DNA of 64,000 bases from Porphyra umbilicalis (Eukaryota > Rhodophyta > Bangiophyceae > Bangiales > Bangiaceae), in contig KV919091.1 in NCBI GenBank assembly GCA_002049455.2, forward strand, positions 20,061 through 84,060, written 5' to 3'. A model generated the notes under the pieces. It was not told the origin of the DNA and ran no database searches. It was given only the letters and a program-made list of their open reading frames with translations. The stretch's first letter is position 1. Each line of letters begins with the position of its first letter. The position numbers and the translations under genes are program-made. Positions 1 through 64,000 of this stretch are shown here, in pieces.

Positions 1-1296
1 GGCTGCTGCTGGGGCCCCCGCCGGGAATGGCGACTCGTCTGTCGACGGCAACGGCGGCAGCGGTGGCGGCGGCGGCGGCCGGGGCAATGCCGGCGGCGGC
101 TACGCTAGCAGCAACTGCAGCGACCGTGTGAGTCCACCCCCCCCCCCCCCCCCCACCCCCGCCACTGACCCCGCCGCCGTCGCCACGGCGTGGTCGGCCG
201 ACGGGTCCACCGACGCGCCCGCGCCCCGCCGGTGGAACGGGGGCGGCCAGCGGGGCGGTGGCTTTGGGCGCCCCCCCGCTGGCGGCGGCGGCGGCGGCGG
301 CGGCTTGCCCGACGACCCCATGTTTTCCCACGTTGCCACCGCGGGCATCCCCGACGCCAAAGTGCGCCGCATGGCCACCATTTACCGGCTGGTGCGGGAG
401 CACGCGGACGCGGCCGCCGGCGCGGGGCCGCCCGTCGACGCAGAGGCAAACGTGCTCCTCGGCCCGCGGCTGTCGCCCATCCGGTCGCTCCCGCGTGTCG
501 CGCCGGCGGTGCTTGCTGAGCTGCGCCACCAGCTGCCGGCCGCCGACGCGGCCGACGTGCTCGTCTCGTCGGGGTCGGCGGCGGCGCCAACGGCGGCGGC
601 GGCGGCCGCCGCCGCCGCTGGCGGAGACGGCCGCGCGGCGGCAGAGGCGGCGCTGTGGCGCCGCGTCGACGCGGCAACGATGGACCCCCACTCGTTTGCG
701 CGCCTCGTGCGCGCGTCGGCGCTCGGGGCGGACGGCGCGGCGGGTGCGGCCGGGGCGGCGGCGGGGGCGGCGGCGGCGCCCGGCGGCGCCCCGGCGCCCC
801 GGCGGCGGCGGCGAGCTTTGGCGGCGCTCCCGGGGCGGCCGCTGCCGGCGGGTCCGGCCGCCGCCTCGGCGCCGGCGGCCGCACCGGCCGCACCCGCACC
901 GCCGCGCGCGCGGCGTGCCCCCTCTCTGACGCCCGCGGGCGGGTGGAGGTGGATTACCGGCAGGTCGAGCTGCTCCGCACCTTTGTCAACCCGAGCGGCC
1001 GCCTGCTCGGGCGGCGGGCCAACGGGACGACGGCCAAGGCGCAGCGGCGGGTGTCGCGGGCGGTCAAGACGGCGCGGCAGATGGCGCTCCTCAACCCGAC
1101 CGTGCAAACGCCGATTGCGTATGCAGAGGAGGGGATGGTGGGGGGAGGGGGGGGCGGGCGTCTACTAGGGCGGTCGGATTTGGGGCGAGCGTCGGTCTGG
1201 GGGGCCGCCGGCTTTGTCGGTGGCGGCGTCGCGCTGTGGGTTGCTATGAGAGGCGGGCGGCGGGTGCCGCCGCCAATGGCTGCACCGTCCACATGA
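1..1296 (+). CDS. Organellar-type ribosomal protein bS18, copy A (5' end outside window)
   Basis: The C-terminal part, about 945-1110, matches the bacterial/organellar S18 core. It reads VDYRQVELLRTFV, then a GRLLGRRANGTTAKAQRR segment and a basic helix ending ARQMALLNP, the usual S18 order. S18 binds 16S-type rRNA on the small-subunit platform. Upstream is a long low-complexity Gly/Ala/Pro-rich extension, open in the frame of 128-720, with a more normal stretch (DPMFSHVATAGIPDAKVRRM) near 320-375. The extension and the S18 core are in different frames, switching within the G/C-rich run around 730-840. I could not find a convincing intron, so the join is unresolved. A G-run difference near 1136-1155 makes copy A read to 1296, whereas copy B stops early. 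The S18 call is firm; the gene model is not. Confidence 0.75.
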
Positions 1297-1480
1297 AGAA
1301 TACCGCGATTGTTTGCTTGCTACAGAACAGCCCGACGCATGCGGACCACCCGAGTCATCTAAGCGTGTGCCCCGTGCTCTGGCCCTCGCCACGGCCCACC
1401 CCTCCCCCCCAAAAATTTCCTCTCGTTGAGGAAAGCACAGAGCTCGGCAACCTGCCGACCGCCGCTGGCGCGCATCCGCC

Positions 1481-3087
1481 TCAGACCGCCGTCACCACAA
1501 ACCTGGCGTCGACCGGCACGTCCGTCCACGTCGCGGTGCTCCCGTCACTCCACTCGACCGTCAACTCCTCAATCGCGTCGCGGTCGCCGAGCCCAAAATG
1601 CACGACGCGGAGGTCGTCGGTGATGCCGCTGCCGCCCGCCCCCCCACCCGCCGCACGATCGAGCGGGTGCTCCCCGTGCCGTCTGCGCTCGCTGCGGTGA
1701 CCGTCACGAGCGCGTTGGACGGTGCCGCCCGCCGGTTCGGACTCCGCCCAACGTCGACGAGCAGCCAGTGGCCACCCCCGTCGTCGGGCAGTGGGGAGGT
1801 GTTGGCAAACAGGGACCAGGAGCCGAGCGGGCCCCGCCCGGCCACCTCATCACCGGCGCCGATGAGCAAGTCGAGCCGCCCGTCGCGGTCATAGTCAAAC
1901 GCCTGCACCGAGTCGCCCGCGGCGGGGCTCACCTGGTTGGCACCGTGGTCGGTGGAGGCCGTAAACCCGCCGTCGCCGTCGCCGGTCAACAAGACGTCGG
2001 GCCGTGCCACGGCACCGCCGGCGGCAACCGGCTCAGCAGCGTAGGAGAGGAACACGTCCGTTGCGCCGTCATTGTTGAAATCCCCGACGGTCACATCGCA
2101 GTGGCCGCGGTGCTTGCCCGCTGGCGGCGGGGCGGCGACAAAGCGGGAGTTGCCATCGTTGACCAGCAGCACGTCGGGCTGCCACTGGCGCGCCAGGTAC
2201 AAGTCCCACCTCCCATCCCCGTTTACGTCGAGCTCCGCCGCCGCCCAGACACTCGAGCCGATGGACCTGCGGTTCGGGATGTCCCGCAGCCAATGGTAGG
2301 TGCGGTCGGCAAACGTAAACGGGCTTGTCGCAATGTAGATGCGGAGGAAGGGAAAGGCAACGACATCCATCCAGCCGTCGCCGTTGAGGTCGGTGAGGAT
2401 GGCGCGCTCGACATTGGCATCCTCCAACCCCGAGTCGTTGCGCCGCACGTACACCCCATTGACGTTCTCATACACACGCTGGCGAGGGCCGGACGCCTTA
2501 GGGCTGACAACGTAGTTGAGGAGGATGAGGTCGAGGTCGCCATCGCGGTCCATGTCGACAAGCAGCGGCGTGCGGCCGCGGCCGCCCGTGTCCGCTTCGA
2601 GCGTCGTGGCCCGCTGCGCCTGCTCCAACTTCCGCCTGCGGCCTGCCGAGCGGAGCAGCCGGGGCGTGGCGGGCGCGCCTCCGTTGGCCCCCCCCTGCAT
2701 GACGATGAAGTCAGACGAGCCGGTCAAGAAAATGTCCCCGGCCGCCATCCCGTGCGCGTCAATGAGAAAGGGGAGCGGGTCCTTCGCACGGGTGAACCGC
2801 CCGTTGCGGGTGTTCCAAAACAGCTGCAACGTGGTCTGGTCGTGGTTGTTGAGGACGAGGTCGTACCACCCGTCGCCGTCCAAGTCAGAAATAAGGGCGC
2901 CGCCCCACTTGGTCGAGGGGGACGTCTCTAAGCCGACAGCGTCGGTGACGCTCGTCCAAGTCGCGGTGCCGGTGCCATTGACGCCCTCGCCGGCGGCGGC
3001 GGTGAGGAGGGCGGCCGCGGCCACGGTCGCCAAAGCTGTCGCCGCAGCCGTAGCGTACACAGCCAGCGGGTGCTGAGGGATGCCCAT
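1481..3087 (-). CDS. Secreted FG-GAP/VCBS-repeat protein with ASPIC/UnbV C-terminus, copy A (C-terminal frameshift)
   Basis: I place the start at 3087, where ATG has a strong context (CACCATGG). A hydrophobic Ala/Val/Leu signal segment follows in about residues 10-33, so the product probably enters the secretory pathway. The body has repeated calcium-binding-type loops, including DLDGDGWYDL, DMDRDGDLDL, DLNGDGWMDV, DVNGDGRWDL, DFNNDGATDV and DYDRDGRLDL. This pattern marks FG-GAP/VCBS beta-propellers of the integrin-alpha/CRTAC1 type. Copy A has seven C at 1639-1645 where copy B has eight. The reading frame is therefore lost before the ASPIC-like end (VHFGLGD in copy B), and translation runs to a stop at 1561 instead of 1481. 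An adhesion or extracellular-matrix role would be inference from the fold only. Confidence 0.85.
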
Positions 3088-5049
3088 GGTGCAGAGCAAA
3101 GTGGCAGACAGCAAAGGATGAGACGCAGCAAGTCACCACGACGCCGCGCTCCGAGCCGTGTCGTCGACAGGTACAAAAGAGCGACCATATGAGTGTGTGT
3201 GTCACGCTCTGTCCCAACAATGAGCGCCACCTTGCCTTGAAGTTGCAGTCGGTGAACCAGCACAGAAGCAGGCCGGCCTTAAGACAAGAAAAGGGAGTCA
3301 AGCCAGAGCGCTGTCAAGCCGTACACCACCCTCCTCCAACACGCCTACGCCACCCCCACCCCCCCCTACCGCCGCACACCCCGGCACTTGACGGTCGCCG
3401 CCCCCCTGCCCCTTCACCACGCGCGGGTGGCAGACGAGGTCAACACACTGTCCCCGTGACACTCCCGTCGGCAGGCAACACTGCGCGGCTGTCACAGTCC
3501 ACCCCGCTCGTCGAGCTGTCACGCCCTCCGCGTCCTCTGACGCCGTCGCCCGCCGAGCGCTCCGGCACTTGGCGGCCAGAACCCGTTGATCACCCCACCA
3601 CGCTGCCGGTAGTGGCCGACACACTGTCCCTGTGACAGTCTCGCCGACAACGACGTGCGGCCGTAACCGTCCGCACCGCTCGTCCACTCCCGGCGGCGTC
3701 TTCGTGGCCTGCGCCTGCCACCACCTTCCACTGATGTCGACGCAGGCCCTTTCCGCCTCCACCCTGACGAGCCGCCGTCGCAGTCCCCCCGTCCCGTGGG
3801 TGGCCGTGACACATCGGTAACACCGAGGTCGCGTCGCGCGCCAAGGCAGCGCGCCGCGGTGGCTCAGTCTCGGGTGTCGGGGCGCACGCCACCGGTGCGT
3901 CCACCTCGCCTTGGCGCGCACTTTGCCATGCCGTCCACCGCCCACCTACTTGTACCCGAGCGGGCGCGGGCGACGCGCACACCGACCCCTCCGTTCACCG
4001 GGCGGACGGCACGCGGTCGCCCACCGTCACGCAAGAGGGTTCCCAGGGAGCACCAAGGGCCACCAGAGGGGCGGACGTCCCCTCTTCGCGGCGGCCTCCG
4101 CGCAGCCACCGCCACTATCCAGGAGGCGGCGGTGCCCCCACCGGGCACAGGTGTTGGTTGCTGGCTGCGCGGGCGCGCCCGGAGGGTCCCCCCCCGGGCT
4201 CGGGGCGTCCCTCCACGGGCTCGGCATCCACCCCGCGCCACCCCGACGGCCTCCCCGCCGAGTCCCTCCCCGCGCCCCTCCCCGTATCCCTCCCCCCTCG
4301 TCCCGACCTCCACCCGCTTCCCCCTACTCTGCGCTGATGCGCGCAACTCTCCCCCCGGCGATGGGTCGACCGCGGCGCGGCGGCCGGCCGCGCGCCTCCG
4401 CGTCGGGAGTCTCGGGTGCCCACGTTGCGCCGCGCCGCGCGCGGTGCGTGGCGGATGCCGGGGGAACCGGGATCGGCGTGACGTGGCTTGGGTGGCTTGC
4501 GGCCAACATGGCGGCTTGCCAGTCAGGCACCTGGGGGGAAGGGCCCTCCAAGGGGCCGATGCGCCGCTGTAACGAAGGAGAGAGAAGCGGCAGGGAGGGG
4601 CGTGGAGGAACGGAGGTGCTCTCCCCCGCATCGTTGTGGAGCAAGTGCTCCCCCACCGGCAGAGTGGGAGAGCCCCACCTGCTGCGCGGCAGGGAAGCAC
4701 TGACAGCACTGCCGGCGGCCGGTGTCATTGCGGACGGGGCGGGCGTTCCACCCCCGGCCGCACCCCTGCACCAACCATCCCACCGTGCCAGCCGATGCAC
4801 GGGCGGCCGGCAGGCGCCCCCGCGCGCCCCTCTCACGTGGTCTTTGACCATCGTTTCACCCACCTAGCGTGCCCGTGGCGAGGCGGTGGCGGCCGCCACT
4901 GTCATGCCTTCCCGGTCGGCGGCGGCACAACACTCGACGCCGCGGACGGCGGTGCAGATGCGGAGGGGGGGTCGGCCGGAGCAGAGGTGGAGGGGGGTGC
5001 GGCCGGAGCAGAGACGAGCACACGCCGCGACGAGGAGGTAGGGGGGAGT

Positions 5050-5083
5050 GAGTGGTTGGCAGACGCGAGTGGTTGGCAGACGC
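5050..5083 (+). repeat. 17-bp tandem repeat, 2 units
   Basis: Two perfect units of GAGTGGTTGGCAGACGC. Copy B has three units at 37932-37982, so the array changed length after the duplication. Confidence 0.95.
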
Positions 5084-5589
5084 GCCGACAAGTATTGGCA
5101 GCAGCGGCGTTGGTAGGTGCCCGGGGAATGGGTGCTTGAGCGGGAGCAGGGGCGCCTGCGAGAGGTGCGGCCGACGAGCCCGCCGGCGGCGCCGCCCAAC
5201 CCACCGCCCCAGCCGTACGCATCGCGGGCGGCCACAGCCGTGCGGCGGGCGCGCGCGCCGGTGGCGGCTCGCCGAGCACTCGCTCGGCGGGCGCGCCGCC
5301 AGTGCCACACCCACCCCCACTGCCACTCCCACCGCCACTGCCACCGCCGTCACGGCACACGGGTGGGCGCAGCAGCGGCACCGCGACCGCCGCCGCTTCG
5401 CCGACTGTCGGGGTGGCAAAGCGCTTGCCCGCCCGACCCCCCCGCGGTGGGTGTCAGGTGGCCGCGCGACCGCCCCCAGCCGCCGCCGAGACCGCCCCGC
5501 CGCGTGCGCGCTGGTGGGGGTGTCAGCGCGCGGGGCGGGCGGCCAAGGGGGCAAGTGCGGGTTGCCGCTCTGCTGCGCATCCAGTCTCG

Positions 5590-5616
5590 CCCCCCCCCCC
5601 CCCCCCCCCCCCCCCC
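5590..5616 (+). repeat. Poly-C tract, 27 nt
   Basis: An uninterrupted run of 27 C, followed by C-runs broken by single G (CCCCG-type) to about 5690. The corresponding run in copy B is 77 nt. The complementary strand is poly-G and could form quadruplexes. Confidence 0.9.
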
Positions 5617-5853
5617 GCCCCGCCCCCCCCCCCCGCCCCCCCCGCCCCGCCCCGCCCCGCCCCGCACCGCCCCGCACCGCCCCGCTCCCAAAAAGTCCCC
5701 ACCGCCGACGCGCCACGGCACCACCGCCGACGGGCGGGCGCCCGTCGATTGCGTCGCGGCACGCCCCACGCCTCGTGCCGCGCCCGTCGCAGTCGCACGG
5801 CGGCGGGGCCAACGTCCGCGCGCCGCGTGACACTCGCGCCAGCGCCGAACTAA

Positions 5854-5930
5854 GCGCGTGTGTGTGCGGCCGCGCGGGGGACGAAACGGGGCGCGCGTGT
5901 GTGTGCGGCCGCGCGGGGGACGAAACGGGG
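5854..5930 (+). repeat. 38-bp direct repeat, 2 units (period 39)
   Basis: The unit starts GCGCGTGTGTGTGCGG and ends GACGAAACGGGG. It occurs at 5854-5891 and 5893-5930 and runs into a short GC dinucleotide tract. Copy B has the same pair, with a 2-bp deletion in the second unit. Confidence 0.9.
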
Positions 5931-6054
5931 CGCGCGCGCGCGCGCGCGGCGCTCGCCGCGGGTGCCGCCGCGGCTCGCGCGCGGGCAGACGGGTGCGGGC
6001 GGCAACCAATCGCCGCGGGCGCCCCAAACGCGCCGGCCAATGCCGAGCCGCCGG

Positions 6055-8635
6055 CTAGACGATGCCGGTGGCGAGCGCGGCGGCGGCCGCCGCGTTGCGC
6101 TTCTTTCCACCCCCACCGCCGCCGGGCCCCCCGCCATCCCTGTCGTCGTCCGCGTCAGGCGGCGGCGGCCGGCGCTTCCAGTTTGGAGGGCCACCGCCCC
6201 CCCCCCCCCCCCCTTGCGGCCGCCGCCCCCGCCCCCATCACCGCCGTCGTCCTCGTCGCGCACGGGCGCCCACAGGTACACGCTGTAGCTCGAGCCGGTC
6301 GCGAGCACCGCCGCCGTCGGGTGCAACTCGTTGAGCGTGCAAACGGTGTTTAGGCGGGCGTCGGCAAGCGCCGTTGCGTGGCGCCACGCCCGCCCGTCGG
6401 GGGCGTCAAACAGGTCGACGGGGTGCACGGTGACGGGGCGGACGCGTCGGCGGCCCGTCGGCGTCACGCCGGCCACCTCCTCCCCGAGGAAGCGGCCGCA
6501 CACAAAGCCCGTCTCCCGCCAATTGTCCGCGTGCGGGTCCCAGGACGCGACAAAGGAGGCCGGGTAGCCCGCCCAATCGTGCGAGTGGATGAGCGTCGAC
6601 GACGGCGTCGCCGCCGCAGCCGCCGCATGCGCGCGGCCGGCGGGCGCCCCGGCAGGCGCGGGCACCGCCGCCATGGCCTTAAAGTCAAAGCGGTCGAGGC
6701 GGGGGAGGGCGGCCATCCCCACCACCGCGTGCACGTCCCCCCACACCCACACCCGGTTTTCCTGCCCCGTCACGAGCAGCCGCGTGCCCGTGTGGGGGGA
6801 GAAGGCCGCCCCATAGATGGACCGGTTGGCCGTGGCGCCGCCTACGGCGCCGGCGGTGCGGCGGCCGACGCTGCCGCCGCCGCCGCCGCCGGCACCGCCG
6901 CCCGCCGGCAGGCGGCGCACGTCCCACAACCGCACCGCCCGGTCGCTGCCGGCGGTGGCCAACAGCCGCCCGTCGCCGGCATTGACGGCGACCGAGTTGA
7001 CCCGCCGCTGCGCATGCGCGCGCCAGGTGCCCCCGGCCGCCGCCCGGGGCGCCCGCGGGTCCACCCGGTGCACCCGCCCCCGCGAGTCGCCGACGTAGAC
7101 GAGGCCGCTGCCCGCGTCGACAGTCACAGACGCAAAGCCGGTGGCGTCTGCGCACCCCACATCCGCCGCGGCCAAGAGCGTCGTCATGTGGGGGCGGCCG
7201 CCCCCCCCGCCCCCGCCCCCGGCTCAAACGCGGCCAGGCACAGCCGCCGTAGGGACCCATCGACGCCCGTCGTGTAGACACCGTCCGCGTCCCGGGCGGC
7301 GTCGGACGCCACCCCAGTCACCGCCGTGCCGCCGACGTGGACCGGCGCGGTTGTGATGCAGTCAGAGATGGCGCCGTCCCCCCCCCGTCCACGCCGAGCA
7401 AGTCGTGGCGCCACACCCCCACCGCCCCCGCCGCGTCGGCGGCAACGACCAGCCGCGGGTGGGCGGCCGGCAGGCCGAGGGCGGTCACCCGCGTCGGCAA
7501 CATCCGCACCGCCGCGGCGGCAACGGCGACGGCGCCGCCGAGGCGGTGCCGCCGGCGCAGGCGATTGCGGAGGGCGGGGGGGGAGGGGGTGCTCGCCCGC
7601 GCCGCCAAGTAGCGGGGTGTCGTCAGGGCGCCGCGGGGGGGGGCCTCGGCGCGGCGCGAGGCGCGTCGGCCGTGGCGGCGGCACTCCCAGGGAGCGCCAC
7701 ACCAGCCACCCGGTGGGGGCAGTCGGTAAAAATGTGGCCGGCGCGGCGGCAGAGGTAACACTCGCGCACCGGGCAGTAGCGGCGGGCGTGCCACGGGTCC
7801 GCGTCGCAGTAGAGGCAGCGGCCGTCATTGTAGTTAAAGTGGCCAGAACCGACGGGCCGGGGGCCCCGTGGCGTCGCCGCCGCACCAGCGTCGACGCTGG
7901 CGTCGGGGGGGGGGCGGCCGCCGCGGCGCCGCCCCCGACCGCACCGCCAATGCTGCCGCCCGCGGGGGGCGACGAGCGCAGTGCAGACGCGGTGGTGGCC
8001 GCCGCCGCGACAGACAGCTCCCTTTGACCAGTGGCGAGTGAGGAGGTCTGCCGCAGAGGTGGGGCCGGCGTTTCCGCTGACAGACGGCGGTTGAGGCGCA
8101 GGCGCAACGCCGGCCGCGACGGCGTCGACGCGAGCTTGCCGGCATCAGCGCTAGCACCAATGGCGGCGGCGCCACGGGCAGGCGTTACCGGCGTGGTCAG
8201 AAACGTGTCGCCACGCACCGTCGGGCCACCATCTGCACTTGCATCGTCATCCTCCCAGGTGCGGTCGCTCCCACTGTCACCGTCGCTGTCGTCGTCGGCG
8301 CCGCTGTCCCCACGCGGCTCCTCATCGTCGTGGTCGGCGGCAGCGGCACGGACGCCTGCCGCTTCGACAATAGTACGCCTCCGACCGGAGCGGCGCAACA
8401 AGGGGAAAGCGGGAGAGTGGGCGGTGGAAGTCGCTGACGGCGGGCGGTTGATGGCTGTTGTCGACGAGGAGCCGCAACGGTCACGTCGTGAAGGCGGCTG
8501 AGTCGAACAGCAATCGCGACGCCCCCCCAGCGCGCGCTGCGTCGGCGCGCACCGACGCGATCGGGTCGACGGGATAGCCACAAGATCAACAAGTTCATGC
8601 GTTGGATGCACAACGATTCGTGATACTTGATTCAA
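6055..8635 (-). CDS. DDB2: DDB2-like damaged-DNA-binding WD40 protein, copy A (frame broken by homopolymers)
   Basis: From the N-terminus (8635 downward) there is a basic and acidic disordered region, then two zinc knuckles: CLYC..H..C, and CYLCRRAGHIFTDCPHRV, which resembles the plant DDB2 knuckle. WD40 repeats follow, with segments RLVVAADAAGAVGVWRHD, GLVYVGDSRGRVHRVD, LLATAGSDRAVRLWDVR, LLVTGQENRVWVWG and a last blade ending ATGSSYSVYLWAP. A Gly-rich tail and basic KKRNAAAAAALATGIV end at a TAG at 6057-6055. DDB2 binds UV-damaged DNA and, with DDB1-CUL4, starts global nucleotide-excision repair in the nucleus. The pieces lie in different frames, switching at G/C runs near 7911, 7625 and 7205 and in the poly-C near 6200. 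The first ATG at 8635 is tentative. Confidence 0.8.
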
Positions 8636-8814
8636 ATATATACTTGTGTCGCTTCAGCACCCCAATCATACCAGCACACCAATCGTGTACTTTATGAGAA
8701 CCATCCAATACATGCGGCTGTGCCTCGTGCGAGCACGCGCGGCGGAGCCGCACCAGCGCAGTGGGGCTTGGACCGTGTAAATACCTCACGGATCTGCTGA
8801 TTCTGTGTTGCAGG

Positions 8815-10453
8815 TAGGGTGGTGCAACCAGAGGTGTGATTAAATCAAAAGTGGGCCCGATTTTTTTGTGATTTAAATCACCCCTCGATTTTAAACCGTA
8901 TGGGGCGATTTTTATTGATTTAATCAACACCCACCGATTTTTATCAGGACCGATGATTTATACTCAAATCAAATACTTTAAGTAGCAGGTAAGTGGGATC
9001 AAGGTCTCCTCAGGGCCGATTTTTGGTACCTGTCGAAGCTGAAGACAACCGAGAGTGCAACGAGAAGACACAAGATCGGGTCTGATGGCCTCAATCGACA
9101 AACAAGCACGAGAGATATGGACAGCGCCAACAACACCCCAGCTGTACATGAGCAAACTGCAGAGCCGTATCTCAAACCGCACGTCTGGCAAGAATGAACT
9201 CTGGGCACCTGACTTCAAGCACGCCTGAAGGGGACGGACATGGAGAACAGGCCCGGAGTGGTACTGTATGCTTCGGGTGGCAAAATGGTGCCTTTCTCTG
9301 ACACCCGAGAAGTTCCCGGAGCTGTGAAGATGTTGCCGGATGGAAACGGAGAACAAGGCCATCACGACGCAGCGCACTTGATGTCGCCTAAACTAATGTA
9401 GCACCCGTTTGGCACCTCCAAATTCAATGTTTCAAGAAAAGAAGGGGGGCTATATGAAAGAGGTCAAGGGATTTAAATCATACAGGGCTCGATTTCTATT
9501 GATTTAATCATTAAAATCAGCTTGATTTAAATCACATTGAAATCACTTAACATCTCTGGGTGCAACACGCCATGGCGTGTTCACGGACTCACCCAGGGCG
9601 TGTTTCATCGCGTGTTTAGGGCGTGTCACGCCAGCACGCCTGCCCAAACATGGGGCGTGTTTTAGGCGTGCTTAATTACAGGTTCACGTGCACTTAATAG
9701 GCTGGTTGCAGTGAGGTGGTCGTGTAAGGATTGCAACCGACTCGACCCCCACCGATTGACCGACATGACCAAGGTGGTGCTGCAAATGCGAGCTGCGCTG
9801 GCCAAAGAGGCGGCGCCGCGCCAGACGGTGTCACCGGGGTCCCACATGGGCGATTTTGGTCAAGATGCCGGCGGAATGGTGGACCCCGATGATGACTGCG
9901 AGGACGAGTGGAGCCCCCCCCCCGGCTGCCGACAACGAGAACGACGCTGACGCGGGTGCGGTCGCAGGCCTGGCATCCGACGCCATAAGCATACAGCAGG
10001 AGTTGGACGAGGTGTCCCAGGCATGCCGCGAGCGGGGAGAGGCGACAGCGAACGACGAAGCGTCGGAAGTCAACGGCGCCAGCCAGCCGACTCGCCTCCC
10101 AGAGTCTGATCTTGTGAGCATTTGCGTGGCTTACGTGGCGCGGAGTGTTGGCACGGAGGGTGTCGCTGCTGCGGTGGGTGGGGCGTCGAGCGCGGCAGGC
10201 AGCGGCCGCGGTCCTCGTCAGACCAACGTGCTGCTCAAAGATGTGTTTGACACGACGTGGTATCTGGCCAGCGCTAAGATTGTGTATCGTATGGAGCGGT
10301 TTAAGCAGAGCATCAGTAGACGCTACTTGGAGTTTTTATGGGTGTTACTTTAGGGCGTGTTGGGCGTGTTTAGTGTTTAAGGGCGTGTTTAGGGCGTGTT
10401 TTAACGTGTCACGACCGCACGCCCTTCAAAAAGGGGCGTGTTGTACAACCCTA
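8815..10453. mobile_element. hAT-type non-autonomous transposon, copy A, carrying a nested insertion
   Basis: The element begins TAGGG and ends CCCTA, flanked by the 8-bp direct repeat GTTGCAGG at 8807-8814 and 10454-10461. In copy B the two ends form a perfect terminal inverted repeat (TAGGGTTGTGCAACACGCC). Here the left end carries T-to-G and is split by the MITE at 8829-9558. Both flanks inside the ends carry many GGGCGTGTTT-type motifs (9600-9680 and 10350-10440), as hAT elements often do. TIR plus 8-bp duplication points to the hAT superfamily. Internal ORFs at 9711-9950 and 9856-10353 overlap across a C-run and show no hAT transposase domain that I recognise. Confidence 0.85.
8829..9558. 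mobile_element. AT-rich hAT-like MITE (730 bp) nested in the element above
   Basis: It begins CAGAGGTGTGATTAAATC and ends AACATCTCTG, so the outer inverted repeat is CAGAGRTGT. It is flanked by the 8-bp duplication GGTGCAAC at 8821-8828 and 9559-9566. Copy B has the uninterrupted site. Subterminal TGATTTAAATCA-like motifs recur at both ends (8845-8960 and 9470-9545). The AT-rich ends contrast sharply with the GC-rich surroundings. No transposase was recognised inside, so it would need transposase from elsewhere. Confidence 0.9.
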
Positions 10454-10559
10454 GTTGCAGGCTGTTGCAGGATCTCCACAGTCTGCCAAATGGCTGCAGG
10501 TCGGGCCATTTTGTGCTGGCAGCCTGCTGGTTTAACAGATATCCGAGGTCGGACGGACT

Positions 10560-11019
10560 GCGCAGCGGGCCCAAAACCGTCGTCAAAAGCACGTCTACTT
10601 TGGCGTGTTTTGAGGCGAAAAGATAATCTGCGAACCGCCCTGCGGCTCTGTCAAAGCTGTTCTTTTCCAGAAAGGGCGCCAAAATCATCTGTTCGCCGGG
10701 ATAGATGCCTCTCCACCCGTAAAAAGAGAGACACAGCATAAGACGTGTACACTTCACCCTTCCAGAAAGAAAGAGAGACGGGAAAGCATCTATGGCCCTG
10801 CTAGCAGGCGCTATGTGTGGAGTGAGGAACGATTCCTGTTCTCGCAAACATAAATATGCAAGGACCTCGCATGGGATGGCCTCTGAGAGCATGTCAAGGG
10901 GGGTCCATCTGTTTTTTGCACAGGAATCCTGTTTCTTCAAACAGGAACACGGGCCTCCCACAGGCTCAAAACAGGTAAAAACAGACGTGCTTTTGACGAC
11001 GGTTCTGGGCCTGCTGCGC
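10560..11019. mobile_element. MITE-like element with about 37-bp inverted ends, copy A
   Basis: The left arm 10560-10596 (GCGCAGCGGGCCCAAAACC, then GTCGTCAAAAGCACGTCT) is repeated in inverted form at 10983-11019, with a few mismatches. About 460 bp lie between the outer ends. I see no convincing target duplication and no coding sequence, so the superfamily is open (MULE or other). The same structure is at 42782-43241. Confidence 0.7.
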
Positions 11020-12382
11020 TGGGCGGAGGCGGCGGACCGCCCGGCGGACGCATGTGATTGGCCGTCGGAGAATCGGGTCTGCTTGCAAGGCCCTCACGTG
11101 GGGCTCCCACGGCCGATACGTGGCACGCGCGTCTGCGAATATATGCCCATCACAGGCCCGTGGGCGACCCGAGGTAAGTCCATGGCGCAAAACGGTGGCG
11201 CCAAAGCCGGCGTCGATAGTCGGCGGACGCGCCGGCGGACGCACACCGCGTGCGGCCGCCACTTTCGCTGGACCACCTTCGACCGCGCGGCCATGGTCGG
11301 AGCGACGCGCCGACGACCGTGACGGCCACCGGCCGGGTGGTCGCGGTGCTCTCCTTCGTTCTGGCCCCAACTCCACACCCGTGATGGAGCAGCAGCCTTC
11401 GCGGGCGCCACTCCGCTCCTCCCCCCCCCCCTGCACCCCCGCCCCCACGCCCACCCCACCCGTTCCCTGCTTCTGGCGCCACTTACCACTCCAGCCCTGG
11501 TCAGCCGTGCCGTGACTCACCCTCCTCTCTACCGGCCCCACCGATTCCCAGTGTCGGTGGCGCTGACACTGGGGCGGCGTAGCGATCGTGCTCCTCGCTC
11601 TTGCAGAAAGTGGGCGGGGCTGCAGTGGGGCGGCTGTGACTGCTGTGTGGGTAGTGGGGCCGGCCGCGTTACCGCTCGCCACGCCCAACCCCACGCCCAC
11701 CCCCTGCCCGTAGCAACCCTCGCAAGCCCCCGGCCGTTTGTGTGCGTGTCGGGCGGTGGCGACGTACTGACCTGCCTCACCGAGGGGCTGTCACCAACGC
11801 CGGGACAAGGGGGTGGGACGAGGACGTGTCGAGGAAAAGGGTTGCGGGCCGTGGGCGGGTCGTCGGGGCGGCCGCCGCCGACAGGCGTACGTACGCGGGT
11901 GGCACGGCCGTCCGGCCTTAGTGGCAGGTCCTCCCCGTGACCTAGTAAGCCAGATGTCGCCGGCGTTGACCCCGACGGGGCGGCCCCAATTTTCCGGGCG
12001 CTCTGTTTCGTCTCTTTTTCCGCGCCCCCCATCCACTGGCCGCCAATCGGGCGCCCCCCCTTCCTCTACGCACACTCACCCCGTTGTCGCTCATGTCGGA
12101 CAGACGCCATGCCCCTCTTTCCACCCTCCCACGGCTTCCCGCGGCGCTGCTGGTGCTCCACCTGGTGGGGCGCACCCCGCCCCGACGCCACCCACTCCGC
12201 CTGCATCCTAGGGGCGCGTGGAGGGCGCAGACCCCCCTGGCGTTCACCCATGCGGCCCCGCTGCCCGCGCCCTGGAGGTCCCCGCGGCCCCTCCCTCCCC
12301 ACTTGTTCGTCCTGTGCGGCATCGCGCGGCGGGAGAAGGGCAGTTGGTGGTCCCCCCAGTGGCGCACCTGCATGGAGGCCAC
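11020..12382. other. Copy A tail without recognised gene
   Basis: GC-rich sequence with overlapping open frames on both strands, none with a domain I recognise. It is well conserved in copy B (43242-44603), but so is the non-coding remainder of the duplication, so this does not show selection. Confidence 0.5.
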
Positions 12383-14357
12383 ATGGGCGACGCCATGGCC
12401 GAGCTCTCAGCGGGTCACCATTTGTGGTCAGACGCGGTGCAGACGTACACGGTGCGTAACTTTGCGCTACGCCTGTTCCACGGCAGGCCCGACGTGTCCG
12501 GCCGACTGATTCGGTTCGGGTGTCTCTTCTCTGAGGCCGCACGGGCGGGCTTTATAGGGGAACAGTTTGCGGGGACGGGGCTGCCTCCGACGGACGACGG
12601 CACGCCGGTCACGGCGAAGGCGGATCGGGGCGCCTACGAGGCCATCGTCAACCTGGCAAATTTCTGTACGACGTTTGGGTTGGACGTGGCGTGCACGCGT
12701 GCGGTGTCGGCGCAGGCCGTGCACGTGGCCGAGCGTGGCAATCATCACCTCGTTCACTCCACGCTAACTGCCGTCAAAAATGGCTGGCAGAAGCACGCGG
12801 TCAGCGCTACGCACGGCGGAAAGAAGACTAACCTCGTAGCCTATACGAGCTACACTCGGCGGTTTTGCGCAAAGGGGGCCGAGACCGCGACCACGGGCGG
12901 CGGCCTGATGCACCTGAACCGCCACGTGGTCGTCAGCTGGCTGGACGTGGAGGCGCGACGGCACTCGGTCGGCGAGGCACCGCGGCGACGCGGTCAATTT
13001 GGGGCAACCGCGAGCGCCCGAGCACGCGGGGCTGCTGTAGCGGACGCGGAGGGGTCCGAATCGTTCAGTGGCGACAGCGCGGAAGATCTCGCCGACGAGG
13101 ACGACATGGACTTGGACGCGGGGCCGGCGAGAAAGCGGCCCCGCACGGCGGTCACGGACGTTTTTGCAGGCGCCACAGCTTCAAGGAGGCGTGGAGCTTC
13201 GTCAACGGCGCGGCGGGGGCGCGGTGGCGTGGCCGCCGGGCGGGGCAGAGGCATCAAAACGACCGCGGGGCGGGGCAGCCGCGGGGCGGCCGAGGCGGGG
13301 CAGGGAGGACGCGGCGGGGCGGCAGCGGGGCGCGGCCAGCGGAGAAGATGCGAAACGGGACGGGAAGGGCAAGGCGGGGACGCTGTGGGGCGCGGACCAC
13401 GCGGACGGGCCGCGGCGGGGCGTGGTGGGCGCGGCGGGCCCGGTGGGACGGCCCCGCAATCGGCCAGCGGTGGCACGCCTCCCTATGCGCACCCTACATC
13501 AAACCCTGCGCCACCAGCACGTGTCGCAGCGGGTGCTCGTGAAGGGACGCTGGACGGGGCGCCGGTCAATGGAGAGGTTGCGGGCGGCGGGAGTGCACTG
13601 GCGGGCGCCGCGTATCTTTTGACCCCCCCCCCCCTCCCGCGCTCTGCGGCTGGCACGCGCCCCCCCCCCACGCCCGCGGCACTAACGGCAAGCCTGCCTG
13701 GTACTGGCCCACCGTCATGTGCCGGCAGCGGGCCCCTTCCGCGGAATGTCGTCAGCGGGGCGGCAGTGGCGGCGGAGATGACGGTCTCTGGAAACGTGGT
13801 TGCGGACGCAAGCGGCGACAGACCCGCGGCGGCAACGATGGCCGCTTGGGCGGAGAAGCTCGTGAGCCACCATGCGCTCGGGGGCAACCTCAACGCGCTC
13901 GCCAAAACTGCCACGCTATTCAACGTGCTGTGGCGCACGGCCACGTGAAACTGCTGCAAGTCGTGGATTCTGCACGACTCTCAGTCGATGGGGAGCTTTC
14001 ACCCCGCCCTGTCGGTGAAGCGGCGGCGGCATCGGGACCAGGGGTTGCAAGATACGGCGGTGGGGGAGGCGAAGGCGCTCGGTAAGCGGAATCACGCCCT
14101 GGAGGACACGCAGCGCCGCGGCGTGTGCCTCTCCCTGCTTCTGGAACCGACCACGGCGGAGCAGTACGGCAGCAACGTTAACCTCAACACGGTTTGGGTG
14201 ATGCAATTTGCGCTCGAATCGCGGGGAGCCACAGCACGGGAGCTCGCCTGGAGCGACATGTCCGTGCGCACCTTTCCCGGCATGTTTCACGACGACGGCA
14301 ACCCGGCGCGGCTGCTCTGCACCTACATTACGGCTACCAAGACGGCAGAGGGCATCA
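12383..14357 (+). pseudogene. Crypton-like tyrosine-recombinase candidate, broken
   Basis: One frame runs from ATG at 12383 through an in-frame TGA at 13946-13948 to 14357, where an unrelated element end cuts it. The first part (HHLWSDAVQTYTVRNFALRLF onward) is unidentified. It is followed by an acidic/KRPR stretch and a Gly/Arg-rich low-complexity region (about 13200-13450). After the TGA the sequence is more protein-like (ALGKRNHALED, GVCLSLLLEPTTAEQYGS, FALESRGATARELAWSDM, then a KTAEG at the cut). The RG..ARELAWSD segment and following KT resemble the N-terminal half of Crypton-type recombinases. The catalytic HxxR and Tyr are not present, so this is tentative. The duplication breakpoint falls inside the ORF at 12406, so its first eight codons are shared with copy B. 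Confidence 0.35.
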
Positions 14358-14385
14358 GAGCATTCCCACCAATGTCGGGCCAACG
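14358..14385 (+). repeat. Transposon end (TIR), left-facing
   Basis: A 28-bp sequence starting GAGCATTCCCACCAATGTCG and ending GGGCCAACG. It is repeated exactly in inverted orientation at 19323-19350. GAGCAT-type ends with TWA targets are seen in PIF/Harbinger elements, but the flank here is TCA and does not match the TAA at the other end. Confidence 0.8.
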
Positions 14386-15944
14386 GTCTGAAACGGTGAA
14401 ATGAAACCGCTACGTGTGGCCCTGCGAGTGGCCAGTTGCCAACGGGCCAACGCGTTGCCAACGGGCAATGTAATGGGTGAAACAGAGTGGGCTACCTTTC
14501 AAAGATCTGAGCGCCGTTGGCCTCGACGTTGTTGGCCGCACTGCGTGGTTGCCAACGGAGGACACGTATCAGCGTCGTCGCCAGTATCGAAATGAAGAGA
14601 CGTCCGTCGAATACGTGCCGAAGATGTCACGGAAAGCGTGTGAACGGAGCCCAAACCGCCCAAATCAAGGCAATCTAGCGAGACACGTGGAGGCCATTCG
14701 GTACCAATATGGATTGAATCCGCACGAGTGCGTGACGTGTGTTGCGGTCGCACCCCGTCAGGTTGAGCAAGGACTTCGAGGCTGAGTCATGCCGGTCAAA
14801 CGGTCACGTGCAGCTATCGTGGCCTGCCCATTGGCGCAAAGGAGTGGCCCAAGAGCTGTCTACGTGACCCCCTCTACTGTGTGCATCCCACCCTTTGCTG
14901 ACTGGGGCGGTTTCATAGGAGCTGGCACGCCCGCTCTCCGGGCCGTGCTGCCCCAAAAAGGCCAAGGCTCGGCCAGAAAGGGTCAATAGAGGGCAGCGAC
15001 CCACAGCCATGGACTTTTGAGTGCGTGTTTGTGCACTTGTGTGGCTGCCCCTTACTGTTGTGGGCACTGCAGGCAGTTGTAATCGTGGAAGCGTTGACAG
15101 CTCAGGAAGCAGGCTGACTGCACAGCCGTGCACTGGCTCGCCAACGCATGAACGTTGACACCGGCATTCATAGTCCCCCCTCCAGCCCAACCTCGGCCGC
15201 ACTTCCAACAACGCCACTAGCCCACACCCAGCCCCCCACCCCCGACCCACCCCGAACCCTTTTAACCCTGCCCCCACGTCCACCCGAGCACCCTCACCAA
15301 GCTGCAGCAGCAACACACGCTAGCCAGCCAGCGATGCGCGCACCCTGCCTGCGCCGCCCGCTGACCCGGCCCGCGCGACACTCCCCCCAGGTTTCTCACC
15401 CTCGCAGAAGCAACGCAGAAGCGACCTGGAGGCCGGGGTACCGCCCACAGCTCCAGACAGGGGGCGGCGGACCCCTGCGCACGGTGGACAACACCGGGCG
15501 GTGGCCACCTCCAGCGGGCGCGACCACAGAGGCACGCGGGCGTGATTGCTCTTGGCGACATTACCACTTCAGCTCTCGGCGGCCACCAGCGCACGCCCCT
15601 CGGTCGCCGCCGGCCTTGTGTCCTCTGTGGTACAACTCTCGCTGTAGCGCACTTGCTGTGTGGGGAATTGCTGTTGCATGAAAATTTGCAGACCTTGATA
15701 GCAAAACGCCCAGAGCAGAACATTGTTTGAGTGGTCCTCTGCTGGATTCCGGCCATGTCATTGGCCAAGGCAGCTGTTCTGGCGCAATTATTATTGTTTG
15801 TATCGGAAAAATTTCTCAAGCGAGCAACTCCACCGCACAGGCTCGAGCTGTGTGGTAGGATTTTCAAAAATACAATAATTGCGGGGAGGCTGCCACCGTA
15901 CGTTGACTCCGAAGAAGCTACCGCGGCAGCCACCTCACAAAGTC
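14386..15944. other. Interval rich in GCCAAC/GTTGGC motifs, no recognised gene
   Basis: The first 200 bp carry repeated GCCAACG/CGTTGGC motifs (14440-14570), like those next to the opposite end at 19090-19300, so they are probably subterminal repeats of one element family. Small ORFs (14477-14785 and 15542-15730 on plus) gave no family I can name. From about 15620 to 15900 the sequence is less GC-rich than its surroundings. Confidence 0.45.
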
Positions 15945-18730
15945 GGAGACTGGATGCGGATGCCGTGGGGAGGGCGGGGCCGGCCGCGGACGGCGGCGCT
16001 GGCGGCGGGTTTGGTGGGACAGGTCGGTGGGGATAGTGGGTGCGGCGGGCCACGGCAGCGGGGGGCGCAGCGCGGGCACCCTCTGCGGCAAAGGGGGTTG
16101 CGAGGGACGGTAGCGGGGGTGATAGGCCTGCGGAGGACGGCGGCGGGAGCTGTGGGGCCGCGGGAAACAGACGACGGTGAGGGCGGCGGCGGGCGCCGCG
16201 GCCGACGGCGGCTGGGGTGGAGAGGGCCCCTGCGGCGAGGGCGGCGGCCTAACCTGGCGGGCGTGCCGTTGGCGGCGGGCGGGGTGGCGGAGGACGGCGG
16301 CGGGGGCGGCGGCGGGTCGTGGGGCGACAGCGGCGGCGGCGGCTTGGGGGGCGCCGGCCGATGGCGGTGGGCTGGCGTGGTGAGCTGCGGCGGTTGCTGG
16401 TGGCGGCTGGGATGGAGGCGGTGGGAGCAGGGGGGGGGGGTGCGGCACAAGGTGGAGTCGGCGGGGCCGGCAAGGGCCTCGGCGGGCGACGTCAAGGGCT
16501 GTGGCGGCGAGGGTGGTGGCCGGCGACGGCGGCCGAGGCCGCAGGGGCGGGGGCGGCTGCCTGCGGTGGCGGCGGGGGCGACGGGGGTGGCGGTACGCAG
16601 TGGCGGTGGAGGCGGCGACGGCGTCGGCGGCAGTAAGCGTCGGCGGGGGGGGCGGCGACGGCAGGGGCGGCTGACGGTGGCGACGTGGGGCGCGGACGGC
16701 GCCGGCGTGGACAAGGGCGGCGTCGCGGGCTGCTGTCGGCTGGGGCAGCGACGGCGGGGGCGGCTGTCAGCGGTGGCGGGCGTGGCGGCGACGGCCGGGG
16801 CGGCGGTGGGGCGGCGGCAGGCGACGGCAGTTCGGGCGGCGGCGGCTGGGGGGGCGGGGGCCGCCGTGGCGGAGGTGGCGGTGGTGTCCGCCGTCGGCGG
16901 CGACGGCGGCGGTGGTGGGACCGGCCGACGCCGGTGGCGGTGGCGGGGGCGCGGGGGAAGCAGCGGCGGCTCTCAGCGATGGCGGTGGCGGTGGTCGGGA
17001 GGGCGGGGGCGGCGATCGGCCGCGGCGGCTGCGAGGGCGCGGGCGGGGTCGGCGGTCAAAAGCGCCAATGGCGGCGGGGGCCGCGGTAGTCGGCGGGTGC
17101 AGGGCGGGAGCCGGCGGTCGGCAGCGGCTGTGGCGGTGGCGGTCGTTGTCGGTGGCACGTCAGGGGGCGTGGGAGGGGAGGGCGATCGGCCGGGTCGGCG
17201 GCGAGAGCGGCTGCGGAGCGTGCATCGGTCGGCGGCTGCGGCCGGCGGGGGCGGACGGCAACGACGGCGACTGGGTCGGACGGCGACGACGGGGACGGGG
17301 GCGGGGGAGAAGTTGGTGGTCGACTGGGCCGGCGGTCGGCGAGAGTGGTGGCGGCGGAAGTCGGCGGCGGCGGGGTGGGCGGCGACAGCGGGGGCGGAGG
17401 TCGGAGCCGGCGGCGGGGAGGGCGAGCGGCGACGGTCGGGACGGAGGCGTCGGCGGTCGGCGGCGGCGGGGGCGGCGGCGGGCGCGGCGATGGTGGGGGC
17501 AGCCGTCGCCGACCGCGGGCACTGCGGCGGTGGCGCGGAAGGCGGTCGGCCGAAGCGGCGGTCGGCGGGGGCGGCGGCGGCGGTGGTCGGCGGCGGCAGG
17601 GGATGCAGCGACGGCGGGGGCAGCGGTGGGGGCGGCAGTGGGGGCGGCAGTGGGGGGGCCAGCTGAAGACGCCGGCGCCGGTCGCGGCGGCGCCGGCGGT
17701 CGACAGCGGCGGGGGAGGGGACGGCGGCGGCGGGAGGGGCGGCGGCAGCAGGCGGAATGGGCAAGGGAGGCGGCGGCGGCCGACGATGGCGGCGGCATCG
17801 GCTTTAGCGGGGGCGGCGGCCGCAGATACCCGCGGTGGCGGCCGACGGTGGCGGGGGCGGCGAGGGAGGGGCGGGCGGTGGCTGGCGGCGGCGGCGGTGA
17901 GGGCGGCGGCGGTGGCGGCTGCGGACGATGGCGGCGAGGGGGGGCGGCGACAGCGGGGGTAGCGGTCGGACGCGATTGCGCTGGGGGCGGGGACGGCGGG
18001 GCCGGCTGTCGGAGGTGGCGGCGGGGGGGGCGAGCGGCGACGGTCAGGACGGGGGCGGCGGCGGTCGGCGGCGGTGGCGGGGGTGGCGACGGCGGGGGCG
18101 GCCGTCGTTAACGGCGGGGACCGGGGCGGCGGGCCAGCGGCAGACGGCGCCGGCGGCCGACAGTGGCGGGGGCAGGGACGACGTCGGCGGGAGGAGCGGC
18201 GACAGTAGGCGGCATGGGCAGAGGAGGCGGGGGCGGCCGATAACGGCGACGGCAGCAGGGTCACCTGAGGCGGCGACGGCGGACACCGGCAGTGGCGGCC
18301 GACGGCGGTGGGGACGGCGGGGGAGGGGCGGCCGGCGCCTGGTGGCGGCGGCGGTGAGGGCTGCGGTGGTGGCGGCCGCGGACGGCGGCGGGGGAGCGGG
18401 GGGCGGAGGCCGACGTCGGCGGTGGAGAGGCGGGCGGCAGTCTCGGGGGCGGCGGGGCTGGCGGCGACCGGCAGCCGCGAGGGCGGTGGCAGCCGGGGGG
18501 GGCGCGGCCGACGGCGGTGGGGGCGGCCAGGACGGCCGGGGTTGCGGTGGGTGGGGTGGGGGCGGCGACCGTCGGCGTGCGGGGGTCGCTGGTGCTGTGC
18601 CGGCGGTGGTCAGGGCGGCCGTGGGCACTGTCGTGGGCCACCGCCACTGCCGTGCGGTGCGGGAGGGGGGGAGAGGGCACGCACCGGCGCTGGCCACGGC
18701 CGCCACGCGGGCACGCGTGGCGGCATGAGC
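15945..18730 (+). repeat. 2.8 kb degenerate G/C-rich repeat (GGCGGCGGNGG-like)
   Basis: Nearly all G and C with strong strand asymmetry (G-rich on plus), built from imperfect copies of GGCGACGGCGGGGGCGGC and GGTCGGCGG motifs. Open frames of 400-600 codons on both strands are by-products of the missing stop codons and are not genes. The plus strand has very many GGG/GG runs capable of quadruplex formation. Confidence 0.85.
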
Positions 18731-19099
18731 AGCCGCGTGGCTGCCTGAAGAGGGCCTGACGCGGGGCCGCTCGGCGCAGCCCCGCCTCGTGTGCCCCCTC
18801 ATCAGCGCCGATCCTCTTGTTTTCCCAGTGTCAGTGTCAACGCGCCGCGTGTCTGATGGGCCCGAAACACCGTTTGGCCACGCGCCACCGCATGATTGAT
18901 ACGTGACACGCTCCAACGATCGGGACCATTGGGCCGAGCTGACAGGCAGCCGCCCAGTTCCGAGAGGTACCATATTTCATCCGTGGGTAGCTGTCGAAAC
19001 AAAAGTATGATAAATCGGACAATCTGAGGCCAATATAAAGTGCCACTTGTCACTCATTTAACCCCGTGAAACCGCGATGGACCAATCAGAGCACAGAAC

Positions 19100-19170
19100 C
19101 CGTTGGCCCCAGGGCCAACGAGTTGCCAACGGAGCCTCCGTTGGCAACTCGTTGGCCCTGGGGCCAACGG
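19100..19170. repeat. 71-bp near-perfect palindrome
   Basis: The 35-nt arms at 19100-19134 and 19136-19170 are exact inverted copies around one unpaired base. Each arm itself contains CCGTTGGC and GCCAACG in alternating orientation. It lies about 150 bp inside the right transposon end at 19323-19350. Confidence 0.95.
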
Positions 19171-19322
19171 CTCCGACGCCGAATCGGACGCAAGTACATT
19201 CGCGTTTTAACTCGCTTGACCTCCGTTGGCAACGCCGCGTGCACGTTCGACATTGTTACCCGCCCCGAGAACTGGCCAACGGCGAATTTGAGACAGGTTT
19301 CTGCAACGTGTGCCCAATATGG

Positions 19323-19350
19323 CGTTGGCCCGACATTGGTGGGAATGCTC
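19323..19350 (-). repeat. Transposon end (TIR), inverted partner of 14358-14385
   Basis: Exact reverse complement of the left end. It is inserted into an LTR at TAA: the intact LTR at 61827-61835 reads GGATAAGAG, and here the element ends directly before TAAGAG. The 5' part of that LTR is not found before the left end at 14358, so the two ends may belong to different insertions or to a rearranged element. Confidence 0.75.
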
Positions 19351-19580
19351 TAAGAGGGTGAGGCGTGAGTGTCGCCTAGAGGCCTTCGACGCGGGCAAGT
19401 AAACTTCCGGTCACACAACTCGTGTTTGTCGCTCGGGGCGCCTTCCCCCGGTCGACGCCGTGCGTGTGTGCTCTTCGGGGTTTCCTTCCAGGGCGGGTAT
19501 TCCCCAACAGGACTACCCGGCGACACGCTTTGGCTCGCCCTCCCCCCAACTGGGTGGGGTGGGCTGAGCGTGTTGTCACA
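19351..19580 (+). mobile_element. Truncated solo LTR
   Basis: 230 bp matching the 3' third of the LTR at 61366-62059 (aligned with 61830-62059) with few substitutions, ending in the same TTGTCACA. Its 5' part is missing where the transposon end at 19350 abuts it. The five bases after it are GAAAG. Confidence 0.88.
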
Positions 19581-21398
19581 GAAAGGAGCGGCGGCTGCGC
19601 CATTTTATGACCTTGAGGGGCCGAATAGGCAGGAAGGAAGCTGTCTTGAGCTGGACCACACACAACACCGTCCTCAGGACCTTTCAAAGGTCCATTGGTG
19701 AGACTCTACAAAGTGTTTCAGTTTTGGTCAGGTTGCGCCCAAACGGGCATTCTTCTGCCGTACGTCGGACAAGAAGGGACATAGGATATGTGCAGTATTC
19801 AGGACGTCAAACCTCGTGCAAGAAATGGTGGTAAAGCACCGATGACGTTGTTGTACACAACCTGTTGTGGTTCGTCTGAAACAGTAAGTCGGTAGCAGCT
19901 GTAGGGAGGTAGCAAAGCGCTGGTTGTCAACGCAATGAACTGGACAGTGTCAGTAAACACACCGTGATCCACTGGAGTTTCCAGTGTCAGTACCGATCTG
20001 CCGTTTCCGCTGCATGTGACACCCTGTCACAAGAGCTCCGTGACATCGGGCCTGGTGCGGCTCTACTCCCATTCTCCCCTCCCTACCCAATCTGGCGCTG
20101 CCATCACGCCGGTTTCGAGGGCATGCGGCAGCGCTTGACTGTTGGTAGCTCATTGCCGCCCTGCCTCCCTCCCGCTCACCCACGTTCCACGGCCGCCACC
20201 TCCCCCCGCGCTCCGCCTCCTCACCACCGCGGCCTCGGCACCGCCGCTGCTTACTCCTACAGCCGCTGCCTTCCCCCTGCCGCCGCTGCCTTCCCTCGAG
20301 ACTCTGCTTTCCGCCTGCCGTCAAGACCTAACCACAATTCTGTTCTTCATCTGCTCCATGTCCGCTCTGCCACCTGCCAATATTGCTGTCCCCCTTGACT
20401 TTTTTGTGCCCCCTCCGCGTTTTCGCAGGCCCGCTCGGCTACCTTCCCCTTCCCCCCAGCGTCCAGGATAAAATCCGCGTCGGCCTATGGTGTGGGTGTG
20501 TGTGGGTGTTGAAGGTCGTCGCGGCTGTGCCGTGGGCACCCGTTCTGTCGGGAAGTCGGGTGTTGATTCCTGGACTTCTAGCTTTTGCAATCGTGGTGGG
20601 GATGTATCAGGGGGGCGCTGGCAGTACACAGCGATGCACAGCTCTGGAAGTTCCGGTTCTGTTTGAGGCGTTCTCTTGTTTCTTTAGCTGGCAAGGGGGG
20701 CTGCATTGCGTGCCCATACATACGTCTCGATGCCACAGTCACTCGCCGACCTTGTCTTTACCCCTTCTCGCAACCACATCCGCCCGAAAGCCGCACCGCG
20801 ACGTACCTCACACTGCATCAGCACGTCCCTGCTTTTCTCTCCTGATGCTCCACAGCACTCCCAGGCCTTGAATACCCCTTGTAGCTTGCTTATTCACTGT
20901 CATTGTGCCGGACAGAAGAGACGCCCTCCAGAGCTAAGGATATACGTGGCAAAAACCGTGACCCTGGCAGACTGAATGGTACTTGGTTATCCTGTTCGTA
21001 AGTACTTGGTACCTTTTCGTGACAGGTGTTGCGCATAATTGGGAACTTATCGGTTCCAGACCTCAGCATCACACGCCGACGACGACGAGACTGCCCACCC
21101 TCGCAGGGTGCCTGATAGGCCTGTCTGGAACGTCCCGCAATCACGGTCGCCGTCTCTGTCGCGCTGCGCCCCGCGGCTGCCTCGTCAGCCCAACCGCGCG
21201 TGTGTTGTCCGTCTTCCTCACCACCCCATTCTCTGTCAAACATTGCTGCTTTTGCGTCCCTTTCCCCCCCCCTCCATTATCTATTTTTTTTTTTTTCTCC
21301 TGATCCCGCTCGCCCGGCTGGGGCGGCCCTCGTTTCTACCCCCATCCCGAGTCCTCCACGTCCGCCCACCTCCACCACGAGGTCGCCGGCCGCCCGGG
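19581..21398. other. Interval with no recognised gene
   Basis: Mixed-composition sequence with CT-rich stretches (20150-20330 and 21240-21310). No domain was recognised. It may be 5' non-coding sequence or the left end of the KDZ element that follows; I could not identify terminal repeats. Confidence 0.4.
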
Positions 21399-24300
21399 AT
21401 GGCACCAAGCGGCGACAAGGCCCTCATCGACGGGAACCCCGACCCCGACTCGGACCCAAGCGCGTCACCTGCCGGGGGCGGCCCCAACCTCGTACAGTTT
21501 GGCGGAGAAGTGGGCGTCTTCTTCGTCGTCCCGTCGGACATCGGGGCCACCCTTGCCTCCCTCCCCGGCATTCTGCCGAGCCAGACTCGCCGCAGTCGTG
21601 CGCGGCGCGCCCAGCCGCGACCTTCGCGGCTGCCGACTGGCGGTGAAGCCGGCGGAGCGGCCATTCGGGACAGCCGTCGCGGCAAGCGGCGTCGAGTCCC
21701 CGGCGTCCGTGACGCTGCTGACGACCTACCCGCCTCCTTTCTCTCTCCCGCCGAGGGCGAGGACGTTTATGCAGAAGACAGTTCGGGCAACGACGCGGCT
21801 GGGGCTGATTCGGACGCGCCGGGCACCGGAGACCGCGCGGAGGAGCTGACCAACTACTACAAGCAGCGCATCACGCGCGTCCTGTCCGTCGATATTGGCG
21901 ACGCGCCGCACGTGGACGAGAGCGCGGGCACGCTGTTCCGCGTCGTCTTCGTCAAGGGCAGGGCGGCTGTCGTCTTGTCGGAGGGCGAGCGGGCGTAAGT
22001 GGTGTGGGCGCAGATTGAGGACGGTCGCGCGTCGTACCTGTGCACGTGCGGAGGAATCGGCGGAGGCGAGTCGGCAGATCTAAGGTCGTGGCTGGGCACA
22101 TCCTCCAGCTGCTGCCACGCTCGGGGGATGCAGGCCTCGTGCGCGGAGCTGGCCAATGCCGCGGGGCTGGCCGACGACGTGGCGCTGCTTACCGCCCACG
22201 CGGTGCTGGACAACGCGTCTGTGGCGCCGCAGGCCGAATGTGACGTGTCGTTCGCCACCACGACGGCCAAGAAAAAGGCCGTTTTCGCCGTGCGCTTCCA
22301 GTAGACCTGGGCGGCGGTTGTCGTGCGCAACACGCTCAACAAGCAGCGGACCAAGAAGAGGGTGCAGCGGCGCCCGGCGTGCGCGCTGACAAGCTGCGAA
22401 AAGAACCATTGGACGTGCCAGCACGCCTTGTCGGTGTCACAGTGGTGTGCGGATTTGCAAGAGGCCACTGCGGAGGTACAGGCTACAACCCCGGGCTTTG
22501 TGGACCCGTTCAAGCACGTCCTGCTGCCGACGGTCGTGCAGGCAGCGCCACTGACGGCCGCCGCACAGGCGGCTGAGTGGGTGGCGTTTTCGGACGGCGC
22601 GGGGCGGTGTTCCCGAAACCTGCTGCCTTGCGATGGGGAGGTGGCCGACTGCTCATTGTTCCACCAGCTAGCCGACAGCGGGCGTGCCGCTCGGCATCCA
22701 GCCTACCTACCTGCCGTACTTTGCGAGGCGAGCTGCTTCTCGTGCGGCAGCGCCTACAATGGTGCTGGGGCGAAGGACACCGCCGCCACTCTTCACACGC
22801 TGCGCGGACGGGTGGCCGTGACGATACGGCGGAGGACCTGTGGCTCCGGCACGCGCGTGCCGTATGATGGGGCGCGCGACGGGCTGTTTGCGTCCAGCAG
22901 CACCACGGTCTTCACCAGGACCTACCTCGACGTCATGACGCAGATGGTTTTCACAGGGCACGGGACGTTGTCGTCGGCAGCCTCCGTCCTGTGCTTTCTC
23001 CTCGAGAGCACGAGGTCGATGTCGAGTGCCGCGTCGGGCCTCGCCCGCCAGACGCTCATCATCGCGGCGCATCGGTTCGCACGCACGCCGATCGTTCCGG
23101 CGTCGCTCTTTCGATGTGCAAAGTGCAAGCAGGCGGGCGACAGGCCGTACCTGGCGGTGATCGCCGACGGCCAGGTCTTATCCATTCTGTGCAACCAGTC
23201 GCAGCCGCTCGTGCGGCTGACCGAAGACGTGGTCGGCGTGCCGATGGACTCCGGGCCCGGATCGTGCTTGGTGTCGGCGGGCCTGCGCACCGCCATCCGC
23301 AAGCGCACAACTGCCGAGCGGCAACAGGTCGTGTGCATCACCAAGGAGGAGCACTCGACGCTCAAGCGGCTCACCGACGAGTTTTCGTCGGAGCCGCCGC
23401 CCCACGCCGCCGGCCGCGTCATCTCTAAGAGCGCAAACTTGGCGTGGGCGGCGGCCTTCATCTTCTTCTTGTTCTACACCAACGAGGAGTCCGACGTCGA
23501 CCCTGGGGCACACAAGGCTGCCGACGGGACCGTTGCGGCCAATGAGGCTGGCGTTGAAGGCGCTGGTGCTCCCGCTGCTGGAGGTGCCGGCGCTGGCGGT
23601 GGCGGTCCACCCGCCACTGAGGGCGACAGCGGGGGGGAGGGTGTCGCTGCCGCGGCAGCGCATGCGGCGTACTTCGTGAGCAAGAAAGTGCCTGGGGCCG
23701 TGGGAACCGGCCTCAGTTCGGCGGTCGAGAAGGAGCGGTGGCGTGTCGTGAGGCGGTTTGTGCTCACCTTTTTGGGTCGCCCTGTTGTCTTTGCCTTCAC
23801 CGGTCTGCCGCGAATGCGGATTCGGCGGGTGGCTAGGAATTTGGCGATGGAAGCCCCGTTGGCTGAGTGGAAGGCACATGCCAAGGCGGTGGAGTCGGTT
23901 CGCATCGTGTGGCCGTTCCTGCAGTTGATCGGGGCGGCCGACGACGTGGACGTGCAGATGACCCGAGCCGTCGGCGAGCTGCTGTTGTTCACCTGCGGGG
24001 TGGACTCGTACTGGGAGACGCTGTGGCGTAACCAGGCGTCTGGGATGCAAGGCGTTTGAGGACAACTGGAGGACAACTTCAGCGGCCAAGTACGCCGCGT
24101 GGGCTGCCGCGCGTACGGCACCAGTCCCTGATTCCTTCCCTCTGGCGTGCTCCAGGCACTCAGCGGCGCGCGGCCGTGCCCAGCTCCTGAAGGTAACAAG
24201 CGGGCACGTGTGGCCGGACCTGGAGCCCGTCAGCCTGTTCATCGCCGACAGCAAGGCCGAGGCTGTCAACGCCGCGAGGGCGGTCAAGGTGACGGCTAGG

Positions 24301-25464
24301 CGGGTGGCGTTGAAAGAGAGGCTGAACGAGAAGCTGGGATCGGACGACTGCCGGCACTCTTTTATCAACTCCCAGACGTTGATGCTCGGCGTTGAGAACT
24401 TCCTATGCCCCTGCGAGCTGCTCATCGGCTTCGACTTCCTCTGCCGCGCGGAGAGCCCCGCCCCCGTCTTGGCATCAGTCATGCAGCGGTTCCCACTCCT
24501 CCCTTCCGCCGTTTATTTCGACACGGCGTGCCAGATGGCACGCAATGCATCGCGGCGGGTACCTTGGCCTGTCAACAGGTCGGCCATGGCCGCAAGCATC
24601 GACCGTGCTCACCGCGTCCAAAAGCAGCACGGTTGCTCACACATCTACGACGCTGACGCCTACCCGGGTCGCTCGGTGCGGCACAGGACGGCGTGCGCGA
24701 GAAGCCTACATTCCATCAACAAGGCCTTCAAGACGCATCCCGTGCATTTCCGTCAAGACCATTTCATGGTGCATATGCGTCTCCTCGGCGGCTTTGTCAA
24801 CCTCCGCGTGAAGATGAGGAACGAGTTCGAAAGAGAAACAACCTACCGGCTCGCTTGTGCATTCTTCCATGAGCATGTGGAGATGTACTGCGACCGGCGC
24901 TCCTGCTCGTGCGCCCACGGACGCCGACAAGGAGTCGAGGCAGCAGCCGAAGCGGCCACCGCTGCCGTACCCGCGGCCGCTGGCGAACCCGATGCCCCTG
25001 CAGCTGCCGTAACAGACGCTGCGGCTGCTCTACCCGTCGCTGCTCCTCGCGATGCGGCACGTGGTTTCTTCCAAGCTGTTGAAGATGCTGTCGCTGCTGT
25101 TGTGACGCCGGCGGCGCACGCTGCTGTCGCCAACGCCGTCTCTGACGCTGCTCACGAAGCCGCCGCCATTGTGGCTGCTCGACTTGGGGCGGCAGCCGGG
25201 CAAACCGCTGTTGTAGCGGCCCATGGGGCCACAAGTGTTTCCGGTGAGCAACAAGGCATTCATTTGGGTGCCGCTGGGGCGAGCGCAGCCGCCCGGTCGG
25301 CCGCCTACGCGCCATTGCAGGTGGACGTGCAGGCCGCCGTCTACACGGCCGTTCAAACCGCGGTGGAGTATGCCGCGTCCGGCAGCGGCTGTGCAGCAGT
25401 TCAAGCCGCCGCAGACGAAGCAGGCGTAGCCGCTGGTCGTGCTGCTGGTACTGCGGCTTTGTAA
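21399..25464 (+). pseudogene. KDZ-superfamily (Zisupton-like) transposase, decayed
   Basis: From ATG at 21399 one frame runs to 24059, broken only by TAA (21996-21998) and TAG (22302-22304). A single-base shift near 24050 then moves to the frame ending at 25464. The N-terminal part is acidic and unidentified. The middle has CGSGTRVPYDGARDGLF (about 22840), like the CG..L.YDG motif of KDZ transposases. Further on are LIGFDFL, YFDTACQMAR (24514) and IDRAHRVQKQHGCSHIYD (24596), which match the KDZ core order (D..C near the first acid, then H..C). The C-terminus is Ala-rich. KDZ enzymes cut and paste DNA elements in the nucleus. About 1350 codons is long but within range. No terminal repeats were identified. 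Confidence 0.65.
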
Positions 25465-26149
25465 GCATCGGGGCTCGTGCGTAAAGTCGCTGTTGGGGCC
25501 GCGCCCGGCCAGCGTGACCAGGTCGGCGGCTGGCTCGTGATTGGTCCAGCGGCCCTGCAAGCAGCGTTGCGTGGTGCCTTGCGCGCTGCTGGTGTGGTGG
25601 TCAAGGATGAGAGTGCACCCTTCCCTCTTCATGACGGGCCAGCATCTGGAGGTGTTTTTGCCCATGTGGCTGGGGCTGGAGTTGAAGGTGAGGGTGGGGA
25701 TGGGGGTGTTGGCGTAGTGGAGATGGAGATGTGGGTGGGAAGTGGGTTGGGATGTTGCCGCGGCTGTCGACCAAATGGATGGCTTTGACATGCCTCGCGT
25801 GGACAGTGACACAGAGTCGTCCGACGGGCAGGCGTCGGACGCAGAGGGTAGCGCCGTTCCTCGTGCAGCGATGGCGAGTGATCGTTCTGTTTCTATTGTG
25901 TTCTCTTCTGTCCGTACTCCTGCACATTGACGTAGAAGTTACTGTGCCGCGTCTAGTCCCTGGCGATGTCCCTCCAAGTGCGTGGCACCCTTGCAAACCC
26001 GTCCTCTCGTCGTACGCCAAACGTCACCCCCTGTGTTTTGTTTAAAAGATAGAGAACAATGGACCTATCCGCCGTGCAGCTGTGTTCTTCACCTCTACAC
26101 TCATATCAAAAAATCATAAGTGGCTGCTACCGTGGCAGCAGCCGGGGCC
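25465..26149. other. Interval downstream of the KDZ transposase
   Basis: No gene recognised. Possibly the 3' part of the KDZ element. Small open frames on both strands look incidental. Confidence 0.4.
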
Positions 26150-26900
26150 GTAAAGCACCAACAGGGATGTCTGTGCAGAGGTGCGCAGCCGTTTACTTTG
26201 CCATGGCGGCGGTGGCGGCGCCAGCGGCGCCAACCGCGGGGGGGGGAAGACGCGCGGTGTCGACGACGGTTGGGGCAGCCGTGGCAGCAGCTGCGGCCGG
26301 CGGAGGCTGCAGCAAGGCGCGGTAGTGGCAGCATCACGCCGGCCGAGCGGCAGCCTCCAGGCAGGGGGCGGATCCGGCCGCTGCCGCCGCGAAGGCAGCG
26401 GCGGCGGCGCCGCTAGCCGCGGGGGGGAAGGGCGGTCGCGGCGGCGCGACGGTGCGAAGCGCAGCCGTGGCACCTTCCGTGGCGGGTGGCAGCCGCAGCA
26501 GGGCAAGGCAATGCAAGCATCACGCCGGCAGAGCGGCAGGGCCCAGACAGGGGGTTGTTCCGGCCGCTGGTGCCACCAAGGCAGCGGCGACGGCGGCGCC
26601 AGCTGCGGGGGGGGGGGCGGAAGCGGCGGTGACGGCGGAGCGTGGTGCAGCCGTGGCACCTGCCGCGGCGGCAGCCGCGGCAGGGCGCTGCACTGGCAGC
26701 AGCACGACGCTGGAGCTGCAGCGCCCAGAGAGGGGGCCGTTGCGGGCGCTGCCGCTACCACGGTGGCGGCGGAGGCGGAGACGTCGGTGACGGCGCCAGC
26801 CGCGGGGGGGTGGCGAGCACGGCGGCACGGGCGCGGGCGCGGCGGCAACGGGGGTCGGGCGGGGCGGTGCCGGCCCACCGACCCTGGCGGCGAAAAATCG
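26150..26900 (+). repeat. Minisatellite, unit about 185 bp, 3-4 copies
   Basis: Units can be registered on ATCACGCCGGC.GAGCGGCAG at 26333 and 26519 (period 186) and on a related AGCACGACGCTGG near 26701 (period about 183). Within each unit a long GGGGGGG run follows GCCGC or AGCTGC. The minus-strand open frame of 254 codons is proline/arginine-rich and is probably only the translated repeat. Confidence 0.7.
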
Positions 26901-27374
26901 GTCCACCCAGCGGTGCCAAGAGGTGGAGAACCGGGTGCCTTCTAAGCCAGCGGGTGGACTTTGGTGGGCAAGTGAGTGGTTTTTCGGGCAGTGTCTCATT
27001 CTCAGAGGGCCCCTGGCGGCAAGTCAGCGGCCGTTTTCTCCAGTGTTTCATTGTTGCACGTTTCCCGTCGTTCTCCGAGCATACTCCGTGCGAGATAGAA
27101 AGTAGGCCGTCGTGGAGCCATTCTCAGAGATGAGTATCATTATCAGCTGATCATTCTCGAGTGGGACGGCGGCGGGACCCGCGTGGCGGATGTCAGCCCG
27201 CCCGCTCACGATCGGTCGCGGCGGTTTGTCCGGTCGAACAGGGAAACAGGCTGTCCTAATTTCCTAAATCAATTCGGTTCTGACCACGTGCTCGGGGCTC
27301 TGACAGGACGCAACGCCATTGGCTCCGGCAAAATCCACGCTCGTGGAGTGCGCGTGGTCAGTTACTCCATGGAA

Positions 27375-28295
27375 AAATCACGCCATCTCATTGGGCCAGC
27401 ATCATTTCTACTCGTGTGCCTGGCCCTTGCTTACTGTAGCCCCCGTACTGCTCCCATTTGGTCCGCCTCCTCAGCGGCGTCGGCGGCACGAGGTCGACCC
27501 TTGCTTTGCAATACAATTCCCATATTTCTCCGTACTTGACATTCAAGTCTTGTAGATTGTGTCCACCCCGTCGACGTCACGACCAGACCGACGGTCGTCT
27601 TGTTCACGCCGACAGACAGCGACAGAAGAAGACTTGCCTTGAAAATTGCGATGAGTCGGTGACATCGCGAAACGCCGTGCTCCACGCTGCGCTCCGCTAT
27701 TTGCTTTGAGAGTGCAAAAAATCTGTCACGTGCACAGTGTGTTGTGAGATTGCGAGAAATTCACGACTCCCGCGAGGACGCCCGCGCACGTAACGCGGCA
27801 CCATACTCACAAACGCTGCAGCTCTGCCTCCGCCGCGACCTCACCTCGTCGGATTCGGAGTCGGTCGTGAGGACGGCCGGCTCCAACCGAGGCCCGTGCA
27901 ATCGGCATGCTTTGGAACAGAATAATTATACTGCTAGCAGACCAATTGGATTGGCCCAAACTGTTGCGCGGTGTGGCCAAACCACGTGCGATTGGTAGCC
28001 AATCACATGGCCTTTTGGTTTCTCACCGGGTATGAATACGAAACGGCCGAGCCTGCCGAGGATCACACGGTGTCTCTCCAGCGGGCCACCTCGACACGAA
28101 GGACTCCCGGGCGGAACTGGGGACCACGCCATCGGCTGGAAACGCCCATCCAAAGCCCATACAAAGCCCAGCAGTGTCCCATCCAAAACTCTGTTGGATG
28201 GGCTTGGATGAGCAGGAGAAGCCCATCCGTCAACAACCAAAGAGTGACTAGACAACATCCAAGGCCCATCTAAAACCCGTTTGGATGGGGTTTCT
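27375..28295 (+). mobile_element. Interspersed 0.9-kb repeat, copy 1
   Basis: It shares blocks in the same order with 51085-51995: ATTGGGCCAGCATC, ACTGTAGCCCCC, CGCAAAACGCCGTGCTCC-like, GAAACGGCCGAG..TGCCGAGGATCACACG, and a tail full of CCCATCC/GGATGGG motifs (28145-28290). No coding potential was seen. The CCCATCC cluster looks like subterminal repeats of a non-autonomous DNA element. Boundaries are approximate. Confidence 0.6.
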
Positions 28296-28495
28296 GCCGG
28301 CCTTGACGATGGCCTGCGTGGGCGTCGCGGGGGTGTCTTGAGGAGAAGGCCACCAGCGTTCGGGGCCACAGTAAGCCGCGGTCAACAGCAAGGATGAGAT
28401 TTACCGCCGCCTCGTCGCGCATCTGCTGGACCAATCAGATGACGAATGCGCTCCGCCCCTGCGAGGAGGGAAAGAAACGGGCGTGCCCCGCATCC

Positions 28496-29150
28496 TCGGC
28501 AAGTCAAATGTGGGTCGGCGGCGTGGATCGAGGACACGTTTCGTGCCACGTAGCAGCCGTTACCCACATTTGGAACCCATTTGTGCCTATCTGGGTCATC
28601 CGACCCACGCCAAATACCGGTCGGTGAGGACCACGTGGCCACACACGTGGCGCTAGTTGTGCCACCACCGCTCGTCTCAGCCCGGGCTTGGCGCCCACCA
28701 CGGGCGCTTGTGTCTCCATTTTCGGGTGTATCGAAAAGGCGCATCATCTTGCACCGTACAAGCTGCCTTTGTCAACTGGCACCAGACCCCCCCCGATGCC
28801 GTCACCCCCCCCCCCCCCAACGCCCTTAACTGCCGGCGCCCCTCCATCCAAAACTCGCACTGTGCCCACTACATCCCCCATCTCCGTCGACCGCCGCCCT
28901 GTCATATGGTCGGCCGGGGCGTCTCTCCACGGGGGAAGGGGTGATGGTGCTGGGGGTGGAGGTCAATTGGAAGGTGTTGCTCGCACAGAGGTCGCTGCAG
29001 TGCCGTTGCGGTAGATGTGGAGAGCTCAAATCGTGTCAACCGTTATTTGGACACTTGCCGACGCTAAATGTGGGGAAGATGTGGGTACATCCGACGTGGG
29101 TCGGCGACCCACATTCTACCCACATTTGATACCCACGCCCGACTTGCCGA
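28496..29150. mobile_element. Possible small inverted-repeat element
   Basis: Starts TCGGCAAGTC and ends with its exact complement GACTTGCCGA. Both ends are followed inward by ATGTGGGT/ACCCACAT motifs, including GTGGGTCGGCGACCCAC near 29096. No target duplication was seen, so this is a weak call. Confidence 0.35.
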
Positions 29151-29466
29151 CGCTCTCTACAGTCATTATTCGACCATCTGGTAGGGGTGCGTCGTGAAGT
29201 AGCCCTCTACCCGGGAAGAGCGTGCTCTTCTGAGCGACCCTAAAACCACTCGCAATCGGCGTGCGATCGTCGATCATTCCGACTCGTGGCATGATGTTTG
29301 GCGATCGTCGAGACTCGTGGCACAGTCGATCGTCGATGATTGACCTCACAACCGCTGAGTCTGCCACCATGCCTTGCCCAGACGACGCTGCACTGGGCCG
29401 TGCACTTGGCCGCATTTTTGTTGCGGTGCGTGTGAGCAACTCGTGTTCTTCTAGAGCTCCTTTTAC

Positions 29467-31807
29467 CTATGGTTGCTCTTCACCACTACATACCGCTCTG
29501 CACTCCTCGTCTACAGTGTCCTCTATAGCATGAGGGTCCTCCTCCAGATCCAACCAGCCCTCAACCGCAAGCTCTTGCTGAGCACGGTCGCCATCACCAA
29601 AGCAGCTCTGTGAAACCGCACAAGTCCCCATCAGCTCTAGGACCTCCCCAACGTCATCTGCAATGACGCGGTCGGAGGCGCGGTAGTCGCCGTGGTCAGC
29701 CACAACACGTGCCTCCATTTCCAGCGGCAGGATACAGGCCTTTGCCCAGCAGTGGGCAATCGCGGCCGGTGGGACGGCGGCCCACTCCTCCAGGATGAGC
29801 TCTGCCACGTCCTGGAGGTGGGCTGGGGCCCCGTCTCGGACGCCCTTGATGGGCCGCGGATTCAGCGCGCGTGACGTCCTCCAACGTCCTCGGACAACCG
29901 GGGGGGGGGGGTAGGGTGCTCCCACACGTTGGGTCGGGCGCGCAATGCCTCGTCCGCAGGCGTTGGCCCCGGCAAGCCCGTGACGTAATTGGGAGTGAAC
30001 GTAAATGCGTCCACTGAGCGGGGCGGGTCAATACGGACCACAGGAGCGGCGGCTTCCGAAATGGCGGTCTCGGCCCCCGCCGCCCGCCCGGATGAACCGG
30101 CATGAGCCTCTGCCGCCGCGCGCCGGCCTGAGAGCGGCTCAGTAGTGCTGGCCAGCAGCGATGGCGGAGCGGCCGAATCGGGCGCAGACGGCGGCACAGC
30201 ACAGTTGGCGGTCGGGCCAGGCGCGGGTGCGGCGGGTGGTCCACCCGTGCGGGAAGCGGTAGATCCCGACTCGGCCGTCAATATCGGAGTCTCGAGAGCG
30301 CTTCCTCCACCACTGGGGGCCTGATCAGATGCGGCCGCACCGACCGCCGAATTTGTCGCTGGCGCATCGCTTGGGGGGGGGGGGGGGGGGGTTGCGGTCC
30401 GACGGACGCGTGTGCGGCCCGACGCGGCGACGGGCTCGAGTTGCCGGGCCACTCCCCAGCACAGGGTGGGCCCAGTCGTACCCCGGCCCAGTCCACAGCC
30501 GTCGCGCCGACCACTGGACGCTCCGTCGCGGGTGGTCCACCTGGCGTTGGCCGCGCCCCCGCCGCTGCTGCCGCAACGGACGCCTCTGCAACCACCGCGT
30601 CAGCTGCTGCTGCCGCCTCCGCCGCCTCTCGTCGAACCTTGTCCTCGTGGGCCCGTAATACCAGCGCAATCAAACGCTTCTTGTAGCGGCGTTTCACAGA
30701 CGCTATGACGCCAGCGTCAAGGGGTTGGTGGATGGCCGTCACATTGGGAGGAAGCGCACAAATGCGTACTTGCGGATGCGTCAGCTCCGTGTGGGCCCCG
30801 CAGTTATCAACGATGAGGATGACGGGCTCCCTGGTCCTTGCCCGCACGCCGGCCACAAATACAGACGTAAACCACTTCTGGTAGACGACCGAGTCCATCC
30901 ATGCTGACTTCTGATTGAAGTATGGCAGAGGGCAGCTGGCTCGCGGCGGCTTAAAACACAGCGGCACGGCGGCAGACCCAATGATGGCAATTGGCAGCTT
31001 GTGGCTGCCCGTCGCGTTGCACGCCAACACGAGAGTGACTCGATCCTTCGCCTTCATCGCCTTGGTTCCGCGGGCCCGCCGCCGCTGCCCAGCTGCGATG
31101 TAAGCCCGGTTGGGTAGACACCGGAACTGCAGCCCCGTCTCATCCCTATTATATATATGGTCCGGGTCATACTTGGCCAGCTCCCGCCGTATCTCCGCCA
31201 TGCGCTCTTCCCCTTGTCTGGCAGCCTCAATCGCCGACCCCCCTTGCCCCCACAGCGCCACGTTCCGCAGGCTGTGCCGCTGCGCCCACTTCTGGACAAA
31301 GCCCGTCGATGCCTTGAATCCAGTCACACCCAGCTCTGCCGCAATCTCCGCCGCCTTCGCCTCCAGCACTGCCAGCGTCACAGGCAGGTCGCGTCTGGCC
31401 ATTGTCTGGATGCCATCATACCAAGCACGTAGAGCCTTGTCCACCGCCTCAAATCTTGATCGGCGCGCCCTCACGACGTCCAGTGGCTCTCCGCTCCGCT
31501 CTCGCGCCAGAAGTCGGGACCGCTCTCGAGGCTCGCAGATCCGTCGGGCGTTGGATAAAGAGATAGGTATATCAAAGCTGTTGACCAAACTCTGCACAGA
31601 GGTGTGGACCCCTCGGTCAAACAAGCGGATAAACGCAATCTTGTCTCCCAAGGAGAGGGCTGTTCTCTCCTTGCGGATGAGCCCATCAGCCACCTTCCGA
31701 CGCCCTTGGTCTCGCCCTACGTGATGCCGCCGATCTGGGTGACGTTGGAGGCAGTGCAGTCTCGTGGAAGTGCGCAGCGGCGGCTGCAGTGGCAGCAGCG
31801 GCTGCAA
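29467..31807 (-). CDS. pogo/Tigger-type DDE transposase, two homopolymer frameshifts
   Basis: The N-terminal part (31807-30278 frame) has a helix-turn-helix region (LSLGDKIAFIRLFDRG), then a CENP-B-like DNA-binding part (ELGVTGFKASTGFVQKWAQRHSL). The catalytic core follows: YNRDETGL (about 31140), ILIVDNCGAH (about 30800) and HQPLDAGVIASVKRRYKK (about 30715). Spacing between the second and third Asp is 29 residues, as in pogo-like DDxD enzymes. The C-terminal part continues in another frame after a long Pro-coding C-run (30371-30391) and in a third frame after the run at 29900-29911. There it ends with an Ile/Trp/Cys segment (EEWAAVPPAAIAHCWAKACI) typical of Tigger C-termini. The catalytic triad is intact. 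Function needs the two frames resolved. No TIRs were found. Confidence 0.85.
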
Positions 31808-32138
31808 CGCTGACCACCTGCCTCGTGTCGGAGGATGCCACGGGGAAGATCTCCTGGACGGCCGCCTCGGCAGCCGCGGCGGCAGCGGCGCGCGCAGCGC
31901 GAGGCGTCACGGCCGACATGGGATCGGGGGAGCATCGGCCAGAGAAGAAAAGGGGGGCGGGGGGAAGAAGGCATGGGGTGGGGTGGTGAGGGGGGGGCAC
32001 GGTTTGCTGGACGACGGCGCGTGCTCGACGTCGGTGGGACCGTGTCGCTCAATCATGGACTGTCAATCTTGTCTGGCTCGATCGCTCAATATCAGGATGA
32101 TTGAAGGAGGCTCGGACCTCGCACGCGGTCGATCGTTA

Positions 32139-32170
32139 TTCGTTTATATAGTAGGTACTATATAAACGAA
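32139..32170. repeat. 32-bp AT-rich palindrome
   Basis: Arms TTCGTTTATATAGTA and TACTATATAAACGAA with GG between them. It lies upstream of the pogo-type transposase and may mark an element edge or a former excision site. No second copy was found nearby. Confidence 0.85.
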
Positions 32171-32310
32171 CAGCACATAATTGAATAGTTACTGTACTAT
32201 GACACGGTGCGAGTCTTGATGCATGTTTCAGCAGAAAGCGTCACTTGTGGTGTCACTGTTGCAAATTTTGGAGTGCTTGGTTTTTTGTGGAACGACTGCA
32301 TGTCTACTCT

Positions 32311-32669
32311 GCGCAGTGGTGATTAACCGGGGGTGGGACACAAATGCCATTATGGGCCATGTGGACCCACATTCGGTCACGGAATCGGCGTGTGCGGGGT
32401 CACACACGCAGACTTTTTCCACAAACCTTTGTGGATGATACTTCCTGTCTTCTTGGGTTGGATGTCTTTACACCGCCAGAAGCGTCTCGACGAGAGGAAG
32501 AGCATGGCGCCGAGTCTGGCCGCCCAAGTGGACAGGAAGTGCGCTTCACAAAGGTTTGTGGGAAAAATCTGCGTGTGTGACCCCGCACAGGCCGATTCTG
32601 TGACCGAATGTGGGTCCACATGGCCCATAATGGCATTTGTGTCCCACCCCCGGTTGGTCACCACTGCGC
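32311..32669. mobile_element. Fold-back element with 123-bp inverted arms
   Basis: The arm 32311-32433 (starting GCGCAGTGGTGATTAACC) is repeated inverted at 32547-32669 with only a handful of mismatches, around a 113-bp loop. Long arms and no coding sequence fit a MULE- or Foldback-like non-autonomous element. The flanks show no clear target duplication. It ends about 110 bp before the bS18 start of copy B. Confidence 0.88.
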
Positions 32670-32777
32670 TGGGTATGCCTGGAAGTCGACTTGGGACCCG
32701 ACACGGTTGTCGGCGTGCCCGTCGCCGTCGCTCTGCCGGCCCGCGTCGCCCTCGAGGCGCCCCTTTGCCGCGACACC

Positions 32778-34051
32778 ATGCATCGCCTCTGCCTGGCTGC
32801 TCAACCGTCCCTCGTTGTGGCGTCTGCAAGGAAGGCAGCTCCACTAGAGTTGCCGCTTCGTTGGACCCCGCTCTCCACTCCGGCTGCTGCTGGGGCCCCC
32901 GCCGGGAATGGCGACTCGTCTGTCGACGGCAACGGCGGCAGCGGTGGCGGCGGCGGCGGCCGGGGCAATGCCGGCGGCGGCTACGCTAGCAGCAACTGCA
33001 GCGACCGTGTGAGTCCACCCCCCCCCCCCCCCCCCACCCCCGCCACTGACCCCGCCGCCGTCGCCACGGCGTGGTCGGCCGACGGGTCCACCGACGCGCC
33101 CGCGCCCCGCCGGTGGAACGGGGGCGGCCAGCGGGGCGGTGGCTTTGGGCGCCCCCCCGCTGGCGGCGGCGGCGGCGGCGGCGGCTTGCCCGACGACCCC
33201 ATGTTTTCCCACGTTGCCACCGCGGGCATCCCCGACGCCAAAGTGCGCCGCATGGCCGCCATTTACCGGCTGGTGCGGGAGCACGCGGACGCGGCCGCCG
33301 GCACGGGGCCGCCCGTCGACGCAGAGGCAAACGTGCTCCTCGGCCCGCGGCTGTCGCCCATCCGGTCGCTCCCGCGTGTCGCGCCGGCGGTGCTTGCTGA
33401 GCTGCGCCACCAGCTGCCGGCCGCCGACGCGGCCGACGTGCTCGTCTCGTCGGGGTCGGCGGCGGCGCCAACGGCGGCGGCGGCGGCCGCCGCCGCCGCT
33501 GGCGGAGACGGCCGCGCGGCGGCAGAGGCGGCGCTGTGGCGCCGCGTCGACGCGGCAACGATGGACCCCCACTCGTTTGCGCGCCTCGTGCGCGCGTCGG
33601 CGCTCGGGGCGGACGGCGCGGCGGGTGCGGCCGGGGCGGCGGCGGGGGCGGCGGCGGCGCCCGGCGGCGCCCCGGCGCCCCGGCGGCGGCGGCGAGCTTT
33701 GGCGGCGCTCCCGGGGCGGCCGCTGCCGGCGGGTCCGGCCGCCGCCTCGGCGCCGGCGGCCGCACCGGCCGCACCCGCACCGCCGCGCGCGCGGCGTGCC
33801 CCCTCTCTGACGCCCGCGGGCGGGTGGAGGTGGATTACCGGCAGGTCGAGCTGCTCCGCACCTTTGTCAACCCGAGCGGCCGCCTGCTCGGGCGGCGGGC
33901 CAACGGGACGACGGCCAAGGCGCAGCGGCGGGTGTCGCGGGCGGTCAAGACGGCGCGGCAGATGGCGCTCCTCAACCCGACCGTGCAAACGCCGATTGCG
34001 TATGCAGAGGAGGGGATGGTGGGGGGGAGGGGGGGGGCGGGCGTCTACTAG
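32778..34051 (+). CDS. Organellar-type ribosomal protein bS18, copy B
   Basis: I choose ATG at 32778 (CACCATG context) because it opens with MHRLCLAAQPSLVVASARKA. This stretch is basic and Ala/Ser-rich with no acids, as expected of a mitochondrial or plastid targeting peptide. A Gly/Pro/Ala-rich region and the DPMFSHVATAGIPDAKVRRM segment follow. The S18 core (VDYRQVELLRTFV, then RRANGTTAKAQRR, then ARQMALLNP) lies at about 33826-33990. The frame changes by an unidentified mechanism in the G/C run at about 33640-33720, in both copies alike, so either the gene really contains a small intron or both copies inherit the same shift. The S18 core is basic and normal in length, and the extension is unusually long. 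Copy B ends at TAG 34049-34051. Confidence 0.78.
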
Positions 34052-34363
34052 GGCGGTCGGATTCGGGGCGAGCGTCGGTCTGGGGGGCCGCCGGCTTTGT
34101 CGGTGGCGGCGTCGCGCTGTGGGTTGCTATGAGAGGCGGGCGGCGGGTGCCGCCGCCAATGGCTGCACCGTCCACGTGAAGAATACCGCGATTGTTTGCT
34201 TGCTACAGAACAGCCCGACGCATGCGGACCACCCGAGTCATCTAAGCGTGTGCCCCGTGCTCTGGCCCTCGCCACGGCCCACCCCTCCCCCCCAAAAATT
34301 TCCTCTCGTTGAGGAAAGCACAGAGCTCGGCAACCTGCCGACCGCCGCTGGCGCGCATCCGCC

Positions 34364-35970
34364 TCAGACCGCCGTCACCACAAACCTGGCGTCGACCGGC
34401 ACGTCCGTCCACGTCGCGGTGCTCCCGTCACTCCACTCGACCGTCAACTCCTCAATCGCGTCGCGGTCGCCGAGCCCAAAATGCACGACGCGGAGGTCGT
34501 CGGTGATGCCGCTGCCGCCCGCCCCCCCCACCCGCCGCACGATCGAGCGGGTGCTCCCCGTGCCGTCTGCGCTCGCTGCGGTGACCGTCACGAGCGCGTT
34601 GGACGGTGCCGCCCGCCGGTTCGGACTCCGCCCAACGTCGACGAGCAGCCAGTGGCCACCCCCGTCGTCGGGCAGTGGGGAGGTGTTGGCAAACAGGGAC
34701 CAGGAGCCGAGCGGGCCCCGCCCGGCCACCTCATCACCGGCGCCGATGAGCAAGTCGAGCCGCCCGTCGCGGTCATAGTCAAACGCCTGCACCGAGTCGC
34801 CCGCGGCGGGGCTCACCTGGTTGGCACCGTGGTCGGTGGAGGCCGTAAACCCGCCGTCGCCGTCGCCGGTCAACAAGACGTCGGGCCGTGCCACGGCACC
34901 GCCGGCGGCAACCGGCTCAGCAGCGTAGGAGAGGAACACGTCCGTTGCGCCGTCATTGTTGAAATCCCCGACGGTCACATCGCTGTGGCCGCGGTGCTTG
35001 CCCGCTGGCGGCGGGGCGGCGACAAAGCGGGAGTTGCCATGGTTGACCAGCAGCACGTCGGGCTGCCACTGGCGCGCCAGGTACAAGTCCCACCTCCCAT
35101 CCCCGTTTACGTCGAGCTCCGCCGCCGCCCAGACACTCGAGCCGATGGACCTGCGGTTCGGGATGTCCCGCAGCCAATGGTAGGTGCGGTCGGCAAACGT
35201 AAACGGGCTTGTCGCAATGTAGATGCGGAGGAAGGGAAAGGCAACGACATCCATCCAGCCGTCGCCGTTGAGGTCGGTGAGGATGGCGCGCTCGACATTG
35301 GCATCCTCCAACCCCGAGTCGTTGCGCCGCACGTACACCCCATTGACGTTCTCATACACCCGCTGGCGAGGGCCGGACGCCTTAGGGCTGACAACGTAGT
35401 TGAGGAGGATGAGGTCGAGGTCGCCATCGCGGTCCATGTCGACAAGCAGCGGCGTGCGGCCGCGGCCGCCCGTGTCCGCTTCGAGCGTCGTGGCCCGCTG
35501 CGCCTGCTCCAACTTCCGCCTGCGGCCTGCCGAGCGGAGCAGCCGGGGCGTGGCGGGCGCGCCTCCGTTGGCCCCCCCTGCATGACGATGAAGTCAGACG
35601 AGCCGGTCAAGAAAATGTCCCCGGCCGCCATCCCGTGCGCGTCAATGAGAAAGGGGAGCGGGTCCTTCGCACGGGTGAACCGCCCGTTGCGGGTGTTCCA
35701 AAACAGCTGCAACGTGGTCTGGTCGTGGTTGTTGAGGACGAGGTCGTACCACCCGTCGCCGTCCAAGTCAGAAATAAGGGCGCCGCCCCACTTGGTCGAG
35801 GGGGACGTCTCTAAGCCGACAGCGTCGGTGACGCTCGTCCAAGTCGCGGTGCCGGTGCCATTGACGCCCTCGCCGGCGGCGGCGGTGAGGAGGGCGGCCG
35901 CGGCCACGGTCGCCAAAGCTGTCGCCGCAGCCGTAGCGTACACAGCCAGCGGGTGCTGAGGGATGCCCAT
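34364..35970 (-). CDS. Secreted FG-GAP/ASPIC protein, copy B (mid-gene frameshift)
   Basis: Same gene as 1481-3087, with ATG at 35970 and the same signal segment. Here the C-run at 35572-35578 has seven C where copy A has eight. Translation from the start therefore leaves frame after the MQGG segment, and the rest is open only as a separate frame (35512-34364). The C-terminal end is intact in this copy: GITDDLRVVHFGLGDRDAIEELTVEW, an ASPIC/UnbV-like domain, ending at TGA. Each copy thus has a different break, and neither reads through as given. Confidence 0.85.
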
Positions 35971-37931
35971 GGTGCAGAGCAAAGTGGCAGACAGCAAAGG
36001 ATGAGACGCAGCAAGTCACCACGACGCCGCGCTCCGAGCCGTGTCGTCGACAGGTACAAAAGAGCGACCAGATGAGTGTGTGTGTCACGCTCTGTCCCAA
36101 CAATGAGCGCCACCTTGCCTTGAAGTTGCAGTCGGTGAACCAGCACAGAAGCAGGCCGGCCTTAAGACAAGAAAAGGGAGTCAAGCCAGAGCGCTGTCAA
36201 GCCGTACACCACCCTCCTCCAACACGCCTACGCCACCCCCACCCCCCCCTACCGCCGCACACCCCGGCACTTGACGGTCGCCGCCCCCCTGCCCCTTCAC
36301 CACGCGCGGGTGGCAGACGAGGTCAACACACTGTCCCCGTGACACTCCCGTCGGCAGGCAACACTGCGCGGCTGTCACAGTTCACCCCGCTCGTCGAGCT
36401 GTCACGCCCTCCGCGTCCTCTGACGCCGTCGCCCGCCGAGCGCTCCGGCACTTGGCGGCCAGAACCCGTTGATCACCCCACCACGCTGCCGGTAGTGGCC
36501 GACACACTGTCCCTGTGACAGTCTCGCCGACAACGACGTGCGGCCGTAACCGTCCGCACCGCTCGTCCACTCCCGGCGGCGTCTTCGTGGCCTGCGCCTG
36601 CCACCACCTTCCACTGATGTCGACGCAGGCCCTTTCCGCCTCCACCCTGACGAGCCGCCGTCGCAGTCCCCCCGTCCCGTGGGTGGCCGTGACACATCGG
36701 TAACACCGAGGTCGCGTCGCGCGCCAAGGCAGCGCGCCGCGGTGGCTCAGTCTCGGGTGTCGGGGCGCACGCCACCGGTGCGTCCACCTCGCCTTGGCGC
36801 GCACTTTGCCATGCCGTCCACCGCCCACCTACTTGTACCCGAGCGGGCGCGGGCGACGCGCACACCGACCCCTCCGTTCACCGGGCGGACGGCACGCGGT
36901 CGCCCACCGTCACGCAAGAGGGTTCCCAGGGAGCACCAAGGGCCACCAGAGGGGCGGACGTCCCCTCTTCGCGGCGGCCTCCGCGCAGCCACCGCCACTA
37001 TCCAGGAGGCGGCGGTGCCCCCACCGGGCACAGGTGTTGGTTGCTGGCTGCGCGGGCGCGCCCGGAGGGTCCCCCCCGGGCTCGGGGCGTCCCTCCACGG
37101 GCTCGGCATCCACCCCGCGCCACCCCGACGGCCTCCCCGCCGAGTCCCTCCCCGCGCCCCTCCCCGTATCCCTCCCCCCCTCGTCCCGACCTCCACCCGC
37201 TTCCCCCGACTCTGCGCTGATGCGCGCAACTCTCCCCCCGGCGATGGGTCGACCGCGGCGCGGCGGCCGGCCGCGCGCCTCCGCGTCGGGAGTCTCGGGT
37301 GCCCACGTTGCGCCGCGCCGCGCGCGGTGCGTGGCGGATGCCGGGGGAACCGGGATCGGCGTGACGTGGCTTGGGTGGCTTGCGGCCAACATGGCGGCTT
37401 GCCAGTCAGGCACCTGGGGGGAAGGGCCCTCCAAGGGGCCGATGCGCCGCTGTAACGAAGGAGAGAGAAGCGGCAGGGAGGGGCGTGGAGGAACGGAGGT
37501 GCTCTCCCCCGCATCGTTGTGGAGCAAGTGCTCCCCCACCGGCAGAGTGGGAGAGCCCCACCTGCTGCGCGGCAGGGAAGCACTGACAGCACTGCCGGCG
37601 GCCGGTGTCATTGCGGACGGGGCGGGCGTTCCACCCCCGGCCGCACCCCTGCACCAACCATCCCACCGTGCCAGCCGATGCACGGGCGGCCGGCAGGCGC
37701 CCCCGCGCGCCCCTCTCACGTGGTCTTTGACCATCGTTTCACCCACCTAGCGTGCCCGTGGCGAGGCGGTGGCGGCCGCCACTGTCATGCCTTCCCGGTC
37801 GGCGGCGGCACAACACTCGACGCCGCGGACGGCGGTGCAGATGCGGAGGGGGGGTCGGCCGGAGCAGAGGTGGAGGGGGGTGCGGCCGGAGCAGAGACGA
37901 GCACACGCCGCGACGAGGAGGTAGGGGGAGT

Positions 37932-37982
37932 GAGTGGTTGGCAGACGCGAGTGGTTGGCAGACGCGAGTGGTTGGCAGACGC
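37932..37982 (+). repeat. 17-bp tandem repeat, 3 units
   Basis: Three perfect units of GAGTGGTTGGCAGACGC; copy A has two. Confidence 0.95.
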
Positions 37983-38489
37983 GCCGACAAGTATTGGCAG
38001 CAGCGGCGTTGGTAGGTGCCCGGGGAATGGGTGCTTGAAGCGGGAGCAGGGGCGCCTGCGAGAGGTGCGGCCGACGAGCCCGCCGGCGGCGCCGCCCAAC
38101 CCACCGCCCCAGCCGTACGCATCGCGGGCGGCCACAGCCGTGCGGCGGGCGCGCGCGCCGGTGGCGGCTCGCCGAGCACTCGCTCGGCGGGCGCGCCGCC
38201 AGTGCCACACCCACCCCCACTGCCACTCCCACCGCCACTGCCACCGCCGTCACGGCACACGGGTGGGCGCAGCAGCGGCACCGCGACCGCCGCCGCTTCG
38301 CCGACTGTCGGGGTGCCAAAGCGCTTGCCCGCCCGACCCCCCCGCGGTGGGTGTCAGGTGGCCGCGCGACCGCCCCCAGCCGCCGCCGAGACCGCCCCGC
38401 CGCGTGCGCGCTGGTGGGGGTGTCAGCGCGCGGGGCGGGCGGCCAAGGGGGCAAGTGCGGGTTGCCGCTCTCCTGCGCATCCAGTCTCG

Positions 38490-38567
<78 letters not shown>

Positions 38568-38596
38568 CCCCCCCCCCCCCCCCCCCCCCCCCCCCC
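38490..38596 (+). repeat. Poly-C tract, 77 C then G then 29 C
   Basis: Expanded form of the 27-nt run in copy A, interrupted by a single G at 38567. Open frames of poly-Pro or poly-Gly across it are artefacts. Confidence 0.85.
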
Positions 38597-39011
38597 GCCC
38601 CGCCCCCCCCCGCACCGCCCCGCCCCGCACCGCACCGCCCCGCTCCCAAAAAGTCCCCACCGCCGACGCGCCACGGCACCACCGCCGACGGGCGGGCGCC
38701 CGTCGATTGCGTCGCGGCACGCCCCACGCCTCGTGCCGCGCCCGTCGCAGTCGCACGGCGGCGGGGCCAACGTCCGCGCGCCGCGTGACACTCGCGCCAG
38801 CGCCGAACTAAGCGCGTGTGTGTGCGGCCGCGCGGGGGACGAAACGGGGCGCGCGTGTGTGTGCGGCGCGCGGGGGACGAAACGGGGCGCGCACGCGCGC
38901 GCGCGGCGCTCGCCGCGGGTGCCGCCGCGGCTCGCGCGCGGGCAGACGGGTGCGGGCGGCAACCAATCGCCGCGGGCGCCCCAAACGCGCCGGCCAATGC
39001 CGAGCCGCCGG

Positions 39012-41595
39012 CTAGACGATGCCGGTGGCGAGCGCGGCGGCGGCCGCCGCGTTGCGCTTCTTTCCACCCCGACCGCCGCCGGGCCCCCCGCCATCCCTGT
39101 CGTCGTCCGCGTCAGGCGGCGGCGGCCGGCGCTTCCAGTTTGGGGGGCCACCGCCCCCCCCCCCCCCCCCCTTGCGGCCGCCGCCCCCGCCCCCATCACC
39201 GCCGTCGTCCTCGTCGCGCACGGGCGCCCACAGGTACACGCTGTAGCTCGAGCCGGTCGCGAGCACCGCCGCCGTCGGGTGCAACTCGTTGAGCGTGCAA
39301 ACGGTGTTTAGGCGGGCGTCGGCAAGCGCCGTTGCGTGGCGCCACGCCCGCCCGTCGGGGGCGTCAAACAGGTCGACGGGGTGCACGGTGACGGGGCGGA
39401 CGCGTCGGCGGCCCGTCGGCGTCACGCCGGCCACCTCCTCCCCGAGGAAGCGGCCGCACACAAAGCCCGTCTCCCGCCAATTGTCCGCGTGCGGGTCCCA
39501 GGACGCGACAAAGGAGGCCGGGTAGCCCGCCCAATCGTGCGAGTGGATGAGCGTCGACGACGGCGTCGCCGCCGCCGCCGCCGCATGCGCGCGGCCGGCG
39601 GGCGCCCCGGCAGGCGCGGGCACCGCCGCCATGGCCTTAAAGTCAAAGCGGTCGAGGCGGGGGAGGGCGGCCATCCCCACCACCGCGTGCACGTCCCCCC
39701 ACACCCACACCCGGTTTTCCTGCCCCGTCACGAGCAGCCGCGTGCCCGTGTGGGGGGAGAAGGCCGCCCCATAGATGGACCGGTTGGCCGTGGCGCCGCC
39801 TACGGCGCCGGCGGTGCGGCGGCCGACGCTGCCGCCGCCGCCGCCGCCGGCACCGCCGCCCGCCGGCAGGCGGCGCACGTCCCACAACCGCACCGCCCGG
39901 TCGCTGCCGGCGGTGGCCAACAGCCGCCCGTCGCCGGCATTGACGGCGACCGAGTTGACCCACCGCTGCGCATGCGCGCGCCAGGTGCCCCCGGCCGCCG
40001 CCCGGGGCGCCCGCGGGTCCACCCGGTGCACCCGCCCCCGCGAGTCGCCGACGTAGACGAGGCCGCTGCCCGCGTCGACAGTCACAGACGCAAAGCCGGT
40101 GGCGTCTGCGCACCCCACATCCGCCGCGGCCAAGAGCGTCGTCGTGTGGGGGGCGGCCGCCCCCCCGCCCCCGCCCCCGGCTCAAACGCGGCCAGGCACA
40201 GCCGCCGTAGGGACCCATCGACGCCCGTCGTGTAGACACCGTCCGCGTCCCGGGCGGCGTCGGACGCCACCCCAGTCACCGCCGTGCCGCCGACGTGGAC
40301 CGGCGCGGTTGTGATGCAGTCAGAGACGGCGCCGTCCCCCCCCCCGTCCACGCCGAGCAAGTCGTGGCGCCACACCCCCACCGCCCCCGCCGCGTCGGCG
40401 GCAACGACCAGCCGCGGGTGGGCGGCCGGCAGGCCGAGGGCGGTCACCCGCGTCGGCAACATCCGCACCGCCGCGGCGGCAACGGCGACGGCGCCGCCGA
40501 GGCGGTGCCGCCGGCGCAGGCGATTGCGGAGGGCGGGGGGGGAGGGGGTGCTCGCCCGCGCCGCCAAGTAGCGGGGTGTCGTCAGGGCGCCGCGGGGGGG
40601 GGGCTCGGCGCGGCGCGAGGCGCGTCGGCCGTGGCGGCGGCACTCCCAGGGAGCGCCACACCAGCCACCCGGTGGGGGCAGTCGGTAAAAATGTGGCCGG
40701 CGCGGCGGCAGAGGTAACACTCGCGCACCGGGCAGTAGCGGCGGGCGTGCCACGGGTCCGCGTCGCAGTAGAGGCAGCGGCCGTCATTGTAGTTAAAGTG
40801 GCCAGAACCGACGGGCCGGGGGCCCCGTGGCGTCGCCGCCGCACCAGCGTCGACGCTGGCGTCGGGGGGGGGGGCGGCCGCCGCGGCGCCGCCCCCGACC
40901 GCACCGCCAATACTGCCGCCCGCGGGGGGCGACGAGCGCAGTGCAGACGCGGTGGTGGCCGCCGCCGCGACAGACAGCTCCCTTTGACCAGTGGCGAGTG
41001 AGGAGGTCTGCCGCAGAGATGGGGCCGGCGTTCCCGCTGAAAGACGGCGGTTGAGGCGCAGGCGCAACGCCGGCCGCGACGGCGTCGACGCGAGGTTGCC
41101 GGCATCAGCGCTAGCACCAATGGCGGCGGCGCCACGGGCAGGCGTTACCGGCGTGGTCAGAAACGTGTCGCCACGCACCGTCGGGCCACCATCTGCACTT
41201 GCATCGTCATCCTCCCAGGTGCGGTCGCTCCCACTGTCACCGTCGCTGTCGTCGTCGGCGCCGCTGTCCCCACGCGGCTCCTCATCGTCGTGGTCGGCGG
41301 CAGCGGAACGGACGCCTGCCGCTTCGACAATAGTACGCCTCCGACCGGAGCGGCGCAACAAGGGGAAAGCGGGCGAGTGGGCGGTGGAAGTCGCTGACGG
41401 CGGGCGGTTGATGGCTGTTGTCGACGAGGAGCCGCAACGGTCACGTCGTGGAGGCGGCTGAGTCGAACAGCAATCGCGACGCCCCCCCAGCGCGCGCAGC
41501 GTCGGCGCGCACCGACGCGATCGGGTCGACGGGACAGCCACAAGATCAACAAATTCATGCGTCGGATGCACAACGATTCGTGATACTTGATTCAA
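39012..41595 (-). CDS. DDB2: DDB2-like damaged-DNA-binding WD40 protein, copy B (frame broken by homopolymers)
   Basis: Same gene as 6055-8635. In this copy the first segment (41595-40582) reads in one frame through both zinc knuckles. The knuckles lie at about 40681-40790: CLYCDADPWHARRYC, then CYLCRRAGHIFTDCPHRV. The G-run at 40864-40874 has eleven G against ten in copy A. The first WD40 blades are in a second frame (to about 40170), and the rest is in a third frame from about 40133 to the stop TAG at 39014-39012, ending KKRNAAAAAALATGIV. The frame changes lie in G/C runs near 40605 and 40160. Family knowledge: DDB2 recognises UV photoproducts as part of the CUL4-DDB1 ligase. In plants the zinc knuckle is a distinctive N-terminal feature. 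Confidence 0.82.
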
Positions 41596-41774
41596 TTATA
41601 TACTTGTGTCGCTTCAGCACCCCAATCATACCAGCACACCAATCGTGTACTTTATGAGAACCATCCAATGCATGCGGCTGTGCCTCGTGCGAGCACGCGC
41701 GGCGGAGCCGCACCAGCGCAGTGGGGCTTGGACCGTGTAAATACCTCACGGATCTGCTGATTCTGTGTTGCAGG

Positions 41775-42675
41775 TAGGGTTGTGCAACACGCCATGGCGT
41801 GTTCACGGACACACCCAGGGCGTGTTTCATCGCGTGTTTAGGGCGTGTCACGCCAGCACGCCTGCCCAAACATGGGGCGTGTTTTAGGCGTGCTTAATTA
41901 CAGGTTCATGTGCACTTAATAGGCTGGTTGCAGTGAGGTGGTCGTGTAAGGATTGCAACCGACTCGACCCCCACCGATTGACCGACATGACCAAGGTGGT
42001 GCTGCAAATGCGAGCTGCGCTGGCCAAAGAGGCGGCGCCGCGCCAGACGGTGTCACCGGGGTCCCGCATGGGCGATTTTGGTCAAGATGCCGGCGGAATG
42101 GTGGACCCCGATGATGACTACGAGGACGAGTGGAGCCCCCCCCCCGGCTGCCGACAACGAGAACGACGCTGACGCGGGTGCGGTCGCAGGCCTGGCATCC
42201 GACGCCAGAAGCATACAGCAGGAGTTGGACGAGGTGTCCCAGGCATGCCGCGAGCGGGGAGAGGCGACAGCGAACGACGAAGCGTCGGAAATCAACGGCG
42301 CCAGCCAGCCGCCTCGCCTCCCAGAGTCTGATCTTGTGAGCATTTGCGAGGCTTACGTGGCGCGGAGTGTTGGCACGGAGGGTGTCGCTGCTGCGTTGGG
42401 TGGGGCGTCGAGCGCGGCAGGCAGCGGCCGCGGTCCTCGTCAGACCAACGTGCTGCTCAAAGATGTGTTTGACACGATGTGGTATCTGGCCAGCGCCAAG
42501 ATTGTGTATCGTATCGAGCGGTTTAAGCAGAGCATCGGTAGACGCTACTTGGAGATTTTATGGGTGTTACTTTAGGGCGTGTTGGGCGTGTTTAGTGTTT
42601 AAGGGCGTGTTTAGGGCGTGTTTTAGCGTGTCACGACCGCACGCCCTTCAAAAAGGGGCGTGTTGCACAACCCTA
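41775..42675. mobile_element. hAT-type non-autonomous transposon, copy B (901 bp, intact ends)
   Basis: Perfect inverted ends TAGGGTTGTGCAACACGCC, flanked by the 8-bp duplication GTTGCAGG at 41767-41774 and 42676-42683. GGGCGTGTTT-type motifs cluster in the first 110 bp and last 100 bp. Between them is an ORF (42078-42575, 165 codons) that is acidic in the middle and ends with VLLKDVFDTMWYLASAKIVYRIERFKQ. It overlaps a shorter upstream ORF (41933-42172, MRWSCKDCNR) across a C-run near 42137. It may be a shrunken remnant of a larger protein; I do not recognise it. Confidence 0.9.
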
Positions 42676-42781
42676 GTTGCAGGCTGTTGCAGGATCTCCA
42701 CAGTCTGCCCAATGGCTGCAGGACGGGCCATTTTGTGCTGGCAGCCTGCTGGTTTAACAGATATCCGAGGTCGGACGGACT

Positions 42782-43241
42782 GCGCAGCGGGCCCAAAACC
42801 GTCGTCAAAAGCACGTCTACTTTTGCGTGTTTTGAGGCGAACAGATAATCTGCGAACCGCCCTGCGGCTCTGTCAAAGCTGTTCTTTTCCAGAAAGGGCG
42901 CCAAAATCATCTGTTCGCCGGGATAGGTGCCTCTCCACCCGTAAAAAGAGAGACACAGCATAAGACGTGTACACTTCACCCTTCCAGAAAGAAAGAGAGA
43001 CGGGAAAGCATCTATGGCCCTGCTAGGAGGCGCTATGTGTGGAGTGAGGAACGATTCCTGTTCTCGCAAACATAAATATGCAAGGACCTCGCATGGGATG
43101 GCGTCTGAGAGCATGTCAAGGGGGGTCCATCTGTTTTTTGCGCAGGAATCCTGTTTCTTCAAACAGGAACACGGGCCTCCCACAGGCTCAAAACAGGTAA
43201 AAACAGACGTGCTTTTGACGACGGTTCTGGGCCTGCTGCGC
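42782..43241. mobile_element. MITE-like element, copy B
   Basis: Counterpart of 10560-11019, with the same inverted arms (GCGCAGCGGGCCCAAAACC). Only scattered substitutions separate the two. Confidence 0.7.
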
Positions 43242-44603
43242 TGGGCGGAGGCGGCGGACCGCCCGGCGGACGCATGTGATTGGCCGTCGGAGGATCGGGT
43301 CTGCTTGCAAAAGCCTCACGTCGGGCTCCTACGGCCGATACGTGGCACGCGCGTCTGCGAATATATGCCCATCACAGGCCCGTGGGCGACCCGAGGTAAG
43401 TCCATGGCGCGAAACGGTGGCGCCAAAGCCGGCGTCGATAATTGGCGGACGCGCCGGCGGACGCACACCGCGTGCGGCCGCCACTTTCGCTGGACCACCT
43501 TCGACCGCGCGGCCATGGTCGGAGCGACGCGCCGACGACCGTGACGGCCACCGGCCGGGTGTTCGCGGTGCTCTCCCTTCGTTCTGGCCCCAACTCCACA
43601 CCCGTGATGGAGCAGCAGCCTTCGCGGGCGCCACTCCTCTCCTCCCCCCCCCCTGCACCCCCGCCCCCACGCCCACCGCACCCGTTTCCTGCTTCTGGCG
43701 CCACTTACCACTCCAACCCTGGTCAGCCGTGCCCGACTCACCCTCCTCTCTACCGGCCCCACCGATTCCCAGTGTCGGTGGCGCTGACACTGGGGCGGCG
43801 TAGCGATCGTGCTCCTCGCTCTTGGAGAAAGTGGGCGGGGCTGCAGTGGGGCGGCTGTGACTGCTGTGTGGGTAGTGGGGCCGGCCGCGTTACCGCTCGC
43901 CACGCCCAACCCCACGCCCAGCCCCTGCCCGTAGCAACCCTCGCAAGGCCCAGGTCGTTTGTGAGCGTGTCGGGCGGTGGCGACTTACTGACCTGCCTCA
44001 CAGAGGGGCTGTCACCAACGCCGGGACAAGGGGGCGGGACGAGGACGTGTCGAGGAAAAGGGTTGCGGGCCGTGGGCGGGTCGTCGGGGCGGCCGCCGCG
44101 GACAGGCGTAGGTACGCGGGTGGCACGGCCGTCCGGCCTTAGTGGCAGGTCCTCCCGGTGACCTAGTAAGCCAGATGTCGCCGGCATTGACCCCGACGGG
44201 GCGGCCCCAATTTTCCGGGCGCTCTGTTTCGTCTCTTTTTCCGCGCCCCCCATCCACTGGCCGCCAATCGGGCGCCCCTCCTTCCTCTACGCACACTCAC
44301 CCCGTTGTCGCTCACGTCGGACAGACGCCACGCCCCTCCCTCCACCCTCCGACGGCTACCCGCGGCGCTGCTGGTGCTCCACCTGGTGGGGCGCACCCCG
44401 CCCCGACGCCACCCACTCCACCTGCATCCTAGGGGCGCGTGGAGGGCGCAGACCCCCCTGGCGTTCACCCATGCGGCCCCGCTGCGCGCGCCCTGGAGGT
44501 CCCCGCGGCCCCTCCCTCCCCACTTGTTCGTCCTGCGCGGCATCGCGCGGCGGGAGAAGGGCAGTTGGTGGTCCCGCCAGTGGCTCACCTGCATGGAGGC
44601 CAC
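43242..44603. other. Copy B tail without recognised gene
   Basis: Counterpart of 11020-12382, GC-rich, with no domain recognised. Confidence 0.5.
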
Positions 44604-44755
44604 ATGGGCGACGCCATGGCCGAGCTCACGCAGTTGGAAAGGACCCCGTGCTTCAAGACCTAACGGCCAAGTTCCCGGCGGAGGCCAGCCTCAAGGCTGT
44701 GCTCTCCAGAGCCAAGCGTGAATATCCCGTAGAGAAGAATGGGACGTGTGTATGA
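44604..44755 (+). other. ORF remnant at the duplication breakpoint
   Basis: ATG at 44604 (MGDAMAEL) is shared with copy A. The frame ends at 44663 after leaving the duplication. A one-base shift would continue as PVLQDLTAKFPAEASLKAVLSRAK to a stop at 44755. It is unidentified and could be the original 3' part of a gene that copy A lost, or chance. Confidence 0.3.
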
Positions 44756-44869
44756 CCAGCAAGTGGTGCGTCTCTGCGTTTGCATTTTGTTCGCTACACT
44801 CATCCCCACGCAACCGTCTCGACACTCACGCGTCCCTATTTGATACTGGGTGGCACCGATCACAGAACT

Positions 44870-45680
44870 GGCACGACCCCCATCGCAACACGAACCGCAA
44901 GGCCGCACTACTCCCACAGCCGAACGACACGTACAGTTGCACGACCCCCACGGCGGCACCACTCCCAGAGCAGCACGACCCTCACGGCCGCACAGCCCCC
45001 ACCGCCACACGACTCCCACGCCCGCACGACCTTCGCGGCACCAATAACTCCACGGACGCAAACGCCCCACCGCCACACCACCCCCACCGCCACACGGCCC
45101 TCACGGCCGCACAGCACGCACGGCCGAACAGCACCAATGGCCCCACGACTCCCCAGGTGGCGAGGCGCGCACGGCCGCAAACGACCCTCAGCGCCTCACG
45201 ACACCCACGGCCGCATGACGCCCATGGCGGCACGACAACGATGGCGGCATCCCCCCTACCGGTGCATGACCCCCACGGCCGCACGACCCCGATGGACGCA
45301 CGACAACGACGGCGGCACGACCCCCACCGCAGCATGACCCGCACAGCCGCGCAATCCCCACCGTCACACGACCCCGACCGCCATTCGACATGGACGGCCG
45401 CACGACCCCGACCGCCGTGCAAACCGCACCGTCGCGCAAGCCTCACGGCCGCATGACCCGCATGGCCGCATGACACCCACGATGGCACGGCATCAAGAGC
45501 TGCACGACGCGCGTGATCGCGCAACCCCCCGCGCTCCCGGCCGCAAGACCCCCACGGCTGCATGACGCCGAAACCCGCACAAACCCCACCGCCGCACGAC
45601 CGCGACGGCCACACGACCCCCACTACCGCACGACCCCCACCCATCATGACTCTCACCGCTGCATGAACCCCACCGTCGCA
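44870..45680 (+). repeat. Degenerate 17-18-bp minisatellite
   Basis: Imperfect tandem copies of GCACGACCCCCACGGCC-like units, C-rich on plus, about 45 copies. Open frames on both strands are translated repeat. It starts about 240 bp after the right edge of copy B. Confidence 0.85.
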
Positions 45681-48330
45681 TGCAGCCAGACGCCTTCAGC
45701 AGCCGCAGGGATTCAGCGGCGATGCCCGTGGAACGCAACAGGGATGGTGAGTCGCAACCGCCTGCCCGGCTGCCCCCCGCTCACCCGCCCGCCCACCCAC
45801 CAGCGAGCCCGCGTTCCTGATCACGCGCCCGCTGGCATGCTGTGGACCGGCCGTAGCACAAGAGATAGGTCAGCCAGCTGGATGCCTGCACGCATCGAGG
45901 GTGATGTGAATCACTGGGCAGACGCTCGGCGCAAAGAATTCTGCTCGAAAGCCGGAAGCGGGAGGGAACGGCCACGTTTCTTCACAACGACCGTCGTCGC
46001 GACCAGCCTCGCTTCCCCCGCCCGCCTGTCGTCATCCCCCATATCCCCATCGGCACGAAAATCCCCCCCCCCCCGCAGTCCGGGCCGGGCGGCCGGTCAG
46101 TGCCAGTGGAGCCAAAACGGGGCCATCACGGCGCATGTCGCGGAAATTTGATGAACTTCTAACTTTGCATTGTCAGTCCGTCGGCAAGGGCGCCACTCGC
46201 ACCACCGATGGATCTCCTCACTCGACCAGACGCCGGCGACGTGTCCTCCGTCGTCGGCGGCGTCAGTTCCGCGCCACGGCGGACATTTCCGTGGAAGACG
46301 GGAACGAGAGGAGGTGAAGGGGCGAACGCAGCGGGGAAGTGGGAAGGGGGGGGAGCAATGACAATAGGAACGCAGGGCGGCGTCCACAGGCGACGTCAAG
46401 GCCTGTGCCCGAGCGCCGACGCCAGCATCGCCGCTGCGACGCCCCCATCCCCCCAGCATGCCCCCCACACCGGGCACGTCAGGTTCCCCCCCGCCAGCTT
46501 GACCGCGTCGAGACGACGAGCAGCGCCGAAACGAACAGCAACGTCACCGCGCTGGTCGTCCGTGGGGGCAACGACTACCATCGGCACCCCGTCCCGCTTC
46601 CGGAAAACGGCGACCGCCGGCAGCAGCGGCACAGCGACGATGGCTTCCGAGACCAGAAGGGAGATAGGAAACCACCAGGGTACGAGGGCGTCGGCCACGG
46701 CGCTGGCGGCGGCGTAGGAGGTAGAGGATGGCTTGTCGGCGGGCGGCCATCACGTGGCCATCGCTCGCACGCGACAAAACTCAACTAGGTGCGGAAGCGC
46801 TGCAGATGCGGAGCACAGATGGGGGGGGGCACGGCGGCGGCGAGATGCCGTGGGCGGCGGCTGGGGGGGCATCGTTGGGCCACGGGGGCGGGGGGGGTAC
46901 CGACACGCCTTGCGGCCACGGCAGCACACCGGCGGCGCGAGGCGAATGGAGGGCCGCAGGAAGTGAGCCAGGCGGCGAGGTCCACTGAGCAGAGAGTCGG
47001 CCCACAAAAAGAGAGTGCGCAGACAGACCACGGAGCCACGCAAGTTACCCTCGCCAGAGGAGGGGCGGGAGCCAAGCGCCAAGGCGACACAACCGGACGA
47101 GCACAACGGCGGCGCCGCGGGGGTAGCAGTGGCCGAGACCGGAAGAGTCTGCGCATGCGGCCGGTCGAAGTGGAGAGGCCGCCGACCGGCAGCGGTGCTT
47201 CCGGGGTGGGGGTGGGCCGTCTGGTGCACAAGACGGCCCACCCCCCCACGGCCGCCGGCCGGCAGCCCGCGCCCACCCACACAGGCACGCGCTGGCTGCC
47301 GTGTGCGGCTGGGAGGGCGCCGCGCGTGTCCGGGCGCAAACCTGGCGTCGCTTGCAACATCCCAGTGGCGAAAGAAGGCGCGGATCGGCAGATTCTCCGC
47401 GGGGCCCGCGTGGCTCCCCCCTGAATGGTCATTGTCTCGGCCAGCCAGTATCACGATTGTTTTCCCAGAAAATGGTACGGGTTACCGAAAGAGCGCAGGA
47501 TTTAAGCTAAAACCAATGACGCCTCAGCACCTCATCGGGCATGCACGCACCTTATCAGCATGCAATCACACCACGTCGCCAGCAAAATACGCTTGGGCAG
47601 GTACTTCGTGTGAATATATATTTAGCGGGAAATCGAAAAAGGCCTTCGCAGACGATCCGCCTCTCGCCCCCAACCCACCCCCGGCCTGGTCTGGGGAGGA
47701 GCCTATTGGAGTTGAGGAGTGCACATCAGCCGGTCGTGGGGGTAAGTGGGCCGTGTGTGGTGCCCTTGTTGGTGTGGGTGTGCCACCCCCCTGCGCGCAT
47801 ACCAGCAGCACCCGACGTTCCCCGCCGCCCCCCCCCCTCCCGCCACCCGACGACCGTGCGCAGCCGCACCCAGCGGCACACGCGACCGAGAAGGCGGTGT
47901 CTGACAGCTCGCGCCTGCGCGGCGACGGCGGCGTTCGGTCCGGGACCGCACCGTGCTGTGCTGGCGGTCGGCGACAGCGCCGCCGCTGACCGGTGGCCGA
48001 GCCGCGGCACGCGGGGGCGGGGCCGCAGTGCAGCTGGCTGCGGTTCGCGCGTGCGACGGTCGGGCCACGACCGCGCCGGCCGAGGGGCCGCGCATGCGGT
48101 CGTCGGGTCGCTCGCGAGCGACAGAGTGGCGCGGCCCCGCCCCCCGCGTGCAGATGCTCCAGAGGCCGCGTTGCTACCCCGGGACGCGGCGGACTGCGGG
48201 GCGCGGTCATCGGACCAATGTGGCTTTCCACCAATCATACCAGTCCGCCGACAGTCCGACGATCGACCCTACCCCCCTTCATAAGCAAGATCGGTTGAAA
48301 TATATTTTGGTTAAAATGCGCACGAGGGCG
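45681..48330. other. Interval with no recognised gene
   Basis: Mixed GC-rich sequence with several overlapping open frames but no domain I recognise. There is an inverted pair GGTGGGCCGTCTGGTGCACA / AGACGGCCCACCCC around 47203-47250. No transposon ends were identified. Confidence 0.4.
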
Positions 48331-48552
48331 GCAAGGCCGGCAAGGCCGGCGGCGCGGGCGACGAGGCCGCGGGCGATGGTGGCAAGGCCGGAGGCTCTGG
48401 TAAGGACGGCACAGGCCGGCGGCGCGGGCGGTTCTCCTTGCGACGCGGGCGACAAGGGCCGGCGGCGCGGGCGATTCGCGCTGCGGCGCGAGCGGCAAGA
48501 GCCGGCGGCGCGGGCGCCAAGCCCGGCGGCTACGTACGGAGGCGGCAAGGGT
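48330..48552 (+). repeat. Short GC-rich repeat block (GGCGGCGCGGGCGA-like)
   Basis: Repeated GGCCGGCGGCGCGGGCGA units spaced by about 30-35 bp, directly before the ORF at 48573. Confidence 0.6.
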
Positions 48553-48572
48553 TAACACCCAAATACACCAGC

Positions 48573-49010
48573 ATGGTCGATCCCGCGGCGATGGCGGTGA
48601 ACGGCGGCGACGCAAACGGCGAGGCGCACGTGTCTCACGCCGTTGCGGGTGACGGACCCGATGTCGATCGGTCCACCGACCCAGAGATGTTGCGCCAGTT
48701 TCGGCCTAGCGGCTTTTTCTACGTGCACGTTGGCCCGACCGAGGCGGTCGATGGGATCACGGTCATTGCTGACCAGAGTCTGTACGACGCTTGCGTCCGC
48801 AACCGCGCTCGCGCACACATTCGACGTATTCACGCGCGGTACGAGGCCCTGCCGGGCTTCATCGATGTGTTGGCCGAACCCGGTGCGCCCAGCCATGCTC
48901 GTGACCGCGGCGTGGCCGACGTCGATGGGAACCCGTTCTTTGGAAACCAGGGGCCGCAGCGCCGTTTATATGAGGTCATGTCGGTTTGCAACGAGGTCAT
49001 TCGGTACTAA
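48573..49010 (+). CDS. Unidentified ORF, in frame to 49108 past one TAA
   Basis: From ATG at 48573 the product has ordinary amino-acid composition rather than repeat-like composition (FRPSGFFYVHVGPTEAVDG, SLYDACVRNRARAHIRRIHARYEALPGFIDVL). It ends at TAA 49008-49010. The same frame continues as VPLHPFHRLVYTNALLFPVKG to a second TAA at 49108, suggesting a longer ancestral frame. I do not recognise the family. It could be a fragment of a mobile-element protein, given the surroundings. Confidence 0.45.
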   Translation: MVDPAAMAVNGGDANGEAHVSHAVAGDGPDVDRSTDPEMLRQFRPSGFFYVHVGPTEAVDGITVIADQSLYDACVRNRARAHIRRIHARYEALPGFIDVLAEPGAPSHARDRGVADVDGNPFFGNQGPQRRLYEVMSVCNEVIRY

Positions 49011-49108
49011 GTGCCGTTGCACCCGTTCCACCGCTTGGTGTACACCAACGCTCTGTTGTTTCCGGTGAAGGGGACCGAGACATTCGAGGCGGCGGCCATT
49101 TTTGTTTA

Positions 49109-50130
49109 ACTTTAGTGGGAGACGATATGGTCTGGTCACCGCCGCGTTTGCCGCCGCCATCTGGTCCAAGGAGAGGGAGCATACGACACGTCCGGGGAAA
49201 ACTCGACCAAAACATGACTTTTTCATAGAGAATCGTTCCTGGCGCTCTGGAGGGTCCTGGGAACGTAAACGTGTATCGTAAAGTGTACAAATGCCTCCTT
49301 CTAACATTTCTCGCCCCTCCAAGTTCAAAGCGGCCAGATATGCCGCTTCCTCCCTTGAGTGACCTGTCTTTCTGCTGGCCAACTTTCTCTGTGCTTCGGC
49401 TTCTGTACATCCCGTAAACTCGATAGAGGCTGAAAAGCCAGAGCAGGAGGGTCGTAGGATGCCCACAGCGCGTAGCGTCCTTTCAGCCAACCTAGCCACC
49501 CCAGTATTGTTCGTACGAGTCGCCTGCAGAAGCGGCGTGCTACCAAAGCACTCTTGGCCCTCTCTTACAGTCCCGTGAGATCCCCACTCACACGTATCCG
49601 TGTCTTATGACCAGTCATGGGCGGATGCATCATTGACGTACTCTGGCACCTGCTAGCAACAGGAGGCCACCAGCGGCCCGTGTGGTCAACTAAAGTACTT
49701 TGCCAAGGCACTCTAGACGCGCATTGCACTATACGCGGCTTCAGAAGCACTGCAACATCCAGTACGAGCCGATAACAGATGACGCATAACCCCGCCTGCT
49801 TGCATGTCGCCCTCTCACCCACATTCACTCTCCACTCCAGTTTCGTCTGCGCTACCATCACTTGCAGCAGACCGACTAAACACCAGGCACTCGGTCGACA
49901 GCTTGGCCTTCCTCGGGCGCCTCCCTGCCGAGCAACACCAACGCTGGCCGTGACCGCCGCTAGCAGCTCCAACCGCCAGCCACCGACACCAGCCGCCCCA
50001 CCCACACCCCACGGCCGCGGACCGGCCACCCCAACACCCTCCTGCTACAGCCGCCGCTTAACACCGACGACCCACCCCCCTGAAGACTATGCACACACCA
50101 GGGCTTCCGCCGGCAAAATCCGGTGGGGGT
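49109..50130. other. Interval with no recognised gene
   Basis: Less GC-rich than average. No domain or element end identified. Confidence 0.4.
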
Positions 50131-50580
50131 GGCGGCCAGCGCCGGAGGTCACGGCGGCAGCTGGGGCCACGGCCGGCCGCGGGGGTGACGGCGGCGGCTA
50201 GGGCTAAGGCCGGCGCCGGTGACGGCGCCAGCGACGGGAGCCGAGGTCAGGGACGGGAGCGGAGGCCGCGGTGGGGACGGCTCCGGCAGCGGGGGCGGCT
50301 GCCACCGGCCAGGACAGCGGCAGCGGCAGGGGAGGCTGCGGCGGCTGGGACAACGGCCGGCGGCGGGGGAAGCGGCCAGCGACTGGGGCGGAGGCCAGGG
50401 GAGGGCGCGGTGGCCGCAGGGGTGTTGGCGGCGGCGGCGACGGGGGCAGTGACTGCGGCGGGTAAGGCGGCCAAAGGCGCGGGCGGCGGCCAAAGGCGAC
50501 GGCGCCGGCCAGAGGCGGGGGCGGCGGCCGGCGGCGGGGGCGGCGCTCCTGGGGGGGGTGGGGGTGGAGGCTAGCGGCGG
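50130..50580 (+). repeat. Degenerate G-rich GGCGGC repeat
   Basis: Same style as 15945-18730 but shorter. Open frames on both strands are by-products. Confidence 0.75.
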
Positions 50581-51084
50581 GCGCGCTGGTGCCCGGCAGC
50601 TGGCCTGGGGAATGGGGGGCAGATCCGGCCAGCAAGAAAATGGAGGTGTCAAAAAGTGGTGTGACAAATCGAGTTTCATTCTACACTCAAAGCCGCGACC
50701 GACGACGATCGCCCGCCAGCGCCCACGATCGGTCAGGAGCCGCACATGGGGCCATCCCCCCCAGATGGGCCAGAACCCCTGAACTCGCGCCGGGGCCTTC
50801 TCCCAGATGGCCATGAAACCCTGGAACTCGTGGGGACCGAGTTCTTTACCCTTGAACTCGTTGGAACTCTTCCTCTATCGTCGCGTCCCGCCGACTGCCG
50901 TTTCCAACCCCAAGCATCCCCATCCCCCATCCAATCCCATTGTGGATGGACGTTTTTGGGCGCTGTGAGCGCCCTCTCATTATCCAGCGGCGATGGGTTT
51001 GGATGGGCTTTTGAGTACGGAGCGAGCTGGTGACACGCGGCCATCAAGTTCGGCGAGGCCGTTTCTTTTATGCTTGCTCGAGAC

Positions 51085-51995
51085 CGCGGAGGTAATTCAA
51101 GGTGTGATTGGGCCAGCATCGTCTCTTTGCCTACCGCAAGACTTGCTAACTGTAGCCCCCATTCCTTTCGAGCGTGGCACGCCATGCGCGGCGGCGTGGC
51201 AAGCCACGCGCGGTGCGGGCGCCGGGATGACCTCGGATCCTGGTTAACCTCCAACAAAATTTACCGTTTTGATAGTATTTGTAGCTTAAGTCAGATTGAT
51301 TGTTTCCACCTCGTCGTCGTCGCAATCGGGGCAGCGACCGTCATCTTCGCGCTCATTGGCGCCGACACGATCTGACTTGGTCATCGAAAGCCCGTCAAGT
51401 CAGCGAGGTCGCAAAACGCCGTGCTCCTCGTAGAAATGAGCAAATCACTTCAATAACGCAAAACATCCGTCAAAAGCATAGTGCCGCAGGCGTCGCACTC
51501 TCTGCGCTGTGCACCGCACGGTGTTTAGGGAGCTACTTACAACAGTGCCTGAAGAATTGGCCAGAACGGACACTGCTGCTCGCGCGCAAAGACCCATATG
51601 TGAGACCCAATGGTGTGGTCGCATGGCTTCAATACCAAGTTCCTGAATATGAAACGGCCGAGACTGCCGAGGATCACACGCTGAATCTCGGGCGGGCACT
51701 CTCACGGGCGGACCTGGGACCACGCCGTTGCGTGGAAATGCCAATTCAAAAAGAAAAGAAAAGCCCATCCGTCCCATCCGCGACCGGATTGGATGGGCTT
51801 TGGGGCCCCATCCGCGATGGGTTTGGATGGGCAGTCGGCGGGCCACGACGATCGTCACGGCCTGCAGAATCCCCATCCGTCCCCATCCAAAGCCTATCCG
51901 TATCTAAAACTCTGATGGATGGGCGTTTTTGACGTCTGTGAGCGCCTCCCGATTCCCCATCCAAAGAGTTACTGGGATGGGCTTCCTCGACCGGG
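51085..51995 (+). mobile_element. Interspersed 0.9-kb repeat, copy 2
   Basis: Colinear with 27375-28295 (ATTGGGCCAGCATC, ACTGTAGCCCCC, AAACGCCGTGCTCC, GAAACGGCCGAGACTGCCGAGG) and ending with CCCATCC/GGATGGG motifs at 51765-51985. A third partial CCCATCC tail with GGATGGACGTTTTTGGGCGC lies at 50925-51010, just before it. The copies are diverged, so the family is old. Confidence 0.6.
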
Positions 51996-51999
51996 GCCA

Positions 52000-52600
52000 G
52001 TCGAAAGTCACAGAACTTTTGTGCAGCACAGCCGTTTCTTTCCGGCCCTCGTCACTTCCACGGAAAAATTGGGGGTGTAACTGACCACGCCCACTCCACG
52101 AGCGTGGAGTTTTTCTCAGCCAATGACAAGGGCGTATTCTCAATCGCCCAGCAGGCGTACAATTGCCCTCAATTGAGCCTTCGGCGGCTGTCGATCGGCC
52201 AAAATCGAGAGCTTAAAAATCCATAGATCCACCGCTTGGCACCGTCGGTCGTTGATGGAATCCGACGCTGCTGGCGCGAGCCGTACTCACCCGTCCTGCG
52301 GATGGCTGTGCCGCGTTTTCCTCCCCTGGCACATTGATCGTGCACAGACAGCCGCGCTCCTGCCGTGGTTCGTCGGCGTACTGAGCGGCCGCCGTTGCCG
52401 CACGCGTATCCTGCGGACCGGCGCGAGTTCGTATGAGCGGTGGAGGTAGGTTTGGAGGGCGGGCGCTGCTGCGTTTCGTCGTCGCGTCATACCGCCATCG
52501 TGCGTCCACCCCCCCTGGGGGGTGGCTGGATGGCTGTTGTTGGCCGTTTTTGGCCGTTCATTGCCGTTATCGGTGAGGGGGGGCAGTGAGGGGTGCGCGT
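52000..52600. other. Interval with no recognised gene
   Basis: No domain recognised. It leads into the GC-rich repeats that follow. Confidence 0.4.
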
Positions 52601-52929
52601 TATTCGCGCGCCGCGGTCCGGCGGGCGTTGACGGAGGTGGCCTGGGTGGACAGCGGTGCGCCCCTGGGTCGGCGGTGGGGGTCGGTTTGCGGATGGCGGG
52701 GTGAAGGGCGCGTTTTTCTGCGCGCGGCCACCGCAGCTGGGGTGTGGTAGGATGGCTCTTTTGGGGGCGGCGGGCGGGCCGCGAGTGCTTCTCGTGCCAA
52801 GCTACAGCGGGCACTGACGGGAAAGGTCTGGGTGGACGGTGGTGCGGCCAGTGTCGACGGTGAGGATCGGTTCCGGGGAGGGGGGGTGGGCGGCGCTTTC
52901 TTGGCGCGCCACCACCGCTGCTGCAGCGT

Positions 52930-53475
52930 GGTTGTATGCCTCTGTTCGAGGGGCTGGGTGGGTGGCTTTTCTGCGCTGCGCCGGGCCCTCGCGGCTGCTG
53001 CGGCTGGCGGCGGCTCCTGCTGCCGCTGCCAGCGGTCCCTGGGGGGCGGCTGGCGGGGGCCGGCGGGCACCGCACTTTTGGTGGGCGCCGCGCGCCTGGC
53101 CTTTTGGTGCCGCCCCGGGCCGCTGCCGCTGCTGCCGCTGCCCGCGGCTGCTGCTGGCGCTGCCGGAAGCCCCTGGGCGGCGGCTGGGGCCCCAGCCGGG
53201 GGGGGCCGGGCGGGCAGCGTGCTTTTCGCGGGTGCCGCGCGCCCGGCGTTTTGGCGCTGCTCCGGGCCGCCGCGGCTGCTGCCGCTGCCCGTGGCTGCTG
53301 CTGGCGCTGCCGGCAGCCCCTGGGCGGCGGCTGGGGGGGGGCCGGGCGGGCAGCGCGCTTTTCGCGGGCGCCGCGCGCCTGGAGTTTCTGCGCTGCCCCG
53401 GGCCGCCGCGGCTCCTGCCGCTGCCCGCGGCTGCTGCTGGCGCTGCCAATCGCGGTGCTTTGGGGGGCTGCTGTG
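52930..53475 (+). repeat. Minisatellite, unit about 136-146 bp, about 4 copies
   Basis: Units register on GCCGGGCGGGCAGCG at 53205 and 53341 (period 136) and on GCCGGCGGGCACCG at 53059 (period 146). Each contains CGCTTTTCGCGGG.GCCGCGCGCC and GGCTGCTGCTGGCGCTGCC. Related sequence may extend left to about 52600. The Pro-rich minus-strand open frames are probably translated repeat. Confidence 0.75.
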
Positions 53476-53777
53476 GCGGGGCGCAGGCGCGGTACTGCTC
53501 TTGGGCGCAGGAAGTGGCCGTGTGGCCCCTCGCGCGCGGCTGGGCGCCGTCGTCTGGGCGCTGCTGGCTGCATAGCAGGGTGTCAGTAGGTGGCTGCCGG
53601 CCGTTCTCGACTCTTTCCAGTCTGCCTGGCATCCACCCCCATCAAATTGACGTCGCCCGACCGCTAGTATTGGCCAGTCCCTTCCGCTCGCCGCTGTTCG
53701 CCTCACCATCCCCCACCCTTATTCCTCTTTCCACCCGTCCCTTCTCGCTGTTCCCTCCTGTCTTCATCATCGTCACC

Positions 53778-55742
53778 ATGACGCCGTCGACCCCGCCCAC
53801 CGTGTCGTCCCTGCCGGCAACCTCCATCGACGACGCGCGGATGATCTCCTCCGAGCTAGGTGCCGACCGTACGGCCGGCTCGTCGGTGCGCGCCCCGGGC
53901 GTTGCCATTGCGGCGGCCCAGGGGTCCATGACGGCCGACATCATGGCGCCACGTGTCACGACGGCGCTCACTCCGATGATCCCGTCGACGGCGACGCCGG
54001 CCGGCGCCACGTCGGCCACTGCCGTAGCCGGTGTGGTGGGCGCGGCGGTCATTACGCCCTACCTCGCCGCCACGCCGGTCACGACGGCCGCCTCCGCCCC
54101 TAAGCCGGTCATCACTCGGCCAAAGTGGCGGTGCCGGTCATCTCGTCCTCGGAGGTGGCGGCGGTCATTGCACCGGCCGAGGCGGCGGCGGCGGTCCTTT
54201 CGCCCGCCCAAGTGGCGGCGGTGGGGTTGACGTGCGCCCCGGTGGTGGTGGTGAGGTTGACGTCCGCCGCGGTGGCGGCGGCTGGGGCGGCGCCCGCCTC
54301 GGTTGCGCCGGCGGTGATTTCGCCCGCCCCTGTTGCAGCGCAGGTGCTCACGCGCAGCGTGATGACGATATCCCAGATGGCGGCGCCGCACGAGACGCCC
54401 ATCCTCATTTCGATGCCGGTAGTCTCTCCACCCAAGGTGGGGGCGCCGATTGTCACGCCCGCCCCAGAGACGGAGACGGTGCCGATGGTGACGACTGCCG
54501 CGATGGCCGCGGTAAGCACGCCGTCTGTGACGCCCGCCGCTGTGGCGGCGGCAGTGGGGACGCCCGCGGCGATGAGGGCGCCGGTCGTGCCGCCTGTGGC
54601 TGTGGCAGAGGTCAGCACGCTCGCGGCACTTGCGCCGCCGTTTGGCGAGGCCGTTACCGTCACAAGGGTGGACGGTTCGACCTCTTCCGGCCCGCATTCG
54701 GTCATCAAGATCACCGCAGCGGCGCTTTCCATCAGCGTGGCCGCCGTGGTGGCACCCGACGTCAACACGTCCGCCGTGGCGACGCCGGCAGTCAACGCGG
54801 CTCCTGTGGCCGCGGCGGTGCTGCCGGCCAGCACGCCTGCTGTGGCAACACCATCTGTCGTGTCCTTCTCGGCAGTTGCATCGGCAACGACCGATTCTAC
54901 CGTTGCTAGTGGTGGGCCAGGCATGGGGACGGCGGCATGCGTGAACCCGGCCGTCCGCGGTTCTGCCGCCTTCGTCGCTCTGATGGAGGCATCGGGCGCG
55001 GCTGTTCGTGCGCAAGAGCATGCCGTCAACAAAAACCGGACGGTCACGATGCAGCGGCTTGGGCGCTACATCAACGCCGTAAACGGGTACAGTGTGTCCA
55101 GCAAGACTCTGGAGGAGGCAGCGGCGATGATCGCGAGCGCCTCGGCCATGGAGGATAGCAACGAAGATCTGCAAGTTGTCATCCACCTGTCGGGCGTCTC
55201 GGCCATAGGCAACCTCAGCTGGAAGAGCCTCTTCGGTCAAGGGGCGTACGTCGACCCTGACGTTCTGCGCGTCTTCGGGCAGGCGCACCAGTTTTGCCGT
55301 GGCCGCGACGTGCTGGCGCGCGCCCGCCTCTCTGCGGACGCTGAAGCGCGTCTGGTCGGCACTCTTCACCGCGGCCAGTCGGCTATCCCTACATCGAGCT
55401 CTCCAACCCCAATCGCTGCAACAACCGAGGACGAGGAGATACTGGAAGCGTTCACCCCCCCCGTCGACAGCATCCTCCCTCCGCACGTGAGCATCCAGCG
55501 GCTTGCCCACGTGGTAGCCCGCGCCCGCTCGGCGTCGCCGCCGGGCCGCTTTTCAGTGGGCAGCGCGGCGCACTCCTCGACGGTAAGCGACGGTAGGGCG
55601 GCCAGTGGCGGCGACAGTGACGGCGCGCAGCTGGCGGGGGTGGGGATACTCTGTGTGCTGGAGAACATCCCCCCCCCGGCGCTGGTGACACCGATCAAGT
55701 CTGCCGTGGACCTCATCAAGGGCCTGTTTTTCAACCGCCGGG
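53778..55742 (+). CDS. Unidentified alanine/valine/threonine-rich protein, cut by a Copia element
   Basis: ATG at 53778 has a CACCATG context. The frame of the first 115 codons joins the frame of 54125-55885 by a one-base shift near 54115. The first two thirds are built of degenerate VxTPAxVAAxV-like repeats. The last part is more globular (AAFVALMEASGAAVRAQEHAV, TVTMQRLGRYINAVNGYSV, LSWKSLFGQGAYVDPDVLRVF). At 55743, directly after GLFFNRR, the Copia LTR begins, so the real C-terminus probably lies elsewhere, perhaps in 58440-59212. No family is recognised; it could be a host gene or another mobile-element protein. Confidence 0.5.
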
Positions 55743-56458
55743 TGTTGAAACGCAGTGGGGATAGGGGATGGGGGACCACGGTGAAGTGGTTGAGTGGCTT
55801 GAGCTTGTATGTATGTGTGCGAACGTGCTTTGTTGGTTGTCTCTCCAAAGCGCCCCTCTTCCCATCAAGGGCACTCCTCAAGTAGTCCAAGTCGGAGCAC
55901 TCAAGCCCACCACGCAGCCCAAGCAGCTCGTCCGCGCACGCGCCCGCCCACACTCTGAATCAAAACGCTCACCAAATCAAAGCATCAGGGATCAAAGCAA
56001 AGCCCACGCAAATCAAAGCATCAGAAGCGCAAGAACAAAAACTGTGAAATCGCCAAAATTTCACTCAAAATCGCACGGGTACAAATGTCGACTGCACCAG
56101 TGGTCACTAAACCGCGAGGAAGTCGCATGGGTAGCCTAGTGGGAAGTAGGCACCCACTCTCATTAGGCGTGACCTTCGGGTCGCGTCCGGGAGTCGGGGG
56201 TTCGAACCCTGTCAATACGTGGTTTCTTGAAATTTGCTTTTTTACAGCAGGAGGGCTTACAGAGGCGTTGAGCATGACGTTCCAACACGCCCCCTTGCTT
56301 GACGCCGCCTGACAGCTGACCGCCCTTGAAGTACCTGTCGAGAAGTAAGTCCGCCTAGATTCTTGACGTCCCAAATCCGATACCGCCCGTCATGGCCGCT
56401 TTGGAGGACCAATGTACTTACCTCCGGATGTACTTACGGCGCGTACATGAAGTCAACA
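55743..56458 (-). mobile_element. Copia 3' LTR (716 bp)
   Basis: Bounded on the plus strand by TGTTGA at 55743 and TCAACA at 56458, i.e. inverted TG..CA ends. Read on the minus strand, the purine stretch GATGGGGATG sits directly before the LTR start, as a polypurine tract should, and the pol stop codon overlaps the first LTR bases. No 5' LTR was found, so the two LTRs cannot be compared. Confidence 0.65.
56125..56216 (+). other. tRNA-like sequence inside the Copia LTR
   Basis: It has an A-box-like TAGCCTAGTGG (56132) and a perfect B-box GGTTCGAACCC (56199-56209). The D stem GCCT/AGGC pairs, and a GACC-TTCG-GGTC hairpin sits where a class-II variable arm would be. The acceptor stem does not pair and the anticodon stem is poor (at best a CAT loop), so it is not a working tRNA gene. 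It may be a tRNA-derived SINE head or an internal pol III-type promoter remnant. Confidence 0.45.
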
Positions 56459-58395
56459 CATCCCCATCGTCTTGACATGCTTGTCGTGCTTGACCTTGGC
56501 GAGCTCCTTCGTCATCGGGTCTGCCGCCATCTCGTCCGTTGGACAGTGCTCGAGGATGACCTTGTCCGTCGTGATCGCATCCCGCACAAAGTGGTAGCGA
56601 ATGTCGATGTGCTTGGTGCGCTTGTGCTCGACGGGATTCTTGGCGAAGTCGATGCAGCCGCTGTTGTCGACCTTGATGTTAACCGGCCCAACCAAGGTGT
56701 CCGACTGCGTCACGAGCATGGTGACGCGTTGGATGAGTTTGTCGAGCCAAACAGCTTCCTTGCTGGCCTCGCAAAGAGCCATGTACTCCGCCTGCATGGT
56801 AGATAGCGCCACCGTCTTCTGCAACTTCGAAGCCCAGCTGACGGCCGCCCCGCCAAAGATGAACATGAAGCCCGTCGTAGACCGCCGCGTCTCGTCGTCA
56901 CCTGCCCAGTCGGCATCGCTGAAACCTTGGAGGATGCCCGACGCGGACTTGTTGTAGACCAGTCCCTTGTCGACAGACCCCTTGACATATCTGAGGACGC
57001 GCTTCACAGCCGCCCAGTGCTCCTTCCCTTAGCCCGACACGAAACGGCTTAGCTTGCCGACCGCAAAGGCGAGATCAGGACGCGTCCCGACCATCAGGTA
57101 CATCAGGCTTCCGACGGCCTCGCGATAAGGAAGAGACTCGTCGCTCTTCTCCGACTTAGCCAGCTGCAGCCCGACCTCCAACGGAGTCGCGATCGGGTTG
57201 CACTCCGCCATACCGAGCTTCTCGAGCACTTGTCCCTCATACTTGCCCTGCGACAGCTTGAGGGTGCCCAACGTCTTGTCACGGCTGATCTCTAGCCCGA
57301 GGATGACCCTGGCCTCGCCCAGGTCCTTCATCATGAAGCGCTTGCGAAGCGCCTTCTTGATTTTGTTAATCGCCTCCATGCTTGACCCGACCAGAAGAAG
57401 ATCGTCGACGTACACCAGGACGATGATGATCTCACCGTCATCCATCTGGAGGTAGAGGCAGGCATCCGGGTCGATGTTGTCAAACCCTTGCGACTTGAGG
57501 AAGGCGTCAAGCTTGGCGTACCACATCTTGGGGGCTTGCTTAAGCCCATACAGCGCTTGGAGAAAACGGCACACCTTGTCCGGATACGTGGGATCGACGT
57601 ATCCCTCCGGCTGCTCCATGTAGACCTCCTTTTCAAGGTCGCCGTTCAGGAAGGCCGTCTTGACGTCCATCTAATGCAGCTCCCACCCGTTCGCCGCCGT
57701 CATCGCCAGGATGCATCGGATGGTAGTGAACTTGGCCACCGGCTCAAACGTCTCGTTGAAGTCAAGCCCCTAGATCTGCCGATTGCCCATAAAGCACAGG
57801 CGCGCCTTGTGCCGCGTCGTGTTGTTCCCAACCTTGTCCAGCTCGTCCTTGACCTTGTAAACCCACTTGCCCTTGAGCACGCGTCGGCCGACAGGGCGAT
57901 CCGTCAAACGCCATGTCTTGTTCTTGCGGATAGAGTCCATCTCCTGGTCCATTGCGGCCCGCCACTTGGTCGACTCTTGTCCTTGAACTGCTTGCCGATA
58001 CGTCATGGGAGCCTCGTGAGCAACGAGGCTCACTGGACGCCAGTACTCAACCGGCGGCCTCCGCGATCGGCCGCTCCGACGCAGCGTGTCTTGAGATCCG
58101 GCAGAACCTTGATTGTCGTCTGCCGATTTGTCCCAGCCATCATCTTGCTGGTCGTCTCCGCCGTCATCTTCAGCGTCGACGTCTTGGTCGTCTTCAGCGT
58201 CGACGTCTTGGTCGTCGCTGCCGGCATCCAAGCCCGTCTCGCCTTTTACGACCTCGTCCACGGGTGAGTCCTCTGGATCATCTGCAACCTTGCTTGAGTT
58301 GTTCTCGGAGAAAACGACGCTTCGCGCCTTGACGACCTTGCCGTCGTAGAGGATGACCTTGTACGCCTTGCTGCCGTCGGGATAGCCCACGAAAA
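56453..58395 (-). pseudogene. Copia retrotransposon pol (RT and RNase H), 5'-truncated
   Basis: One minus-strand frame holds, in order, an end-of-integrase segment (GIFVGYPDGSKAYKV), the region before RT (WRAAMDQEMDSIRKNKTW), reverse transcriptase and RNase H. RT shows MDVKTAFLNGDL, QALYGLKQAP and the catalytic YVDD at about 57410. RNase H includes QAEYMALCEASKEAVWL. It ends at TGA overlapping the LTR. Three in-frame stops break it: TAG 57772-57770, TAG 57673-57671 (in LH*MDVKTAF, where Copia has Gln) and TAA 57031-57029. No frameshifts. Gag, protease and most of integrase are missing beyond about 58395. It cannot be active. Confidence 0.92.
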
Positions 58396-58439
58396 TGCCG
58401 TGCAGCTGCTGCGCGCCACGTTGAAGGCCGCCATCATGT

Positions 58440-59212
58440 TCTGTGCAATGCGCTTTGGGCTCTCCACGCGCCAGATTATGGAGGGCTTTTTGCGCTGGTG
58501 GGCGCATCGTATCGTCGCCAACCAGGGGGACGATGGCGCAGTGGTTGCCCCGCGCTGGCCGATGGGTGTCAAGGTGCCATCGCGCTTCCTCTCCCCCTGG
58601 TTCGCCAAGGCCGCGTCAAAGGCGGGCACGGTCCGGCCCGTGGAGGAGCCGCTGCGCACGGGTGCAGATGTGGCAGCCGGCGACGACACTCTCGCGCGGC
58701 TGAGCGAGGACTTTGTCACCATCTACCTCGACGCCATCTTGTCGACCGAGTGCCACTGCAAGCACGAGGAGGCGGTCGCGGTGCTTTCGTTGCTGTGGAC
58801 AAAAGAGCCTCGGTGCCGGTCGGCCATGCAGCACGAGGTCGTCAAGGCAGACCACGCGGCGCTGCGCCGTAAGCCGGCGCCCAAACGCAGGTCGCCGGAC
58901 GGCACTGGCGCCAGGGCGGTGCGTGACGGCCCGCCCGACTTGGCACCCCGGTAGGTCGTGGACAATGGTCGTGTCTGCGGTGCTTCGACTGTGTTGACCA
59001 CGCGTGCGGCCGCTCGCGCGGCCGCTCTTGGTGCATCGCTTTCCGCAGCGTCGGTGCGTCACGTGGAGGTACGCCCTGCACCCGCCGTGCGTGTCGACGG
59101 AGCACCGGCGGTGCCAGAGGCCGAGACAGTGGAGCTTGAAATCGTGGCCGAGGGGAATGAGGACGAGCCCCTAACGTCGAGCTCCGCCAAGCGTAGCCGC
59201 CAGGTTGAGTAG
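58440..59212 (+). CDS. Unidentified ORF right of the Copia truncation
   Basis: Open from before 58400 to TAG at 58952-58954, then in the same frame to TAG at 59210-59212. The product looks globular at first (MRFGLSTRQIMEGFLRWWAH, LSEDFVTIYLDAILSTECHC) and ends acidic then basic (SSSAKRSRQVE), like a nuclear protein tail. It may be the displaced 3' part of the gene at 53778-55742; strand and frame class agree, but I have no homology proof. Confidence 0.4.
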
Positions 59213-59929
59213 AGTGTTTTGTGCGGGTTGTAGCTGTGTTTGTTGCTGATGTGCCGAAGAACGGCGGTGAGCCTTGTGTAGCCGAACAAACAGCATTGTG
59301 CCATTTTGCCCTCACTTTTCCTTTCTTTCATTCTTGACGCATATTCCCCACAGCTTCCTTTGCTCAAGTGGTTTAAAGCAGGTGTTTTGTACTTATTTCT
59401 TTGTAAATGATATTCGAATCTACCTATCATTAACTTCTCAAGAGCCGATGGCTCCTCGAAAGGCACACACCAGCGCTTTCCGGGCACCGTAAGCCATCGG
59501 TATGAGTTTTGCCACGGCCTGCCCATAGACCACAGAAAGAACAGGCCCCGCTTGCAGACCCGCCACCTCGATACCCTCAGCACCACTGCTCAAGATAGTT
59601 TCGGTGCTAACACTCACCAGGGTCGGGTGCTCGTGGTTGCCCTCAACCCCACGACCGCGCCGGTTGCGTTACCTTCATCCTTCAGGACAGAAGAAAAAAA
59701 AGAACAAGAGGCACATGTGCTGCAGTCCCCACGTGCTGCCGTCGCTGGTGGCCCAGAAAGGGCCTGCGATTGTGAGCCAATATCGATGCCTGGCTGGAGT
59801 ACGATGGGCCGCAGCGACAACGATACTGTGTCATAGTCTCTTCTGGTTGACGCCTTTTTCACCGCCGCACACTCCTTCCGCCCCCTGAAAGACTACCATC
59901 CCACCTTGCTGCCACATCTTCGCGATGCA
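59213..59929. other. Interval with no recognised gene
   Basis: T-rich stretches around 59300-59420 are unusual for this window and might be a 3' untranslated region of the ORF before it. Nothing else recognised. Confidence 0.4.
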
Positions 59930-60640
59930 AAATTTCCCCGCCGCCACCTCTCCGCGCTGCCACCGCTCCGCGCTGCCACTTTTCCCTGCTGCGGCCGATC
60001 CTCGCTGGGGCTGCTCTGCGCTGCCGCCGCTCCTGGCGGCCGCCGCTTCCGGCTGCCGCCGCCCACGGCTGCTGCCGCGTCGAGCTGCCGCCGCGCCGGG
60101 CTGACGCCGCTCCCCGATGCAGCAGGTTCCTCTGCCGCCGCTCCCTCGCATCCATCACTCGCCGCAGCCACTGCTCGCTGCATTTTCTGCTCCTTGCTGC
60201 CCCCGACTCCCAAGGGACGCCGCTCCTCGCGGCCCCCGCTTCTTGCTGCCGCTGCTCCCCGCTGCTACCACTCCTTTCTACAGCCGCTCTCTGCTTCTTC
60301 CGCTTCCTCCTGCTGCTGCTCTCTGCTGCTGGCGCTTCTCGCGGCCGCTGCTCCTTCCGGCCGCCGCTCCCTGCTGCCGCCGCTCCCATCTGCCACCGCT
60401 CTCGGCTGCCCCCGCTCCCAGCTGCTGACGCTCCGGGCTGCTGCCGCTCGCGCTGGCCGCCGATTTCTTTTCCATCACTCCTGCTGCCGCCTCTCCGTGC
60501 TGCCAAAGCTCCACGCGACCGCAGCTCGTCGTTACCGCCGCTCCTCGCTGCCGCGGCTCTCCGCTGCCGCTGCTCTCTGCTGCTGCGGTCCCCGGCTGCT
60601 ACTGCTCTTTGCTGCAGCCCCTCCTCGCGGCCGCCTCTTT
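59930..60640 (+). repeat. Degenerate GCTGCCGCCGCTCC minisatellite
   Basis: C/T-rich imperfect copies of a 15-18-bp unit (CTGCCGCCGCTCCTCG-like), about 40 copies. Long open frames on both strands are translated repeat. Confidence 0.8.
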
Positions 60641-61365
60641 CCACCGCTTTGGTGGTCCAGACGGGACCTTCTGCGGAGAGAGCGGCCTGAGATGGAGAAC
60701 TGCTGCCAGAAGACAGTGCTTCTGTGGCGAGCGGGCGGCTGAGCACCGCCGATGGCAGGCCGCCCGCTCCTGTACATCCACCCCCCCTGTACCGCCGTCC
60801 CGTGCCGCCGCGCCGCGGAGGCTCCACCACCGCCACCCGCGCAGCCACCTCGACAGCAAGGCTGAAGACCGAGATTCGACGGCCGTGTACGTAATGATAT
60901 GTGGGGTAAGGTATAGAAATGTGTTCCGAGGGAGAGGGAGAGTTCTTGCATCATGCGTGCGTGTGTGGACGCATCTGTTTGACCGCAGCATTGGACATAG
61001 CGCAGTGTAGCAAAGCCATGTTCGCGACCGCCTGACCTTTGGGTGTTCATGTGCATCCACGCAGCGCTTTCGAAGCACGGTGGCATGCCGGCCCATTCAC
61101 CGGATATTCCACGTCCCTTTGCATGCAGTCGACACCTGTGCTGGCACAATAGGTGTTTGGAACTCCGAAACAGTGCCCCGCCGTAGTAGGCACCTGCAAA
61201 GCACACCCTGGTGTGGTTTGGACCCGTTGGAAGATGTATCGGGTGAACTACGTATCCTATGACTCTGCCAGTACCATTTCTGGGGCCGCGAAGGGGGTGT
61301 AGCATGCACTGACACGAACGCATACTAAAAACTGGCCTGCGGGCAAACAGAGCGTGCTGGGAAAG
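60641..61365. other. Interval with no recognised gene
   Basis: No domain recognised. It ends with GAAAG directly before the LTR at 61366. Confidence 0.4.
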
Positions 61366-62059
61366 TGTGACGATCCGTCACATGGCCCCCCACACTCGGG
61401 GAACCAGATTCCCCGGAAATATGCCCCACTAACGCATGTTTCAAATTGTTCCGTTGGCGACCCACTTGTGATCATCTCGTGGCTCACCAACCACAACCGC
61501 AATCCCAATACTTCCCTGGGATTCGTAACCCCCCCGAGCGGGCCCCGACTTAAGGGCCTAATTTTGTGTAAACCCAACTTGGATTATCGACTTATGTTAC
61601 TTTGCGCCCCTGACCCCGGGGCGCCGCGAGGGTGTCACGTAGCACCCTTCGCCCGCCTCTACTCAAGGCGGTATTCGAAGCTTCGGCCGTCCTCCGGGGT
61701 ATGGGCCCAGTGGGCCCTGAGGGGAGTATTTTCCATGGGTCCTTTGAGGGTGTCTGAGAAGGGTTTTCCGAGGGTCCTTTGAGGGTGTCTGAGGAGGATT
61801 TTCCGAGGGTCCGAGGGGAACGGATGGGATAAGAGGGTGAGGCGTGAGTGTCGCCTCGAGGCCTTCGACGCGGGCAAGTAAACTTCCGGTCACACAACTC
61901 GTGTTTGTCGCTCGGGACGCCTTCCCCCGGTCGACGCCGTGCGTGTGTGCTCTTCGGGGTTTCCTTCCGGGGCGGGTATTCCCCGACAGGACTACCCGGC
62001 GACACGCTTTGGCTCGCCCTCCCCCCAACTGGGTGGGGTGGGCTGAGCGTTTTGTCACA
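61366..62059 (+). mobile_element. 5' LTR (694 bp) of an LTR retrotransposon
   Basis: Starts TGTGAC and ends GTCACA (TG..CA ends). The 3' boundary is confirmed by the solo LTR at 19351-19580, which stops at the same base. It contains a 35-bp tandem repeat (GGGTCCTTTGAGGGTGTCTG and following) at about 61738-61819. Directly after it comes TTCGGTGGAGCAGC; I could not assign a primer tRNA. The five bases before it are GAAAG. Confidence 0.82.
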
Positions 62060-62707
62060 TTCGGTGGAGCAGCAGGGGAGGAAGGCAACTCAACCTTCCT
62101 CGGGGTGGTGGCGGTGCGCCAACCCGCCTCGGGGGGAATCTAGTTGGTCCTCCTCTCCTTGGTGCCTAGCGCTGCGGGCGGCGCCCCGCAATGCCAGGTT
62201 TGGCTGATTCCGGCCGGGTCGATGGCCGATGGGGGGGGGAATGGAGACCCCCCTGGTGTCGAGGTGCCTGGTGCCGGGGCGGATGAGATTACCCCCCCCG
62301 GAGGCGGATTGTCGGTTGACGATCGCCACACCAGTGCAGGCACCACGGATGCGGGTGCCCGCGGGGCGTGGACTTTGTTCCAACCCTTGCCCCCGGGCCT
62401 CGATCCGACTGGAACTCGCCCCCCGGCAGGCGCCCCCTCGGGTAGTACTCACCCCTAGGCGGTCCTGTCGGGTGCTGGCACTCATTTCGGCGTAGGACAG
62501 CTGCCCGACGTTACCACGTGGGGCGGTGGGTCTGTGCCACCACCGGCACGGGAACCTGCGAATGGGAGCTCTAGTCGTGCTCCCGCAGGTTCACGGAGTG
62601 CCAAGGGTGCCTTGGCGCTTGAGAACAGCGCCAGGACCCACGGTATCGGTCCCCCGGCCCTCGGGCCCGGTGGGAGATCCCTTCTCGGTGCTTGAGAGGG
62701 GGGGGCG
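62060..62707 (+). other. Leader between LTR and gag, with a 175-bp-spaced direct repeat
   Basis: No clear ORF is needed here. A block around GGGAGCTCTAGTCGTGCTCC at 62563 recurs at 62738 with flanking similarity (CGGCACGGGA.CCTGC before, CAGG.TCACGG.GTGCCA after). The second copy lies at the start of the gag frame. Confidence 0.6.
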
Positions 62708-63908
62708 ATGCCAGGAACGGCACGGGAGCCTGCAGGCGGGAGCTCTAGTCGTGCTCCCCCAGGCTCACGGGGTGCCAGGAATGGCCAGGGTCTCGAGATG
62801 CGAGACGCCGTGGCCGAGGTCGTTCGGTCCGAAGATATCCGATCGCTTGTTACGATGTTAAGGGGCTCTACGCCCAGGCCCGCTGAGCGGCGGGGCCGAG
62901 CCCGACGCTGTGCTCAACGGCGCCGACGCGACAATTCGTCGTCGTCGTCGACCTCTGACATCTCCCGCTCGGGGGACGAGTCAGCTGTTGCGGCCCTACT
63001 TGGTGCGTTCCGTGCTACCCCCACGCCGTCGACGGTGAGGGAGGGCACTCGGGGTATTGACCCGAGGGCCCAACCGACTCCTGACTCGGCAGAGGGTGAG
63101 CAAGGCGGGGGAGCGGCGCGAGAGGTACCCCGGGGTATTGACTCGGGGTTCCCGACGCAACTCTCCTCCGCGACCGGTCCAGAGGCTGGGGGGTGGCCTA
63201 CTCAAACCACCTCGACACCCCCAAATCGGGTGGTGCCGCCCAAGATTGTGGTGAACCACCCGTACTACCGGGTGATGTTCGATTGTGAGACCTACGCGCT
63301 AGACAACAAGTCGGTTGCCTACACGCGGCGCCAGGCCCGTACTCTGGCCCGGCGCAAGAAAGAGGTGGCTCAGTCCTTCGGGGTGAACGACGAGTGGGAT
63401 GGTACCCCCTCCGGCCAAGGTCTTCCAGTTCGTGCGCAAGTTTGGCAAGGCCTGTGACGACAACAACATCTCCGAAGGCGAAGCCTTTTACATCCTTCAA
63501 GACTTTACGAAGGAGCCTCTCAAGTCAGAGGTGATGATGGTTATGCCAACTCGCCGGGCGGGTAACCCCAGCGAGGTCACTTCATACTTGGAGCTCATCA
63601 ACTGGATGATCCGGCGTCACGTCGACGAGGCCTCGGTGGCTACTCTAGTCAAGACCCTGAACGTCCCGGTCCAACGGGACGACGAGGACGAGTTGTCCTT
63701 CGCCGAACGCCTCCGCCGCCTCAACACCGAGTGCGGGTTCATGTACGGGGAAGGCGCCCTCAAGGGACGCTTTGTGGAAGGTGTCCACCGCGCGGCGCGC
63801 GCCACTGTGCGCGAGCGCAACACCCCCGGCATGACTATGGCGGAGCTGGCTCGCGTCGCCCAGACTAAGGGCGACGAACACCGCTGGCTACGACTTGAGC
63901 AGCACTAG
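62708..63908 (+). pseudogene. LTR retrotransposon gag, frameshift and in-frame TAG
   Basis: The frame from ATG 62708 holds a basic, Ser-rich N-terminus, then YYRVMFDCETYALDNKSVAYTRRQA. Near 63404-63408, a C-run, the coding frame moves to the one containing KVFQFVRKFGKACDDNNISE, a helical capsid-like region (LINWMIRRHVDEASVATLVKT, DELSFAERLRRLNTECGF, ALKGRFVEGVHRAARATV). This is the retrotransposon gag-type helical pattern. It reaches TAG at 63906-63908. After the TAG the frame stays open to the window end with a charged helix (ERTKEREALAEEARIRR). Protease, RT and integrase would lie outside the window, so Gypsy versus Copia cannot be settled. Confidence 0.75.
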
Positions 63909-64000
63909 GAGCGGACCAAGGAGCGAGAAGCGCTCGCGGAGGAGGCCCGTATTCGGCGGCAAGCTCGTGCGGCCGCCCTTCCCCGGATCACTGGGGAACG

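Follow-up and report, generated by a model that had tools for sequence, protein, structure and literature searches.

A dispersed gene block in Porphyra umbilicalis, one copy of which was probably moved by macrotransposition between two hAT-type MITEs

The closest comparison is with the macrotransposons and composite insertions of maize Ac/Ds (hAT superfamily), in which two nearby elements act as one, an 8-bp target is duplicated and 10 kb or more of the DNA between them is moved. Units of 10.3 kb and 28 kb, including cases of gain in number, are described in PMC9910405, where Huang and Dooner 2008 is cited and where excision of a unit is said to leave a modified 8-bp duplication. PMC3260210 mentions a Ds-plus-Ac unit by which up to 100 kb was mobilised. 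The macrotransposons described in PMC9910405 and PMC3260210 are maize alleles. The combination of macrotransposon and alga led only to work on Teratorn in the sources covered, most subscription papers lying outside that scope. A second comparison is with Pack-TYPE transposons, which, according to PMC8903248, are non-autonomous DNA transposons carrying coding DNA. Here we describe a unit on one contig of Porphyra umbilicalis (C338) that appears to share these features of the maize macrotransposons. It differs from them in having short MITEs of a different family at both ends and a cargo that includes a gene under purifying selection, and it is known from one genome sequence rather than from genetics. 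It differs from Pack-TYPE elements in that the cargo is bounded by two whole MITEs and carries a whole gene frame.

The locus was approached through a window, the whole 64,000-nucleotide stretch of contig KV919091.1 that was analysed. Window positions are prefixed W; C331 is the contig carrying the window and other C-numbers are contigs of the same assembly. Copy 1, also labelled C331a, and copy 2, further right on C331, are composed of the following features, with strand given where assigned.

1 to 8660: gene block, copy 1, in-window part; continues left to a MITE at C331:19185-19723
1564 to 3132, minus strand: FG-GAP/ASPIC-UnbV frame, copy 1 (Pfam FG-GAP_3, E 9.5e-31; partial ASPIC)
5853 to 7223, minus strand: open frame with one WD40 repeat, copy 1 (Pfam WD40, E 2e-9)
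8653 to 8660: TTCAGCAC site, copy 1, uninserted (sequence comparison of block copies)
8829 to 9558: hAT-type non-autonomous insertion in copy 1, not copy 2; duplication GGTGCAAC at 8821-8828 and 9559-9566
9567 to 12406: right arm, copy 1, multi-copy DNA; ~850-bp repeat, then part of a larger repeated element
12407 to 14357: right-arm continuation present in copy 1 and in C114 but not in copy 2 (alignment)
14358 to 25696: spacer proper, containing the CxC4 frame (alignment)
22305 to 24056: KDZ-associated (CxC4) frame in the spacer; CxC4 E 6.3e-5, below the curated cut-off
25697 to 28496: left arm, copy 2; matches, in pieces, C331:12889-19027, which lies beyond the window edge
28497 to 32195: 3.7-kb stretch, copy 2; replaces C331:19028-19734 of copy 1
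30281 to 31906, minus strand: DDE_1/HTH_Tnp_Tc5 frame in the 3.7-kb stretch (profile match)
32196 to 41620: gene block, copy 2, from C331:52256 to its own TTCAGCAC (alignment)
34367 to 35593, minus strand: FG-GAP/ASPIC-UnbV frame, copy 2 (profile match); ASPIC end whole
39015 to 40181, minus strand: open frame with one WD40 repeat, copy 2 (Pfam WD40, E 1.4e-9)
41782 to 44627: right arm, copy 2 (alignment with copy 1)
44628 to 48298: right arm, copy 2, resumed; 3.57 kb is absent just before it (versus C114, C195 and C369)

The initial annotation described a recent, direct 12-kb duplication with a sharp right edge and a 20-kb transposon-rich spacer. Self-alignment of the window confirmed two near-identical copies in direct orientation: W1-5683 matches W32882-38581 at 99.2%, W5590-8828 matches W38546-41788 at 98.8% and W9560-12406 matches W41782-44627 at 97.6%. 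The likeness between W1-12406 and W32882-44627 is far beyond chance. The limits of the unit were redrawn. Its left limit is the mere edge of the window, and homology, broken by transposon insertions, continues ~7.2 kb further left to C331:12889 in copy 1 and C331:45757 (W25697) in copy 2. The right edge is not a duplication border; it reflects 3.57 kb absent from copy 2. In C114 the shared part is followed by copy 1's continuation (to W14357) and then by copy 2's continuation (from W44628), which lies 3.57 kb from the shared part; the spacing in C195 and C369 is about equal. Only W14358-25696, ~11.3 kb of the supposed spacer, lacks a counterpart, and ~7 kb (W25697-32881) belongs to copy 2 as its left arm and a 3.7-kb insertion with a Tc5/pogo-type transposase frame. 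In the right arm of copy 1, the ~850-bp repeat has matches at at least ~35 places, and the one frame scanned (10969-11790) has no Pfam match. The right-arm element gave one NDC10_II match (E 3.7e-5, below cut-off) and may perhaps be Crypton-like. Rfam (at gathering scores) and tRNA scans returned no matches in the window.

The doubled stretch is one part of a larger family. The ~9-kb block matches at nine places on eight contigs, mostly at 96-100%, and these represent at least six independent copies. C24 repeats the right end of C338 and is probably the same locus. C615 looks chimeric, switching from C331a-like to C446-like sequence. C114 and C615 both start at W4526, and the last base of C353 lies inside the block. 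Because of the shared start of C114 and C615 and the mosaic structure of C615, part of the copy structure may have been produced by assembly. A duplication of genes amid transposons stands as to its kind; the idea of a lone recent pair does not, since the block is also present on seven other contigs and divergence within the C331 pair is uneven, 2.2-3.6% in the outer arms though 0.2% in part of the centre.

How the C331 pair arose is a separate question from the origin of C338. A macrotransposition of the C338 type did not produce the pair, because the homology reaches further than the MITE limits, both to the left and to the right. The site of the right MITE, TTCAGCAC, is without insertion in both C331 copies; in C338/C24 it received the right MITE, and in C446, C615 and C353 a 5.8-kb hAT-type element. 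Unequal exchange, another transposition and break repair are candidate origins. Unequal exchange could have made an ordinary tandem duplication that transposon insertions then split, though the odds are somewhat short of even. This origin fits the direct orientation of the copies on one contig with a period of 32.9 kb; however, no lengthy repeat of the W14358-25696 spacer lies to the right of copy 2 on C331, and that entire spacer would have to be a later insertion. The pair could also be an assembly artefact in which two haplotypes or repeat copies were wrongly joined in one contig. The contig ends within the block (those of C114 and C615 at W4526, and the last base of C353), the apparent double holding of the C24/C338 locus, the switch in C615 and the near identity of part of the pair's centre would all suit such an error. 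It is nevertheless quite improbable given the divergence of the arms and several clean transposon insertions that distinguish the two copies, with duplications GGTGCAAC (8 bp), TA, ATC and TAA. Together with the 3.57-kb right-arm difference and the uneven divergence, these insertions make up the differences found by comparing the copies. The artefact is also opposed by the unique sequence around the copies: the assembly holds no second near-identical copy of the spacer at W20001-25000, the next long match being 72% over 3.1 kb, and no second copy of the flank at W44628-49000 with more than 94% identity. Haplotype duplication, which had been offered as the main alternative, is unlikely from the assembly sequence, as the flanks are not doubled at near identity. 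Two haplotypes would also be insufficient because more than two copies can be distinguished.

In C338, a 15.5-kb unit is bounded by two direct ~540-bp MITEs. The outer flanks are identical (the 8 bp ATCAGTAT), and the inner flanks, GTGTAGCC and TTCAGCAC, are unlike. When the outer flanks are joined, they align through the junction with three of the four relatives found, and these three lack the unit: C234 and C87, which look like copies of each other, at 72%, and C88 at 70.5%. These are not orthologous sites. Alignment with the fourth relative, C1, stops short of the junction. The terminal inverted repeats of the MITE, CAGGCCYCACCAAG at one end and the complement CTTGGTGRGGCCTG at the other, together with 8-bp target duplications, point to a hAT-type MITE. 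Such duplications flank all ten other copies examined, comprising nine single copies chosen among 42 matches and C331a; nine are exact and one (C32) has one mismatch. As a control, the two neighbouring direct MITEs in C385 each have their own duplication and their outer flanks are unlike. The possibility that the 540-bp repeat is an LTR was rejected on the basis of the element ends and the 8-bp duplications. The hAT dimerisation domain is common in the genome, with 125 matches, none of which could be linked to this MITE family as its transposase.

By analogy with maize Ac/Ds, C338 appears to have the structure left by hAT macrotransposition. In the proposed mechanism, the right MITE would be a relative of the left MITE, perhaps its local-hop daughter. 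A hAT transposase supplied in trans would join the two outermost ends, the left one of the left MITE and the right one of the right MITE, and these ends and everything between them would move as a single unit. The MITE sequences suggest a modest kinship of the C338 right MITE to C338 left and C331a. These three share states at 215 and 262 that are found in none of the seven other copies, and at 119, 267 and 522 found in one or two of the seven. C338 right differs at 10 sites from C338 left, 13 from C331a and 14 from C116.

An alternative is that the block entered a resident MITE at the ATCAGTAT site by homologous recombination, as a circle or repair template. The outline would be the same (8 bp, MITE, block, MITE, 8 bp), and at 216 and 260 the two C338 MITEs agree with each other and differ from C331a. 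An ordinary family member can match at 119 and at 522 (one of seven others in each case), and the resident could be the source of the left MITE at positions ~1-132 and of the right MITE from 263. However, with a resident the outer parts should show ordinary family states. Instead, C338 left carries G at 119 and, at 133, the state of C331a (none of seven others), and C338 right carries G at 522. This route would require either two crossovers within small intervals or a resident from the same lineage. We consider this route rather unlikely, and the MITE states lean to transposition.

The composite structure is present in one independent copy only, C338, with C24 probably the same locus. It was not seen in C114, C615 and C353, which are cut by contig ends, or in the parts examined of C446 and C434. 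The left border of C434 adjoins a similar MITE end at L028:991-1002; no second, matching end was found in the stretch examined, and C434 was not counted as composite. Among the block copies, none has both MITEs in donor positions, C331a having the left one only. The reading that we favour, and consider probable, is a family of six or more dispersed segmental duplications around the ~9-kb block, with the C338 copy moved by macrotransposition. A broader proposal, that the block forms a lineage of natural multi-gene macrotransposons and that several dispersed copies beyond C338 arose from such moves, is doubtful. MITE ends gained by local hopping would make a constrained gene and its surroundings movable by hAT transposase, and further insertions would hide the ends of other moved copies.

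Three recognisable genes had been assigned to the block. Five frames (1564-3132, 3821-4864, 5853-7223, 7187-8653 and 10969-11790) were scanned against Pfam at E up to 0.1. Two genes rather than three were recognised, FG-GAP and WD40; the other three frames had no match, nor did any of ten further frames, the scans covering the longer frames. The FG-GAP frame has FG-GAP repeats followed by ASPIC-UnbV, as in CRTAC1-like proteins, and weakly matches cartilage acidic protein 1 (PDB 9etn, E 9.7e-5). Its product is perhaps secreted, judging from a hydrophobic N-terminus only. Five of the 17 ASPIC matches in the genome are in block copies. In copy 1, a 1-base deletion at ~W1638 cuts the ASPIC end off the frame; none of the four other copies in the alignment has it. 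Copy 2 has its own 1-base deletion, at the place of ~W2688 in copy 1, which shortens the N-terminal side. These deletions, and a 730-aa WD40 frame under little constraint (pN/pS 0.78 in nine copies), are consistent with inert DNA carried along by repeats without a functional gene. Such a reading is unlikely, as the 550-aa FG-GAP frame is open in C338, C434 and C446. Across five copies, the variable codons among its 550 fall into 20 that are synonymous, 15 that are non-synonymous and 1 that is complex, with pN/pS 0.27 (p = 1e-4 against neutrality), which indicates purifying selection on the FG-GAP/ASPIC-UnbV gene. A CDC20/Fizzy identity of the WD40 frame was discarded, as WD40_CDC20-Fz scored only 26-29 bits against a curated cut-off of 200, which only C161 exceeded among the matches listed.

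A dispersed family can pass for a simple two-copy duplication when a single window is read. Macrotransposition is a known way for genes to multiply. If our reading is correct, C338 shows this route at work in another GC-rich eukaryote, with a constrained gene inside the unit, and the route could be searched for as pairs of nearby direct MITEs whose outer flanks agree and whose inner flanks do not.

The two copies of the ~9-kb gene block on C331 (contig KV919091.1; W denotes window coordinates) form three direct repeat segments that are collinear between copy 1 (C331a) and copy 2 (C331b). In the window self-comparison, W1-5683 matches W32882-38581 at 99.2% identity, W5590-8828 matches W38546-41788 at 98.8% and W9560-12406 matches W41782-44627 at 97.6%. 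The window spans C331:20061-84060, has a G+C content of 57-82% (2-kb steps) and ends at the end of C331, which is 84060 bases long. The initial annotation had proposed a 12-kb direct duplication. The direct, collinear repeat at 97.6-99.2% identity holds, but its left limit does not: when C331:1-20060 is included, homology extends leftward to C331:12889 and 45757. At the left limit of the duplication, there is a 31-base match between C331:12385-12415 and 19810-19840. The match may be a transposon end, and the repeat beside it carries what we take to be a tRNA-like motif. A Copia-type reverse transcriptase frame (RVT_2, E 2.8e-48) is located right of copy 2, at W57032-57670.

The homology breaks left of the window are insertions in copy 1.

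Insertions that distinguish the two C331 copies
~C331:14902-15031, copy 1: MITE flanked by TA
~C331:15596-18293, copy 1: element flanked by ATC
~C331:18413-18902, copy 1: element flanked by TAA
C331:19185-19723, copy 1: 540-bp MITE (hAT-type)
In place of C331:19028-19734, copy 2: 3.7-kb stretch with a Tc5/pogo-type transposase frame
W8829-9558, copy 1: 730-bp hAT-type element with GGTGCAAC on both sides

The main 2.37 kb of the ATC-flanked element occurs in at least 14 other places at 92-97% identity over the full length, among the matches listed. Of four end patterns tried on the 3.7-kb stretch, two matched, both at its right end, and a left counterpart was not found.

The sharp right edge described initially, at W12406/W44627, most simply reflects a 3.57-kb deletion in copy 2. 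On contig C114 of the same assembly, which aligns with copy 1 as far as W14357, the match to the continuation of copy 2 (from W44628) begins 3.57 kb past the end of the shared part, and the spacing is about the same in related repeats (87-94%) on C195 and C369. The junction has one or two bases of shared sequence at most. Past W14357, copy 1 departs from C114 into unrelated DNA. The right-arm element in C114 contains a 1.6-kb inverted repeat (C114:12796-14414 and 17148-18766, 99.3% identical) flanking ~2.7 kb; C195:41889-43997 has a 703-residue frame with a below-threshold match to NDC10_II. The right-arm element may be Crypton-related.

C331a and C331b have diverged unevenly, with differences at 217 of 14806 aligned sites in total. 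The centre differs at 8/3499 sites (seven windows of W0-4999, with most of the FG-GAP frame excluded), the left and right arms at 92/2563 and 64/2845; W5000-8828, the right half of the block, is intermediate (40/3828, window sums). A divergence as low as 0.2% where no gene is known is hardly attributable to selection; it could be due to gene conversion, to a later re-supply of this part or to copy collapse during assembly.

Two frames were identified in the block.

Frames in the block
W1564-3132, minus strand: FG-GAP repeat frame (E 9.5e-31)
W5853-7223, minus strand: frame with one WD40 repeat (domain match)

The whole 550-residue frame on C446 contains ASPIC-UnbV in addition to FG-GAP and weakly matches cartilage acidic protein 1. 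Of the 17 ASPIC matches in the genome, 5 are within block copies, that of C331a being partial. Each C331 copy has a separate 1-base deletion in the FG-GAP frame, which may be genuine or an error of the consensus. In the five copies compared, this frame has a pN/pS of 0.27 (variable codons: 20 synonymous, 15 non-synonymous, 1 complex; p = 1e-4 against neutrality). The long version of the WD40 frame has a pN/pS of 0.78 across nine copies, suggesting that, in this reading, the frame is probably non-coding for the most part. Its identification as CDC20 was rejected; the sole match over that family's cut-off, among the matches listed, is on C161.

W1-5000 and W5000-8828 were searched against the genome (83.8 Mb in 665 contigs); only the best candidates were scored in both lists, making all counts lower bounds. 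Among the matches listed, block copies are present at least on C331 (two), C338, C24, C434, C446, C615, C114 and C353, with pairwise identities of 96.7-99.4% in the core (W5957-8660). A common insertion is present at TTCAGCAC in C446, C615 and C353 (5.8 kb judging from positions, TTCAGCAC on both sides; 98-99.8% alike over the first 0.8-0.96 kb, the portion compared). No difference separates C446 from C615 over 500 bases on their right, and C615 is C331a-like in its left part and C446-like in its right part. We therefore count six independent copies: C331a, C331b, C338, C434, C114 and C446. C24 is probably the same locus as C338 (pairwise alignment over 3.7 kb: 6 substitutions, 38 gap runs; nine-way alignment: 16 core substitutions), and has no match to W1-5000 among those listed. 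In the core tree, the C338/C24 and C446/C353 groupings each have 100% support, and that of C331b with C338/C24 has 56%. C114 and C615 both begin at W4526, a sign that the assembler left the repeat unresolved there.

TTCAGCAC (W8653-8660) is the exact 8-bp target of two different hAT-type insertions in different block copies, the 540-bp MITE and the 5.8-kb TAGGGTTGTTA element (contigs C338, C24, C446, C615 and C353). A 4.8-kb insertion at W8689-8696 is particular to C114 (C114:4206-8969), and C434 departs from the block at W8763 (C434:32163); such breaks are concentrated immediately to the right of the WD40 frame.

The C338 copy begins with the 540-bp MITE (C338:57061) and ends with another in direct orientation (72566). 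On its inner side, the left MITE is flanked by GTGTAGCC, which in C331a borders this MITE at either end. The inner side of the right MITE carries TTCAGCAC, a site that is free of insertions in C331a and C331b alike. Both outer flanks read ATCAGTAT. An 8-bp duplication was found at 9 of 9 further MITE copies selected from 42 matches, one with a single mismatch. On C385, each MITE of a neighbouring direct pair has a duplication of its own and the outer flanks differ, the pattern expected of independent insertions. Once the two C338 outer flanks are joined, relatives on C234, C87 and C88 align across the junction, those on C234 and C87 looking like copies of one another; alignment with a fourth relative, on C1, stops before the junction. 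The identical outer flanks, the C385 control and the junction-spanning relatives together indicate that the C338 unit, now 15.5 kb, has the borders of a single piece. Two insertions within the block, at C338:63753-64768 and C338:64938-69319, make up about 5.4 kb of this length and may be younger. The same direct MITE pair, ~2.3 kb apart, lies near the first base of both C385 (546-3369) and C649 (539-3345), perhaps another redundancy at contig ends.

The C331a MITE and both C338 MITEs have common states at positions 215 and 262 (0 of 7 other copies) and at 119, 267 and 522 (1-2 of 7). The left C338 MITE also agrees with C331a at 133 and 382 (states found in 0 of 7) and at 393 and 408 (1 of 7). 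These shared states suggest a single lineage, such as a local hop would produce. The kinship is modest: the right C338 MITE differs at 10 sites from the left one, 13 from C331a and 14 from C116. A MITE already resident at the C338 target could have supplied the left MITE up to about position 132 and the right MITE from about position 263; the states close to the outer ends speak rather against such a resident. States at 216 and 260, common to the two C338 MITEs and without counterpart in C331a, point to exchange between them or a donor slightly unlike C331a.

In maize macrotransposons, two neighbouring hAT elements are described as transposing with the intervening DNA (PMC9910405, PMC3260210). 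The C338 arrangement resembles these, and the structural tests made agree with this likeness; judged from sequence, it is a well-marked candidate macrotransposition. The C331 pair is unlike a macrotransposon: it has no right MITE, and its homology extends beyond the MITE limits on either side. The pair therefore represents a segmental duplication of this block in its own right. The transposon-rich duplication recognized in the initial annotation was right in kind, but larger in extent than could be seen from the window. The whole case is ordinary in kind, a transposon-rich segmental duplication with one well-marked candidate macrotransposition attached.
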